A program made the translations under genes and the position numbers. The notes below the pieces were generated by a model. The model saw nothing but the letters and a program-made list of their open reading frames with translations, was not told the origin of the DNA and made no database searches. From Pseudomonas sp. BN411 (GTDB taxonomy: Bacteria > Pseudomonadota > Gammaproteobacteria > Pseudomonadales > Pseudomonadaceae), in contig NZ_SSOM01000064.1 in the NCBI RefSeq assembly GCF_029871235.1, positions 1 through 52,009 on the forward strand: a stretch of DNA of 52,009 bases. The letters run 5' to 3'. Below, in pieces: positions 1 to 52,009 of the stretch (its first letter is position 1; each line of letters begins with the position of its first letter).

Positions 1-53
1 CGTTCACGCAGTTGCCGGGCTTCGGCTTTTCCGTCGATCAGGAATGCGGACAT
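1..53 (-). CDS. folD: FolD, methylenetetrahydrofolate dehydrogenase/cyclohydrolase (5' end only)
   Basis: Only the first 17 codons lie in the window; the gene runs off the left edge. The visible peptide begins MSAFLIDGKAEARQLRE, which matches the start of bacterial FolD proteins (M-x-A-x-LIDGKA pattern). A GGAG-type ribosome site lies just upstream of the ATG. FolD interconverts 5,10-methylene-THF and 10-formyl-THF in the cytoplasm. It is the last visible gene of a minus-strand set purU, O-demethylase, folD. There it would oxidise the one-carbon unit that the demethylase loads onto tetrahydrofolate, and PurU would then release it as formate. The identification rests on few residues but is well supported by context. 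Confidence 0.7.
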   Translation of the reverse strand, partial: MSAFLIDGKAEARQLRE

Positions 54-81
54 TGTTTCTCCGGGTCTTACAGATGAAGCA

Positions 82-100
82 GGCCCTGAGACCCAGGGCC
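82..100. other. Small hairpin in the demethylase-folD gap
   Basis: Inverted repeat GGCCCTG (82-88) and CAGGGCC (94-100) in the 55-bp gap between the demethylase stop and the folD start. No T-run follows on the minus strand, so it looks more like an mRNA processing or attenuating structure than a full terminator. Confidence 0.3.
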
Positions 101-108
101 TTGCCGAC

Positions 109-1368
109 TCAGCTGCGGCGGTTGTCGGTTTTGTACGGTGCGGGCTGGACAGTGGCGCGGATGGGCAGTTGCGGCTCGCCCGGATTGCCCCAGATAACCG
201 TGACTTCAGTACCTACTTCTGCCTGGGCGATGTCCAGGGTGCACAGCGAGAGCATCTCGCGGAAGAAGTAGCTGTAGCCACGAGAGGTGGAAACGCCGAC
301 CTCACGGCCGTTCACCAGCACCTTGTCGGCATACATGAAACCGCGCTGATCCCGGGGCATCTCCATGAAGGCGTAGTGCTCGCCCTTCTGGAACAGGGAT
401 GCGAATACCTTGAGCACATCATCGGGATTCCACACCAGGGTGCGAATCACCCGGCGTGGGTTGGCCACTTCCTTTTCCAGGGCCTCGCGGCCGATGAAGT
501 CGTGATCGAACTTGATGTTGCGCCCCCAACCGAGCTCGACAGGGCTGCGGTACCAGGCGCTGACATCATCAGCCTCGAAGCTGCCGGCAACGTTGAAGGT
601 CGAGGCGAACGCCGGCAGAGACGCTTCGAATTCGGCGCGATACTCAGCCATGTCCTCGCTGAAGATCGCCGGCAGGTAGTCGGTCACGATAGTGGGGAAA
701 CAGGCTTCCAGGTGGTTGATGAAGGCAGCTCGACCACCCAGCTTGCGAATCCCGAACGCTTCGCCGGCTCGCACCACTGCCTCATACACCTCGGCAGCAT
801 GTTCGGCAGGACCTTGCAGCTCCACACCAGGCTCCCCGGACATGCCCTGTCGCAGCGCGTAGACCTCATGCCCGGCAATCTTCACCACTTGCGAGTGCAT
901 GAACTTGATGTCCGCCAGGGCCACGCCTGTCAGCTTCTCGATCAATGCGGCAGCCTTGGGCCCAGCAACCTGGAATTTGAACCCTTCGACAACCTCCGAG
1001 CTGACGTTGTAATCACCCTTGCGTAGGTGGAAGTCCATGAGGAAGCCGCCGCGACCGAAGAGCATGAAGTCATCCTCCCCCCAGCGGCTGAGGATACCCT
1101 CATGGATCACCTTGCCATCACGATTGCAGTGGGTGACATGCTTGGACTGCATGATGTCGAACTTGGCGAAGCTGTTGATGGAGGTATCGGAGAAAAGCTT
1201 CAACACGTCCGGTCCACGGTAACGCCGCTGCCAAAGGAACGACCAATCACCGATGTAGCAGTGGTCCTTCCAGGACATGCTCTCGTCGAGCCAGTCCGTG
1301 TACTCAGGCTGCCCCCAACGGGACGTGAAATAGCCCTCTGGAGTCTTTCTGAAATTCTTGGGGAGCAT
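109..1368 (-). CDS. LigM/DesA-like tetrahydrofolate-dependent aryl O-demethylase (GcvT fold)
   Basis: 419 residues with the GcvT/aminomethyltransferase fold over most of the length, and characteristic stretches such as INSFAKFDIMQSKHV (about 65-80), LRQGMSGEPGVEL, and ELGWGRNIKFDHDFIGREALE in the C-terminal half. Full-length resemblance to LigM (vanillate/3-O-methylgallate demethylase) and DesA (syringate demethylase) of sphingomonads supports transfer of a methoxyl methyl group to THF, giving 5-methyl-THF and a phenol in the cytoplasm. The start has a good GAGGT ribosome site. It lies 49 bp after purU and 55 bp before folD, which is exactly the enzyme set needed to burn the transferred carbon. 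It is roughly half identical to the paralogue at 5575-6915. The methylated substrate cannot be read from sequence; some relatives act on other methoxy- or methylated substrates. Confidence 0.8.
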   Translation of the reverse strand: MLPKNFRKTPEGYFTSRWGQPEYTDWLDESMSWKDHCYIGDWSFLWQRRYRGPDVLKLFSDTSINSFAKFDIMQSKHVTHCNRDGKVIHEGILSRWGEDDFMLFGRGGFLMDFHLRKGDYNVSSEVVEGFKFQVAGPKAAALIEKLTGVALADIKFMHSQVVKIAGHEVYALRQGMSGEPGVELQGPAEHAAEVYEAVVRAGEAFGIRKLGGRAAFINHLEACFPTIVTDYLPAIFSEDMAEYRAEFEASLPAFASTFNVAGSFEADDVSAWYRSPVELGWGRNIKFDHDFIGREALEKEVANPRRVIRTLVWNPDDVLKVFASLFQKGEHYAFMEMPRDQRGFMYADKVLVNGREVGVSTSRGYSYFFREMLSLCTLDIAQAEVGTEVTVIWGNPGEPQLPIRATVQPAPYKTDNRRS

Positions 1369-1417
1369 GTCTTTACCTCGGTTACTTCAACGAATTGTTG
1401 TTATGCGTGGCCAGGCG

Positions 1418-2287
1418 TCAGCCTTCGAACACGATGGTTTTGCGACCGTTCGGAATGACGCGGTCTTCCAGATAGGCGCGCACTGCCCTGGCCAGGACGC
1501 GTCGTTCGATGTCACGCCCCTTACGTACGAGATCTTCCGCGCTATCGCGGTGGGAAATGCGCTCGACGTCTTGCTCGATGATCGGGCCCTCGTCCAGGTC
1601 GGCGGTGACGAAGTGCGAGGTCGCGCCAATCAGCTTCACGCCACGCTCATGGGCCTGGTGATAGGGACGCGCGCCCTTGAATCCCGGCAGGAAGCTGTGA
1701 TGGATGTTGATGCAGCGCCCATCCAGCTTGCGCGAGAGGTCATCGGAGAGGATCTGCATGTAGCGAGCGAGCACAACTAGGTCGGTCCTGGTGGACTCGA
1801 TCAAGGCAAGCAGTTTCTCTTCCTGCTGGGACTTGTTATCCCGGGTCACTGGCAGGTAGTGAAACGCTATGCCCTGCAGATCAACCGCGGCGTATCGCTC
1901 CTGGGGATGGTTGGCGACAACGGCCGATATCTCCATCGGCAGCTCGCCGATTCGGCTGCGGTAAAGCAGGTCGCGCAGGCAATGGTCATAGCCGGACACG
2001 AGCAGCATTACGCGCTTGCGCTGGTCCTGCGGACGCAGCGACCACTCCATGCCGTACCGATGGGCAACATCGGCGAATCCAGCCTTGATGTCCTCGAGTA
2101 CCAGTTGCGTCGCGCTGTCTATCGCGTCGAACACCACCCGCATGAAGAACTGCTGAGTATCCAGATCATCGAATTGCTGCGCATCGAGGATGTTGCATCC
2201 CTGGTCAAAGAGGTAGCTGGAAACATCCTTCACGATTCCGGCGGTATTACGGCACGACAACAGCAGAATGAATTTTGGATTGGACAC
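1418..2287 (-). CDS. purU: Formyltetrahydrofolate deformylase PurU
   Basis: Hydrolyses 10-formyl-THF to formate and THF. The 289-residue protein has an N-terminal ACT regulatory domain (about 6-75) and a formyltransferase-fold domain (about 90-285). The catalytic triad is visible as N194, H196 (in [14 protein letters not shown]) and D232 (TADLDEGPI), with the same spacing as in PurN. The start is GTG with GGAGA 7-8 bases upstream. As the first gene of the purU-demethylase-folD set it regenerates free THF for the demethylase. This suggests a role in C1 disposal during methoxyaromatic growth, not only the housekeeping balance of THF pools. A LysR-type palindrome lies 114 bp upstream. Confidence 0.93.
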
Positions 2288-2401
2288 AGCGGTCTCCGAT
2301 CATCGTTTTTATTGGAGTGGGCATCAGCGCAGCCGCACTGACGTCTGAGTCACTATAAAAACTAGATAAAATGAGATCCACGCATGCCATAGATGCACAG
2401 A

Positions 2402-2416
2402 ATGCACGCCGTGCAT
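2402..2416. promoter_or_regulatory. Candidate LysR-type regulator box upstream of purU
   Basis: ATGCACGCCGTGCAT is a perfect 15-bp inverted repeat containing the T-N11-A arrangement (T2403, A2415) of LysR-family recognition sites. It lies 114 bp upstream of the purU start and about 300 bp upstream of the divergent lysR gene. Partial repeats of its half (gatgcac, aatgcac) sit just to the left. The rest of the 433-bp gap 2288-2720 shows nothing coding that I can support. Confidence 0.5.
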
Positions 2417-2720
2417 AATGATCCAGCCAGTTTTCTCGCTCATGTGCGAATTGCTCAGCGCGTCGTAGCAACGGCACCAGCTACACCAAAAAAGGCCAAG
2501 CGAGAACGCGCTGTTCGAGACTCCATCCTATGTCGATCAGCACGCTCGCCAGGTAGGGATCGAGCACAGCGCCTACCCGCCCCACTCTCCTGGTGGCGGG
2601 AATATCGCAGTCGCGGTGAGTTGCCCACTGGTTCAGCGATGCCGAATCCCATCCGGCGTTTCAAGTAACGAACCTCTTGGAATACCTTAATGCATCACGA
2701 TCACAAAAATACTCGACCCC

Positions 2721-3662
2721 ATGCACAGCATTCATAGCGAAAAGAAGCTCGACCTAAACCTCCTGCCGGTCTTCGATGCTCTGATTCGGGAGGGCAGCGT
2801 GACCCGGGCCGCTGACAGCCTGGATCTCTCGCAAAGCGCGGTCAGTCACGCGCTGAAACGATTGCGGGACTTCTTCAACGATCCGCTGTTTATCAAGGTC
2901 GGTGACGGCATGAGGCCGACGCCCAAGGCCGAGCAGTTAGCAGTCTCGATACTGGGGGTCATCAGCACGGTACAAAACTCGCTACTCACCCAAACTCGCT
3001 TCGACCCGAGCACGGCGATCCGTACGTTCAAGTTCTGCATGACCGACATGGGCGAACTCGTGTTTCTACCCAGGATGATCCAGGAGCTAAAGCGCAGAGC
3101 ACCACACTGCACCATTCAAACGCTGCAGGTCAGGCCCGAAAACATAGCTGCGACGCTAGAGTCGGGCGAGGCTGACCTTGCGATGGGATCGCAGCTTGCC
3201 GTAAACGACGAACTCTTCCAGCAGAATCTGTTCTTCCACAAGTTTGTCACGATCGTCAGTCGGGAAAACCGACAGGTTGGGGACTCGATCAGCCTTGAGC
3301 AATTCACCCGTATGAAGCACATCGTGATCAATCTCGGGGGCAAGACCACGCACTACGATCGAGCGCTGGACGAGCACGGTATCAAGCGTGGTGTGTTCCT
3401 GCTGACCCCCCACTACCTGGTCATTCCCATGCTGATCAAGAATGACCCTGAGCTGATTGCGACCGTTCCAGGAGAGATCGGCCGTATCTTCGATGAGTAC
3501 GGCTGGGTTCGACGCCTGAAACCCCCAGTGGATCTCGCGCCATTCCCAATTTGTCAGTACTGGCATCCCCGCTTTCACCACGATGAGGCGAATCGCTGGC
3601 TCAGGCAGTTGATGAAGGAAATCTACGATGACTTCCTACCGGAATCTGGGAATGCCTGGTGA
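2721..3662 (+). CDS. LysR-family transcriptional regulator
   Basis: 313 residues. The N-terminal winged helix-turn-helix is clear (about 11-70: DLNLLPVFDALIREGSVTRA then LSQSAVSHALKRLRDFF), followed by a LysR substrate-binding domain to the end. The style resembles the NodD/LinR/PcpR branch, which includes activators of hydroquinone dioxygenase and maleylacetate reductase genes. It is divergent from the purU-demethylase-folD set and is its most likely regulator through the palindrome at 2402-2416. The start chosen is the first ATG of the conserved N-terminus; its ribosome site is weak. The effector is unknown; an aromatic intermediate is likely from the family and context. Confidence 0.85.
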   Translation: MHSIHSEKKLDLNLLPVFDALIREGSVTRAADSLDLSQSAVSHALKRLRDFFNDPLFIKVGDGMRPTPKAEQLAVSILGVISTVQNSLLTQTRFDPSTAIRTFKFCMTDMGELVFLPRMIQELKRRAPHCTIQTLQVRPENIAATLESGEADLAMGSQLAVNDELFQQNLFFHKFVTIVSRENRQVGDSISLEQFTRMKHIVINLGGKTTHYDRALDEHGIKRGVFLLTPHYLVIPMLIKNDPELIATVPGEIGRIFDEYGWVRRLKPPVDLAPFPICQYWHPRFHHDEANRWLRQLMKEIYDDFLPESGNAW

Positions 3663-3792
3663 GGACGCTGGTGGAATGCCGACGCCGAAGGAGGAGGAGC
3701 AGTAGAAAAGGTCGGTGAGTGTTGCATGCCGGTCCTACTTTCATGCTGCCGCTTCGCACTAGGTCACCCCTATTCCGAGATGGCCAGCACAG

Positions 3793-3806
3793 CTATCGAA
3801 AGATAG
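3793..3806. promoter_or_regulatory. CTATC-N4-GATAG operator, small secreted protein gene
   Basis: CTATCGAAAGATAG, a perfect copy of the cluster-wide palindrome, 61 bp upstream of the small ORF at 3868. A degraded look-alike (CTATTCCGAGATGG) precedes it at 3770-3783. Confidence 0.65.
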
Positions 3807-3867
3807 GACCTTTTTGAAACGCAAATAGAGACGCTATGGCTGTCCTGCTCCAACCAGAGGCATAGCC

Positions 3868-4044
3868 ATGAGAACAAAAATAATTTCCATCGGCCTCGCA
3901 GTTACCATCGCCATCCTGCTGATCGTCGCTGCCGCCCAAACCACCCCACAACGCTACACCGCAGACATCCCTGAAGCTTGCATGCATTCCAGCGTCAATT
4001 GCACATTGCCGCCGGGCTTTCGAGGCTGGCCTTCGATTCCGTGA
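3868..4044 (+). CDS. Small secreted or membrane-anchored hypothetical protein (58 aa)
   Basis: ATG with a CCAGAGG ribosome site 8 bases upstream opens a 58-residue frame. It has a basic N-terminus (MRTK), a hydrophobic stretch of about 18 residues (IISIGLAVTIAILLIVAAA), then a short polar tail with two cysteines. It looks like a signal peptide or single anchor plus a mini-domain exported to the periplasm. A perfect CTATC-N4-GATAG operator sits 61 bp upstream, so it appears to belong to the regulon. The last codons abut a fossil of a MalT-type regulator starting around 4028-4041, so the original C-terminus may have been altered by rearrangement. No function is recognised. Confidence 0.45.
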   Translation: MRTKIISIGLAVTIAILLIVAAAQTTPQRYTADIPEACMHSSVNCTLPPGFRGWPSIP

Positions 4045-4180
4045 GCCAACCGCGACCATAGTAATGCATACAACCTCCACGAGGCGCGCGACGAAGCCAC
4101 GCACTTAGCATGGACAGGTGTTGCCCCGGGCAGAAAATCGACTTCCCGGGGCATAAGGCCTGGCCCAAAAGGTGGCTTCG
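4028..4180 (+). pseudogene. Fossil fragment of a MalT/LuxR-type regulator
   Basis: About 140 bp align at roughly 80 percent identity, with small indels, to the C-terminal half of regulator B (27442-27577). The blocks GACGAAGCC, CTTAGCATGGACA and GTGTTGCCC are shared in the same order and spacing, and one frame still reads DEATHLAWTGVAPG against DEARALAWTRVAQAE. The reading frame is broken by indels, and neither the ATPase domain nor the LuxR helix-turn-helix remains. A run of ten G follows, then a hairpin terminator. I interpret it as debris of a third regulator copy or of a partial duplication of regulator B. Confidence 0.75.
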
Positions 4181-4220
4181 CTTGCTGTGAAGGAATTGGG
4201 GGGGGGGAAGGAGCAAGAGA

Positions 4221-4254
4221 AAGCGCCGGCGGGCAGCGCTCACCGGCGCTTTTT
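4221..4254. terminator. Hairpin terminator after the regulator fossil
   Basis: Stem AAGCGCCGG ... CCGGCGCTT with a T-run on the right and A-rich sequence on the left, so it could act in both directions. It separates the fossil from the convergent SDR gene. Confidence 0.6.
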
Positions 4255-4367
4255 CATTGGCGGGCAGTTCGGCCTCCGACCTCTACTTTGGCGGCTAGGG
4301 GTAGCGACAAGCGCTTGTACAGAACACCGAATGCATCCTGTACAAGAGGCACTAGGCAACAAGACGA

Positions 4368-5126
4368 TTACTGATGGTTCTCACGCCAGTTTTTCGGTAA
4401 CGGTCCAAGCGTAGTGCCGCCATCTACCAAATACTCACCGCCAGTAATAAAGCCCGAATCCTGGTGCGCAATAAACAACACCATACGGCTGATTTCTTCC
4501 GGCTGTGCCGCCCGCGGGATAGCCTGAATAGAAAGCATTCCACTGAGATCATGTGGCGCAGTCATCGGCGTGTGAACTGCCCCAGGGAACACCGCATTTA
4601 CTCGAATATTGTCGTGAGCGAGCTCCAACGCCGCCGCCTTAGTCAGACCACGCACGCCCCACTTGCTGGCGCAATAAGCAGAAGCCAAAGGATATCCCTG
4701 GACGGCGGCAGTGGAACCAATGTTGATGATACTGCCGCGACCCAGTTCCTTCATTCCAGCGACAACAGAGCAGATTCCAAGATATACGCCCGTAAGGTTG
4801 ATATCGAGCGTCCGTTGAAAAATGGCCTTCTCGCGGCCATCAAGCGGGTCAAAGCCAATAATACCGGCGTTATTAACTAATACAGAGACCAGACCAAAGG
4901 TGCGAGCCTGCTCCAGAGCAGCATCCCAAGACTCTTCATCAGTTACATCCAGAGTAACGAACATCGCACGTTCGCCCAACTCGTCTGCAAGCGCCTGGCC
5001 TTTGTCCTTTGCGATATCGCCAATGACAACATTCGCGCCCAGACGATGGAACGCGCGCGCATGAGACTCCCCCATGCCGCTGGCTGCGCCGGTAATCAGG
5101 ACAGTTTCATTTTCGAAGCTCATCAT
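4368..5126 (-). CDS. Short-chain dehydrogenase/reductase
   Basis: 252-residue classical SDR. Cofactor motif TGAASGMG at 12-19, NNAG at 85-88, catalytic S138, Y151 and K155 (YCASK), C-terminal DGGTT. It should oxidise or reduce an alcohol or ketone with NAD(P)(H) in the cytoplasm. The family includes 3-alpha/20-beta-hydroxysteroid dehydrogenase-like and benzylic or side-chain alcohol dehydrogenases; the substrate is not deducible. Two adjacent ATGs (5126, 5123) follow an AAGGA ribosome site. It is a single gene preceded, at 118 bp, by a perfect CTATC-N4-GATAG operator in a 20-bp palindrome, so it is very likely part of the regulon. Side-chain oxidation of the cluster substrate is a reasonable guess. 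Confidence 0.88.
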   Translation of the reverse strand: MMSFENETVLITGAASGMGESHARAFHRLGANVVIGDIAKDKGQALADELGERAMFVTLDVTDEESWDAALEQARTFGLVSVLVNNAGIIGFDPLDGREKAIFQRTLDINLTGVYLGICSVVAGMKELGRGSIINIGSTAAVQGYPLASAYCASKWGVRGLTKAAALELAHDNIRVNAVFPGAVHTPMTAPHDLSGMLSIQAIPRAAQPEEISRMVLFIAHQDSGFITGGEYLVDGGTTLGPLPKNWRENHQ

Positions 5127-5241
5127 CTTATTTATTTCCTTTTATGAGACTACTACTTAGAACGCATGTACATAAGCGTTTCAGCCGGGGACGGCCGATT
5201 TATCATGCCTATGCAGGCTAGACAAACATTCCAAGTAATTC

Positions 5242-5261
5242 CCCCTATCTGAGGATAGGGG
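5242..5261. promoter_or_regulatory. CTATC-N4-GATAG operator, SDR gene
   Basis: CCCCTATCTGAGGATAGGGG: the core motif at 5245-5258 extended to a 20-bp interrupted palindrome. It lies 118 bp upstream of the SDR start. It is 317 bp from the divergent demethylase at 5575, whose own promoter region (5262-5574) holds no second copy that I can see. Confidence 0.7.
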
Positions 5262-5574
5262 ATTAAGCACTCACACACGCTTATCTTGAGCCTATGCACA
5301 TCCGGAGCTTTTACTGCATCGAATCGGCCTCACTAGAAAATACCGATCGTGACATTGGCGGCGTAGGGACTAGGGCTTACATCACCGTCTCTTAGTGTCC
5401 AAACACCGTAAGAACACGCTGCTCATCGATTCAAATCTGTCCAAGTTAACCGCAATAACGCAAGTGTTACGCGCCGCGGCGGCAATCTCAGTTTTTATGT
5501 CCGAAGCTTGGAACTGGATGATAGCCGTTAACCTTTTGTTCGACACTTCAATACAAGAAAGTTAAGGAAATACC

Positions 5575-6915
5575 ATGAGCAAAGCAAATCCGCAGCCTCT
5601 ATACCACGTAGCGCAAGTACCGGACGACCCTCGCACCACCTCTTACACACGTTTCTTCTTCGAGCTTGAGCCCACGGAATACACCAACTGGATCGATGAG
5701 TGCGAGTCTTGGAAGAAAACTTGCTTCATCGGCGACTGGTCCCCGCTAATGAAACTGAAAATTACTGGGCCGGACGCTCTGTCTTTCTTCTCCTCAATTT
5801 CCGTAAACAGCTTTGCAAAATTCGACATCGGTCAAGCCAAACATGCGGTTCTTTGTAATGTATCCGGCAAGATAATGGGAGATGGCGTCCTGATGCGCCT
5901 CTCCGAAGAAAGCTTCATTTACACCAGTGGGCCCGGAGTCGCCTGGGCGATGTATCAATTTGCAAAGGGTAATTACAACGCCAAGGCCGAAGTCGTTACC
6001 GAAGACTATTTCGCATTCCAGGTCCAAGGCCCCAACTCCTTGCTTCTCCTGGAGGAGCTCACGGGCGAAAGTTTGCGCGACATCGGCTTCATGCGATTCC
6101 GCAAGTCCAGCATCAATGGCATGACCTTCAACGTGCTCCGCCAAGGCATGGCCGGTGAACTCGGATACGAACTTCACGGCGAGAGCCACAACGGTGTCGA
6201 AATCTACAACACGATTCTTAAGGTGGGAGAGCGATATGGCATCCGCCGTCTTGGCGGACGCAGCAAGATGGTGAATCACGTCGAAGCCTGCTTCCCCACA
6301 CCGACCGTGGACTATTTACCGGCAATGTTCGGTGACGATCAACGCGACTTTCTCGGTGTGATCCTGCAGAGCATGCCTTACTTCATGGAGTGGCTTGCTG
6401 TCGCCGGTAGTGCTCAAAGCAGGGACTTCACAACTTATGCCCGCACGCCGTTCGAGCTCGGCTGGGGTAAGAACGTGAAGTTCGACCACGAATTCATCGG
6501 TCGCGCCGCTCTAGAAGAAGCGGCCAATCCACGTCGGACAATGGTCACTCTCGTCTGGAATGGCGAAGATGTATCCGACGTTTCAGCCTCGTTTCTGAGC
6601 AAGGACGCAGAGCCATACACCTATATGGAAATGCCCCGAAACCTGCTGGGTTTGACCTGGATGGACAAAGTGCTAGTGGATGGCCACGAAATCGGCGTTT
6701 CGAGCTCGCGATGCTACAGCTACACCTTCCGCGAAATGCTGTCGTTGTGTGTTATCGACCAAGAGTACGCGACCCCAGGTACGGAGGTTGTAGTGGTTTG
6801 GGGCCATCCCGGCACCCGTCAGAAGCACATCCGCGCCCGCGTCGCGCCTGCCCCCTACAAGAAGGACAATCGTCGAATCGACGTCACCGGCCTTCCTTCA
6901 GCGCAAACCGTCTGA
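5575..6915 (+). CDS. Second LigM/DesA-like tetrahydrofolate-dependent aryl O-demethylase
   Basis: 446 residues, GcvT fold, full-length homologue of the protein at 109-1368. Shared blocks include NSFAKFDI, FQVQGPNS, LRQGMAGELGYELHG, FELGWGKNVKFDHEFIGRAAL and the end APAPYKKDNRR. It should move a methyl group from an aryl methyl ether to THF. The start has AAGGAA 7 bases upstream. It has an N-terminal extension of about 20 residues and a C-terminal extension of about 10 compared with the paralogue. It is followed by a terminator and the intradiol dioxygenase gene, both plus strand. Two diverged copies in one window suggest two methoxylated substrates (for example vanillate-like and hydroquinone-like rings), but specificity cannot be read here. 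Confidence 0.8.
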   Translation: MSKANPQPLYHVAQVPDDPRTTSYTRFFFELEPTEYTNWIDECESWKKTCFIGDWSPLMKLKITGPDALSFFSSISVNSFAKFDIGQAKHAVLCNVSGKIMGDGVLMRLSEESFIYTSGPGVAWAMYQFAKGNYNAKAEVVTEDYFAFQVQGPNSLLLLEELTGESLRDIGFMRFRKSSINGMTFNVLRQGMAGELGYELHGESHNGVEIYNTILKVGERYGIRRLGGRSKMVNHVEACFPTPTVDYLPAMFGDDQRDFLGVILQSMPYFMEWLAVAGSAQSRDFTTYARTPFELGWGKNVKFDHEFIGRAALEEAANPRRTMVTLVWNGEDVSDVSASFLSKDAEPYTYMEMPRNLLGLTWMDKVLVDGHEIGVSSSRCYSYTFREMLSLCVIDQEYATPGTEVVVVWGHPGTRQKHIRARVAPAPYKKDNRRIDVTGLPSAQTV

Positions 6916-6930
6916 AATTAACGCCATTTA

Positions 6931-6950
6931 TGCCGGGGTCTCTCCCGGCA
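6931..6950 (+). terminator. Hairpin after the second O-demethylase
   Basis: TGCCGGG ... CCCGGCA with a six-base loop, followed by a T-rich stretch, 15 bp past the stop codon. Confidence 0.55.
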
Positions 6951-7123
6951 TTCATTCCTCGGCAGGTCTCGTACGCCGCTCGCCTCGAATCTTCCATCGT
7001 CAGCCAAGGCGCAAACAATTCATTCTGATAGATCACAGATGAAACCTGCGGAACATTTGATAAATCCGAGAAGTTTTTATTAAGAGCTCTCCAAGATCAG
7101 TATCACAAGAGGACCATAACAAG

Positions 7124-8023
7124 ATGACTACCACTCTCGGTGATGAACGATTATCTCAACTGACAAACTCAGTCATTGCACAAATGTCTACAACACCCTC
7201 CACACGCCTACGCACGTTGATGGAATGCGCAGTTCGACATTTGCATGCATTTGCCATTGAAGCAAACCTGACACCTGAAGAATGGTTGACTGGAATTGCA
7301 TTTCTCACAGCGACCGGTCAAATGTGTAATAGCGATCGACAAGAGTTCATCCTCCTCTCGGATGCCCTCGGTCTGAGCACTATCGTTAATCTGCTTCAGG
7401 ATGGGAGTGGGGTAAACCAAGCCACCGAAAGCAGTCTGCTCGGTCCGTTCTATCGGGAGAATGCACCGAACTACCAGGCCAGTGAATCAATGGCACGCCG
7501 CTGCAATGGCCCCCAGCTTCAGCTCTATGGCCGAATCCTGAATACGGATGGAAATCCGATCCCCAATGCCACAGTGCAGATCTGGCAGACCGATTCAGAA
7601 GGGGTTTATGACATTCAGCGCGGACAGGAAATGGATACGCGGGGCGTCTACAGCACTGACGAGAACGGTTGTTACCATGCCTTCACGGTCATGCCGAAAA
7701 GCTACCCGCTACCTGACGACGGGCCGGTAAGACGCATGCTAGATGCCCAAAGTCGCCATGGGTACCGACCAGCTCATATCCACTACCTGATCAGCGCCCC
7801 CGAGCACAAAGAGCTCGTAACCGCCCTCTACATAGCTGGGGATTGCTACATCGATGACGACGCAGTCTTCGGAGTGAGTTCAACCACGCTGATCGTGACC
7901 CCAACCCTGGACAACAACGCTCCCCACCCTGAAGTACCAGCTATCTCGTACGACTTCCACTTGGCCCCTGGCATGACGGCAAGCGGTAGAATTGGTGCAG
8001 ACGTTGCCACATTGAGCTTCTAG
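7124..8023 (+). CDS. Intradiol ring-cleavage dioxygenase, hydroxyquinol 1,2-dioxygenase type
   Basis: 299 residues, the usual length for hydroxyquinol/catechol 1,2-dioxygenases. It has an N-terminal helical dimerisation region (1-105) and the LLGPFYRE lead-in to the beta-sandwich catalytic domain. Non-heme Fe(III) ligands are visible as Y162 (GVYDIQ), Y194 (PKSYPLPDDGP), H218 and H220 (RPAHIHYLI). The hydroxyquinol subgroup is favoured because a maleylacetate reductase, which uses the product, is encoded at 42933-43997. The reaction would be hydroxyquinol plus O2 to maleylacetate. Upstream 6952-7123 holds only a GATAG half-site (7027-7031). Alternatives are catechol or methoxylated-catechol cleavage. 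Confidence 0.82.
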   Translation: MTTTLGDERLSQLTNSVIAQMSTTPSTRLRTLMECAVRHLHAFAIEANLTPEEWLTGIAFLTATGQMCNSDRQEFILLSDALGLSTIVNLLQDGSGVNQATESSLLGPFYRENAPNYQASESMARRCNGPQLQLYGRILNTDGNPIPNATVQIWQTDSEGVYDIQRGQEMDTRGVYSTDENGCYHAFTVMPKSYPLPDDGPVRRMLDAQSRHGYRPAHIHYLISAPEHKELVTALYIAGDCYIDDDAVFGVSSTTLIVTPTLDNNAPHPEVPAISYDFHLAPGMTASGRIGADVATLSF

Positions 8024-8053
8024 TTCGCCTTGCAAGCCCGCACGATGGAGAAA

Positions 8054-8081
8054 GGGCACGGTCTTCATACTGGCCGTGTCC
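8054..8081. terminator. Hairpin between convergent genes
   Basis: GGGCACGGTC ... GGCCGTGTCC imperfect stem-loop, 31 bp past the intradiol dioxygenase stop. The esterase gene converges on it. Confidence 0.45.
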
Positions 8082-8133
8082 TTATCCTCTGTCTTTGACT
8101 CTTTCCCGATGCTCGTACAATGCCACCGGAAGG

Positions 8134-9024
8134 CTAAGGCAGATTCGCGGCTAGGAACTCCGCCCCCTGGAGCAAGGCAGCATCACCCTCCTCCAACTCT
8201 GACGCATGGTTGTGCCAGAGATGGAACATATTCGGCCACACGTCCAATCTCACCCGCACTCCCATCCCACCTGCGTGCCTTGCCAGCCTAAGCGAGTCAT
8301 CGAGAAGCAATTCGTTTGAGCCCACCTGTATCATCATGGGGGGCAATCCGATCATGCTGTTCTGCAGCACTGACACTCTTGGATCTACCGCGGAAATCTC
8401 TCCCAAGTAAAGAGAGGCGCAGTTCGCCAGCCACTCTGGGGTAAGGCAAATGTCGCTAGCTGCTTTGGTCGTGAAGCTCTCGTGCTGCAAACTGAGGTCG
8501 ACCCAAGGCGATATAAGAAGTGCCGCTGCGGGCAAAGGTAGACATTGGCACTTAGCATCTTCCAGCAACGAAAGAATCAGATTCGCCCCTGACGAATCTC
8601 CTGCGAACACTATTTCTTCCGCAGCAATACCATTGCCAAGAAGCGCATGGTAAGCAGCAAGAATGTCTTCGCGTGCAGACGGGAATGGGTGTTCGGGTGC
8701 CAAACGATAGTCAAGGATCAACGCCCGTGCACCCGCCTGCAGAGCCAGATTGCCGGCCAGCCCCACGAAGGCCTCGGCAGATCCCAACACAAACCCTCCA
8801 CCATGCACGTATACGAGTGTCCTGGACCCGACGTAGTCCTCTGGGATGGCCCACATCGCACTTACACCGTTCAGGTTAACCCGCTCCACCTGCATATCTG
8901 CCGGGGGCTGCAACTGTTTACAACGGGTATCAAAACTGAACCGCGCCAACTCCAGAGAGCTGAAATTCCGCATATGGGTATCAGGAAAATGCTGAGCGAG
9001 TGCTGGAGGTCGAGGCTGGGTCAT
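8134..9024 (-). CDS. HSL-family alpha/beta-hydrolase (carboxylesterase)
   Basis: 296 residues from the ATG at 9024. The hormone-sensitive-lipase signature is complete: oxyanion HGGG at 74-77, nucleophile S144 in GDSSG, catalytic acid near 238 (Glu where Asp is more usual) and H268. It hydrolyses carboxylic esters, probably of a substrate or early intermediate. The frame continues upstream to 9081, but the first seven of those codons come from the IS66 left end. Reconstructing the uninterrupted locus shows an in-frame stop 11 codons upstream of the duplication and no start codon before 9024, so the coding sequence is intact and only its leader is split. The operator that should drive it is now at 11521-11534, beyond the IS. 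Confidence 0.85.
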   Translation of the reverse strand: MTQPRPPALAQHFPDTHMRNFSSLELARFSFDTRCKQLQPPADMQVERVNLNGVSAMWAIPEDYVGSRTLVYVHGGGFVLGSAEAFVGLAGNLALQAGARALILDYRLAPEHPFPSAREDILAAYHALLGNGIAAEEIVFAGDSSGANLILSLLEDAKCQCLPLPAAALLISPWVDLSLQHESFTTKAASDICLTPEWLANCASLYLGEISAVDPRVSVLQNSMIGLPPMMIQVGSNELLLDDSLRLARHAGGMGVRVRLDVWPNMFHLWHNHASELEEGDAALLQGAEFLAANLP

Positions 9025-9052
9025 GGCGGCTAGTTGTGACTCAATTGATGGA

Positions 9053-9060
9053 GGTGCTGG
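9053..9060. repeat. IS66 target-site duplication, left copy
   Basis: GGTGCTGG, identical to 11430-11437. Eight bp is the duplication length expected for IS66-family elements. Confidence 0.9.
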
Positions 9061-9160
9061 GTAAGCGTCCAGCCAAGTCACCTTCCGAACTCCAGCATTA
9101 AGGGCGATGGTGTCCGCGTATTTTTAAGCGGACGCGATAGCCCTTATCGCCGGGATTTCC

Positions 9161-9478
9161 ATGCGCCAACGAAGCTCTTACCCCAAATTATTCAAGGCCC
9201 AGGTTGTTCAGGAATGCCTGCAACCCGGTGCGACCCTCTCCAGCGTTGCCATCAGCCACGGCATCAACGCCAACGTCATCCGCAAGTGGCTACCGCTTTA
9301 CCGAGATCAGCCACCAGCGGCGTTGCCGGCGTTCGTTCCATTGAGGGCCACGCCCAAACGAACCACTGAGGCGTTCGCAATCATTGAGTTGTCCCTTGGC
9401 GAGCAAGCGGTCACGGTGAAATGGCCAGCCTCCGATCCTGAAGGTTGCGCCCGCTTTGTGCGTGGGCTCACCCCGTGA
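9161..9478 (+). CDS. tnpA: IS66 TnpA
   Basis: 105-residue first protein of IS66 elements, with an IS3/Tnp_1-like helix-turn-helix (FKAQVVQECLQPGATLSSVA, then HGINANVIRKWL). It is required as an accessory transposition protein. Its TGA stop overlaps the GTG start of tnpB, so the two are translationally coupled. Confidence 0.85.
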   Translation: MRQRSSYPKLFKAQVVQECLQPGATLSSVAISHGINANVIRKWLPLYRDQPPAALPAFVPLRATPKRTTEAFAIIELSLGEQAVTVKWPASDPEGCARFVRGLTP

Positions 9479-9810
9479 TCCGCATCGATACCATCTGGCT
9501 CGCCACCGAGCCGATGGACATGCGCGCCGGCACCGACACCGCGTTGGCCCGTGTGGTGGCCGTGTTCGGTGCGGCGAAGCCGCACTGTGCCTATCTGTTC
9601 GCGAATCGCCGCGCCAACCGCATGAAAGTCCTGGTGCATGACGGCGTGGGTATCTGGCTGGCCGCGCGGAGATTAAACCAGGGCAAGTTTCACTGGCCAG
9701 GCATCCGGCATGGCTCGGAGGTCGAGCTCGACACCGAGCAACTTCAGGCTTTGGTTCTTGGCCTACCCTGGCAGCGTGTCGGCGCCGCCGGCGCGATCAC
9801 AGTGCTGTAG
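9475..9810 (+). CDS. tnpB: IS66 TnpB (Orf2-like accessory protein)
   Basis: 111 residues from the GTG at 9475, overlapping the tnpA stop by four bases. It has the conserved opening IRIDTIWLATEPMDMRAGTD and the FANRRANRMKVLVHDG block typical of IS66 Orf2. The precise role in transposition is not established from sequence. Confidence 0.88.
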   Translation: MIRIDTIWLATEPMDMRAGTDTALARVVAVFGAAKPHCAYLFANRRANRMKVLVHDGVGIWLAARRLNQGKFHWPGIRHGSEVELDTEQLQALVLGLPWQRVGAAGAITVL

Positions 9811-9871
9811 CACCTGCCATTAGCCCATCGGTTTATCTCCGCTGACCGCCGGCTCTGGCACAATCAGCGGC

Positions 9872-11398
9872 ATGACTGCTTCGCCCAATCTCGACCAACT
9901 GACTCCTGACCAGCTGCGCGCCCTGGCTGCGCAGTTGCTCACGCAGGTCGACGTGATGGGCAAGAAGATCCACCGCGACCAAACGGTGATCGAGAACCTC
10001 ACCCACGAAATCGCCATCCTCAAGCGGCACAAGTTTGCCAAGCGCAGCGAGCAACTGAGCCCTGACCAGGGCCGCCTGCTGGATGACCTGCTCGACACCG
10101 ACATCGTGGCCATCGAGGCGGAGCTGAAAGCGGTCAATCCGCCGGCTGCGCCGGCCGAAGCACGCCAGCAGCCCAAGCGTGCACCGCTGCCACCGCAACT
10201 CCCGCGCACCGTGATCCATCACGAACCGGAGAACACCCAGTGCGTCTGCGGCTGCCAGCTGCAACGCGTGGGTGAAGACGTCAGCGAAAAGCTGGATTAC
10301 ACGCCGGGCGTGTTCACCGTCGAGCAGCATGTGCGTGGGAAATGGGCCTGCCGCCAGTGCGAAACGCTGATCCAGGCGCCGGTGCCGGCGCAGGTGATCG
10401 ACAAGGGTATCCCCACCGCTGGCCTGTTGGCGCACGTGATGGTGGCCAAATTCGCCGACCACCTGCCGCTGTACCGGCAGGAAAAGATCTTCGGCCGTGC
10501 CGGCCTGGCTATCGCTCGTTCGACGCTGGCGCAGTGGGTCGGGCAAACCGGCGTGCAGCTCCAGCCGCTGGTCGATGCGCTGCGCGAAGCGGTGCTGGGC
10601 CAACGCGTGATCCACGCTGACGAAACCCCGGTGCAAATGCTCGCGCCGGGCGAAAAGAAAACCCATCGGGCTTACGTCTGGGCCTACAGCACCACGCCCT
10701 TCGCCGATCTGAAGGCCGTGGTCTACGACTTCAGCCCCAGCCGTGCCGGCGAGCATGCGCGCAATTTTCTTGGCCAGTGGAATGGCAAGCTGGTCTGCGA
10801 CGACTTTGCTGGCTACAAGGCCGGTTTCGAGCAAGGCATCACCGAAATCGGCTGCATGGCCCACGCCCGCCGCAAGTTCTTCGATCTGCACGCGGCGAAC
10901 AAAAGCCAACTGGCTGAACAAGCGCTGCACTCGATCGCTGGGCTGTACGAAGTCGAACGCCAAGTGCGCGACATGAGCGATGAAGAACGCGGGCGAATAC
11001 GGCAGGAAAAGGCCTCACCGATCCTCGCCGCGCTGCATGACTGGATGCTGGCCCAACGTGATCGGGTGCCCAACGGATCAGCCACGGCGAAAGCCTTGGA
11101 TTACAGCCTCAAACGCTGGCAGGCACTGACTCGCTATGTCGAGGATGGTGCTGTGCCCATCGACAATAACCAAGTCGAGAACCAGATCCGCCCGTGGGCT
11201 CTAGGTCGCTCCAATTGGCTGTTTGCCGGGTCGCTACGCAGCGGCAAACGGGCGGCGGCAATCATGAGCCTGATCCAGTCGGCCCGCATGAACGGACATG
11301 ATCCGTATGCCTATCTCAAGGACGTGCTGACACGACTGCCGACGCAGCGAGCAAGTGATATCGGCCAACTGCTGCCGCATCAGTGGGTGCCTGCCTGA
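9872..11398 (+). CDS. tnpC: IS66 transposase TnpC
   Basis: 508 residues: N-terminal leucine-rich coiled region, a cysteine cluster (CVCGCQ ... CRQC) forming the IS66 zinc finger, then the DDE transposase domain with HADETPVQ, CDDFAGYKAGF and DNNQVENQIRPWALGRSNWLFAGS. It has an IS66 C-terminal domain. Full length, no frameshift, so the element should be competent for movement. Confidence 0.93.
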   Translation: MTASPNLDQLTPDQLRALAAQLLTQVDVMGKKIHRDQTVIENLTHEIAILKRHKFAKRSEQLSPDQGRLLDDLLDTDIVAIEAELKAVNPPAAPAEARQQPKRAPLPPQLPRTVIHHEPENTQCVCGCQLQRVGEDVSEKLDYTPGVFTVEQHVRGKWACRQCETLIQAPVPAQVIDKGIPTAGLLAHVMVAKFADHLPLYRQEKIFGRAGLAIARSTLAQWVGQTGVQLQPLVDALREAVLGQRVIHADETPVQMLAPGEKKTHRAYVWAYSTTPFADLKAVVYDFSPSRAGEHARNFLGQWNGKLVCDDFAGYKAGFEQGITEIGCMAHARRKFFDLHAANKSQLAEQALHSIAGLYEVERQVRDMSDEERGRIRQEKASPILAALHDWMLAQRDRVPNGSATAKALDYSLKRWQALTRYVEDGAVPIDNNQVENQIRPWALGRSNWLFAGSLRSGKRAAAIMSLIQSARMNGHDPYAYLKDVLTRLPTQRASDIGQLLPHQWVPA

Positions 11399-11429
11399 AT
11401 CACGCAAGGTGAGTTCGGCGTACGCTTAC

Positions 11430-11437
11430 GGTGCTGG
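11430..11437. repeat. IS66 target-site duplication, right copy
   Basis: GGTGCTGG, matching 9053-9060 exactly. Confidence 0.9.
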
Positions 11438-11520
11438 AGAGAAACACTCGTAATAAGAGGTTCCGGCTCACAGAGAGATGCTGCAATCTGGAGAATAGGA
11501 AGAGACAGCCAACGCAGTAC

Positions 11521-11534
11521 CTATCGCAAGATAG
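11521..11534. promoter_or_regulatory. CTATC-N4-GATAG operator stranded from the esterase by IS66
   Basis: CTATCGCAAGATAG. Removing the IS and one duplication copy puts this site 119 bp upstream of the esterase ATG at 9024, the same spacing as for the SDR (118), DUF1302 (117) and frmA (117) genes. It therefore marks the original esterase promoter region, which now lies 2.4 kb away. Confidence 0.7.
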
Positions 11535-11688
11535 TAATGCGGAGCCAGAGGAGACTTTCATGGGAGTGGTGCCAAGGGCCAATGCAGGCGCGTGCTCTTA
11601 GACCTGGTCACACCGCTGTTTAGCTCATATCCCAGCTCTGAACCGTGGAGACTTTAACTACGCCCCACATGGTCCCCTGTATAAAAAA

Positions 11689-11708
11689 GAACCCACCGGA
11701 GTGGGTTC
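11689..11708 (-). terminator. Terminator of the YCF48-MMPL operon
   Basis: GAACCCAC CGGA GTGGGTTC preceded on the plus strand by a run of A, giving a T-run on the minus strand right after the MMPL stop. Confidence 0.8.
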
Positions 11709-11733
11709 AAAGGGTGACACTTTTAGGAGCCAA

Positions 11734-14145
11734 TCATACAGCTTCGCACTTTTCCTTAAGCCGAACGTCCGCCTCAACTTTCTCCTTAGCTACCTTGCTC
11801 GGTTTCAGGAGGAAAGCCGCTAGACTCGGAAGTAGGATCAATGCACCAAACATATTAACGAGGAACATAAACGCCAGCAACAAACCCATATCAGCTTGGA
11901 ACTTAATTGGCGAGAACATCCACGTGGCCACGCCAGCGGCTAGCGTCATACCAGTCAGCAACACCACCCTGCCAACAAACATCAGTGAACGTGCATACGC
12001 TTCTTCTAAGCTATACCCCATCCTCAACCAGAGCAGCATTATGCTAAGAATATATAGTGCGTAGTCGATACCGATCCCCACGCCCAACGCAGTAACTGGC
12101 AATGTGGAAACCTTAAGCCCTACCCCTACGAGCACCATCAGAGCTTCAGCCAATATACTAGTCAGCGCAAGCGGCAATATCGCTACCAATACCGCCCGCC
12201 ACGATTTGAACGTTATTAGACTCAGAACTATAACCGCGACATACACCCCCAAAAGCATCAGGTAGTTATTTTTTTTAACCACCTGATTAGTGGCTGCCTC
12301 AATCCCAGCGTTACCTGCCGCCAGCAAAAACTTTACTTCCTTAGTGTTTGACTCTGCAGCGAAGCGCTCAACCACCTCTACAGCTTGCTGTAAAGTCTCA
12401 GCTTTGTGATCGCGCAGGTAAGCGTAGACCGTGAGCATGTTGCAATCACCATTGAACAACCCACGCGTGGCCTGAGTCATAACAGTGTTGAGCACTACCT
12501 GATTAGGGACGATCTCAGCCCATTTAAAGCTACCTTCATTGAAAGCCGCCCCCATCTGACGCACTAGGTCGGCAAATGAATTGGTAGCCTCTACTCCAGG
12601 AAGCTGCTGCAGGCGCCCCTGCAGATCGCGCACAGCAACCACCGTATCGTAATCAGCGCACTGTTCATCAGCAGTAGTCACCATGATTGCCATCACGTCA
12701 CTACTGGTTGAGTAGTTTGTGGTGATGTACGCATTGTCCCGGTTGTATCGTGAGTCCGGATTGAGCTCCGGGGCGCCAGCATCAAGATCACCAATCTTCA
12801 GCTGTGAGGCCAATATGGCCCCCCCGATAGCCAGGCATGATGCAACGCAGACTGCACCAAATGCCCAACGGCGCTGAGTGAACCGGACAAGCAGTCCCCA
12901 CGGCCCGCTATTGCCATTTAAAGCGCGTTCTTCGCTACGAAGGGCACGCTCAGCGGCATGACGGTTGACGCCCGTATAAGTGAGCAGAATCGGCAACAGG
13001 ATCAAGTTGGTAAAGATAAGGATAGCGACGCCAAGGCTTGCGGCTAGTGCCAGCTCCCTGATTGCCTGAATATTGACCATAAACAGAACAGCAAAGCCTA
13101 CGGCATCGCATACCAGGGCAGTAAATCCAGCCATGAACAGACGTCGGAATGTGTTACGCGCAGCGTCCACTTTTGATAGCCCGCGCCCGACATCCTGCAT
13201 CACGCCGTTCATCTTCTGTGCGCCATGGCTCATGCCAATGGCAAAAATCAAGAACGGCACAAGGATCGAATATGGATCAAGGTGGAAGCCCATAAGCGGC
13301 AGCATGCCGAGCAGCCACAGTACGGCCACAAGGGAACACAGCACTACCAGCATCGTGCTGCGCAGGCAGCGGGTAAACCAGTACACCATGACAGTGGCAA
13401 TGGCGATTGCCACACCGAAGAAGATCAGAATCTCTACCAAGCCATCGATCAAATCCCCCATTACCTTAGCGAATCCGATGATGTAAATGCCGACGTTATC
13501 GCTTTCGTACTTTGCCCGGATCACCTCCAACTGCTTGGATAGCTGTCCGTAGTCGAGGCTCTGGCCAACCTGGGCATCGTACTCAAGGAGGGGCACAATA
13601 ATTGCGCTGGATTGAAAGTCACTGGCGACCAAACGACCGACTTCCCCGGACCGCATAATATTGAGTCGCAACTCTTCCAAGCTGGCCTTTGAACCATCAT
13701 AGGCGTCCGGCATGACGGGCCCACCGTCAATACCCTGCTCGGTTACTGCAAGCCAGCGCGTGCTGCGCGTCCAGAGTGATTGCAAATACGGCCGTTCGAC
13801 CCCTGGCAGCGCAAAAATCTCGTCGTTGACTTTGCGCAGAGTATCCAGGTAGTGGGGGTCCAAAATGCTCCCAGATTTATTTTCCACAACCACACGAAGA
13901 GTATTCCCCAACCCCTTCAAATCCTTTTCGTGGGTAAGATAGTTCTGGATATATGGATGATCATGGGGAATTACCGATTTATAACTAGCATTCAATCCAA
14001 GGTAGCGTGCCTGATACCCTAGAAACACCGTTATCAGCAGGCAAAGGAGAAGGATGACTCCGCGATTCTCAAACAACAGTCGCTCGAGGAACGAACTATC
14101 ACCAACTTGAAACGAACTAGAGGATGCCCCGGTTTGGAATTGCAT
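11734..14145 (-). CDS. MMPL/RND-superfamily transporter
   Basis: 803 residues from the ATG at 14145, which has GGAGG 9-10 bases upstream inside the end of the preceding gene. Two repeats each carry one transmembrane helix, a large periplasmic loop and a five-helix bundle (for example VILLLCLLITVFLGYQ near 40 and the C-terminal block GVGIGIDYALYILSIM). This is the organisation of MmpL/HpnN-like permeases with a sterol-sensing-like region. Such proteins move hydrophobic molecules through the envelope using proton motive force. It is transcribed after the YCF48-like gene with no gap. Together with DUF1302 and DUF1329 proteins this set recurs in clusters for steroids, terpenoids and other hydrophobic substrates. 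Direction of transport is not known. Confidence 0.85.
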   Translation of the reverse strand: MQFQTGASSSSFQVGDSSFLERLLFENRGVILLLCLLITVFLGYQARYLGLNASYKSVIPHDHPYIQNYLTHEKDLKGLGNTLRVVVENKSGSILDPHYLDTLRKVNDEIFALPGVERPYLQSLWTRSTRWLAVTEQGIDGGPVMPDAYDGSKASLEELRLNIMRSGEVGRLVASDFQSSAIIVPLLEYDAQVGQSLDYGQLSKQLEVIRAKYESDNVGIYIIGFAKVMGDLIDGLVEILIFFGVAIAIATVMVYWFTRCLRSTMLVVLCSLVAVLWLLGMLPLMGFHLDPYSILVPFLIFAIGMSHGAQKMNGVMQDVGRGLSKVDAARNTFRRLFMAGFTALVCDAVGFAVLFMVNIQAIRELALAASLGVAILIFTNLILLPILLTYTGVNRHAAERALRSEERALNGNSGPWGLLVRFTQRRWAFGAVCVASCLAIGGAILASQLKIGDLDAGAPELNPDSRYNRDNAYITTNYSTSSDVMAIMVTTADEQCADYDTVVAVRDLQGRLQQLPGVEATNSFADLVRQMGAAFNEGSFKWAEIVPNQVVLNTVMTQATRGLFNGDCNMLTVYAYLRDHKAETLQQAVEVVERFAAESNTKEVKFLLAAGNAGIEAATNQVVKKNNYLMLLGVYVAVIVLSLITFKSWRAVLVAILPLALTSILAEALMVLVGVGLKVSTLPVTALGVGIGIDYALYILSIMLLWLRMGYSLEEAYARSLMFVGRVVLLTGMTLAAGVATWMFSPIKFQADMGLLLAFMFLVNMFGALILLPSLAAFLLKPSKVAKEKVEADVRLKEKCEAV

Positions 14146-14146
14146 T

Positions 14147-15238
14147 TTACTTTGCCTCCAGCTGAACAATTTCTACACCAAGAGGTCCCACAACCAACAA
14201 CTTCTCCCTTGAAAGTTGAAGGATGTCAGCGACAGGCTGATTGGACTGCGCAAGAGGAGAGAACTTTTCTCCCCCATCTCGGCTTACAATGATCTGGCCG
14301 TTATCGCTACCGAGAACTACCGCACCATCATCCAATATCTCACTGGCCTGCAATGAGGCAGAGACACCGCTTTCAATTCTGCTCCAGCTCTGCCCATGGT
14401 CACTTGAGCGCACCAAGTTACCTCTGAGACCAAACGCTAGAACATCACTGTTCTTGGTAACCACAGCACCAAACAATGTGCCCTCGTAAGGTTGTTGAAG
14501 CGCCCGGAATCGTTTCCCATCTTCACTACTCAGCAGCAAGCCCTGCTCACCGGCCACGTACAGAGGCCCCTGGGACTGTGTAAGAGCGTAGAAATGAAGA
14601 CTTCCCGGGTTAACTTGCGCACTGTTTTCGGAAGTCCATGAAAGCCCCCCATTTACGGTGCGGTACATCAATCCATAGGCACCAGCAACCAAGACCTCTC
14701 TTGCGCCGCGAATGCTTAACGATAGAAATGGCTTGTCAGGTCCGTCCGCAACAAGATTCTGGGCACTAGTCAGCGCATCCAATGGCTGATCTACGGAAGA
14801 AGCGGTGCCAGCAGTGCTGTGGTGGACGGCTTCCGCGAGTACCAACTGCGCCGCCTGGATTCCATCGAGCTGACGGCTCCAGGTCTCCCCACCGTCCTCT
14901 GTGTGCAAAACCACCCCCAGATGCCCAACGGCCCAACCGGAAGTATCATTTGCGAAGGCAACATCGGTCAGCAGGACGCTCGCTGGTACTTCACGAGCCT
15001 GTCTCCAGGTAGCTCCCTGATCATCGGAAAGAACGATCAAACCTTTCTCACCAACGGCCACCAACCTATTGCCGGCCCGTGCCGCTGCCAACAAAAACCC
15101 TTTATCTGGATGCTTGATAGTGACCGCCGGTCGATCTAGGACCACGGGCCGAGTACGCTCACCTGCATGCGCATGACTAGTGCACCAGGTAATCGACAAT
15201 AGCAAGGTCAGCAGCAAGGCCTTTTTATTTGCACGCAT
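14147..15238 (-). CDS. YCF48-like beta-propeller periplasmic protein
   Basis: 363 residues from the ATG at 15238 (a GTG 12 bp upstream is an alternative). A signal peptide is clear (MRANKKALLLTLLLSITWC, Ala-rich cleavage site near AHA). The mature part contains six or more BNR/Asp-box blades recognisable as SDDQGATW, TEDGGETW, TVNGGLSW, SSDHGQSW and SRDGGEKF. YCF48/Hcf136-like proteins act as assembly or binding scaffolds. Next to MMPL transporters they probably form its periplasmic partner. The first gene of a two-gene operon, 146 bp downstream of a perfect operator. The stop codon is separated from the MMPL start by one base, so translation is likely coupled. Confidence 0.82.
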   Translation of the reverse strand: MRANKKALLLTLLLSITWCTSHAHAGERTRPVVLDRPAVTIKHPDKGFLLAAARAGNRLVAVGEKGLIVLSDDQGATWRQAREVPASVLLTDVAFANDTSGWAVGHLGVVLHTEDGGETWSRQLDGIQAAQLVLAEAVHHSTAGTASSVDQPLDALTSAQNLVADGPDKPFLSLSIRGAREVLVAGAYGLMYRTVNGGLSWTSENSAQVNPGSLHFYALTQSQGPLYVAGEQGLLLSSEDGKRFRALQQPYEGTLFGAVVTKNSDVLAFGLRGNLVRSSDHGQSWSRIESGVSASLQASEILDDGAVVLGSDNGQIIVSRDGGEKFSPLAQSNQPVADILQLSREKLLVVGPLGVEIVQLEAK

Positions 15239-15384
15239 AGCTTTGTCCACGGGGCGATTAAACCCCTATTTGTTATTATCTTTACGAGCCCATTACTCAG
15301 CGAATGAACTAGCCACCTTCACGCGGATCCCGAAGAATCCTAGCGTCTAGGCTAAAATCTACACCGACCTGAAGAGCGCATAAC

Positions 15385-15398
15385 CTATCTTAAGATAG
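15385..15398. promoter_or_regulatory. CTATC-N4-GATAG operator, YCF48-MMPL operon
   Basis: CTATCTTAAGATAG, a fully self-complementary 14-mer (spacer TTAA included), 146 bp upstream of the YCF48-like start. Confidence 0.7.
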
Positions 15399-15454
15399 AC
15401 GCTATTCAATCCCTAAAAACACACAACCACCGCAACTGCCCACAATATAAAAAA

Positions 15455-15473
15455 GCCCTCGCAAAGCGAGGGC
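15455..15473 (-). terminator. Terminator of the DUF1302 gene
   Basis: GCCCTCGC AAA GCGAGGGC with a run of A on its left, giving a T-run on the minus strand, 21 bp past the DUF1302 stop. Confidence 0.85.
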
Positions 15474-15494
15474 AAGACCAGCCTAAGCTGTAAA

Positions 15495-17123
15495 CTAGAA
15501 GCTTGTGCTTAGCGTAAGCGCTACAAAGTCACGACCGACATAACGGTTATCATCATCATTACCAAAGAATTTGGTGTAGTTAATAGCCGCTTGCCAAGTT
15601 TGCTTATAGGTAGTAGCCAGACCGACGGTGACGTCCCCGCCTTGGTTTTCCCCATAGTTGCCGAATGCCCCCGAGGTCGGGGACCTACCTTTGAACACAT
15701 AACCAATACCGATAGGCACGGACAGATCAAGACTTGGAGCAACTTGGTAGTAATCCAAGGTAACCACACCACGCGCACCATAGGCAAAACTATTCAAAGT
15801 GGTATCGCGCTGATCGCCATTCCGAGTAACCTTCGCCAATTTATGACCAGCAATCTCACCAGCAAAAGTTATATTGTCCCAGAGCATGCCTGCATTGCCG
15901 ACATAAATGGCGGAAACCTGAGCATTCACTGTATCCCCCAAGGAGTCCGGCTGAAGGACACTGGTCGATACGCGCAGCGGGATATTATGGCGGTAACTGA
16001 GCTCGGCACCCAAATTGAGATTATCAATACTGGAGTTAACGCTAACTCCATACAGTTCGATATTCTCTTTATACTCCAGATGATAAGTACCAACAGAACC
16101 TGTTGCCGGATCAAATCCACCAGACAACTCCGTCATTACACGGGGTTCTTTGTAGTTGTAGCGAATAGCGTATAGCCCTAGGTCAAAATTGTATTGAGCC
16201 GGCCGCCAGCGAAGTGATACCCCAAATTGAGGAGCATCCGCTTCATCATCCGAGCCCCGGTAAAGGAACGCACCGGGCCCCACGATGATACGTTCGCCAC
16301 CTTCGTCCAGGACGTCCGTCGACGCAAAGAACGTACCTACAGGCGGGAGGCGCGACTTTTCCCATTCAAACTGATAGAAGGCCTCCACCGTCCACTCATC
16401 GCTCAGCAGCGCACTCGCAGACAACTGGTTTACCGGAAGGAACACTTCCTGAGCCTTGATGTTAGGTACGCTGAGGGCCTTGTAGACATCGACCGGCGCC
16501 ATAGCGGATGCAATGCCGTTGTCCGTAAAGAACAAGCTTTCGCCCCAGAGCAACGTGTGCCGCCCCAAACGGAAACTCAAAGGCATTCCACCTGGCTCGA
16601 ATTGCGCGCCGATAAAGGCATTCATCAACTCAAAGCTTTGTCCCGCCCAGCGCTTGGTAGCAGAAGTAAATTGATCATTTTCAACACTGAACGGGTTGAA
16701 CGTTTCAGGGGAGTCGTTACTGTTGCTGGAATTATAGACATCGTCATACCAGCCAGCGCCGCTCAAGTTGAACGTAAAATTCTGGTATTTCAGGTTGAGC
16801 TCTGTGAGCAGATCCACCCGGTTCATCACCAGATCGCCCTCATCAAAATTTCGCTCAATCTCATCAGAGTTCGGATCATTCAGGTTATTAGAGTTTCCAC
16901 TCCCAGTTCTAACCCCAGCGGTATATTTAACTGTATTTGTCCAGTCTGCCGTAATCTCAGGACCAAGATCGAACGCCATGCCCTGACTTACCGCACTAAA
17001 CCCGACGCCCGCAACAATTATTGCCCCTCGCGAAGCAGCTTTAATCAGCTTCGCTTCGCTTCCACGAACGGCATTTTCAAGAAAATCAGCGCAGGCACTT
17101 TTGCAGACGCGATTTATTATCAT
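15495..17123 (-). CDS. DUF1302-family outer-membrane protein
   Basis: 542 residues from the ATG at 17123, chosen because GGAGG lies 7 bases upstream; a longer frame to 17231 has no ribosome site. The N-terminus carries a long signal sequence with hydrophobic core AIIVAGVGFSAVSQGMA, and the mature protein starts FDLGPEITADWTNTVKY. Alternating amphipathic strands, an aromatic-rich character and the C-terminal phenylalanine (STSF) fit an outer-membrane beta-barrel. Members are typically co-encoded with DUF1329 and RND proteins in pathways for hydrophobic compounds and are thought to help uptake. It is a single gene with its own operator 117 bp upstream and a terminator. Confidence 0.85.
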   Translation of the reverse strand: MIINRVCKSACADFLENAVRGSEAKLIKAASRGAIIVAGVGFSAVSQGMAFDLGPEITADWTNTVKYTAGVRTGSGNSNNLNDPNSDEIERNFDEGDLVMNRVDLLTELNLKYQNFTFNLSGAGWYDDVYNSSNSNDSPETFNPFSVENDQFTSATKRWAGQSFELMNAFIGAQFEPGGMPLSFRLGRHTLLWGESLFFTDNGIASAMAPVDVYKALSVPNIKAQEVFLPVNQLSASALLSDEWTVEAFYQFEWEKSRLPPVGTFFASTDVLDEGGERIIVGPGAFLYRGSDDEADAPQFGVSLRWRPAQYNFDLGLYAIRYNYKEPRVMTELSGGFDPATGSVGTYHLEYKENIELYGVSVNSSIDNLNLGAELSYRHNIPLRVSTSVLQPDSLGDTVNAQVSAIYVGNAGMLWDNITFAGEIAGHKLAKVTRNGDQRDTTLNSFAYGARGVVTLDYYQVAPSLDLSVPIGIGYVFKGRSPTSGAFGNYGENQGGDVTVGLATTYKQTWQAAINYTKFFGNDDDNRYVGRDFVALTLSTSF

Positions 17124-17240
17124 TGTTTTGCCTCCACACTCACGCGAGAGAAAAGCAGCACTTGCTTTCCCAATGTATTTAAACGTACCAACTCGAAGGC
17201 TGGCAAATTTAAGATAGAGGCATTCCACCAACTAAAAAAC

Positions 17241-17254
17241 CTATCAAAAGATAG
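17241..17254. promoter_or_regulatory. CTATC-N4-GATAG operator, DUF1302 gene
   Basis: CTATCAAAAGATAG, 117 bp upstream of the DUF1302 ATG. An extra half-site GATAG lies between them at 17213-17217. The same 14-mer drives the flavin monooxygenase (37783). Confidence 0.72.
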
Positions 17255-17299
17255 TAACCGCCCGATATCCAGTTGATATCCATAAATTTCGGCGTGTAC

Positions 17300-20032
17300 T
17301 CAACGCATGAGCCCCAGCTGTCGAGCTCTGCTGGCCGCCTGCGCACGGCGACGCGTTCCAATCTTGTCAAATACCTGTTGCAGGTACCACTTCACACATC
17401 CCTCCGTGATACTCAGCTTTCGACCTATTTCTTTGTTTCTGAGGCCTTCATCAACCAGTTGAAGTATCTCGATTTCACGTCCATTCAAAGCTCCCAGGAC
17501 GTTTTCAACGACTGCTGGCTCTGCCCTCTTTGCAACGGAGTTTTTCGTATCACGGAATGAAATTAGGACTTCCTCAATAAACTCCTCGGCGGACTTTCCT
17601 TCTTCTCCACTTGCTGACTCCGCTCCCATTAGCAGACCACTGAGCCAAGCTCCCTCGTCCGAGAAGGTGCGAATGAAACGCCCCCGAGCCGCAAGCTCTA
17701 GAGAGCGCTTAAGGTTTCGCTGAGCCCCGCGCTCATCGCCAGTTAGGACTAGCAAATGAGTGTGCACCACATCCCAACGGAGGAAGTTGCGGGTAGCGTC
17801 AGCTTTAGCCAAATAACGCTGCCAATGCTTGGCCAGATCCATCGCTTCGTTGAGCCGATTCTGCGCAATGGCCACACGTACGCTACAAAGTGCCTTTACC
17901 TCATCCTTGGTGGTCACGCCCAGCGACGGCTTCAAATGACTGAATTGCCCAATCAAGCCATGCTTCCGGCCCTGACGGATCATTTCATTCACTTCCCCCA
18001 TGCGTAACAGGCAGCGCAGGCGTTCAGCCAGGGCCGAATAATGCAGACGGTCAAAACCATGCTTGGCGGCGGCTACTTCAGCTTTGTCGAGCAAATCGAA
18101 TGCGGTTTCTGGATCACCATCATTGAACGCGAGACGCGCTGCGGTGAGCCATCCTGCGATCGCTTGATCTACGAAGCCCTCGGCCTCCACGTGCGGCAAG
18201 TATATTTCTAGCAGCCGACGCGCCTGATCCAGTTCGTTGCGCTCGTAATGCACTTCCGCCAGCGGCAGAGCAAGGATAGTTGCATAGGGCGACCCTATGC
18301 CAGCGATCGACTCCGCTGCAGTGAGCGCTTTAGTGAGTCCAGTGATAACGGCCTCGGTTTGTCCGCCCATAAATCGGGAAGGACCAATTACCGCCTCATG
18401 CACAATAATGGAGAGCTTGCTTTCACCCCGACTGAGATATTCACGCGTCAGGTTACTCAACCTTTCAATCTCATCGAGTTTGAAGCGCTCCCTCTGCGCA
18501 TACAGCAACGCGTTGTAGATGCTACCGCGAATGATGGGATGCGCGTCACTGTACTTCTCAACAAGGCTACGAGCCTGCGTCTCCAACAGTGGCGTATCGT
18601 CAATCATCATTGACAACATGGCCTCTCGATGAAGAAGCTCGCTCCGCATTACCTCAATAAATTCCGGCGAGTACTTTGCTATGTATTCCGGATCACCGAG
18701 ACAACGCCTAGCCTGGGCGAGCAACTCCTTGGCCGTCTCAAACTTCCATAGATGAAGCATGGACCAAGCTTGCGAGATCAGAATCCGGGGGTAACGACTT
18801 ATTAGTGAGGAAGGAAGCTGCTCAACCATTCGCCAAGCGATGTCATCGCTTCGCTCAAAGAAAGCCACATGGTTATCTTCAATAATGCTCGCGGCCAGCT
18901 CTTGGTCTCCGGAGCTCAACGCATGATTGAACGCCTTGAAGAATTCCTCTTTGAGCACGTAGAAGTCGCTTGCCTCCCGGTGCAAATAGCTCAGCTTGGC
19001 CCCATCATTTTCCGATAGATACGTGAGCAGGAACTCACGAAACAGGGTATGCAACCGATAAGACTGCGATTTGGGGTGATCAGTAAAAACAAACAGGTCT
19101 CTGGACTGGCACTCCTTAAGCAGGCTCAGACCGTCTATTCGCTTGCTGACTATCGCGCAGGCTTCGGGCTCCAAACGCTCCAGAATGGCACAGGACACTA
19201 GGAAATCCTGGAGATCAGATTCCAGCGGCTCAAAAACCTCTTCGAAGAAAAACTCCTGAAAGAGCGCTCTTTCCTCAATACTGGTGAGATTGCTGACTTG
19301 ACCACCGTCCGATCTGATCGCGCGGCTCAAGAGATTCAGACCACCAACCCATCCCTCAATACGCTGAAAAGGAGTTGGTACATCTGAAACCAAGGAGGAC
19401 TCCAAGCCCTGATTCCCAAAGTGACAGGCGACTTCGTCTTCATCGAAAGCCATATCGTGGACATCCAGGTCCAACAACTCACCTCGCATGCGAAAGCGAG
19501 CCAGCCGAAGCGAAGGCTGGCCGCGCCCGGAAAGCAGAAAATGGAGGTTGGCAGGCGCCCGCTCCAACAGCTCGTCAATTGCCTCAAGGGCTGCGCCCTC
19601 TACGCACTGCAGATCGTCGATAAAGACAAACAAGGGCGTCCTGATGTCCCTTAGCTGCGTCGCACTACGCAGACAGGAGCCCGGGTCAGCATGCAAAGAT
19701 GCCAGATCGGCTCGACGACAAAACACATCGCGCAAAGCAATGAGCATCTCCGTGGCGTCAGCATCATTGCGACACCCGACCCAGAAGCATGCAACTCCCG
19801 ACGCTTGTAGCTCGATGAAATACTGCGACAGTAGTGTGGATCGACCATACCCCGCGGGAGCGCGTAGAGAGATCACTCTCTGGCCCTGAGCAGCTCGGAG
19901 CTGTTTCATCAACCGAGGACGTACGATCAATCCCTGGGTATTAAAGGCTGGACTCCTGGTGGCCGACAGCGGCGTGCGACTTTCTGGCTTTATCGCGACG
20001 ACGGGGGCAACGGCATAGGTGTCACGGTGCAT
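17300..20032 (-). CDS. MalT-type (LAL) LuxR-family regulator A
   Basis: 910 residues, start at an ATG with GGAGG 6 bases upstream. The order is typical of MalT-like regulators: N-terminal STAND ATPase (P-loop APAGYGRST at 58-66, Walker B FVFIDD), a long TPR-like helical middle, and a C-terminal LuxR helix-turn-helix (LNGREIEILQLVDEGLRNKE, then ITEGCVKWYLQQVFDKI). The P-loop lysine is replaced by arginine (R64), unlike regulator B, so ATP handling may differ. It is about half identical to regulator B. It sits between the DUF1302 and DUF1329 genes and has no CTATC-N4-GATAG copy upstream. It is one of two candidates for binding that operator. Confidence 0.9.
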   Translation of the reverse strand: MHRDTYAVAPVVAIKPESRTPLSATRSPAFNTQGLIVRPRLMKQLRAAQGQRVISLRAPAGYGRSTLLSQYFIELQASGVACFWVGCRNDADATEMLIALRDVFCRRADLASLHADPGSCLRSATQLRDIRTPLFVFIDDLQCVEGAALEAIDELLERAPANLHFLLSGRGQPSLRLARFRMRGELLDLDVHDMAFDEDEVACHFGNQGLESSLVSDVPTPFQRIEGWVGGLNLLSRAIRSDGGQVSNLTSIEERALFQEFFFEEVFEPLESDLQDFLVSCAILERLEPEACAIVSKRIDGLSLLKECQSRDLFVFTDHPKSQSYRLHTLFREFLLTYLSENDGAKLSYLHREASDFYVLKEEFFKAFNHALSSGDQELAASIIEDNHVAFFERSDDIAWRMVEQLPSSLISRYPRILISQAWSMLHLWKFETAKELLAQARRCLGDPEYIAKYSPEFIEVMRSELLHREAMLSMMIDDTPLLETQARSLVEKYSDAHPIIRGSIYNALLYAQRERFKLDEIERLSNLTREYLSRGESKLSIIVHEAVIGPSRFMGGQTEAVITGLTKALTAAESIAGIGSPYATILALPLAEVHYERNELDQARRLLEIYLPHVEAEGFVDQAIAGWLTAARLAFNDGDPETAFDLLDKAEVAAAKHGFDRLHYSALAERLRCLLRMGEVNEMIRQGRKHGLIGQFSHLKPSLGVTTKDEVKALCSVRVAIAQNRLNEAMDLAKHWQRYLAKADATRNFLRWDVVHTHLLVLTGDERGAQRNLKRSLELAARGRFIRTFSDEGAWLSGLLMGAESASGEEGKSAEEFIEEVLISFRDTKNSVAKRAEPAVVENVLGALNGREIEILQLVDEGLRNKEIGRKLSITEGCVKWYLQQVFDKIGTRRRAQAASRARQLGLMR

Positions 20033-20163
20033 CTCGAACCTCCGTCAGGGCGGTAGGTAGCCTCTTGTAGTGACGCTTCAGCCAGTGAAAGTCTCGCTAG
20101 CTAGCTTCTTCTTATCAGGTCAGCGCGGGCGGCGCGGCCCGTATCATTGAATGCGCGAATCGA

Positions 20164-20188
20164 GGGGGGCACAGGCAGTCTGCCCCCC
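20164..20188. terminator. Strong hairpin past the DUF1329 stop
   Basis: GGGGGGC ... GCCCCCC stem with a T-rich flank on the right. It lies just beyond the DUF1329 stop, between that gene and the regulator A leader, and probably ends DUF1329 transcripts. Confidence 0.5.
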
Positions 20189-20198
20189 TTTCTTTTCG

Positions 20199-21560
20199 TC
20201 AGCGCTGCGCGCTCTGCACCAAGGACTCCGCGGAATAGAAGGAGCGTGGTCGAGCCTGTCGTGGGGTGTAATGGTCACTCCACTCACCGACTACATACGC
20301 ATTCTGCTGGAAGTCGATGTTCTGGAAAGGCAATGCCACGATACCCGGCAGATCACAGGAAATGCTCGAGTACATGATGCCGCCGCGCCAGTGCTTGCCT
20401 TGAGTGTCCCACAGGTCACTCAACACGATGTTCCACGTGTCTTCATCCAGGTACAGGGTACGGCTCGCCACGGCGTTCCGCACACCGCTTCGCACTTTGC
20501 CTTCTACCTGCCAGACGCGATGCAGCTCCCAACGGACATGGTCAGGGTTGAAGAAGCGCTCGCCAATCGCCGCATCCTGGCCGGCCTTGAGCAGCTTGTT
20601 GGTGTTGTAGGGGATGTACATCTCCTTCGACCCAACCAGCTTCCACTCGTACTGCTCTGGCGAACCGAAGAAACCGTAGGCTTCGTCAAAGTTGGCAACG
20701 CCAGAGACGAAGAAGTTCGGAGTGTCAAATTGCACGTTCGGCAGCTTGCGTACGCGGCGCTGGCCTGGCATGTACTGCCAGGAGCCGAAGGGCACGTTCT
20801 GGTAATCCATCGGCAAGGTCCCGACTGTAGCCTCCCCTACTCGACGTGCGGGAGCCTTAATCTCTGCGCGGGAAAGCTGCCAATGCTTGCCGTCGAACTG
20901 CGCCTCGCCATTCTGGACGTAGTACGGGAAGACGCGACTGGCGTCTATCCGAGCGGTCAGAGACTTGGAACCATTGGTGTCAACGACTATGAGGTCCGCG
21001 AGGGTGTCCACCGCCTCACCTTTCCACGAAAGGTAGTGGTTCCACAGCGCTTCACCGCCGGTTTTGGCGATCGGGAATGGGACGCCGCCATAGGCACCGT
21101 GCACCGCTTTATCGCTATCGCTAATCGTAGCGTTGGTTGCGTTCTTTTTGGTGTCGTCATACACCCACTGCGGCGCAGTCGCGGTCCGGTGAGTCGGGTA
21201 AACGTCAATTCGGTAATCAGGATTGTTCTTCAGCAGGGTCTGAACACTGAGAGACAGTCGCCCCTCGTACTCAGCCATGTTCTTCGACGTGATGGTCAGC
21301 GTTGGCTTCTCGTCCGCGAAAGGTTCCCATGCCAGACTTCCCTTCGGGAGATTTGCAGGACATTGCGAATTATCCCCGCTCCACGCAGGAATGGTTCCCT
21401 CCGCATTGCCCGCTTTGACAGCCCCCATCGGGGTGAGCGTCGTGCCCAGCTGCTGAGCCTCTTGCGAAGAAACGGCGGCAGCGGCCATACCGCAGGAAAC
21501 CTGAGCAATAGCGAAGACCAACGAGAGCTGCCAACGCTTGTTTGAAAGCAGATTTTGCAT
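20199..21560 (-). CDS. DUF1329-family envelope protein
   Basis: 453 residues from the ATG at 21560, chosen for the GGAGG 5 bases upstream; an upstream in-frame extension to 21665 lacks one. The signal peptide (MQNLLSNKRWQLSLVFAIAQ, cleavage near AAAA) is followed by the family hallmark LGTTLTPMGAVKAGNAEGTI. The LolA-like fold assigned to the family suggests a periplasmic carrier of lipophilic ligands. Genes of this family almost always accompany DUF1302 and MMPL genes, as here. A perfect operator lies 225 bp upstream, further than usual, and a CTATC half-site (21685-21689) sits at about 124 bp, the usual distance. Confidence 0.87.
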   Translation of the reverse strand: MQNLLSNKRWQLSLVFAIAQVSCGMAAAAVSSQEAQQLGTTLTPMGAVKAGNAEGTIPAWSGDNSQCPANLPKGSLAWEPFADEKPTLTITSKNMAEYEGRLSLSVQTLLKNNPDYRIDVYPTHRTATAPQWVYDDTKKNATNATISDSDKAVHGAYGGVPFPIAKTGGEALWNHYLSWKGEAVDTLADLIVVDTNGSKSLTARIDASRVFPYYVQNGEAQFDGKHWQLSRAEIKAPARRVGEATVGTLPMDYQNVPFGSWQYMPGQRRVRKLPNVQFDTPNFFVSGVANFDEAYGFFGSPEQYEWKLVGSKEMYIPYNTNKLLKAGQDAAIGERFFNPDHVRWELHRVWQVEGKVRSGVRNAVASRTLYLDEDTWNIVLSDLWDTQGKHWRGGIMYSSISCDLPGIVALPFQNIDFQQNAYVVGEWSDHYTPRQARPRSFYSAESLVQSAQR

Positions 21561-21785
21561 GTAATCCTCCGACCTTTCGGTCTTTCTTATTTTCACGCCT
21601 TGAGGATGCTTGGTTGGGTGCCTTTCGCCGGCCCCCCAGAAAAGTTGAGCTTTCTGAAGGACCAACCAGCTGGCATCGCTTCACCTATCCCTGCGGCCTC
21701 TCCTTCTGAGTGGTTCCGTCGGAGCCGAACCGGTGAGCAATCAAGCACGCGTCTCGACGGTACCCAAGGCACTTCATGCATCCAC

Positions 21786-21799
21786 CTATCGATGGATAG
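21786..21799. promoter_or_regulatory. CTATC-N4-GATAG operator, DUF1329 gene
   Basis: CTATCGATGGATAG, 225 bp upstream of the DUF1329 start. A CTATC half-site at 21685-21689 may act with it. Confidence 0.6.
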
Positions 21800-22640
21800 G
21801 CCGAGCCACAAGCGGGAAGGCAGCAATCGGGGACTGAAATCGTCGCAGCTACCGCAAAGCGGCGAAGTGTGCAGCGCCGCCGGCCTCGAACAGAGTGAAG
21901 CGCCACAGCAGGTCTGCCCCAGGCCTTAAATGGATATTGCGCCACGCAACTCAGCGCCCTCCGAGCACGCAGATCGGGATACCCCCAGGTCATACCCAGC
22001 GGCGTTAAAAGCTCCCGATGGGTAATGTCGCGCAGCAGCCACGACCGCTCGCACAGCGATGGTATGGGCCGGCATTGGAGTGAGGCGATTCGACGCCAGA
22101 GCGGTCGCCCTGTCGTTAATGGCGAGCTCATTGCTCCATCTGTCCTGCCCGCGATCACCTGACCGAGCGCCTCGCTCGCTCGTATTTCGGTGGTGTAGAT
22201 CGCCCCATCTATGGAAGTAGGAGCAGCGTCGTACACGGCGCCACCTAACCAAGCAGGTTCACCCCCAGTCACCACAGCCGAAGCCGCCCACAATGAAACT
22301 GCCCCCCTCTCCCCTGCCCGGGGCGAAACAGCAGTAGACCCTTCCTGAACCGGCAGGTACGGCGACCTAGCTAAGTGCGAGGCTTTCACGCTGCAAAGAT
22401 CCTCGATATGCCGGAGAGGAAGGCCAACGCCGGGAAGCACTATCTTTCGGCAGGTGATCCGCCTGTTAGACAAGCAGAACCTGCGCGCACAATAAATTTA
22501 GATAAGCCACTGCAGGAGATTAAGCCGAATCATGTATCGCTTAATTCAATAAATATATTGCGATCCACCCACCACAAACCAGTGCCTTTTAACGAGCTTT
22601 TGTATTCGACTCCTGGCCCATTAAAAGCTCTCTCTTAAAG
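21800..22640. other. Gene-free stretch, possible decayed gene
   Basis: About 840 bp between the DUF1329 operator and the chemoreceptor gene without a convincing gene. The longest minus-strand frames (21685-22473 and 21926-22252) overlap in different registers and lack ribosome sites. The pieces GAIYTTEIRASEALGQVIAG and ATALASNRLTPMPAHTIAV look protein-like but lie in different frames, as expected of a frameshifted relic. I do not recognise the parent family. Confidence 0.3.
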
Positions 22641-22659
22641 CAGCCAGAAGGATAATAAG

Positions 22660-24612
22660 ATGCTGCAACGCACCATATTTTTTCTCGCAGACCTAAACGT
22701 TGGCAAAAAAATGATGCTGGCCTTTGGTTTGGTCTCATTGCTGTCCATCGCGGCAATTGCCATGGCCTTAAAGACAGCCGAGCTTCTACTGGATGGCAAT
22801 AGACAGAGCCAAGCAATCGGTGAACTAAACCTTCTTCTGCAGGAAGCTCGTGGAGCCGAGAAAGACTTCTCTCTGACGGGCAAACAAGAGAACGCTGACC
22901 TCCTAGAGCTCAAGCTCTCCAAGCTAGACATTCGAGTCAACGAAATCCTGGAAGATAGAAGTACAGTTAACCATGAGCAATTGAAAAAAATTAGACTCAA
23001 TGCTCGTGCCTATCGAGAGCAGTTTGACCATTTCCACGCCACTAAGACTCAATCAGACTTAGCGTTAGCCGAAATGCAGAAACAAGCCGACAACGCTCGA
23101 ATTCAACTTGAGTTCGTAGAGCTAGACATGTTCAGTGCTTTACGGGAATCGGTGAACGGTCAAGGCGAACTAGATCCAAACACCCTAACATTTGCAGAAA
23201 ACTCCTCGACGCTATTGCGCCTACTCCTGCAAATGCGGGGCTATGAATTTGGATATGTTCAGCGGGACGATAAGCAAGAACTCTCCGCTTGGAAGGAGAT
23301 AATGAGCGATGCCGAGGCAGATGTGTCGCGGCTTCGGGGTCGGATTGGCGAGGAACACCAGGACATCCTCCAGGCAGCACAAGAAGCCCTTACCAATTAC
23401 CACTCGGCCTTCAAGCGATACAGTGAAAGCCGCGCAGCCAACCAGCACAGCGCGATGCAAATGCAAGAGCTGGCCGACCGCGTATTGCAGGGTGCCAATG
23501 AGGCCTTGAATAGCCATCGAGACTGGTTGGAAAACTATGCTGATACCATTCTGCATCTGCTGGTTGTCAGCGCCGGCGTCATTCTCACGCTTGCACTGCT
23601 GGCAGGATGGGGGATCCGCCAATTGATCCTGCCACCACTCCATCAGACGCTGGACCTCGCCAAACGCATAGCCGCTGGAGACCTCAGCCAGAACATCACA
23701 ACAGCGCGGCGCGACGAACTCGGTCAGCTTTACCGAGCGATGGGAGGCATGACCTCCAACCTGCGCGAGCTCATACGTCGGATCCTGGATGGCGTGGATC
23801 AACTGCGTGGTGCAGCGGGTGCGTTACAGGAAGCCAGTCAACAAAGTAGTGGCGGTGCGCTTGACCAGCAACGCCAGACAGCGCTCGCGGCTAACGCCAC
23901 GCGCCAGATGGCAACCTCTGCCGAGGCGGTCGCCAACTATGCAGAGAATGCTTCCGGAGCAGCCGCAGATGCAAACAAGCACGCCAAAGCTGGCGAGCAT
24001 GTAGTGCGTAAAAGCGCGGAGCAAATCGGCCGCCTTGCCAACGACGTGAAGTCATCCACTGATGTAATTAGGGACCTTCACCAAAGCAGTGAGCGCATAG
24101 GTGGCGTGTTGGACGTCATCAAAATGGTGGCTGAGCAGACCAATCTGTTGGCACTCAATGCGGCGATTGAGGCGGCTCGTGCCGGCGAGCAGGGGCGTGG
24201 CTTCGCGGTAGTGGCCGACGAAGTCAGGGCCCTAGCACGGCGAACTCAAGAGTCGACACACGAGATCGAAGCTCTTGTCGCAGAGCTGCAAGGTATTTCC
24301 TTGCGTGCTCTACAGCAAATGACCGAGAGCTCCGAGCTAAGCAACCAGGCAGTGGCGTACGGTGAACAGGCACGGCAGTCACTCAACCGAATCACCTCGG
24401 CGGTAAGCAGCATCGAGCTACTTAACGGACAGATTGCCGCCGCTGCCGGAGAGCAGAGTACCGTTGCGGTGGAGATAAGCCTGAACGTCGAGAATGTTCG
24501 CAGTGTTGCTAACCAAGGCGCCGATGCCACCCAACGTGTCGCGCTAGCCAGCACTGAGCTGACTCGCTTGGGCACGGAGCTCCAACAATTGGTTCAGCAA
24601 TTTCGGATTTAG
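22660..24612 (+). CDS. Methyl-accepting chemotaxis protein with helical bimodular sensor domain
   Basis: 650 residues: first transmembrane helix about 18-38, a roughly 255-residue periplasmic all-helical domain, second transmembrane helix about 297-319, HAMP about 320-372, and a cytoplasmic signalling domain with the invariant hairpin tip [20 protein letters not shown] (about 491-510). The periplasmic part opens with [20 protein letters not shown], the signature of the HBM sensor type (McpS-like), which binds organic acids in known Pseudomonas receptors. It lies between the two MalT-type regulators. It would steer cells toward the substrate or an acid intermediate. Only a weak CTATC half-site (22440-22444) is upstream, so regulon membership is unclear. 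Confidence 0.9.
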
Positions 24613-24664
24613 CTTTCGCGGTCCGAGACAGGCCAGCAAACCGCCGGGCATCCATCTGCTACGG

Positions 24665-24678
24665 CCATCCAAAGATAG
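24665..24678. promoter_or_regulatory. One-mismatch CTATC-N4-GATAG operator, small protein gene
   Basis: CCATCCAAAGATAG (CTATC changed to CCATC), 174 bp upstream of the small ORF at 24853 and 632 bp upstream of regulator B. Confidence 0.45.
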
Positions 24679-24852
24679 GATCATTTCGATCCTGAGGCAG
24701 CACACCCTTCTGCCATCTTGGACGAACAGGGCTCGCCACCAAGAGATTGGAGAGTTTGATCAACCGCGCCTCTGTAGTCAGGGCAACGACTATTGGTTGG
24801 GCGCGCGTCATCACATGGTGCCCGCTCAGCCCCCAAACCAATGGATATTGGA

Positions 24853-25074
24853 ATGATTTTCACCGTCGCAAACATACAAGCAACGTCGGATATTCGGTTC
24901 GACGTCAACGAGCGAGAGCTGCAGATCGTCTACACAAATCCACATCCAGGCAATCAGCGGCGCACACTACAGGTTCGCTTTGGCCCTCAAGCCACCAGAG
25001 AACTGGTTGAAGCTGTTCGTGCCCTTGACGCACAGCTCGACTCGCCACTGGATAGAGTTCTTTCTTCGGATTAG
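24853..25074 (+). CDS. Small conserved-looking hypothetical protein (73 aa)
   Basis: Frame of 73 residues beginning MIFTVANIQATSDIRFDVNE, with TGGA 8 bases upstream of the ATG; an in-frame ATG at 24841 would add four residues. It is acidic at the C-terminus, with an amphipathic helix predicted over ATRELVEAVRALDAQL and beta-rich residues before it (LQIVYTNP, TLQVRFGP). There is no signal peptide and no cysteine. It sits between the chemoreceptor and regulator B on the same strand. I do not recognise the family; a small cytoplasmic binding or accessory protein is possible. Confidence 0.5.
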   Translation: MIFTVANIQATSDIRFDVNERELQIVYTNPHPGNQRRTLQVRFGPQATRELVEAVRALDAQLDSPLDRVLSSD

Positions 25075-25310
25075 GTCGCTAAACCCGCGATTGACGACCG
25101 CACGAGACACCAGCGCTTGAGCAATTGGGAAGCCTGCTCACGGGGCTTTCGACTCGAAGGCACGATGTTGCCTCAACGTCTGCAACGCGGCCATGGGATG
25201 GCTAGCGCGGCAGCAATACGCTAGGGTTGAGCTACCCGCCAGGCCACCTTGCTGCTGCAGAGTTACTTCGGCATATTCCGCTGAGGGTACCAATACCAAT
25301 AAGAAGAGCT

Positions 25311-28088
25311 ATGGCCATGATTCCTGCCTCTACTAAGGACCAAGGGCCGCACAACCGTGACGCCCTTGAACCGAACCAGATATATCTGATCGCATCCAGA
25401 CTGCAGCCACCGGTTGACGCTCGCAACCTTGTAGCCCGAGCGAAGCTAAGCAGCTTGGTACTATCGGGTGCGCATAAAACGCTGACGCTTGTGAGTTCGC
25501 CGGCAGGCTACGGCAAAACCTGCTTGCTAGCCGAGCTCCAGCAGGAGCTGCAAAAGTCAGGGATGCAGACTGCTTGGCTCTCGATAACCCCACTAGACCA
25601 GAGCCTGCCGGTCTTCAGTGCCTATCTCCGAGCAGCCATCGAGCTGGCATCCAATGTGGATCAAATCCATGGCCCGATTAGTCGGGTTGGCTCCAACACA
25701 CTAAGTGAAGCCTTCAATCGAACCATGGCCCTGATTGAGGCGAGCGAAGAATCCCCGCTGTACCTCTTTCTGGATGATGTTCACCATTTGGCAGGCACCG
25801 ACTCGGTGCGTCTCCTCTCCATGCTCATCGACCACACTCCGCAAGGAGTACGATTTGTACTCTCCTTTCGTGGCGAGCCATGTCTGTCAGTCGCAAGACA
25901 CCGAATGCATGGCAAAGTGACTGACTTTACCAGCCAGGACCTACGTTTCGAAGAAAACGAAACGACCGCTTTGCTGGCGGCAGACGCAGTGACAGCAATC
26001 ACCCCCGAAGACATTCGGTCCTTGGTACAGCGCCTTGAAGGGTGGGCAGGAGGTCTGAAGCTGGCTGCGCTGCTACTTAAGCGCACTCCCGAGCTTATTC
26101 AAGACCTAAAGAACTTTAGCGGCGAACGGCGCCAATTTGCCGACTTCTTCCTTCAAGATGTCTTGGCAGATCAACCTAACGACGTTCAAGAGTTCCTTAT
26201 TTTGACGTCGATACTTTCCACCTTGAATGCTTCCACCTGTAACTTCCTGACAAAACGCACTGACGCCCAGCAAAAACTTCTTCAGTGTCTTTCCCAAGGG
26301 CTTTTTCTACTCCCATTGGATGGCGAAAATCGGGACTTCCGACTACATCCATTATTCTCTGAATTCCTCTATCGCACACTACTGGAGCGATATTCAGATC
26401 GAGTGTCAGAACTTCACATCAGCGCAAGTCGAGTTCTTGAAAACACCGGCAATTTTAACGAAGCATTTAGTCATGCGATCCAGGCGCAAGATGATCTGCG
26501 GGCCGCCGAGATAATGAACTCTCATTTGGAGGAAATTTTTGACGCCAAGGAAGAAGCCTTAGCACTGGTCAAGAAAATCCCTATGGATACTATGATGGAG
26601 TATCCAAAGATTGTCATGGCCCATGTATGGAAGCTTCTGACACTTTGGCAGTTCGAGACTTGCAAAAGGCTGCTCTCTACACTCCGACAGCGCTTGGACG
26701 AGAAAGAGAGAAAGAATGGTATTAATGAAGAGTCTCGCGAGCTACGCCTCATTTTCCATCATCGCGAAATGATGCTATCACTACTCTCCGACAACCTGGA
26801 AAACGTTGAAGAAAGTGCACAGTATTTAATTGATAACTATCATGACGCACACCCTCTTCTTAAAGGCAGCCTTTATAGTTCACTGATGTACGCTCGACGG
26901 GAGCGCTTCAAGTTCGATGATATGGAGCGCCTTAACTCTCTCGCCCTCGAGTATTTCAGTAACTTTGAACGCGGGCTTACCGATATATACCACCAAGCGA
27001 TGATCGGCCCCTCCCGATTCGTAGCGGGTCAGACGCGTCGTGCTATCGATGAATTAAATGTGGCTTTACAACTGGCTGAAAAGATTGACGGGAAAGGCTC
27101 ACCATTAGCCGCGCTGATTGCCATGCATCTCGCCAAAATCCACTACGAGTTGGACGATCTGGAACAATCACGCGAGCTGCTCTCCCAATACCTACCCTCT
27201 GCGAGCCAAAGGGGCTTTGTAGATCAGGCAATCGCTGGTTGGCTAACCGCCGCACGACTGGCGATGATCGATGGAAAGCCCACTAAAGCCTTTAGCCTAC
27301 TCGATGAAGCTGACGCCTTTGCTGCGAAACACCAGTTTGATCGCTTGAAGTTCTTCAGTCTTGCTGAGCGCTTGAAGCTTCTGTTGCGTCGAGGTGAGAT
27401 CGATGACGTAATTCGCCTCGGTAAGAAGCATGGCTTGCGCGGAGAGCCAGCCGCAACAGTAGCACCGCACGCAACCTCTAGGAGCCGCGACGAAGCCAGA
27501 GCCTTAGCATGGACACGTGTTGCCCAGGCAGAAGATCGAATTCCCGAGGCAATAGGCTTGGCCAAGCAGTGGCACCGCTACCTTAACGGCAGAGATGCCG
27601 TGAGGAGCTGCCTCCGTTGGGAGTTGGTGATAGCCCACTTGCTACTCCTCTCCGGAGACAAACGGGCCGCACAGCGCACGCTGAGAGAGGCGTTATCAAC
27701 AGCTGAACCTGGTGGCTTTATTCGCTTGTTCCTCGATGAAGGTGCCTGGCTCGAAGGCTTGCTTAAAGAACAACTGGAGAGCACTCCTACTAGCGAGAAA
27801 ACAGGAGACGCATTTGCTCTGACAGTTCTTGAACACATGGGCGGCAGCCCGAGCCAAGCGGCGAAGCTCACGGCCGAGGACGTTCCAGTTATCGGCGCCT
27901 TTAATACTAGGGAAATGGAAATCCTGTTAATGGTCTCTGCCGGCATGCTGAACCGCGAGATAGGCAACAGGCTTGGTATGACCGAGGGATCGGTGAAATG
28001 GTACCTGCAGCAGATCTATGACAAGCTCGGAATCCGGCGCCGCTCTCAAGCGGTGGAACGCGCCAGGCAGTTGGGGATCATTCAGTAG
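25311..28088 (+). CDS. MalT-type (LAL) LuxR-family regulator B
   Basis: 925 residues from ATG 25311 (GAAGAG ribosome site; the frame is open further upstream to 25227 but only from a TTG without a site). Canonical P-loop SPAGYGKT at 63-70 with K69, Walker B LYLFLDD, long TPR-like middle region, C-terminal LuxR helix-turn-helix (FNTREMEILLMVSAGMLNRE, then MTEGSVKWYLQQIYDKL). The DNA-contacting helix is almost the same as in regulator A (TEG-VKWYLQQ shared), implying a common or overlapping operator. A fragment of a close relative survives at 4028-4180. It is the best candidate for the activator acting at CTATC-N4-GATAG, with an inducer that is probably a CoA- or free-form pathway metabolite. 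Confidence 0.92.
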   Translation: MAMIPASTKDQGPHNRDALEPNQIYLIASRLQPPVDARNLVARAKLSSLVLSGAHKTLTLVSSPAGYGKTCLLAELQQELQKSGMQTAWLSITPLDQSLPVFSAYLRAAIELASNVDQIHGPISRVGSNTLSEAFNRTMALIEASEESPLYLFLDDVHHLAGTDSVRLLSMLIDHTPQGVRFVLSFRGEPCLSVARHRMHGKVTDFTSQDLRFEENETTALLAADAVTAITPEDIRSLVQRLEGWAGGLKLAALLLKRTPELIQDLKNFSGERRQFADFFLQDVLADQPNDVQEFLILTSILSTLNASTCNFLTKRTDAQQKLLQCLSQGLFLLPLDGENRDFRLHPLFSEFLYRTLLERYSDRVSELHISASRVLENTGNFNEAFSHAIQAQDDLRAAEIMNSHLEEIFDAKEEALALVKKIPMDTMMEYPKIVMAHVWKLLTLWQFETCKRLLSTLRQRLDEKERKNGINEESRELRLIFHHREMMLSLLSDNLENVEESAQYLIDNYHDAHPLLKGSLYSSLMYARRERFKFDDMERLNSLALEYFSNFERGLTDIYHQAMIGPSRFVAGQTRRAIDELNVALQLAEKIDGKGSPLAALIAMHLAKIHYELDDLEQSRELLSQYLPSASQRGFVDQAIAGWLTAARLAMIDGKPTKAFSLLDEADAFAAKHQFDRLKFFSLAERLKLLLRRGEIDDVIRLGKKHGLRGEPAATVAPHATSRSRDEARALAWTRVAQAEDRIPEAIGLAKQWHRYLNGRDAVRSCLRWELVIAHLLLLSGDKRAAQRTLREALSTAEPGGFIRLFLDEGAWLEGLLKEQLESTPTSEKTGDAFALTVLEHMGGSPSQAAKLTAEDVPVIGAFNTREMEILLMVSAGMLNREIGNRLGMTEGSVKWYLQQIYDKLGIRRRSQAVERARQLGIIQ

Positions 28089-28560
28089 ATCGAAGCTCGA
28101 CCAAGCGTCCGAACTACGAAGGCGTCAGAACGCACGAAACAGCCACTCTGACGCCGATTAACCTATTTCCACAACCGCGGAACAGGATGCAGGTAACCAG
28201 CGTTTTTTGAACGCGGTGCCTGGTCCAACAATCTGCACCTGCAGCTCTGCTTCACAGGCAACACACGGCTTTTTAGAACCGCGAGGGAGAACCCTCGCCC
28301 ACCTCGAGTGGCAGGTTCCTCCTTTGCCGTCGCGGAACAGATGCGAGCGAAATGTCGGCTTGTCTGCCCCCGCCCAAAAGAGCACAGCGCATGCCCTGCA
28401 CTGGGAGCGAGCCAGTGCAAGGTCTTTTGTTCGGCGTCAGAATGAGCGTGATGCTCTAGGAATACGAAGATGGTCGCTTTCGCGAAAACTCGGGCGTTCG
28501 GAGATAAAAGAAACGCGGAAATCCCCAGCAAGATAACCGCGCAAAGGGTGAACTACTAAG
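28089..28560. other. 472-bp convergent gap with hairpins, no supported gene
   Basis: It holds an inverted repeat GGCGTCAG (28121-28128) / CTGACGCC (28148-28155), probably the end of regulator B transcripts. It also holds a perfect hairpin TGCACTGG-N7-CCAGTGCA (28397-28419) followed by TCTTTT. Open frames on both strands across 28158-28536 are long but lack ribosome sites and conserved motifs. The palindromic, GC-rich character suggests an intergenic repeat or structured RNA instead of a gene. Confidence 0.35.
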
Positions 28561-29730
28561 TCAGACCGCAGCGCCAACGATGATGTCGGACATGCGCTGG
28601 AATCGCTCGATGTTGACGGCCTGCGGCAGCACGCCCGCAGTTAGGCAAGAGAAGCTGATATCGAGTTGAGGATCAATCCAGAACATCGTCGTGCCAGCCC
28701 CATAATTTCCGAAGGTCTCGCGAGACGTGAGCGTGCCAAATTGATGATGCACGAGCTTCTCGCCACGCACGCTGAAGCCTAGCCCGATGTAGGCCGGTGG
28801 CGGGTTATCCCAACCAGCGCGAAGGGCCACACCACGGTAAAGCTCGTTGTAGAGATCGCCAGTCCAATTTTGACGAGCGAGCTCTATCATCCGCGGTGAA
28901 AGAATACGAGCGCCATCCAACTCGCCGTTCAGCCTTAGCATCTCGGCAAAGCGCCACATATCCGATGCAGTAGAAACTGCACCAACATGGGGGGCTTCGT
29001 TCACCTCTTCCTCGAACAAGCTGTACTTCCCGGGCTGGGTACGTCCCAGGACAGCAATCGGAACCACGCCGCGCATGTCCGGGACGACTTTTCGGGCACG
29101 GAGATCCGGCCGCACGCCCAGCCATGAATCGACCATGCCCAGCGGTGCAAACAAGTCTTCATGGAGAATGCTGCGGAAATCTCGACCTTTGGGGTCAGTT
29201 CGCCTCAGCATCTCGGCTATCAGTATCTGGTTGCATGCGGGGGCGTAGTCGCAGCGCAGACCTGGATCGATAACACCGTGTACGTTCTCACAGACTGCAG
29301 CCAGGAGCTCATCGAGGCGGTCCTGATACATATCGGGCTTCGGGGTCCATACCCCTGGCATACCGGTAGTGTGGGTCAGCAGATGGAAAAGTGTGGTCTT
29401 ATCCCTGGGCGCCCCCATGAACTCGGGAATGATGTCTTTGACCTTAGTGGTCAGGGCAAATTGCCCCAACTCCACAGCTCGCAGAGCAAGCACGTTGGTA
29501 AATGCCTTGGTCAGCGAGAAAATGCTGAACACCGAGTTCCTGCTCAGACTTCTGGTGTGATCAGCATCCTCAAAGCCTATGGCCTCATCCAGACCAACTA
29601 CGCCTGCACGTGATACGCGGATCACGGCACCGTGGTAGAGACCCTTCTCAACATCAGCGCGAATGACCGATCTCACTAGGTCAAGGCGCTCTTCTGACCA
29701 TTGGCTCTTTGAATTCGAGATGTTCATCAA
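28561..29730 (-). CDS. Beta-lactamase-fold (family VIII) esterase
   Basis: 389 residues, class C beta-lactamase/EstB fold. The nucleophile motif S72-L-T-K75 (SIFSLTKAF), the general-base tyrosine in DYAPACNQIL (Y162) and HLLTHTTGMPG are present. There is no signal peptide, so it is cytoplasmic and more likely an esterase or transesterase than an antibiotic-resistance enzyme. Last gene of the five-gene minus-strand operon P450, CmcJ-like, epimerase-like, SDR, esterase, 30 bp after the SDR. Similar serine esterases cleave aromatic or acyl esters in catabolic clusters. The substrate is presumably the oxidised product of the preceding enzymes. Confidence 0.87.
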   Translation of the reverse strand: MMNISNSKSQWSEERLDLVRSVIRADVEKGLYHGAVIRVSRAGVVGLDEAIGFEDADHTRSLSRNSVFSIFSLTKAFTNVLALRAVELGQFALTTKVKDIIPEFMGAPRDKTTLFHLLTHTTGMPGVWTPKPDMYQDRLDELLAAVCENVHGVIDPGLRCDYAPACNQILIAEMLRRTDPKGRDFRSILHEDLFAPLGMVDSWLGVRPDLRARKVVPDMRGVVPIAVLGRTQPGKYSLFEEEVNEAPHVGAVSTASDMWRFAEMLRLNGELDGARILSPRMIELARQNWTGDLYNELYRGVALRAGWDNPPPAYIGLGFSVRGEKLVHHQFGTLTSRETFGNYGAGTTMFWIDPQLDISFSCLTAGVLPQAVNIERFQRMSDIIVGAAV

Positions 29731-29760
29731 TATCTCCGCAAATTATGCAATGCGTACGAT

Positions 29761-30600
29761 TCAGGCCGGATTCTTCTCTTTCCAATCGAGAGCCTTTTGC
29801 ACAGCCGCATCGATCAATGCATGGCGATCGGAAATAAAGCCGAATAGTTCAGGGTGCGGGAAGATGAAAAGCTCACCCTCTTTGATCGCATGAACGACCT
29901 GCTTACCCGTGTATTCAGGCGTCAGCCATGGAATCTGGACGTTGCCGAAATGCTCAGTTTCCTCAAGCATTACGTCATGGAGCTTGCCGTCATTCAGCTC
30001 ATTCGGACGATTACGCGAGCTCTTGCCAATATTGGTCCGCACCGGTCCAGGGCAAAGCACACTTACGCCTACATTGGTGCCTTCGAGCTCCTGGCTCAAT
30101 ACCTCAGAAAGGGCATTCACACCAAACTTGGTGACGCAATAGGAACCAAGCTCCGGAGTAGTAGCAAGGCCAGACATCGACGACGTATTCACGATATGGC
30201 CGCCGTCGGCATTGCTTTTCAGAATGGGGAGAAACGCTTGGACGCCATGAATGACGCCCCAGAGATTCACATTAATAATCCAGCGCCAATCGGAGATGGA
30301 CAAATCGGCGATCGCTCCCATGGGCCCGACACCAGCATTATTGCAAACAACATGGACTGTACCGAAGCGTTCGACCGTGGCGCGAGCCAATGCCTCGACG
30401 CTTTCGTAATTACTTACATCAGTGCGAATACCTACCGCACCGATTTCCGAGGCAGTGGCTTGAAGTGTTCCCTCTTCGATATCAGCAATGACGACCGTCA
30501 TTCCCTCAGCTATGAGCTGTTCGGCGATGCCTCTGCCAATACCGGAGGCGCCACCGGTCACGACAGCAACCTTTCCTTTCAAGTTTTCAAGCTTACTCAT
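29761..30600 (-). CDS. Short-chain dehydrogenase/reductase
   Basis: 279 residues from the ATG at 30600 (GAGGT ribosome site). TGGASGIG at 15-22, NNAG at 87-90, catalytic S141, Y154 and K158 (YCVTK). The length and the C-terminal extension (IKEGELFIFPHPELFG) match the SDR group often found with P450 and acyl catabolism genes. Fourth gene of the operon, 33 bp after the epimerase-like gene. Expected to oxidise a secondary or benzylic alcohol of the substrate with NAD(P). The specific substrate is not readable. Confidence 0.88.
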   Translation of the reverse strand: MSKLENLKGKVAVVTGGASGIGRGIAEQLIAEGMTVVIADIEEGTLQATASEIGAVGIRTDVSNYESVEALARATVERFGTVHVVCNNAGVGPMGAIADLSISDWRWIINVNLWGVIHGVQAFLPILKSNADGGHIVNTSSMSGLATTPELGSYCVTKFGVNALSEVLSQELEGTNVGVSVLCPGPVRTNIGKSSRNRPNELNDGKLHDVMLEETEHFGNVQIPWLTPEYTGKQVVHAIKEGELFIFPHPELFGFISDRHALIDAAVQKALDWKEKNPA

Positions 30601-30633
30601 ACATACCTCTTCTTGTAATTTATTCGTCAAGTA

Positions 30634-31584
30634 TCAGCGCTTGGCCAATTGAGGATTAGTCAGAATTACGTTCCGAACAAACTCGTCAACTGAACCATCG
30701 CCAACAAATCCCAGTTGAAGTGCACCTGGAGCTTTAAGCGGACACTGCTTAAAAAGCGCCTCAACTTGGGGGACGGACTCACAAGTGACAAGTTCATAAA
30801 CCTGAGGACCGTAGTAGTCGGCAAGTGCAGATACAAAGTCCTTCATCTGCAGATAAAGCGCAGGCAGAGTCCAGTTTCGTCTAGCGGGTAAATCACCAGC
30901 AGCTACTTCCCCAGCATGAAGAAGATTCTCAATGCAGCGTTTCAAGGACATCACCCACGTTCCCGATTCCAGCTCCATCGGAAGGGTGAATGGGCGGCCT
31001 GCAGCCACCGAAAAGAACACGTCGCTCAAAAAGGCGGAGAGCATGGTCATGGAGCCTGCAGGGCGCGCAACAATCCCCGACAGTCGCAATGCCACACCAT
31101 CAATAAAGCACGCCCTCGTATAGTCATTGATGAGAAGCTCACCGATTAGCTTATGAGTGGCATAACTAATCCCTGGATTTGGAAGCGTCTCATCATCGAC
31201 ATGTGAACCCCACGGCGGAGAAAACACCGCAACAGAGCTCGCATAAACGACCCGCGGGCAGTTCCCTTGAAGGCGTAACCGTTCAAGAAGCTCTATCGTA
31301 GCGTCAAGATTGGTTGACTTTCCGATCTCGAAGTTCTCGACAGATTGTCGGCCCGCAACAGTCGCAAGGTGAAAGATGCGGTCCGGCTTTCCGTCCAAGA
31401 TACGACTCAGAGTAACGCCATCGTCCAATCGACCTTCAATTTGATTGACACGCGCGTCAGATATAGCGTGATCAAAAGCAATATCTGTCAGTACGAACGT
31501 ATCATCAGGGGCCGCTCGACTTAACAGCTCCCAAGCAAGGGCGCTGCCCACAAATCCAGCCGCCCCGGTAATTAGCGTATGCAC
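30634..31584 (-). CDS. NAD-dependent epimerase/dehydratase-family protein
   Basis: 316 residues from the GTG at 31584; GGAGG ends 5 bases upstream, while the GTG six bases earlier overlaps that site. Extended-SDR fold: N-terminal TGAAGFVG, YATHK catalytic pair (Y and K four residues apart), and a C-terminal substrate domain. The branch resembles erythronate-dehydrogenase (DenD)-like proteins and aryl-alcohol or dihydroflavonol reductase-type enzymes more than sugar epimerases. Third gene of the P450 operon, 34 bp after the CmcJ-like gene. It likely oxidises or reduces a carbonyl or hydroxyl on the carbon skeleton joining the rings. Confidence 0.82.
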   Translation of the reverse strand: MHTLITGAAGFVGSALAWELLSRAAPDDTFVLTDIAFDHAISDARVNQIEGRLDDGVTLSRILDGKPDRIFHLATVAGRQSVENFEIGKSTNLDATIELLERLRLQGNCPRVVYASSVAVFSPPWGSHVDDETLPNPGISYATHKLIGELLINDYTRACFIDGVALRLSGIVARPAGSMTMLSAFLSDVFFSVAAGRPFTLPMELESGTWVMSLKRCIENLLHAGEVAAGDLPARRNWTLPALYLQMKDFVSALADYYGPQVYELVTCESVPQVEALFKQCPLKAPGALQLGFVGDGSVDEFVRNVILTNPQLAKR

Positions 31585-31618
31585 CGCCACCTCCAGACTT
31601 CAGATTACAATCCAGGCG

Positions 31619-32431
31619 CTACGGGATGTAGGCAATAGTACGAACTTCAATACTCTCTCGTGCAGGAGCATCGGGGCTGGTGTGCGGATCGTTGAATGAA
31701 CTATGGGCGGCCCACTGCACGGCTTCAGCATCAGAGTCGACCATCTTGAACATCAACACTTCTTCTGGGGTCATGGCTGGATAGAAATACCAGCGTTGCT
31801 CATCGCTGTAGGAGATGTTGAATCCGAACGCAGGACTAACACCCGATCGAGTTGCTAGCAGTTTGCAAAGGTGCTGATCCTCTCGAGAAATGGTAGAACC
31901 GTCCACTACCGCCAGCGGGTTACGGTCAATAGTCTTGAGAGGCCGCCAAACGTTGATGATCATCCACCGACCGGAGAGATAACGAGCCTTGTGCTCCTCG
32001 GGTGCATAGAGTTGAGCAATTGCGTGCGCGGTAGGTATGTCATAGTCGACATGGGTGTTCATGGCCGGGGTACGGGCATTCGTCTGACCACCCTCCGTAG
32101 CACCACGGACTTGCTCACCAAAAACCTTCACATATTCAGCACCGGTTTTTTCTTTAATGAGCTCAGCAACCTCGGCAAAATACACCGAGCGGACCTGATC
32201 CACATCGAAGAAATTGGTTACCGAACTATCAATTCGCCCGAGGGTAAACGCATTCGCCTCAAGGGACGCGTTGATGTTTCTCGCGTTGTGGATCCTGACA
32301 TCATGGGGAATCAACCTGATACTTGCGTTTGCCTTTACGGCATCATCCATCACAGAAAGTTTTTGTGTAGGGTCACCAAAATTCATGACCACATCAACAT
32401 GATCAATATTAACACCAGCATTATTAGCCAT
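31619..32431 (-). CDS. CmcJ/NvfI-family putative non-heme iron enzyme
   Basis: 270 residues from the ATG at 32431 (GGAGGG 8-9 bases upstream). Family landmarks are all present: NTHVDYD (H127, D129), IINVWRP (159-164), QRWYFYPAM, then WAAHSSFNDP (H243) and the closing ARESIEVR (R259). The HxD...H arrangement plus a downstream Arg fits an Fe(II)/2-oxoglutarate-type facial triad. The family is best known from natural-product biosynthesis (cephamycin CmcJ, fungal NvfI-type oxygenases and AsaB-like proteins), so its place inside a catabolic operon is unusual. It directly follows the P450 with an 18-bp gap and precedes an epimerase-like gene. Hydroxylation, desaturation or C-O bond rearrangement of the substrate are all possible. 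Confidence 0.75.
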   Translation of the reverse strand: MANNAGVNIDHVDVVMNFGDPTQKLSVMDDAVKANASIRLIPHDVRIHNARNINASLEANAFTLGRIDSSVTNFFDVDQVRSVYFAEVAELIKEKTGAEYVKVFGEQVRGATEGGQTNARTPAMNTHVDYDIPTAHAIAQLYAPEEHKARYLSGRWMIINVWRPLKTIDRNPLAVVDGSTISREDQHLCKLLATRSGVSPAFGFNISYSDEQRWYFYPAMTPEEVLMFKMVDSDAEAVQWAAHSSFNDPHTSPDAPARESIEVRTIAYIP

Positions 32432-32449
32432 TTTCAATGCCCTCCAAGT

Positions 32450-33631
32450 TTAAACAGCGTGGAGCTTGAGCGGGACATTGACCCAGCCCTGAATATTGTT
32501 ATTGATCAAGCGAACAGGATTACCTGCCAACTCAATTCGCTTTACTTTCTGCAGAAGAACTCTGAAGAGGCATTCAAATTCGACGCGGGCGAGTAGCTGG
32601 CCGGCGCAGCTGTGCACACCGACACCGAATCCGAGGTGGGGTCCCCGGCGCCGCACATCAAACTTTCCTGGTTGATCCCAACGGCTTTCATCCCGTCCGG
32701 CTGCTTTGAGGAAAACGCCGACCACATCGCCTTGCTTCAGCGGCATTCCTTCAAGTTCGGTATCGGACATGACCAATCGCCCCAGCATCCTAGGTGGCGG
32801 GTCGAATCGCAGCGACTCTTCGAAGGCCGCCTTCACAAGACTGGGATCCTCGCGCAGGGCATCCCATTGCTCCGGATCCTGGCTTAGGGCGTGAAGGGTG
32901 TTACCGATACCAGTCATCGTGGTGTCGAATCCTGCCCCCAGCAGGGTGAGGACAAGCAAATCGGCCTCTTCCTTGTTGATGACACCATCTTTCTCAAGCT
33001 GGTAGATCTTGCTAGCCATCCCCCCCGAAGACACAGTTTCACGAGTTGCATTCTTGTCCATCCAGGCGAACGCGTCTTCGGCCTCGACGATGGATTTAGT
33101 AAGAATCTCGTTGCGGGGGCCAGCACCATTGAACGCAGCAAGACCAAACTTAAGAATCTTTTCTCGCCCTTCGGATGGCAGGCCAATAATGTCCGGGAAA
33201 ATCTTAAGAATATAATTAGCTGCGAGTTCCTGAACGCCGTCCACGACTTGCCGTCGCAACATTTCATCGACTATTACTTCCGCTTGGCGAGTAAACTCCG
33301 ATTCCAGTCCCTTGATTCCTTCAGGCCCGAGGATTTTCATAATTGCGTCACGTGCGCGCTTATGCTCCGGCGGATCCTCAGTAACCAAGATCCGTGGGAC
33401 CAGCGATTGATCATCGACACCAAAGGGACGGCCGGTCGAAGAGAAGATCTTCCAGTTACTCAGGACTGCCTGGGCGGCCTTGTGGCTACCGACGAAGAAG
33501 CAGTCATGTTTATTAAGCCGAACAACAGGACCAATCTTACTGACATTAATCTCTTCAGAGTTACGAATCGACTCCTCAGTCCAGAGATCAATATCAGTAG
33601 ACGGGATGGAATCCCTAAACAGGCCAGCCAT
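32450..33631 (-). CDS. Cytochrome P450, CYP199-like style
   Basis: 393 residues, soluble bacterial P450. Oxygen-binding helix I GAGFDTT at 232-238, ExxR at 272-275 (EESLRF), heme loop FGVGVHSCAG with the cysteine ligand C342, and the C-helix motif DPPEHKRAR. The N-terminal part (VVRL ... FSSTGRPFG ... ILVTEDPP) recalls the CYP199 group of para-methoxybenzoate O-demethylases, so aryl O-demethylation or hydroxylation is plausible. Start with AGGAGA 6-7 bases upstream. First gene of a five-gene operon, 111 bp from a perfect operator. No ferredoxin or ferredoxin reductase gene is adjacent. Electrons must come from elsewhere, perhaps the VanB-like reductase at 41826. Confidence 0.9.
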   Translation of the reverse strand: MAGLFRDSIPSTDIDLWTEESIRNSEEINVSKIGPVVRLNKHDCFFVGSHKAAQAVLSNWKIFSSTGRPFGVDDQSLVPRILVTEDPPEHKRARDAIMKILGPEGIKGLESEFTRQAEVIVDEMLRRQVVDGVQELAANYILKIFPDIIGLPSEGREKILKFGLAAFNGAGPRNEILTKSIVEAEDAFAWMDKNATRETVSSGGMASKIYQLEKDGVINKEEADLLVLTLLGAGFDTTMTGIGNTLHALSQDPEQWDALREDPSLVKAAFEESLRFDPPPRMLGRLVMSDTELEGMPLKQGDVVGVFLKAAGRDESRWDQPGKFDVRRRGPHLGFGVGVHSCAGQLLARVEFECLFRVLLQKVKRIELAGNPVRLINNNIQGWVNVPLKLHAV

Positions 33632-33742
33632 AATTATCTCCTCTTATTTTTTTTGCAGCTCCAGCAACTGGACTGCCTACTCAAACCCGCGACTTAGCAC
33701 TACATAGATTCCGAAACTATCAACACCTAGAAGGACGAGCAC

Positions 33743-33756
33743 CTATCTAAGGATAG
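33743..33756. promoter_or_regulatory. CTATC-N4-GATAG operator, P450 operon
   Basis: CTATCTAAGGATAG, 111 bp upstream of the P450 start, in the gap between the P450 operon and the stop of the metallo-beta-lactamase gene. Confidence 0.72.
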
Positions 33757-33804
33757 AGACAACCAAACCTAGAAACTAATGCCTGGATAAACTCGACATA
33801 ACAG

Positions 33805-34641
33805 CTAGGCGATTCCATTTTCGAGATCCTCGTTATCCTGATTGGTCGTGGGCGGCACATGTAGGCAGACAATATCCGCGGACTCACACTCAAAAGCCGG
33901 AAAGCGGCGCCGGACCAAAGGGTCATGACCGGGTATCAAATGATCTGGAGAGTCCGCCAGCCGAGAAATAAGCCTATAACCATCCAGCATGTCACCCACG
34001 TTAAATACGATGGGGAACGGAGAGTCTTCGAGAATATTTGAATAAAAATGACTAGCATCCGAAGCCAGCACCACCCATCCGCGCGAGGTATGAACACGCA
34101 CTACCTGCAGGCCAGCGGTATGTCCACCAACCTTGTATACCTCGACCCCAGGAACCAACTCATAATCGCCATCATGGAACACGACCCTATTTTGGTAGAC
34201 ACCCCGAATAAGGTTGACCACATCTTCAACGTTGTATGAATGACGTAGTGGTCGATGCAGCATGTAACGCCCAGTTGCGAAGCTCACTTCATCATCTTGA
34301 ATATGAAATCTTGCCTTGGGCAGTAGATCAATATTCCCAGCATGGTCGTAGTGGAGATGCGTGATGATTACGTCGTGGAGCTCATCAGGATTAACTCCAA
34401 GATTTCTCAAGGAGTCGATAGGGCAACGCAACAACGCACGACCGCGTTTATCTGCCGCCTGCTGATTGAAGCCAGTATCGACCAGAATTGAATCTACCTC
34501 CCCCTTGATTAACCAAACGAAGTAGTCCATTGGCATTGCATGATCGTGGCTGTGATGGCAGTCAATAAAATTCTCGTGACGACTGCGGTCCACGCGTGCG
34601 TAACGCACCGCAAAGACTTCATAAGTTGGAAGTAAACTCAA
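33805..34641 (-). CDS. Metallo-beta-lactamase-fold hydrolase, lactonase-like
   Basis: 278 residues starting at a TTG with a strong GGGAGG site. The zinc-binding motif H95-x-H97-x-D99-H100 (THLHYDHAGN) and later GGHTAG and GHDP histidines are in place. It has the proportions of AttM/AiiA-type acyl-homoserine lactonases and 4-pyridoxolactonase. In this context a lactone formed during degradation of the aromatic substrate is a likelier target than a quorum signal, but quorum quenching cannot be excluded from sequence. Second gene of a two-gene unit, 46 bp after the Rieske oxygenase. Cytoplasmic. Confidence 0.85.
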   Translation of the reverse strand: MSLLPTYEVFAVRYARVDRSRHENFIDCHHSHDHAMPMDYFVWLIKGEVDSILVDTGFNQQAADKRGRALLRCPIDSLRNLGVNPDELHDVIITHLHYDHAGNIDLLPKARFHIQDDEVSFATGRYMLHRPLRHSYNVEDVVNLIRGVYQNRVVFHDGDYELVPGVEVYKVGGHTAGLQVVRVHTSRGWVVLASDASHFYSNILEDSPFPIVFNVGDMLDGYRLISRLADSPDHLIPGHDPLVRRRFPAFECESADIVCLHVPPTTNQDNEDLENGIA

Positions 34642-34687
34642 TTCCGGCCTCCCGCTTTTCTATACCAACTCCAGTAAAAGAGCTCTT

Positions 34688-35725
34688 TCAGGAGCCTTGT
34701 ACAGTTTCGGCCTTGCGCAAACGGTCAACGATCCAGCGAAACTGACCGAGAGCTTGATCCGAAGAAGTTGGCACCATATCGGCGTCCGGTTTCAGATTCA
34801 GAACGCGCTGCTGAGCCTCAATCATGACGCGATCCTCTTCAAAGGCCATCCTGGCAGCTTTGAACATCTCGTCAGCCATTTCGTCATTACCGCGGATCGA
34901 ATCTGGCCCCCAAGAGAAGAAGTATCTGGAGGTAGTCTCGGTAATGGCGGTGACGCCTTGACACGTCAAGGATTCAAACAGCGGTTTGTCGGTAGGAGGT
35001 TGATCGCCCAAAAGTGCGGCGGTACCTGGCGGATAGACAGCGTTGTGCATGATCATCACGCCAGGGACATAGAATGTGTAAGCATTCCACATATCAACAG
35101 TGTCACCTGTAACACCACTAATAGTCGGCGGCGCCGGCTGACTTACCACCCAGCGCTCAACTCGAACAGCTCGTTCAAGCCGGGTTACTTTCGGACGTGT
35201 ACGAGCCCAGTCGAGACTCGAACCGAAGCTATTCGGGTGCACATACGAAAGATGCGAGAAGTCCAGCAAGTTGTCGTTGATGTACTGATAATGCGCGAGG
35301 TAGTCGATTTGGCCAGATCGGAATATCCATTTTGGATCGTCAAGCTTGGCCGAGAGCGGGATTAGCGAAGGATCAGCCGATTCAGGATCACCCATCCAGA
35401 TCCAGACCCAACTATGCTGCTCTACAACAGGGAAGCTTCGTACACAGGCTTTCGCAGGAATCGTTTCTTGGCCCGGAACTTCAACACACTTTCCATTCGG
35501 AGCGAACTTGAGGCCGTGGTACATGCAGCGCAGTGCATCACCTTCTACCGAGCCCAGTGATAGCGGCGCGGCGCGGTGGCAGCAACGATCCTGAAGTGCG
35601 ACAACATCCCCTTTGCTATCACGGTAGAGCACGATCGGTTCGTTAATGATGGTTCGACTTACAGGGGTATCACCAGGAACCTCGTAATCCCATGCTGCGA
35701 TGTACCAACAGTTCTTCACGAACAT
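34688..35725 (-). CDS. VanA-like Rieske oxygenase component (second type)
   Basis: 345 residues. Rieske 2Fe-2S motif C48-x-H50 ... C67-x2-H70, mononuclear iron ligands H158 and H163 with D298 (AFEEDR). The vanillate-demethylase/LigX-like group is indicated by the opening MFVKNCWYIAAWDYEVPGD. Such enzymes O-demethylate or hydroxylate aryl substrates, releasing formaldehyde in the first case. It differs clearly from the true VanA at 38821, so it probably handles a larger or differently placed methoxyl. A reductase is not next to it; the VanB-like protein at 41826-42785, under the same operator, is the likely partner. One-mismatch operator 113 bp upstream. Confidence 0.88.
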   Translation of the reverse strand: MFVKNCWYIAAWDYEVPGDTPVSRTIINEPIVLYRDSKGDVVALQDRCCHRAAPLSLGSVEGDALRCMYHGLKFAPNGKCVEVPGQETIPAKACVRSFPVVEQHSWVWIWMGDPESADPSLIPLSAKLDDPKWIFRSGQIDYLAHYQYINDNLLDFSHLSYVHPNSFGSSLDWARTRPKVTRLERAVRVERWVVSQPAPPTISGVTGDTVDMWNAYTFYVPGVMIMHNAVYPPGTAALLGDQPPTDKPLFESLTCQGVTAITETTSRYFFSWGPDSIRGNDEMADEMFKAARMAFEEDRVMIEAQQRVLNLKPDADMVPTSSDQALGQFRWIVDRLRKAETVQGS

Positions 35726-35838
35726 ACTGTTTTCCTCTTCTTATTCTGAAGTCTTGAGAAAGGCCCCTAAGGGTCGCACCCAGATGCGAGAAATGCCTTA
35801 TCCACCTTTATTGTGTGGTAATTGCCTAACTCAAAAAC

Positions 35839-35852
35839 CTATCTTTAGAAAG
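35839..35852. promoter_or_regulatory. One-mismatch operator, Rieske-lactonase unit
   Basis: CTATCTTTAGAAAG (GATAG changed to GAAAG), 113 bp upstream of the Rieske start codon, the usual position. Confidence 0.6.
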
Positions 35853-36349
35853 CCCGGTGTGACGTACTTGATCGCCAAGCTCGGGTCATGCCGAATGAGC
35901 GCGTGCGCCACGTTTTGGCAATACGCGCCTCACCTGTATGATGGAGCGCAGCATCGCGGTATATTTTTAAAATAGCGACTCGGTCCCAGGCGCTGGTTTC
36001 CGCGGATTGACGAGGATGACCGAACAGGACATAAATTCCATCGCCTGCATTTCCAGGTTTAAGCAGGACGCTAGCTACGATCGGGAAGAGTCAGCACGTC
36101 GACTGAATCTATTTACACATTACCCCTTGAACCATCGCAGCACAGCAAGTGACTAGGACTGCCTTGTAGTAAGAGACAGGGAGAGATCCGCCCGCGCGTA
36201 ATTAGCCCAGAAATCCGCTCGCAACATAAAGTACGTAATAGCAAAGCAATTTATTTCGTTGTTGCTTCGTAGCTAGTCATCCGGCGCTCCATCAGGAGAG
36301 ACGTAACGCCGAATAACTACACCTTTCTGCATTCCCTATCTTTTCTCTC
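35853..36349. other. Gene-free stretch between two operators
   Basis: About 500 bp with no frame I can defend. A 24-codon minus-strand frame from the ATG near 36227 begins MLRADFWANYARADLSL but has no usable ribosome site. The stretch may be the remains of a gene once served by the operator at 36350. Confidence 0.35.
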
Positions 36350-36363
36350 CTATCGAAAGATAG
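36350..36363. promoter_or_regulatory. Orphan CTATC-N4-GATAG operator
   Basis: CTATCGAAAGATAG, perfect and identical to the site at 3793, with extra half-sites CTATC at 36336-36340 and GATAG at 36365-36369. The nearest downstream start on either strand is the Rieske gene 625 bp away, so no intact gene is at the usual distance. Confidence 0.6.
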
Positions 36364-36375
36364 AGATAGTGGTCG

Positions 36376-36396
36376 CCTGTCTTTTTCTGTGACAGG
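36376..36396 (-). terminator. Hairpin past the flavin monooxygenase stop
   Basis: CCTGTC ... GACAGG stem with a nine-base loop, 7 bp beyond the stop codon; a weak terminator. Confidence 0.4.
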
Positions 36397-36402
36397 CCGC
36401 CA

Positions 36403-37680
36403 CTAACCAGCCCTCTCGATGGTCACGCCTCCGTGACCGCTCACGATCCCACCGTTGTTGCGCAGATCCTCTGCTACATAGGATTGCCGCCAATCTTCAC
36501 GGTACGGACGGCCAGCGAGATCAAAGGTGGAAAGCATCGCTTTGCGCTTGTATTCCAAATTTCCGAGCATCGCGAAGAAGCCTGCCTCGTCCGCCTGGCG
36601 CTTGGCCGGCTCGCGCTCCTGCATTCGGCGCTTCAGCTCAATGGCAGTAGGACTGGCGATCTCAACGAAGCAGCGGCGACGTTCGTATGCATACCAATCC
36701 AGCGCGTCGTCCGCAGCCTGGTTATTGAACTGAGCGGACAGGGATTTGATAAGCAACGACGCATCCTGCACCCCGGAAGTGAGTCCCAGGCCACCAATTG
36801 GGTTGGTCGCGTGAGCCGCATCACCGGCTAGCAGCACCCTTCCGCTTCGATAGGTTTCAGCTGAACGCTGATGCACCCGATATGAGTTAGCCAGCACCAA
36901 CTCGTATGGCTCACTGGGATCAGGCAGGATTCGCTTGAAGCGCTCAGTGATACGAGCAACACGCTGCTCTTCAGTCAGCTCCGTGCTTTCGCCGTAGGCA
37001 ACACGCCACAAACCGTCATTATTGATCTTTGCGACAACGCGCCAATCATCGGGATCGGCCACCATGTTGTTGTCGGCATAGTCGAACTTCTCGAAGTCGT
37101 AGATGAGGTTCGTCGCCATGAAGACCTCATCCCAAGTGAAGCCCTCGAACTGAACCCCCATGGCCTTGCGGACAGCGGAACCGGCGCCGTCGCATCCGAT
37201 CAGCCAATCAGCGTCCAGGTATTCTTCGCAACCATCGCGCTCCAGCTGCAATTGCACTTTGTCGTCGGATTGGGTGTATCCCTGAAAAGCTGTCGCCCAC
37301 TGGATCGTCGCATTCGGCAGAGCTTTCAGCCGCTCAAGGAGCAAGTCCGCGAGCTCATCCTGGCCGAAATGAAGGATGTACGAGTAGGGGGTGATTCCCT
37401 CCAGATCGTGAAAATCAAGCCCACCCTTTTGCCCAGACAACAGGAAGTGTTGAGTGAATCGGTAGCCAAAGGCGCCAATGCGCTTCGCGTCTTCCAATAC
37501 CCCGACGTCATCGAGAACCTTCAGCGTGGAGGGCAAATAGACCATTGCCCGTGGAGATCGAAGAACCCCCTCCCCTTTGTCGATTACGGTGACTTCGGCT
37601 CCGGCCTGCGCTAGCCCCAATGCAATCAACAATCCAGTAGGACCAGCACCAACCACGACGACCTTGTTACCGGCAGCCAT
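36403..37680 (-). CDS. Class A FAD-dependent aromatic monooxygenase
   Basis: 425 residues from the ATG at 37680 (AGGAGG 4-5 bases upstream). GAGPTG FAD fingerprint at 11-16, the DG motif (LIGCDGAGSAVRKAMG) and the GD motif (LLAGDAAHATNPIGGLGLTS) identify the p-hydroxybenzoate-hydroxylase fold. Relatives include phenol, resorcinol, PcpB-type and decarboxylating 4-hydroxybenzoate 1-hydroxylases. Because hydroquinone-type ring cleavage is encoded nearby, hydroxylation or oxidative decarboxylation to a (methoxy)hydroquinone is an attractive role, by inference only. Single gene. It has a perfect operator 102 bp upstream and two VanR-like sites further upstream, suggesting dual control by the substrate regulon and by vanillate. 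Confidence 0.87.
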   Translation of the reverse strand: MAAGNKVVVVGAGPTGLLIALGLAQAGAEVTVIDKGEGVLRSPRAMVYLPSTLKVLDDVGVLEDAKRIGAFGYRFTQHFLLSGQKGGLDFHDLEGITPYSYILHFGQDELADLLLERLKALPNATIQWATAFQGYTQSDDKVQLQLERDGCEEYLDADWLIGCDGAGSAVRKAMGVQFEGFTWDEVFMATNLIYDFEKFDYADNNMVADPDDWRVVAKINNDGLWRVAYGESTELTEEQRVARITERFKRILPDPSEPYELVLANSYRVHQRSAETYRSGRVLLAGDAAHATNPIGGLGLTSGVQDASLLIKSLSAQFNNQAADDALDWYAYERRRCFVEIASPTAIELKRRMQEREPAKRQADEAGFFAMLGNLEYKRKAMLSTFDLAGRPYREDWRQSYVAEDLRNNGGIVSGHGGVTIERAG

Positions 37681-37782
37681 CTCAACCTCCTGAGATCTTT
37701 TTGTTATTGCCCGCAGAACCATGAAATACGGTCGTGTCGGGCGGGAGGTTGTCAGTTAGAAGCGCAAGAGAGTGCGATACAC

Positions 37783-37796
37783 CTATCAAAAGATAG
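37783..37796. promoter_or_regulatory. CTATC-N4-GATAG operator, flavin monooxygenase
   Basis: CTATCAAAAGATAG, 102 bp upstream of the flavin monooxygenase start, identical to the DUF1302 operator at 17241. Confidence 0.7.
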
Positions 37797-37927
37797 CGAG
37801 GGGATCGGGACGGAGCCGAGCGCTGACAGCGGAAGGGGAAGGGGAAGGGGAACATCTCACGGGAAGCCTGGTGCTCGGGTAACCTGAATGCACGCTGGCC
37901 ACTCCTCCCGCACAGGCCCTGAGAAGC

Positions 37928-37939
37928 TTTGGATCCGAT
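37928..37939. promoter_or_regulatory. VanR-like operator, distal copy 1
   Basis: TTTGGATCCGAT, 10 of 12 positions of the perfect palindrome ATTGGATCCAAT found before vanA. It lies between vanR and the flavin monooxygenase. Confidence 0.45.
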
Positions 37940-37961
37940 AGCGAAGCGGCATCAGCGCAAT

Positions 37962-37973
37962 ATTGGATCCACT
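37962..37973. promoter_or_regulatory. VanR-like operator, distal copy 2
   Basis: ATTGGATCCACT, 11 of 12 positions of ATTGGATCCAAT, 34 bp from copy 1 and 8 bp from the vanR stop codon. Confidence 0.5.
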
Positions 37974-37980
37974 ATACCGC

Positions 37981-38691
37981 TTAGCCCTGTATGACGCGCA
38001 GCCCTGGTCTTGACGACTGCTTGGTGGCAAATAGCTCTGCATAGCCCAAAGTAGCATTGGCGTGCTCCTTCATGATTCCCTCCGCCCTAGCGCCTGCGCC
38101 ATGGATCAACGCGTCGTACACGGCGTGATGCTGCATATGGGCAAAATTAAATCGGCGGTATTCCCGCGCCATGTCATTACGGTCCACAGCTAGCGCGGTG
38201 ACGGACGCGAACGGAAGGTGGTTGTTGCGCATCAGGGCCATCTCGATGGCGGGATTCCCGCTGGCCTCAATGATCAGACTGTGGAAGCGCATATTCAGAT
38301 CCTGATAAGCCTCCAGGTCATCGTCAGTGACGAATCCCTTCGCAAATAACAGATCCCCTTCTTCCAGGCATTGCTGAAGACCCCGCAGGCACTCCTCGGA
38401 CAAGCCTCGCTCAGCGGCCTGCCTGGCCGCCAAACCTTCCAGCACCCCCCTGACCTCAACCGCCCCCGCAATTTCCTCGGGACTAACCCCCCTGACCAGA
38501 TAGCCCCGGGCGCCGGCCCGACTCAACAGGCCCTCCTGCTCCAACGTGCGAAAAGCAATACGAACCGGCGTCCTTGAGACCCCAAGCGCCTCAGCAGTGG
38601 GTATTTCAGCCAGCCTTTCGCCAGCCGCGAGTTCGCCAGAAGCGATCATTTTTCGAAGGGTCACGAGGACATGCTGCCCGGGCTTGCTCAT
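37981..38691 (-). CDS. vanR: VanR, GntR/FCD-family repressor of vanAB
   Basis: 236 residues from the ATG at 38691 (GGGAG 6 bases upstream). N-terminal GntR winged helix (ASGELAAGERLAEIPTAEAL, then GVSRTPVRIAFRTLEQEGLL) and a C-terminal FCD helical effector domain. It is divergent from vanAB, as in other pseudomonads, and resembles known VanR. It is expected to repress vanAB until vanillate binds. The palindromes at 38779 (perfect) and 38726 (10 of 12) sit in the shared promoter region. Further copies past its stop codon point to an additional target, the flavin monooxygenase. Confidence 0.9.
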   Translation of the reverse strand: MSKPGQHVLVTLRKMIASGELAAGERLAEIPTAEALGVSRTPVRIAFRTLEQEGLLSRAGARGYLVRGVSPEEIAGAVEVRGVLEGLAARQAAERGLSEECLRGLQQCLEEGDLLFAKGFVTDDDLEAYQDLNMRFHSLIIEASGNPAIEMALMRNNHLPFASVTALAVDRNDMAREYRRFNFAHMQHHAVYDALIHGAGARAEGIMKEHANATLGYAELFATKQSSRPGLRVIQG

Positions 38692-38725
38692 CTTCAACTC
38701 CCAAAAAAGGACTACGCACCTGCGT

Positions 38726-38737
38726 ATTGGATTCAAA
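38726..38737. promoter_or_regulatory. VanR operator, vanR-proximal
   Basis: ATTGGATTCAAA, 10 of 12 positions of the consensus, 34 bp upstream of the vanR start; probably autoregulation. Confidence 0.5.
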
Positions 38738-38778
38738 AATCCCGATTGACATCTTACCTCGGCGTGTGAGCAAACTAA

Positions 38779-38790
38779 ATTGGATCCAAT
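38779..38790. promoter_or_regulatory. VanR operator, vanA-proximal
   Basis: ATTGGATCCAAT, a perfect 12-bp palindrome 30 bp upstream of the vanA start, where repressor binding would block the promoter or early transcript. Confidence 0.7.
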
Positions 38791-38820
38791 AACAACAATC
38801 CCGTCTGGGAGGAGTCAATC

Positions 38821-39861
38821 ATGTTCCTGAAGAACGCCTGGTACGTTGCGTGCACACCCGATGAGATCGCCGACAAGCCACTGGGGCGGCAGATTTGTGG
38901 CGAGAAGATCGCCTTTTACCGTGGTGCCGAAGGAAAGGTCCACGCCGTAGAGGATTTCTGTCCCCACCGCGGCGCCCCGCTTTCGCTTGGTTTCGTAAGG
39001 GACGGACAGCTCGTTTGCGGTTATCACGGCCTGGTAATGGGCTGCGATGGAAAGACCGTCTCGATGCCCGGCCAACGAGTGCAAGGCTTCCCTTGCATCC
39101 GCTCCTTCCCGGTAGTCGAGCGGTACGGCTTCATCTGGATCTGGCCAGGCGACGCCACCCTTGCCGATGCCAATGAGATCCACCACCTCGAATGGGCTGA
39201 AAGCCCCGACTGGGCTTACGGCGGTGGCCTGTACCACATCCAATGCGACTATCGACTGATGATTGACAACCTGATGGACCTGACGCACGAAACGTACGTG
39301 CACGCGTCAAGCATTGGCCAGAAGGAGATCGACGAAGCTCCGGTTGCCACTCATTCCGAAGGCGACACCGTCATCACTTCGCGGTACATGAGCAACATCA
39401 TGGCCCCACCCTTCTGGCAGGCGGCGCTCCGCGGCAACAACCTTCCGGACGATCAGCTCGTTGACCGCTGGCAAATTTGCCGTTTCACCCCTCCCAGCCA
39501 TGTGCTGATCGATGTTGGCGTGGCGCTGGCAGGCAATGGTGGAATCAATGCGCCCGCGAATCTCAAGGCCAACAGCATCGTGGTCGATTTCATTACACCG
39601 GAGACAGAAACGTCGATCTGGTACTTCTGGGGAATGGCCCGGAACTTCCAAGCCCAGGACCAAGCACTCACGGAACGCATCCAGGAGGGCCAAGGGAAGA
39701 TCTTCGCCGAAGACCTCGAGATTCTTGAGCAACAGCAACGCAACCTGCTGGCTTACCCCGAACGCAAGCTGCTCAAGCTGAACATCGACGCAGGTGGCGT
39801 CCAATCCCGTCGCATCCTTGATCGACTCATTGCTCGTGAAAGCACCACGGAGGTCATGTGA
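38821..39861 (+). CDS. vanA: Vanillate O-demethylase oxygenase VanA
   Basis: 346 residues, collinear with Pseudomonas VanA over the whole length (NAWYVACTPDEIADKPLGRQ at the start, CDYRLMIDNLMDLTHETYVH in the middle, LLKLNIDAGGVQSRR at the end). Rieske ligands C47, H49, C66, H69; iron ligands H156 and H161. With VanB it converts vanillate to protocatechuate and formaldehyde using NADH and O2. A GGGAGGAG ribosome site precedes the ATG. It overlaps vanB by TGATG coupling. No CTATC-N4-GATAG site precedes it, so it seems controlled by VanR alone. The formaldehyde can be handled by FrmA and FdhA encoded downstream. Confidence 0.96.
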   Translation: MFLKNAWYVACTPDEIADKPLGRQICGEKIAFYRGAEGKVHAVEDFCPHRGAPLSLGFVRDGQLVCGYHGLVMGCDGKTVSMPGQRVQGFPCIRSFPVVERYGFIWIWPGDATLADANEIHHLEWAESPDWAYGGGLYHIQCDYRLMIDNLMDLTHETYVHASSIGQKEIDEAPVATHSEGDTVITSRYMSNIMAPPFWQAALRGNNLPDDQLVDRWQICRFTPPSHVLIDVGVALAGNGGINAPANLKANSIVVDFITPETETSIWYFWGMARNFQAQDQALTERIQEGQGKIFAEDLEILEQQQRNLLAYPERKLLKLNIDAGGVQSRRILDRLIARESTTEVM

Positions 39862-40814
39862 TGGAAGTAGTCGTCACTGCAATCGCAGTCGAAGCGGAAG
39901 GCATCAAAAGCTTCGAATTCCGCAGGGCCGATGGTGCGCATTTACCCGCATTCAGCGCCGGATCTCACATCGACGTGCGCACCCCCGATGGTCACCAACG
40001 CCAGTACTCGCTCTGCAACTCACAGGATGAGCGAGACCGCTACCTCGTCGGGGTGCTGAAGGAACCGAACTCACGGGGTGGCTCCAAGTCGATGCATGAG
40101 CAATTGGAGGTCGGCGCCCGGGTCGAAATTAGCGAGCCGAAGAACCTGTTTCCACTCCACAACGCGACCAAGCGGAGTCTGCTGTTCGCCGGCGGCATCG
40201 GCATAACCCCGATCCTCTGTATGGCGGAGCGCCTAGCAACAATTGGCGCCGACTTTGAGCTGCACTATTGCTCACGCTCTGACGACCGAGCGGCGTTTGT
40301 CGACCGCATCAAGTCATCGTCCTTTGCAAGTCGCGTGCATTTTCATTTCGACACCGGCCCCGAAGAGCAGAAGCTGCAGGCCAGCGTCGTCCTCGGCGAG
40401 CCAGGAGATGGCGTTCATCTATACGTCTGCGGCCCTGGCGGATTCATGGACTTCATTCTCAACACCGCGCGGGACAGCGAATGGAGCGAAGACCACCTCC
40501 ATCGGGAATACTTTGCTGCCCAACCAGCGTCCGCGCCAGGTGCGGATCAGGCATTCGAAGTCCAGGTCAGCAGCACCGGTGAGGTGTATACCGTTCCGGC
40601 AGAAATGAATGTTGTCCAAGCCCTGGCAGAGCATGGAATCGATATCCCCTATTCTTGCGAACAAGGCATCTGCGGTACCTGCACTACACGCGTACTAGGT
40701 GGCGAGCCGGATCATCGCGATATGTTCCTCTCCGCGGAGGAGAAGGCAGCGAACGACCAGTTCATGCCTTGCTGCTCTCGAGCCAAAAGCTCCCGCCTCA
40801 TCCTAGATCTTTGA
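39861..40814 (+). CDS. vanB: Vanillate O-demethylase reductase VanB
   Basis: 317 residues from the ATG overlapping the vanA stop. The order is FMN-binding FNR-type domain (RQYSLCNS), NAD domain (FAGGIGITPILCM), and C-terminal plant-type 2Fe-2S ferredoxin (CEQGICGTCTTRVLGGEPDH). It passes electrons from NADH to VanA. The following terminator closes the vanAB operon. Confidence 0.95.
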   Translation: MEVVVTAIAVEAEGIKSFEFRRADGAHLPAFSAGSHIDVRTPDGHQRQYSLCNSQDERDRYLVGVLKEPNSRGGSKSMHEQLEVGARVEISEPKNLFPLHNATKRSLLFAGGIGITPILCMAERLATIGADFELHYCSRSDDRAAFVDRIKSSSFASRVHFHFDTGPEEQKLQASVVLGEPGDGVHLYVCGPGGFMDFILNTARDSEWSEDHLHREYFAAQPASAPGADQAFEVQVSSTGEVYTVPAEMNVVQALAEHGIDIPYSCEQGICGTCTTRVLGGEPDHRDMFLSAEEKAANDQFMPCCSRAKSSRLILDL

Positions 40815-40828
40815 TCCTCTCTGCCCAT

Positions 40829-40860
40829 GCTCAAACCGGCTTCATTGGGCCGGTTTGAGC
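40829..40860 (+). terminator. vanAB terminator
   Basis: CTCAAACCGGC ... GCCGGTTTGAG, a long near-perfect stem, 14 bp past the vanB stop. Confidence 0.75.
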
Positions 40861-40900
40861 CCATCCCCTTACCCTCTCCGAGTAGTTAGTCGAGATCAGG

Positions 40901-40914
40901 CTATCCAAGGATAG
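40901..40914. promoter_or_regulatory. CTATC-N4-GATAG operator, hydrolase-reductase unit
   Basis: CTATCCAAGGATAG, 64 bp upstream of the hydrolase start; the plus-strand operons show a shorter spacing (61-76) than most minus-strand ones. Confidence 0.7.
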
Positions 40915-40978
40915 GTGTCCTAACACACAGCTCCCTTCATCGTGTATCTGCCAATAACAATAGTGCAGGAGTGCTTCG

Positions 40979-41803
40979 ATGAATTCGATGACGTGGGGCG
41001 ATGCCCGTGTGGACCATTCCGGTTTCCAACGAGACGAGTTCGTTGTCGAAGGAACTCGGACTATTGTCTACAGCGCTGGTCAGGGAGAACCGCTCGTGTT
41101 CTTTCATGGTGCCGGCACCTGGCACGGCATCGACTTTGCCCGCGCATGGATCGATCGTTTTCGCGTTATCCTGCCCTATCACCCCGGTTTCGGTGAGTCA
41201 GATGATAGTGAGTCAGCCAGTAACTTCCATGGCTACATAGATCACTACCGAAACTTATTCTCCCTGATGAATCTAAGTCGATTTCATCTCGTCGGCTTTT
41301 CCCTCGGCGGCCGACTGGCCGCTGAGTACGCAGCCGAAAACACTGAGCAAATTACGAAACTGGCTCTAATTGCTCCAGCTGGTCTCGAAGTGCAAAACAT
41401 CTCGCTTCCGGACCTTCGCGAAGTAAAGCCGGAAGAATTCCCTGCCTACATGGTGAACGATCTCTCCACGCTCAAGCGTTACCTTCCTGACGGCTTCGAT
41501 CCGCAGTTCATAAAGATGAGAGAAAGAGAGACGTCGTCGACAATGCGACTGCTTTCGGATGGGTTCAACAACTTATCAATGCCTGAGCTACTCCAGAAGC
41601 TGAGCATGCCCTCCCTAATTGCATGGGGACAGGAAGATCGGCTTCTTCCAGCCCCCCTCGCTGTGCACTGGCATAAACACCTACCTAATGCACAAATCCA
41701 ATTCTTTGCAGATGCAGGGCATCTAGTTCTGGACGAGTCCGTCGTTGCCAGGGAAGCAGTTGCGAAGTTTCTTTCAGCCACACCGAACAAGAACGAGCAG
41801 TAA
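40979..41803 (+). CDS. Alpha/beta-fold hydrolase, C-C bond hydrolase or esterase type
   Basis: 274 residues, CAGGAG ribosome site. Oxyanion HGAG (FFHGAGTWHG), nucleophile in GFSLGG, acid in GQEDRLLP and histidine in DAGHLVLDE: a complete triad in the order and proportions of meta-cleavage product hydrolases and related beta-ketolases. It could hydrolyse a ring-fission product or a beta-diketone-like linker. Forms a two-gene unit with the VanB-like reductase 22 bp downstream, under a perfect operator. Confidence 0.85.
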   Translation: MNSMTWGDARVDHSGFQRDEFVVEGTRTIVYSAGQGEPLVFFHGAGTWHGIDFARAWIDRFRVILPYHPGFGESDDSESASNFHGYIDHYRNLFSLMNLSRFHLVGFSLGGRLAAEYAAENTEQITKLALIAPAGLEVQNISLPDLREVKPEEFPAYMVNDLSTLKRYLPDGFDPQFIKMRERETSSTMRLLSDGFNNLSMPELLQKLSMPSLIAWGQEDRLLPAPLAVHWHKHLPNAQIQFFADAGHLVLDESVVAREAVAKFLSATPNKNEQ

Positions 41804-41825
41804 GCCTGCTTGCTAGGAGTACCCC

Positions 41826-42785
41826 ATGTCTGCCGAATTTCTAGATCTGATAATTTCCGCCATTAGATCGGAAGCTAAAGACACTCTTTCGTTTGAACTT
41901 AAGTGCGCGGACGGAAAAGAACTTCCCGAATTCTCACCAGGTGCCCATCTCGAAGTTCACCTCTCTAATAGCCTGATTCGTCACTATTCGTTGTTCAACG
42001 ACTCGACTGAGCGCAAGCGATATCAAGTAGCGGTGAGCCTTGCCCCCGAGAGCCGGGGCGGCTCTAGCTTCCTTCACGGCGGCCTCAAGGTTGGGCAAAC
42101 CCTGCGAGTCCGGCCTCCGCGCAACAATTTCCCGCTAGTCGCTGACGCTGAACACTACAACTTCATTGCCGGCGGGATCGGGATCACCCCGATGCTTTCC
42201 ATGGTTCGCTGGTGTGAACGTCAAGGTAAGAATTGGCACTTGCACTATCTCGCCCGCACGAAATTGAGAGCCGCATTTTACGAAGAGCTTCTGGGCTTCG
42301 ACAGAGAGAAAGTCACATTCCATTTCTTAGACGATAGTAACGGAACCCAATTTGATGTCGAATCGGCAATCTCACAGATGCGCTCCGATAGCCACATCTA
42401 TTGCTGCGGACCTATGCCGCTCATGCAACGCGTTGAGCAGGCCGCTTCAACTCGCCCTTCTGATCACGTTCACTTTGAATGGTTTAGTGCTCGACCAAAG
42501 GACGAATCAGAAGTCAACGATGGGTTCAAACTTATTATCAAGAGTACCGGACAGGAATACCTAGTTCCCGCGGACAAAACCATTCTGGATGTCCTCGAAG
42601 AAAATGACTACATGATCCCTTACTCCTGCCGCGAAGGCATCTGCGGCAGTTGCGAGGCAACAGTTGTATGCGGAACACCGGACCATCGAGACACTGTGCT
42701 TTCGGACGAAGCAAAAGCAGCAGGAAAAACCATGCTGGTTTGCGTTTCGCGCTCTAAAACACCTGTTCTTGAACTGGATATCTAA
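41826..42785 (+). CDS. VanB-like Rieske oxygenase reductase (second type)
   Basis: 319 residues: RHYSLFND (flavin), AGGIGITPMLSM (NAD) and a C-terminal ferredoxin with CREGICGSCEATVVCGTPDH cysteines. Similar to but clearly distinct from VanB. No oxygenase gene is beside it, so it most likely serves the Rieske oxygenase at 34688-35725, which shares the operator type. It might also feed the P450. Ribosome site AGGAG 7 bases before the ATG. Confidence 0.9.
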   Translation: MSAEFLDLIISAIRSEAKDTLSFELKCADGKELPEFSPGAHLEVHLSNSLIRHYSLFNDSTERKRYQVAVSLAPESRGGSSFLHGGLKVGQTLRVRPPRNNFPLVADAEHYNFIAGGIGITPMLSMVRWCERQGKNWHLHYLARTKLRAAFYEELLGFDREKVTFHFLDDSNGTQFDVESAISQMRSDSHIYCCGPMPLMQRVEQAASTRPSDHVHFEWFSARPKDESEVNDGFKLIIKSTGQEYLVPADKTILDVLEENDYMIPYSCREGICGSCEATVVCGTPDHRDTVLSDEAKAAGKTMLVCVSRSKTPVLELDI

Positions 42786-42842
42786 CAGCAGTAGTGCACA
42801 GCATCGTCGATGCATCCATGAAAGCGAAATAAAACTTCAAAT

Positions 42843-42856
42843 CTATCTTTCGATAG
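42843..42856. promoter_or_regulatory. CTATC-N4-GATAG operator, maleylacetate reductase operon
   Basis: CTATCTTTCGATAG, 76 bp upstream of the maleylacetate reductase start. Confidence 0.72.
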
Positions 42857-42932
42857 ATGACCTGTGCGGTCCTACAAGTATTTTTACTGATGTGCTGCAG
42901 CAATATTAATAAGAGGTCAGTGAGGAGATCCG

Positions 42933-43997
42933 ATGCAACCATTTTCCTACAACGCACTTCCTGCGCGTGTGATATTTGGCTTCGATACGCTTCGCCAGGT
43001 TGCTGAAGAAGTTCAGCTACTTGGATGCAAACGCGCGCTTGTTCTATCAACGCCGCATCAAAAGGCAGAAGCGCAGCATTTATCGAATTCCCTCGGGGAG
43101 CTGTCAGTCGGTACGTTCACTGAGGCCACCATGCACACTCCCGTCGAAGTTACGGCGCGGGCGGTGGAGCACGTCAAGCGCCTAGACGCTGACTGCGTCA
43201 TTGCTCTTGGGGGAGGATCGACAATCGGCCTTGGCAAAGCCATCGCACTTAACACCGACCTTCCCCAGATCGCCATTCCGACCACTTATGCCGGGTCGGA
43301 AGCCACCCCGATCCTCGGCCAGACCGAAAAGGGTATCAAGACCACACAGCGGACCCTAAAGGTCCTGCCGGAAGTCATCATCTATGACGTGGAGCTTACC
43401 CTTACCCTCCCGGCGCAGCTGACTGTCACGTCCGGTCTGAACGCAATTGCTCACGCTGTCGAGGCGCTGTATTCGAAAGATGCCAACCCACTGATTTCGA
43501 TGCTTGCCGAGCAAGGCATTGCCGCAATTGCCCGCGCCATTCCTCGCATCCATGCCAACCCAAATGATCGCGAAGCACGCTCCGATGCCCTCTTTGGCGC
43601 TTGGGCGTGCGGTACCTGTTTAGGCGCGGTAGGCATGTCCCTGCACCACAAGCTGTGCCACACGCTCGGCGGCAGCTTCGATCTACCGCACGCGGAGACC
43701 CATACCGTGGTGCTTCCTCATGCGGTTGCCTACAACGCGTCGGCTGCTCCGGAAGCCATAGCGCGTGTTGCCCGAGCGCTCGGAGTCGATGACGCAGCCA
43801 AGGGGCTGTACGACTTGGCCACCAAGCACGGTGCTCCGAAAAGCCTCGCTGACATCGGCCTTCGTAGAGAAGACGTGGCGCGCGCGGCTGACATCGCCTG
43901 TGCCTCCCCTTACTGGAACCCCCGAACGATCGAACGAGCAAGCATCGGCGAGCTCCTCGAAAACGCTTTCCTCGGCATCCGTCCTAACTCCAACTAA
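42933..43997 (+). CDS. Maleylacetate reductase
   Basis: 354 residues, iron-containing-alcohol-dehydrogenase fold, usual length for maleylacetate reductases. N-terminal PARVIFGFDTLRQVAEEV, nucleotide-binding CVIALGGGSTIGLGKAIAL, and the active-site HHKLCHTLGGSFDLPHAETH block specific to this group. Reduces maleylacetate to beta-ketoadipate with NAD(P)H. First gene of a five-gene operon with a GAGGAG ribosome site. It joins both ring-cleavage routes of the window: hydroxyquinol via the intradiol enzyme at 7124 and hydroquinones via the next gene. Confidence 0.93.
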   Translation: MQPFSYNALPARVIFGFDTLRQVAEEVQLLGCKRALVLSTPHQKAEAQHLSNSLGELSVGTFTEATMHTPVEVTARAVEHVKRLDADCVIALGGGSTIGLGKAIALNTDLPQIAIPTTYAGSEATPILGQTEKGIKTTQRTLKVLPEVIIYDVELTLTLPAQLTVTSGLNAIAHAVEALYSKDANPLISMLAEQGIAAIARAIPRIHANPNDREARSDALFGAWACGTCLGAVGMSLHHKLCHTLGGSFDLPHAETHTVVLPHAVAYNASAAPEAIARVARALGVDDAAKGLYDLATKHGAPKSLADIGLRREDVARAADIACASPYWNPRTIERASIGELLENAFLGIRPNSN

Positions 43998-44016
43998 AAC
44001 GCGCCTGGAGAACCTC

Positions 44017-44973
44017 ATGGAAATCAATCCGCATATCCTCCGCCATCACCACATTACCCTGAACGTCGGCGGTGCCCAGGAAGACTACGACTTCCACACC
44101 AAGGTGCTCGGACTGAAGAGCGTCAAAAAGACCGGTCTCTACGACGGAAACGAGCCGATTTACCATCTCTACTACGGGAACGACCTCGGCGAAGAAAGCA
44201 CGCTGGTCACCTGCTTCCCGATGCGTCAGTCCGGTCGTAAGGCCCGCCGTGGCTCTGGCCAGGTCAAGACTCTCGCCCTTTCGGTACCAGTCTCCTCGCT
44301 TAGCTTCTGGGAGAAGCATCTTTCCAGTTTCGGGTTCAAGCCGGCCTTCATGGAACGATTTGGCGAGAAGCTCCTGCAGTTTGCCCATCCATGCGGCATC
44401 GTCTATGAGCTAGTCGGCATTGCTGACGACAACCGCAAGCCGTACTCCAATGGGGCTATCCCAAGCGAATTTGGTATTCGTGGAACCCACGGCATTACGG
44501 TCACGGTTCGCGATCTGGAGAACTCCTCCGAGTTCATGCATTACGGCTGGAGCGGGAAGCAGCGAGAAGTCGATGGTGCATTCACCCGCTTCGAGGTGGG
44601 CAATGGTGGTACCGGCACCATCATCGACTTCGAGCTCGCACCCAATCTGCCGCAGGGTTCCTGGGCCTATGGCGAGGGCACCGTTCACCATTGCGCCTTC
44701 GAAGTCTCCGACCTGGAGATCCAACGCAGCGTCAAGCTGCATCTCGAAGGCCTTGGTTATACCGACGTTTCCGACCGCAAAGATCGCGGCTACTTCGACT
44801 CGATCTACGTTCGCACGCCTGGTGGTGCCCTGTTCGAAGCCTCGGTGTCCAAGCCTCAGGGTTTCCTCGTCGACGAGTCGTACGAGAATCTCGGCGGAAC
44901 AATCCAGATTCCGCCACAGCTGGGCGCCAATGCTCAGGAAATCGCGGCATACCTCGAACCACTCAAGTACTGA
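44017..44973 (+). CDS. PcpA/LinE-like hydroquinone 1,2-dioxygenase
   Basis: 318 residues, two-domain VOC-fold Fe(II) dioxygenase. It is collinear with PcpA of sphingomonads (HHITLNVGGAQ at 11-21, LYDGNEPIYHLYYGNDLG, GSWAYGEGTVHHCAFEV, DRKDRGYFDSIYVRTPGG). By that alignment the iron ligands are H12, H225 and E274. The family cleaves hydroquinones next to a hydroxyl, with 2- or 2,6-substituents tolerated (chloro or methyl in known members). Genomic company suggests the natural substrate here is a methoxyhydroquinone. Cleavage beside the methoxyl would give a maleylacetate methyl ester. The gene follows maleylacetate reductase by 19 bp. Confidence 0.9.
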   Translation: MEINPHILRHHHITLNVGGAQEDYDFHTKVLGLKSVKKTGLYDGNEPIYHLYYGNDLGEESTLVTCFPMRQSGRKARRGSGQVKTLALSVPVSSLSFWEKHLSSFGFKPAFMERFGEKLLQFAHPCGIVYELVGIADDNRKPYSNGAIPSEFGIRGTHGITVTVRDLENSSEFMHYGWSGKQREVDGAFTRFEVGNGGTGTIIDFELAPNLPQGSWAYGEGTVHHCAFEVSDLEIQRSVKLHLEGLGYTDVSDRKDRGYFDSIYVRTPGGALFEASVSKPQGFLVDESYENLGGTIQIPPQLGANAQEIAAYLEPLKY

Positions 44974-44983
44974 GGACAGAGGC

Positions 44984-45664
44984 ATGTCCCCTACCCCACA
45001 TCTGGACCAACCTGCTCACGAGTTCGGCCCGGCACCAGAAGCTACCGGCATGGCGGTAATTCTGATCCACGGCCGAACGCAAGGACCGCAGGACATGGTC
45101 GCGATTGCCGATCGCCTCAACGTGCAAGACGTTTCCTACGTAGCGCTGCAGGCGAGCGACAACAGCTGGTATCCCGACAAGTTCATGGCACCGCTGGAGA
45201 ACAATCGGCCGCATCTCGACCACGCTCTCGCGCGCGTGGAAGTAGCAGTCGGACGCCTTGAAGATCGCGGCATTCCCCGATCCCGGATCGTCCTACTCGG
45301 TTTCTCCCAAGGCGCATGCTTGGCCTGCGAATTCGTTTACCGCAATCCAACTCGTTGGGGCGGATTGGTCGCCTACACAGGTGGACTGATCGGGCCGGAG
45401 CAAATGACCTGGCTACTTGATCGGAAGCTGCAGCGGACCCCTATCTTCCTGGGAAATGGAGATGCCGATCCGTGGGTTCCTCTAGCCAGGACCGACCAGA
45501 CCGCAACCGTCTTTGGCCGCATGGGCGGCGACGTGGAGCTTGAGACTTATCCAGGGCGCGAACACGCCGTCTGTGACGACGAAATCGCCCACGGCCGAGC
45601 AATCATCCAGTTGCTCAAGCAATCCGTTTCAGCACAAGTAGACAGCAGAGGAAGTAACGAATGA
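44984..45664 (+). CDS. Phospholipase/carboxylesterase-family hydrolase (MhqD-like)
   Basis: 226 residues, small alpha/beta-hydrolase. Nucleophile in GFSQGA, acid in NGDADPWVP, histidine in GREHAVCDD. The HGRTQGPQDM opening places it with the MhqD/YpfH-type esterases linked to hydroquinone metabolism. Its ATG is 10 bp past the dioxygenase stop, and its TGA overlaps the next ATG. Position right after a hydroquinone dioxygenase suggests it hydrolyses the ring-cleavage product: a methyl ester if the substrate is methoxyhydroquinone, releasing methanol and maleylacetate. Confidence 0.85.
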   Translation: MSPTPHLDQPAHEFGPAPEATGMAVILIHGRTQGPQDMVAIADRLNVQDVSYVALQASDNSWYPDKFMAPLENNRPHLDHALARVEVAVGRLEDRGIPRSRIVLLGFSQGACLACEFVYRNPTRWGGLVAYTGGLIGPEQMTWLLDRKLQRTPIFLGNGDADPWVPLARTDQTATVFGRMGGDVELETYPGREHAVCDDEIAHGRAIIQLLKQSVSAQVDSRGSNE

Positions 45665-46575
45665 GCTTGCCAAGCATTGGCTTCATCGGCTTGGGGACCA
45701 TGGGCGAACCAATGGCTACCAGGCTGGTAGAAGCAGGTTATTCGCTGACGGTTTTTGATCTCAACACTAGTTCGGTGAGCCGCCTCGTAGCGATGGGCGC
45801 AACCTCCGCCCACAGTCCGGCCGAAGTTGCAGCTCAAGCCGAAATCGTACTCGCCAGCTTGCCGACCCCCGACATCATGCTCAAGGTCGCTCTGGGTGAA
45901 AACGGCGTCTGCAACGGTGGCAAGGTCCGAGTGTTCATCGACCTGTCCACATCTGGCCCGCGGGCAGCCAAGCAGCTTGCCAGCGGACTGGCAGCACATG
46001 ACATCACAGCGCTCGATTGTCCTGTGAGTGGCGGAGCGGCAGGAGCCCGCAAAGGGACGCTCGCCTTGATGGTGTCGGGTCCTGAGCGCGAGCAAGCGGA
46101 GACGACCCCGATCCTGAAAAACCTCGGGAAAGTCATTTCCTGCGGCAACGAACCAGGTCTGGGTCAGACGATGAAGTTAGTGAACAACCTGGTCTCGGTC
46201 ACGGCTTTGGCAGTTTCCTGCGAAGCCTTGGTAATGGGCGTTAAAGCCGGGCTGGATGCGAAGGTCATGCTCGACGTCTTCAATGCTGGAAGTGGCCGTA
46301 ACAGTGCAACCACCGACAAGCTCCCTCGAGCGATCCTCCCTCGCACGTTCGACTTCGGGTTCACCACCGGCCTGTCACTGAAGGACACCCGCATCTGCCT
46401 GGAAGAAGCCGAGGCCATGGGTGTGCCGATGCCCGTCGGGAGTGCCGTGCGGCAGGTTCTGAACATGACCCGCGCAACTTACGGCGAGGGAGCTGACTTC
46501 ACTCGAATTGCCTGCCTCATCGAACAGTGGGCGGGCATCGAAATGCCTGCGATTCAAGTCCAAGACAACGCATAG
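45661..46575 (+). CDS. Beta-hydroxyacid dehydrogenase family protein
   Basis: 304 residues, 3-hydroxyisobutyrate/tartronate-semialdehyde reductase family: N-terminal FIGLGTMGEPMATRL NAD motif, DCPVSGGAAGA substrate loop, KLVNNL catalytic lysine segment. Usual length. It overlaps the upstream esterase by four bases (ATGA). Oxidises or reduces a 3-hydroxy acid or semialdehyde. Here it may act on a ring-fission semialdehyde or a short side-chain fragment; not resolvable further. Confidence 0.88.
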   Translation: MSLPSIGFIGLGTMGEPMATRLVEAGYSLTVFDLNTSSVSRLVAMGATSAHSPAEVAAQAEIVLASLPTPDIMLKVALGENGVCNGGKVRVFIDLSTSGPRAAKQLASGLAAHDITALDCPVSGGAAGARKGTLALMVSGPEREQAETTPILKNLGKVISCGNEPGLGQTMKLVNNLVSVTALAVSCEALVMGVKAGLDAKVMLDVFNAGSGRNSATTDKLPRAILPRTFDFGFTTGLSLKDTRICLEEAEAMGVPMPVGSAVRQVLNMTRATYGEGADFTRIACLIEQWAGIEMPAIQVQDNA

Positions 46576-46584
46576 GAATAGAGA

Positions 46585-46971
46585 ATGAACCGAGAGCTTT
46601 TTGAAAAGGGCTTTGCCAATCGTAAAGCCGTACTGGGTGCAGAACACGTCGAGCGTTCTTACGCTGCAGCGGATAGCTTCAATAAGCCGATGCAGGAGCT
46701 GGTTACTGAGTACTGCTGGGGCGCGGTATGGGGTGATGAAACCCTCCCGTTCAAAACGCGGAGCATCATCAACCTTGCTGCACTGACAGCGATGAACCAA
46801 CACCACGAACTGGGCGTCCACGTGAAAGGTGCCTTGACCAACGGTGTCACTCGGGAAGAAATCCGTGCTGTGCTAATGCAGGCTGCAATTTACTGCGGCG
46901 TGCCGGCTGCTCTTGCTGCTTTCCGAGTAGCCAGCGAGGCAATCAAGGCTTGGGATGCTGAACACGCCTGA
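46585..46971 (+). CDS. PcaC-like carboxymuconolactone decarboxylase family protein
   Basis: 128 residues, AhpD/CMD fold. The block RSYAAADSFNKPMQELVTEY, CWGAVWGDETLPFKTRS and NGVTREEIRAVLMQAAIYCG is collinear with 4-carboxymuconolactone decarboxylase PcaC. It may decarboxylate a lactone from a carboxylated ring-cleavage product or remove CO2 from an intermediate peculiar to this pathway. It ends the operon, and a terminator follows. No pcaB or pcaD is in the window, so a plain protocatechuate role is not supported by context. Confidence 0.85.
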   Translation: MNRELFEKGFANRKAVLGAEHVERSYAAADSFNKPMQELVTEYCWGAVWGDETLPFKTRSIINLAALTAMNQHHELGVHVKGALTNGVTREEIRAVLMQAAIYCGVPAALAAFRVASEAIKAWDAEHA

Positions 46972-46978
46972 GTCATCA

Positions 46979-47008
46979 AAGAACCCGCTCTGCAATGGAG
47001 CGGGTTCT
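46979..47008 (+). terminator. Terminator of the maleylacetate reductase operon
   Basis: AGAACCCGCTC ... GAGCGGGTTCT hairpin 8 bp past the last stop codon. Confidence 0.8.
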
Positions 47009-47115
47009 GATCCAAACCTCGTGCATCAAAACGACAGTTGCGAGTTCAAGACCATGAGTCCTCATCAGTTGCGTGACGACTCTCCTTCCTAGCCTGTCAC
47101 GCCCTACCCCTGGGG

Positions 47116-47129
47116 CAATCGTTCGATAG
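47116..47129. promoter_or_regulatory. One-mismatch CTATC-N4-GATAG operator, frmA
   Basis: CAATCGTTCGATAG (CTATC changed to CAATC), 117 bp upstream of the frmA start, matching the spacing of other regulon members. The remaining gap 47009-47246 shows nothing else. Confidence 0.5.
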
Positions 47130-47231
47130 GTGTTCTGAGGCATTACCACTGCAATTGTTATACGAGCCCGAGTGCACGGTTCGTTGCTGCGCGGCACAAG
47201 CACGACCGCAACCAACAAAAAATCCAAGTAA

Positions 47232-48365
<1,134 letters not shown>

Positions 48366-48441
48366 GTCTAACGACCCAGTTATCCAAGGCCGAGAGCAAT
48401 GCTCTCCAGCCATCTTTAGACCCACAAAGAGAAATCACAAG

Positions 48442-48825
48442 ATGTCCATCTTCACGCACGTAACTGTTGGCACCAACGACCTGGCCAAAGCCCGTAGCTT
48501 CTACGACAACGTTTTGGGTGCGCTGGGTAATAAGCGCATTGCAGATCTTGGCGAAAATGGCTCTATCTGGGGCGTAGACGCTCCGTCCTTCTTCGTACTG
48601 AAACCTGCAAACGGCGAACCTGCCAGCGTAGGTAACGGTGTCACTGTTAGCTTCGAAGCACCCAATCGCGCCGCCATTGATGCGTTCCATGCCGCTGCCC
48701 TTGCTGCCGGCGGTAAAGACGAAGGTGCTCCCGGCCCGCGTGGTTGGGCTCCGAACGCATACGCCGCATATGCTCGCGACCTCGATGGGAACAAGCTGGC
48801 GGTTTACTGCTTTAAAGCTGAGTAA
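48442..48825 (+). CDS. VOC-family (glyoxalase/bleomycin-resistance fold) protein
   Basis: 127 residues, single VOC domain pair: THVTVGTNDLAKARSFYDNV at the start, YAAYARDLDGNKLAVYCF at the end, with metal-ligand positions at H8 and the final Asp/Glu region less certain. Lies between the two formaldehyde dehydrogenases, on the same strand, with GAGA 10 bases before the ATG. Proteins of this kind sit beside frmA in many proteobacteria and are assumed to help aldehyde or glutathione-adduct detoxification. The activity is unknown. Confidence 0.8.
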   Translation: MSIFTHVTVGTNDLAKARSFYDNVLGALGNKRIADLGENGSIWGVDAPSFFVLKPANGEPASVGNGVTVSFEAPNRAAIDAFHAAALAAGGKDEGAPGPRGWAPNAYAAYARDLDGNKLAVYCFKAE

Positions 48826-48977
48826 GCACATCAGGCGCCGAACCTAAGGCGCTATCGAAGGCGCACTGCCGTTGCATGCATGTGCGCCCTCCTCCGAAAC
48901 CAATAATCACGAACTTTCAGTGGTTCCTCTGGAAACCACCGAATCCCGAAACACTCGCATGAGTGGAAGGAGTTGGC

Positions 48978-50177
48978 ATGTCTGGTAATCGTGGTGTCGT
49001 TTATCTCGGTGCGGGCAAGGTCGAAGTGCAGAAGATCGACTACCCGAAAATGCAGGATCCCCGCGGCAAGAAGATCGAGCACGGGGTGATTCTGAAGGTG
49101 GTCTCCACCAACATCTGCGGCTCGGACCAGCACATGGTGCGCGGCCGTACCACCGCCCAGGTCGGCCTGGTGCTCGGCCACGAGATCACCGGTGAGGTGA
49201 TCGAGAAAGGCAGTGACGTGGAAAGCCTGAAGATCGGCGACCTGGTTTCCGTGCCGTTCAACGTAGCTTGCGGCCGCTGCCGCTCCTGCAAGGAAATGCA
49301 CACCGGTGTCTGCCTCACAGTCAACCCGGCCCGCGCCGGCGGTGCCTACGGCTATGTCGACATGGGCGACTGGACCGGCGGCCAGGCCGAGTACGTGCTG
49401 GTGCCCTACGCCGACTTCAACCTGCTCAAGCTGCCGGACCGCGACAAGGCCATGGAGAAGATCCGTGACCTGACCTGCCTCTCCGACATCCTGCCCACCG
49501 GCTACCACGGCGCGGTCACCGCCGGCGTCGGCCCGGGCAGCACCGTGTATGTCGCCGGTGCCGGCCCCGTGGGCCTCGCCGCCGCCGCTTCCGCCCGCCT
49601 GCTGGGCGCCGCCGTGGTCATCGTTGGTGATGTGAACCCGGTGCGTCTGGTGCATGCCAAAGCGCAGGGCTTCGAGGTCGCCGACCTGTCCCAAGACACC
49701 CCGCTGCACGAGCAGATTGCTGCTCTGCTGGGCGAGCCGGAAGTGGATTGCGCCATCGACGCTGTAGGCTTCGAAGCGCGTGGCCATGGCCATTCCGGTG
49801 CGCAACACGAAGCGCCGGCCACCGTGCTCAACTCGCTGATGCAGGTCACCCGCGTGGCCGGCAAGATCGGTATCCCCGGCCTCTACGTCACCGAGGACCC
49901 GGGCGCTACCGATGCCGCAGCGAAGATCGGCAGCCTGAGCATCCGCTTCGGCCTCGGCTGGGCGAAATCCCACAGCTTCCACACCGGCCAGACTCCGGTG
50001 ATGAAGTACAACCGCGCGCTCATGCAGGCGATCATGTGGGACCGCATCAACATCGCTGAAGTGGTGGGTGTGCAGGTCATCAGCCTGGACGACGCACCGC
50101 GTGGCTACGGCGAGTTCGATGCCGGTGTGCCGAAGAAATTCGTCATCGACCCGCACAAGACCTTCAGCGCAGCCTGA
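48978..50177 (+). CDS. fdhA: Glutathione-independent formaldehyde dehydrogenase FdhA
   Basis: 399 residues from the ATG at 48978 (AAGGAG ribosome site), the length and sequence of the Pseudomonas putida enzyme. MSGNRGVVYLGAGKVEVQKI start, catalytic zinc NICGSDQHMVRGR and LGHEITGEV, structural cysteines CGRCRSCKEMHTGVC, NAD motif AGAGPVGLAAAASA. Oxidises formaldehyde to formate using tightly bound NAD. High GC and an efficient terminator suggest a core-derived, well-expressed gene. A CTATC half-site lies at 48852-48856, 121 bp upstream, but its partner half is lost. Confidence 0.97.
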   Translation: MSGNRGVVYLGAGKVEVQKIDYPKMQDPRGKKIEHGVILKVVSTNICGSDQHMVRGRTTAQVGLVLGHEITGEVIEKGSDVESLKIGDLVSVPFNVACGRCRSCKEMHTGVCLTVNPARAGGAYGYVDMGDWTGGQAEYVLVPYADFNLLKLPDRDKAMEKIRDLTCLSDILPTGYHGAVTAGVGPGSTVYVAGAGPVGLAAAASARLLGAAVVIVGDVNPVRLVHAKAQGFEVADLSQDTPLHEQIAALLGEPEVDCAIDAVGFEARGHGHSGAQHEAPATVLNSLMQVTRVAGKIGIPGLYVTEDPGATDAAAKIGSLSIRFGLGWAKSHSFHTGQTPVMKYNRALMQAIMWDRINIAEVVGVQVISLDDAPRGYGEFDAGVPKKFVIDPHKTFSAA

Positions 50178-50226
50178 ATCGATTCTACCGTCGACGCCGC
50201 GATCTGTGCCTGCGGCGTCAACCTTA

Positions 50227-50252
50227 AGGAGCCTTCGGGCTCCTCTTTTTTC
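50227..50252 (+). terminator. fdhA terminator
   Basis: GGAGCC TTCG GGCTCC with a T6 run: a classic UUCG-loop terminator. A second inverted repeat (GACGCCGC ... GCGGCGTC, about 50193-50219) precedes it. Confidence 0.9.
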
Positions 50253-50269
50253 CCACAATCAATTAACGA

Positions 50270-50623
50270 GTGAGCATCCGGTCCCCGCTGACTGCCCATC
50301 CCTATCACAACCACAGGGCACGCCCAATCGTTGGAGTGAGTAGGATTGAGCAGAGTTTACGGCACACGGCCCACTCACTTGGGACACACAGCGAGCACAT
50401 CCGTTTGAACCTTCAAGATGCCACCTTGGCCCTCTTCCTCACCGCTCACATTCATGGCACCAATGCAGCCATCAAGGCCACAGCCAAGCGCTGCGCCAAT
50501 TGCCTTCCCCACAACAAACGGGACTTGATGCTCTCTATCATTGACAGCACCGAGCCGCTCAAGCTGGTCAGGTACATTGCTGAAAACCTGGACTCTGCCG
50601 ATATGGGGCAGTACGCGCCTTAA
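50270..50623 (+). CDS. Doubtful hypothetical protein (117 aa frame)
   Basis: GTG-initiated frame without a clear ribosome site, between the fdhA terminator and the IS2-like element. The stretch LALFLTAHIHGTNAAIKATA followed by CANCLPHNKRDLM has protein-like composition, but I recognise no family. It may be the remnant of a gene cut by the IS. Nothing else is visible in 50253-50683. Confidence 0.25.
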   Translation: MSIRSPLTAHPYHNHRARPIVGVSRIEQSLRHTAHSLGTHSEHIRLNLQDATLALFLTAHIHGTNAAIKATAKRCANCLPHNKRDLMLSIIDSTEPLKLVRYIAENLDSADMGQYAP

Positions 50624-50716
50624 AGCTCAGCGACAGTTGCTATTACCTGAATTGTGCCTACTGGGTGAACGGAACCCTATGGACTTGCCCCTATCAAACC
50701 GGACACCGGCACCCCG

Positions 50717-51595
50717 TTAAGTTGATGCCTCAGCCAAGCGCCTGAACTCTCGTGGTGAGCGGTAGTTCAATGCGCTGTGCGGATGTTCCTCGTTGTAATG
50801 CTCAAAGGCGATGGCCAGATTATGCAGGGCCGTCGCTCGATCAGGCTTGGGCATGTGGTGGATGTAGTCACGCTTCATGGTCTTCACGAAGCTCTCCGCC
50901 ATGCCATTGCTCTGCGGGCTGCACACTGGGGTGGTCAGGGGCAGCAGGCCGATCTGTCGGGCAAAGGCTCGGGTCTGTTCGGCGGTATAAGCCGAGCCGT
51001 TATCGCTCAGCCATTGCACCGGCGATGCGGGCAGTTCGCCACCGAAGCGTTGTTCAACAGCTTCCAGCATCACGTCGCGGACATCGTCGCCGCTGTAGCC
51101 GTTTGGGCTGGCCACCCAGCTGATGGCTTCGCGATCACAGCAGTCCAGGGCGAAGGTCACACGCAGTTTGTCACCATCCTCGCAGCGGAACTCGAAGCCA
51201 TCCGAACACCAGCGGGTGTTGCTCGTGTCCACCGCGACACGACCTTCGTGACGCCGTGCCACGCCCGGCTGTTTGCGCCGGCGCTCCAGCAACAGATCGT
51301 GGTCACGCATGACCCGGTAAATCCGCTTCACGTTGACCGGTGGCAGGGCCTGTTGCTCATGCTGTCGACGCAACAGCCCCCACACCCGCCGATAGCCATA
51401 GCTGGGCAACGTGCCGACTGCCTGCTTGATCTGTTCGACCAGGACTCCATCGTTGAGCGCCCGGCGCCGACGCGGCTGCGGCCCTGGAGCGGGCTGTTTG
51501 AGTCGAGCCGTCAATTGCGAGCGCGCTACACCGAGACTTTCACTGACCGCTTTCACTGGTCGTCCCCCGGCAACAAGGGTGAGTGCGCAAGCCAT
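50717..51595 (-). CDS. IS2-like OrfB transposase (DDE domain)
   Basis: 292 residues with an HTH_21-like N-terminus ([13 protein letters not shown]) and an integrase core: [35 protein letters not shown], then the catalytic Glu region in [16 protein letters not shown]. It overlaps orfA by 43 bp in another frame, as required for the programmed -1 frameshift that makes the full transposase. Confidence 0.9.
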
Positions 51596-51945
51596 TTTCG
51601 CGAGCGAGCGATCTCCACCGCTTCCTTGAGGATCTCGGCCTCCATGGTCTTCTTGCCCAGCATCCGTTGCAGCTCGCGGATCTGTTTCAGCGCGTCGGCC
51701 AACTCAGAGGCCGGCACCACGGCCTCACCGGCACTGACCGCCGACAGGCTGCCGTCCTGATAGAGCTTGCGCCAGTGGAACAATTGGTTGGGATTGATGC
51801 CATTGCGCCGGGCCACCACCGAGACGCTTTGCCCGGGTTCGAAACTTTCGCGCACCATGGCCAGCTTCTCCTCGGCACTCCAACGGCGGCGCCGCTCCTG
51901 GCCGAGCACTTCGATGGTTTTGTCTTTGCTGGTAGTCATAAACAC
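51553..51945 (-). CDS. IS2-like OrfA
   Basis: 130 residues. The block [40 protein letters not shown] and the leucine-zipper part [20 protein letters not shown] are diagnostic for the IS2 subgroup. Provides DNA binding and, after frameshifting, the N-terminus of OrfAB. Confidence 0.9.
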
Positions 51946-52009
51946 AGTCGTTTGCCTATCCCTTATGGTAAGGGGGAAACGGTGTCCTGTGTTTCAAGGG
52001 GCTCGCCCA

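Follow-up and report, generated by a model that had tools for sequence, protein, structure and literature searches.

A palindromic sequence predicted to serve as operator of MalT/LAL-type activators across a catabolic gene cluster of Pseudomonas sp. BN411

Gene content of the cluster

The window, which comprises the 52,009 nucleotides of contig NZ_SSOM01000064.1 of Pseudomonas sp. BN411, harbors two genes for MalT/LAL-type regulators, here named RegA and RegB, together with a LysR and a GntR/FCD protein and numerous genes whose products resemble enzymes and transporters of aromatic breakdown. The coordinates of the predicted operators and of the main genes discussed below are given in Table 1. 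During gene calling, two open frames were discarded, namely 20151-21545 (+), opposite to which the minus-strand frame encodes the DUF1329 protein, and 48852-50258 (-), in favor of a plus-strand dehydrogenase (48963-50177). Downstream of site 3793, the 58-aa frame was accepted as a gene and further short frames were not.

Table 1. Predicted operators (CTATC-N4-GATAG) and selected genes in the window. Offsets are distances in bp from the site to a -10-like hexamer.
Feature	Position	Strand	Context
Operator, exact	3793..3806	+	61 bp before gene of a 58-aa small secreted-looking protein (3868-4044); no clear -10 at offset 23
Operator, exact	5245..5258	.	Between divergent SDR (start 5126, -) and GCVT-type O-demethylase (start 5575, +); -10-like hexamers at 24 (SDR side) and 23 (GCVT side)
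GCVT-type O-demethylase, LigM/DesA relative	5575..6915	+	Below curated cut-offs of LigM/DesA families
Intradiol dioxygenase	7124..8023	+	Nearest PnpC and hydroxyquinol 1,2-dioxygenases
IS66-family insertion	9061..11429	+	About 2.37 kb; 8-bp target duplication GGTGCTGG; between operator 11521 and hydrolase gene
Operator, exact	11521..11534	-	Faces alpha/beta-hydrolase gene 8134-9024 (-); TATTCT at 23
Operator, exact	15385..15398	-	BNR/YCF48 gene (14147-15250) and MMPL transporter (11734-14145); TAGATT at 23
Operator, exact	17241..17254	-	DUF1302 gene (15495-17123); TATCTT at 24, higher-scoring TAAATT at 29
RegA, MalT/LAL-type regulator, 910 aa	17300..20032	-	Recognition helix EGCVKWYLQQ
Operator, exact	21786..21799	-	DUF1329 gene (20199-21560, -), then RegA in same direction; weak TACCGT at 23, TTGATT at 41 with slightly higher score
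One-mismatch copy	24665..24678	+	Intergenic, flanked by MCP and RegB, the latter 632 bp downstream; convincing promoter lacking
RegB, MalT/LAL-type regulator, 953 aa as open frame	25227..28088	+	First ATG 25311; recognition helix EGSVKWYLQQ
Operator, exact	33743..33756	-	P450 (32450-33631) and four downstream genes (to 28561); TAGTTT at 23
One-mismatch operator	35839..35852	-	VanA-like Rieske oxygenase (34688-35725) and metallo-hydrolase (33805-34641); CACAAT at 23
Operator, exact	36350..36363	.	Minus strand: no called gene within 600 bp downstream; no convincing promoter
Operator, exact	37783..37796	-	FAD monooxygenase, PnpA-like (36403-37680); weak -10
Operator, exact	40901..40914	+	Alpha/beta-hydrolase (40979-41803) and VanB-like reductase (41826-42785); weak -10
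Operator, exact	42843..42856	+	Maleylacetate reductase (42933-43997), then hydrolase, dehydrogenase and CMD-family genes (to 46971), probably co-transcribed; TATTTT at 22
One-mismatch operator	47116..47129	+	frmA, glutathione-dependent formaldehyde dehydrogenase (47247-48365); weak -10

The distances from the sites to the called starts were 118 bp for the SDR gene, 117 for DUF1302, 111 for P450, 113 for the VanA-like oxygenase, 102 for the FAD monooxygenase, 117 for frmA, 64 for the alpha/beta-hydrolase, 76 for the maleylacetate reductase, 225 for DUF1329, and 134 for the BNR gene (146 from a second possible start). These values agree with the spacings listed in an earlier note made from the sequence alone, including that of DUF1329; a small-protein gene placed there at 174 bp was not identified, the accepted small gene being the one next to site 3793. 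Most sites precede operons, whereas no convincing promoter could be assigned to 24665 and 36350. Site 11521 no longer adjoins its alpha/beta-hydrolase gene because the IS66 element sits between them; its counterpart in a near-identical cluster (genome G007) lies approximately 119 bp from the gene. The RegB gene has no good operator close upstream, the nearest copy being mismatched and distant. The GCVT-type and intradiol dioxygenase genes are probably members of the regulon as well.

Distribution of the palindrome

Scanning the window for CTATC-N4-GATAG returned 11 exact and three one-mismatch copies and no further ones, precisely the 14 sites previously listed, compared with 0.87 copies on average, and three at most, in 100 dinucleotide shuffles of the window (up to one mismatch). 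As had been claimed, all 14 lie between genes, outside the 39 called genes that cover 83% of the window, and the motif is selective, since the window scan found no copy upstream of vanA/vanB and the LysR-side genes. The even scatter through the genome that the earlier note had named as counter-evidence was not seen: in the whole genome (6.37 Mb), 11 of the 12 exact palindromes are on the contig of the window, where they precede several operons, and the twelfth is within open reading frames on contig 56, the reversed control pattern occurring once. With up to one mismatch allowed, the genome contains 56 palindrome sites versus 52 for the control, so that one-mismatch sites outside the window represent background. 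The oriented extended pattern CTATCNNNNGATAGGT had, at the same tolerance, 17 of its 20 genome matches inside the window (control, seven in the genome); since four sites match on both strands, these 17 represent 13 of the 14 sites.

Inspection of the copies revealed that the spacers vary from copy to copy and that symmetric conservation is confined to the 14-bp core, the preceding base being C in 3 of 25 cases and the following base G in 24 of 25. The symmetry thus does not extend over the approximately 20 bp of a lux-box-like or AlkS-like inverted repeat, and the sites are single rather than arranged in direct repeats as MalT boxes are.

Spacing to the predicted -10 element

Scored with a self-made -10 matrix based on general base preferences, the gene side of the 14 window sites exhibited a peak of -10 similarity exactly 23 bp after the site, reached by 2 of 20,000 random rotations; the opposite side showed no peak (12,903 of 20,000). 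Seven exact sites of a related cluster in a congeneric genome (G005; 15 of 20,000) and 16 plasmid orientations (32 of 20,000) gave the same offset, so that the geometry of a class II activator, with a site beside the -35 position and a fixed -10 distance, appeared in three data sets. At exactly 23 bp, the hexamer TAnnnT was found in 10 of 42 oriented sites overall (expected, 0.56), but in no more than 4 of the 14 window sites and 2 of the 7 exact G005 sites. A good -10 at this offset is missing at sites 3793, 24665, and 36350 and, less clearly, at 37783, 40901, 47116, and 21786.

Such a constant spacing of 23 bp between site and -10-like hexamer identifies the palindrome, as far as sequence can tell, as a predicted activator operator. 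That the regulators would mainly repress at these sites is improbable: even though palindromic operators are common among repressors, with the -10 at offset 23, the sites end near -36 and do not cover the -10. Poor -35 positions, reading GTnnTn for the most part, likewise fit activator-dependent promoters. One LAL protein, SCO6993, is reported as a negative regulator in an excerpt of PMC9628970, whereas AlkS and MalT are activators according to excerpts of PMC8784404 and PMC6099782.

RegA and RegB

Both regulators have the size and architecture of LAL proteins, of about 900 residues with an N-terminal ATPase, and in both the MalT-type TPR region (PF17874) and the LuxR helix-turn-helix (PF00196) exceeded the Pfam cut-offs. 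RegB additionally exhibited AAA_16 above the cut-off and a match to the MalT N-terminal structure 8bob (E 1.6e-38), and its Walker motifs, of which the A motif is intact, read GYGKT and LFLDD. The ATPase-domain matches of RegA fall below the Pfam cut-offs, and its Walker motifs read GYGRS, with lysine replaced by arginine, and FIDD. Over the length of RegA, the two proteins are 39% identical, and the near-identity of their recognition helices reported earlier was borne out by an identical VKWYLQQ core.

The altered Walker A motif of RegA, which also reads GYGRS in G007, raises the possibility that one regulator alone, most likely RegB, acts at the operators, with RegA serving as modulator or competitor or representing a decaying copy. 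The G005 cluster, which has the same operator and a single RegB-like regulator, points in this direction as well. We nevertheless regard this reading as rather unlikely, since RegA retains the recognition core, its G007 counterpart is 96% identical, and regulator pairs seem to recur elsewhere (P0013 with P0020, and P0007 with P0019).

Co-occurrence of recognition helix and palindrome

The motif was sought beside homologous regulators in other genomes, as the earlier note had suggested. Exact palindromes were found in all seven loci of at least 42 kb whose regulator carries the helix EG[STC]VKWY[LM]QQ, spread over alpha-, beta-, and gammaproteobacteria, and in none of 13 loci of at least 18 kb with other MalT/LAL helices, including a further LAL protein of the window's own genome. 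Among the seven is the G005 cluster, which is rearranged and combines its seven exact palindromes with clear counterparts (38-85% identical) and one regulator of the RegA/RegB type (53% identical to RegB); five others are distant and plasmid-borne. The whole records of these five plasmids (3.22 Mb) contain 12 exact copies (reversed control, 0), 9 of them no more than 20 kb from the regulator, compared with two copies in 8.65 Mb of seven plasmids outside the helix-positive set (reversed control, 2). The helix carriers form one clade (support 0.998; 0.991 without the last 80 residues, which hold the DNA-binding domain), and the helix-positive loci are therefore not independent events.

Even loci with regulators of only 31-34% identity retain the palindrome. 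This retention, along with the differing spacers, the intergenic position of every window copy, and the preferred spacing to the -10, leaves almost no probability for a chance or selfish (REP-like) repeat devoid of operator role, in favor of which we see nothing beyond the shortness of the palindromes. It is very improbable that a different regulator reads the palindrome, for instance the LysR or GntR/FCD protein, both of which the window encodes. The LAL regulator is the sole protein family present in all seven loci, the next best families reaching five (frames of at least 150 aa, E 1e-8, 60% coverage, in loci picked by regulator and not by motif), and the LysR and vanA upstream regions lack the palindrome.

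A search of 369 genomes of the class for more helix-positive loci yielded one, a 4,455-bp contig with the helix EGSIKWYMQQ and no palindrome copy; no new one appeared in 398 genomes of the phylum or in the orders of G788 (seven genomes) and G604 (two genomes). Searching genome contigs with RegA alone returned one locus, in Pseudomonas taiwanensis xwS3, and searches of plasmid DNA gave, among the matches listed (20 of 106 and 20 of 141), only IS66, IS3, and formaldehyde dehydrogenase genes. Elsewhere in the family, single genomes contain as many as 11 copies of the reversed control, so that raw per-genome counts are not telling by themselves and clustering is. A genome with eight exact palindromes (G027) was rejected as a further cluster, its copies being scattered over seven contigs.

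Proposed mechanism and relation to known systems

Taken as a whole, these observations are best explained, with a high degree of confidence, by CTATC-N4-GATAG being the predicted dimer operator of a distinct MalT/LAL clade whose members would activate the operons of the cluster; very probably, the palindrome is the docking site by which this MalT-like branch switches breakdown pathways on. The local regulon read by MalT/LuxR-type regulators, as first proposed, is thus supported by the -10 spacing, the G005 cluster, and the co-occurrence with the helix, from which we infer binding. RegB, with or without its paralogue RegA, would be switched on by some compound of the pathway, a methoxylated aromatic or breakdown product being probable, and the activated STAND ATPase-LuxR protein would multimerise and set its helix-turn-helix on the palindrome, usually followed by GT on the gene side. 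The operator ends directly at the position of the -35 hexamer (17 bp upstream of the -10), so that contact between activator and RNA polymerase would be of the class II type. Genes turned on would include those for uptake (DUF1302, DUF1329, BNR, and MMPL) and, co-induced with them, those for O-demethylation (VanA/VanB-like and GCVT-type), the P450 and the monooxygenase, hydroxyquinol dioxygenase, maleylacetate reductase, and formaldehyde disposal (frmA), with a possible feedback on RegA through the DUF1329 operon.

To our knowledge, few MalT/LAL regulators have a known operator. The 5-N4-5 spacing is similar to that of the DosR box. DosR/DevR-type and NarL-type response regulators share the helix-turn-helix family (1zlk, 1je8) and differ in half-site sequence and in having receiver domains, where RegA and RegB carry an ATPase-TPR sensor. 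MalT of Escherichia coli has the same architecture as RegA and RegB, whereas its sites are decanucleotides in direct repeat (PMC6099782, in excerpt); likewise, the excerpt presents TpdR of Rhodococcus jostii TMP1 as a LAL activator of a catabolic operon, with a 15-nt direct repeat as its proposed site. AlkS of Pseudomonas putida GPo1 is described in the excerpt of PMC8784404 as a LAL activator of alkane genes that acts, with feedback on its own gene, through an upstream inverted repeat of 20 bp present at the alkB and alkS promoters. Judged by that description of AlkS rather than by its sequence, the present system differs in having a 14-bp palindrome at about a dozen promoters instead of a 20-bp repeat at two. 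No description of the operator was found among the titles and abstract openings listed (20 of 552 in one search, for instance), a coverage that leaves most subscription journals outside and does not establish absence from print.

More tentatively, the pairing may constitute a clade-wide code, in which the helix EG[STC][VI]KWY[LM]QQ stands for the palindrome 23 bp before the -10 and renders regulons readable by pattern search, with RegA and RegB, one with a degenerate ATP site, integrating two signals on the same dozen operators, possibly in the form of a mixed oligomer. MalT/LAL regulators are found with many catabolic clusters whose substrate is unknown; if the pairing is true, sequence alone would suffice to recognise clade members and their target promoters, the limits of regulons in unknown pathways could be drawn, and ready-made inducible promoters would be at hand for sensors of lignin-type aromatics. 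The cluster is, moreover, an example in which two paralogous activators seem to rely on a common set of operators.

Distribution of the proposed operator

A pattern search of the window for the palindrome CTATC-N4-GATAG recovered the 14 copies listed in the earlier note (11 exact, three with one mismatch) and none additional, and all 14 lie outside called genes, as had been claimed. The genome-wide scan that the note had proposed placed 11 of the 12 exact copies in the window (genome of 6,373,962 bases; one copy of the reversed pattern, our background count); under random placement, the binomial probability of at least 11 of 12 falling in the window contig would be near 1e-22. The twelfth exact copy is within open frames of contig 56. 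Allowing up to one mismatch, the genome holds 56 sites, a total resembling the 52 of the control, so one-mismatch copies outside the window are uninformative. When the pattern was extended by GT at its 3' end, again at up to one mismatch, 17 of 20 genome matches are in the window contig (control, seven matches). The proposed selectivity also stood, since no copy accompanies vanA/vanB, whose neighbour is a GntR-type gene, or the genes of the LysR side.

Among 18 genomes sampled from the genus, including the window's own, more than two exact copies were found in three: the window's own (12), G007 (13, of which 11 are in the same cluster with gene order kept) and G005 (10, of which seven are inside 38 kb). 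The next highest count among 298 evenly drawn family genomes was eight, spread over seven contigs of G027; as the reversed control reaches 11 copies in one other family genome, clustering and not raw copy number is informative. In the G005 cluster gene order differs, clear counterparts are 38-85% identical, and there is one regulator of the kind of RegA and RegB, the two MalT/LAL-type regulators of the window (53% identical to RegB, 40% to RegA); a second LAL, 27% identical, lies elsewhere on the same contig. One G005 copy stands 82 bp ahead of a zinc-dependent dehydrogenase open frame, the true start of which is possibly further in. Judging from the annotation of the plasmid gene matched by its window counterpart, formaldehyde disposal seems tied into the putative G005 regulon, as frmA is in the window.

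Gene content of the cluster

Gene identities rest on family matches and solved relatives, and gene starts are our own calls by ribosome-site matches. The cluster looks like one for the breakdown of methoxylated aromatics, the presumed substrates, via hydroxyquinol. The leader that connects operator 11521 with an alpha/beta-hydrolase gene is interrupted by an IS66 insertion with an 8-bp target duplication (GGTGCTGG); in G007 operator and gene are about 119 bp apart, with no interruption. At 55.4%, the GC content of the window is below that of two further stretches from its genome (65.5% and 59.3%), which suggests an acquired island.

Features of the window and of related loci (window coordinates unless a locus is named)
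Feature	Coordinates	Strand	Basis or remark
GCVT-type O-demethylase			Relative of LigM
Intradiol dioxygenase			Best matches PnpC and hydroxyquinol 1,2-dioxygenases
Maleylacetate reductase			Matches three entries at 443-455 bits, two of them so named
FAD monooxygenase			PnpA-like
VanA-type oxygenases			Two
VanB-like reductases			Two; VanB label our own
P450, hydrolases, frmA			Further cluster genes
DUF1302, DUF1329, BNR/YCF48, MMPL			Uptake-type set; role in uptake presumed
Zinc-dependent dehydrogenase, glutathione-independent formaldehyde dehydrogenase type	48963-50177	+	Family match; match to plasmid gene so annotated; counterpart of G005 dehydrogenase
Longer open frame overlying the dehydrogenase	48852-50258	-	Rejected; probably spurious
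58-aa open frame	3868-4044		Signal-peptide-like start; directly after operator
IS66 insertion	9061-11429
RegA	17300-20032	-	910 aa
RegB	25227-28088	+	953 aa
272-aa protein of P450 operon	31619-32437		Without Pfam match
Operator 36350	36350-36363		Exact; additional half-site-like run adjoining
1120-aa open frame adjoining G005 cluster	L002, 1176-4538		Without Pfam match
F420 biosynthesis genes and F420-dependent oxidoreductase	L043 and L045, 20000-42000		Beside catabolic genes; alphaproteobacterial plasmid clusters carrying the same operator

Predicted promoter geometry

Each site was oriented to its nearest downstream gene and scored with a home-made -10 matrix at offsets of 5-49 from the site to the -10 hexamer. 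With each of the 14 window sites taken in a single orientation (for site 5245 the other one was excluded, and for 36350 it was set by eye), the best offset was 23, equalled by two of 20,000 random rotations; no -10 peak appeared on the opposite side of these sites, where 12,903 of 20,000 rotations reached the score. Offset 23 was found again for the seven exact G005 sites (15 of 20,000 rotations) and for 16 plasmid orientations (32 of 20,000), comprising nine exact sites, four of them taken both ways, and three of 10 one-mismatch sites. With all 42 orientations pooled, no rotation in 20,000 reached the score at offset 23. The -10 is weak at some sites, and TAnnnT stands exactly at this offset in 4/14 window, 2/7 G005 and 10/42 overall.

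In 25 Pseudomonas sites (the 14 of the window and 11 of G005, namely seven exact and four of five with one mismatch, the fifth excluded by us), the hexamer has A at its second position 17 times and T at its sixth 21 times; the base following the site is G in 24 and the next T in 18, and the base preceding it shows no conservation. If the -10 stands at offset 23, the operator is followed at once by a 6-base -35 and then by a 17-bp spacer, which would put the operator itself at about -49 to -36. Two divergent promoters may share site 5245, which is flanked by -10-like hexamers; one of them would be that of the O-demethylase and hydroxyquinol dioxygenase genes. No gene was called within 600 bp downstream of site 36350, which may be explained by an uncalled small gene, a small RNA or a long leader.

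Co-occurrence of motif and recognition helix

A plasmid protein search with RegB gave eight records, of which five (31-34% identity) were analyzed; the remaining three were a second Croceicoccus record, locus L059, taken in later, and one left out. Using the Massilia regulator as a further query gave 32 records, nine more of which were analyzed, and LAL loci of genomes G000, G788, G770 and G1062 were added. The note had suggested looking for the motif beside homologous regulators, and exact copies were present in all seven loci of at least 42 kb with the recognition helix EG[STC]VKWY[LM]QQ: window, 11; G005, seven; Novosphingobium, three; Massilia and Caballeronia, two each; Agrobacterium and Croceicoccus, one each (G007, nearly identical to the window, was left out). 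Exact copies were found in none of 13 other-helix loci of at least 18 kb, in none of 27 short loci (about 5.7 kb; C-terminus unreadable in two) and not in L039, a 4.5-kb contig with helix EGSIKWYMQQ. All nine plasmid copies lie between annotated genes, in an incomplete annotation, four of them in the gap that separates the regulator gene from a divergent one. Over whole records, five helix-positive plasmids hold 12 copies in 3.22 Mb (control, zero) and seven others two in 8.65 Mb (control, two), two further records being left out.

Across 614 open frames of the seven loci, the regulator was the sole family common to all, which rules out other common readers and does not prove the regulator, as the loci were picked by it. 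In trees of 43 regulators, the 19 proteins that carry the helix, with either V or I as its fourth residue, form a single clade (support 0.998, and 0.991 after removal of the final 80 residues), and the helix-positive loci share a common ancestry. The sister group has helices ENTVKWYWQR and ESTVKWYWQR/K, and the motif is absent from both of its loci with DNA.

The two regulators

RegA and RegB are assigned to the LAL regulators by architecture. MalT sites are direct repeats (PMC6099782), in contrast to the palindrome of the window, and a 20-bp inverted repeat is described for AlkS (PMC8784404), from which the window operator differs by length. We take this to be a new, putative regulator-operator pair, unusually extensive and readable.

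The near-identical helices ascribed to the two proteins (EGCVKWYLQQ in RegA, EGSVKWYLQQ in RegB) do have VKWYLQQ in common, at 39% overall identity. RegB is predicted to be the likelier main binder of the operators, as the G005 cluster manages with a single RegB-like protein. RegA follows DUF1329 on the same strand (DUF1329 stop at 20199, RegA start at 20032), and operator 21786 may feed back on RegA via the DUF1329 operon; such possible feedback on a regulator gene, together with the putative activation of a catabolic cluster, would be AlkS-like. The Walker A motif of RegA reads GYGRS, with arginine for lysine, in both the window and G007; the arginine is also found in the homologues P0013 and P0018, and lysine is kept in P0020, for which the longest contig has the same length (42,346) as for P0013.
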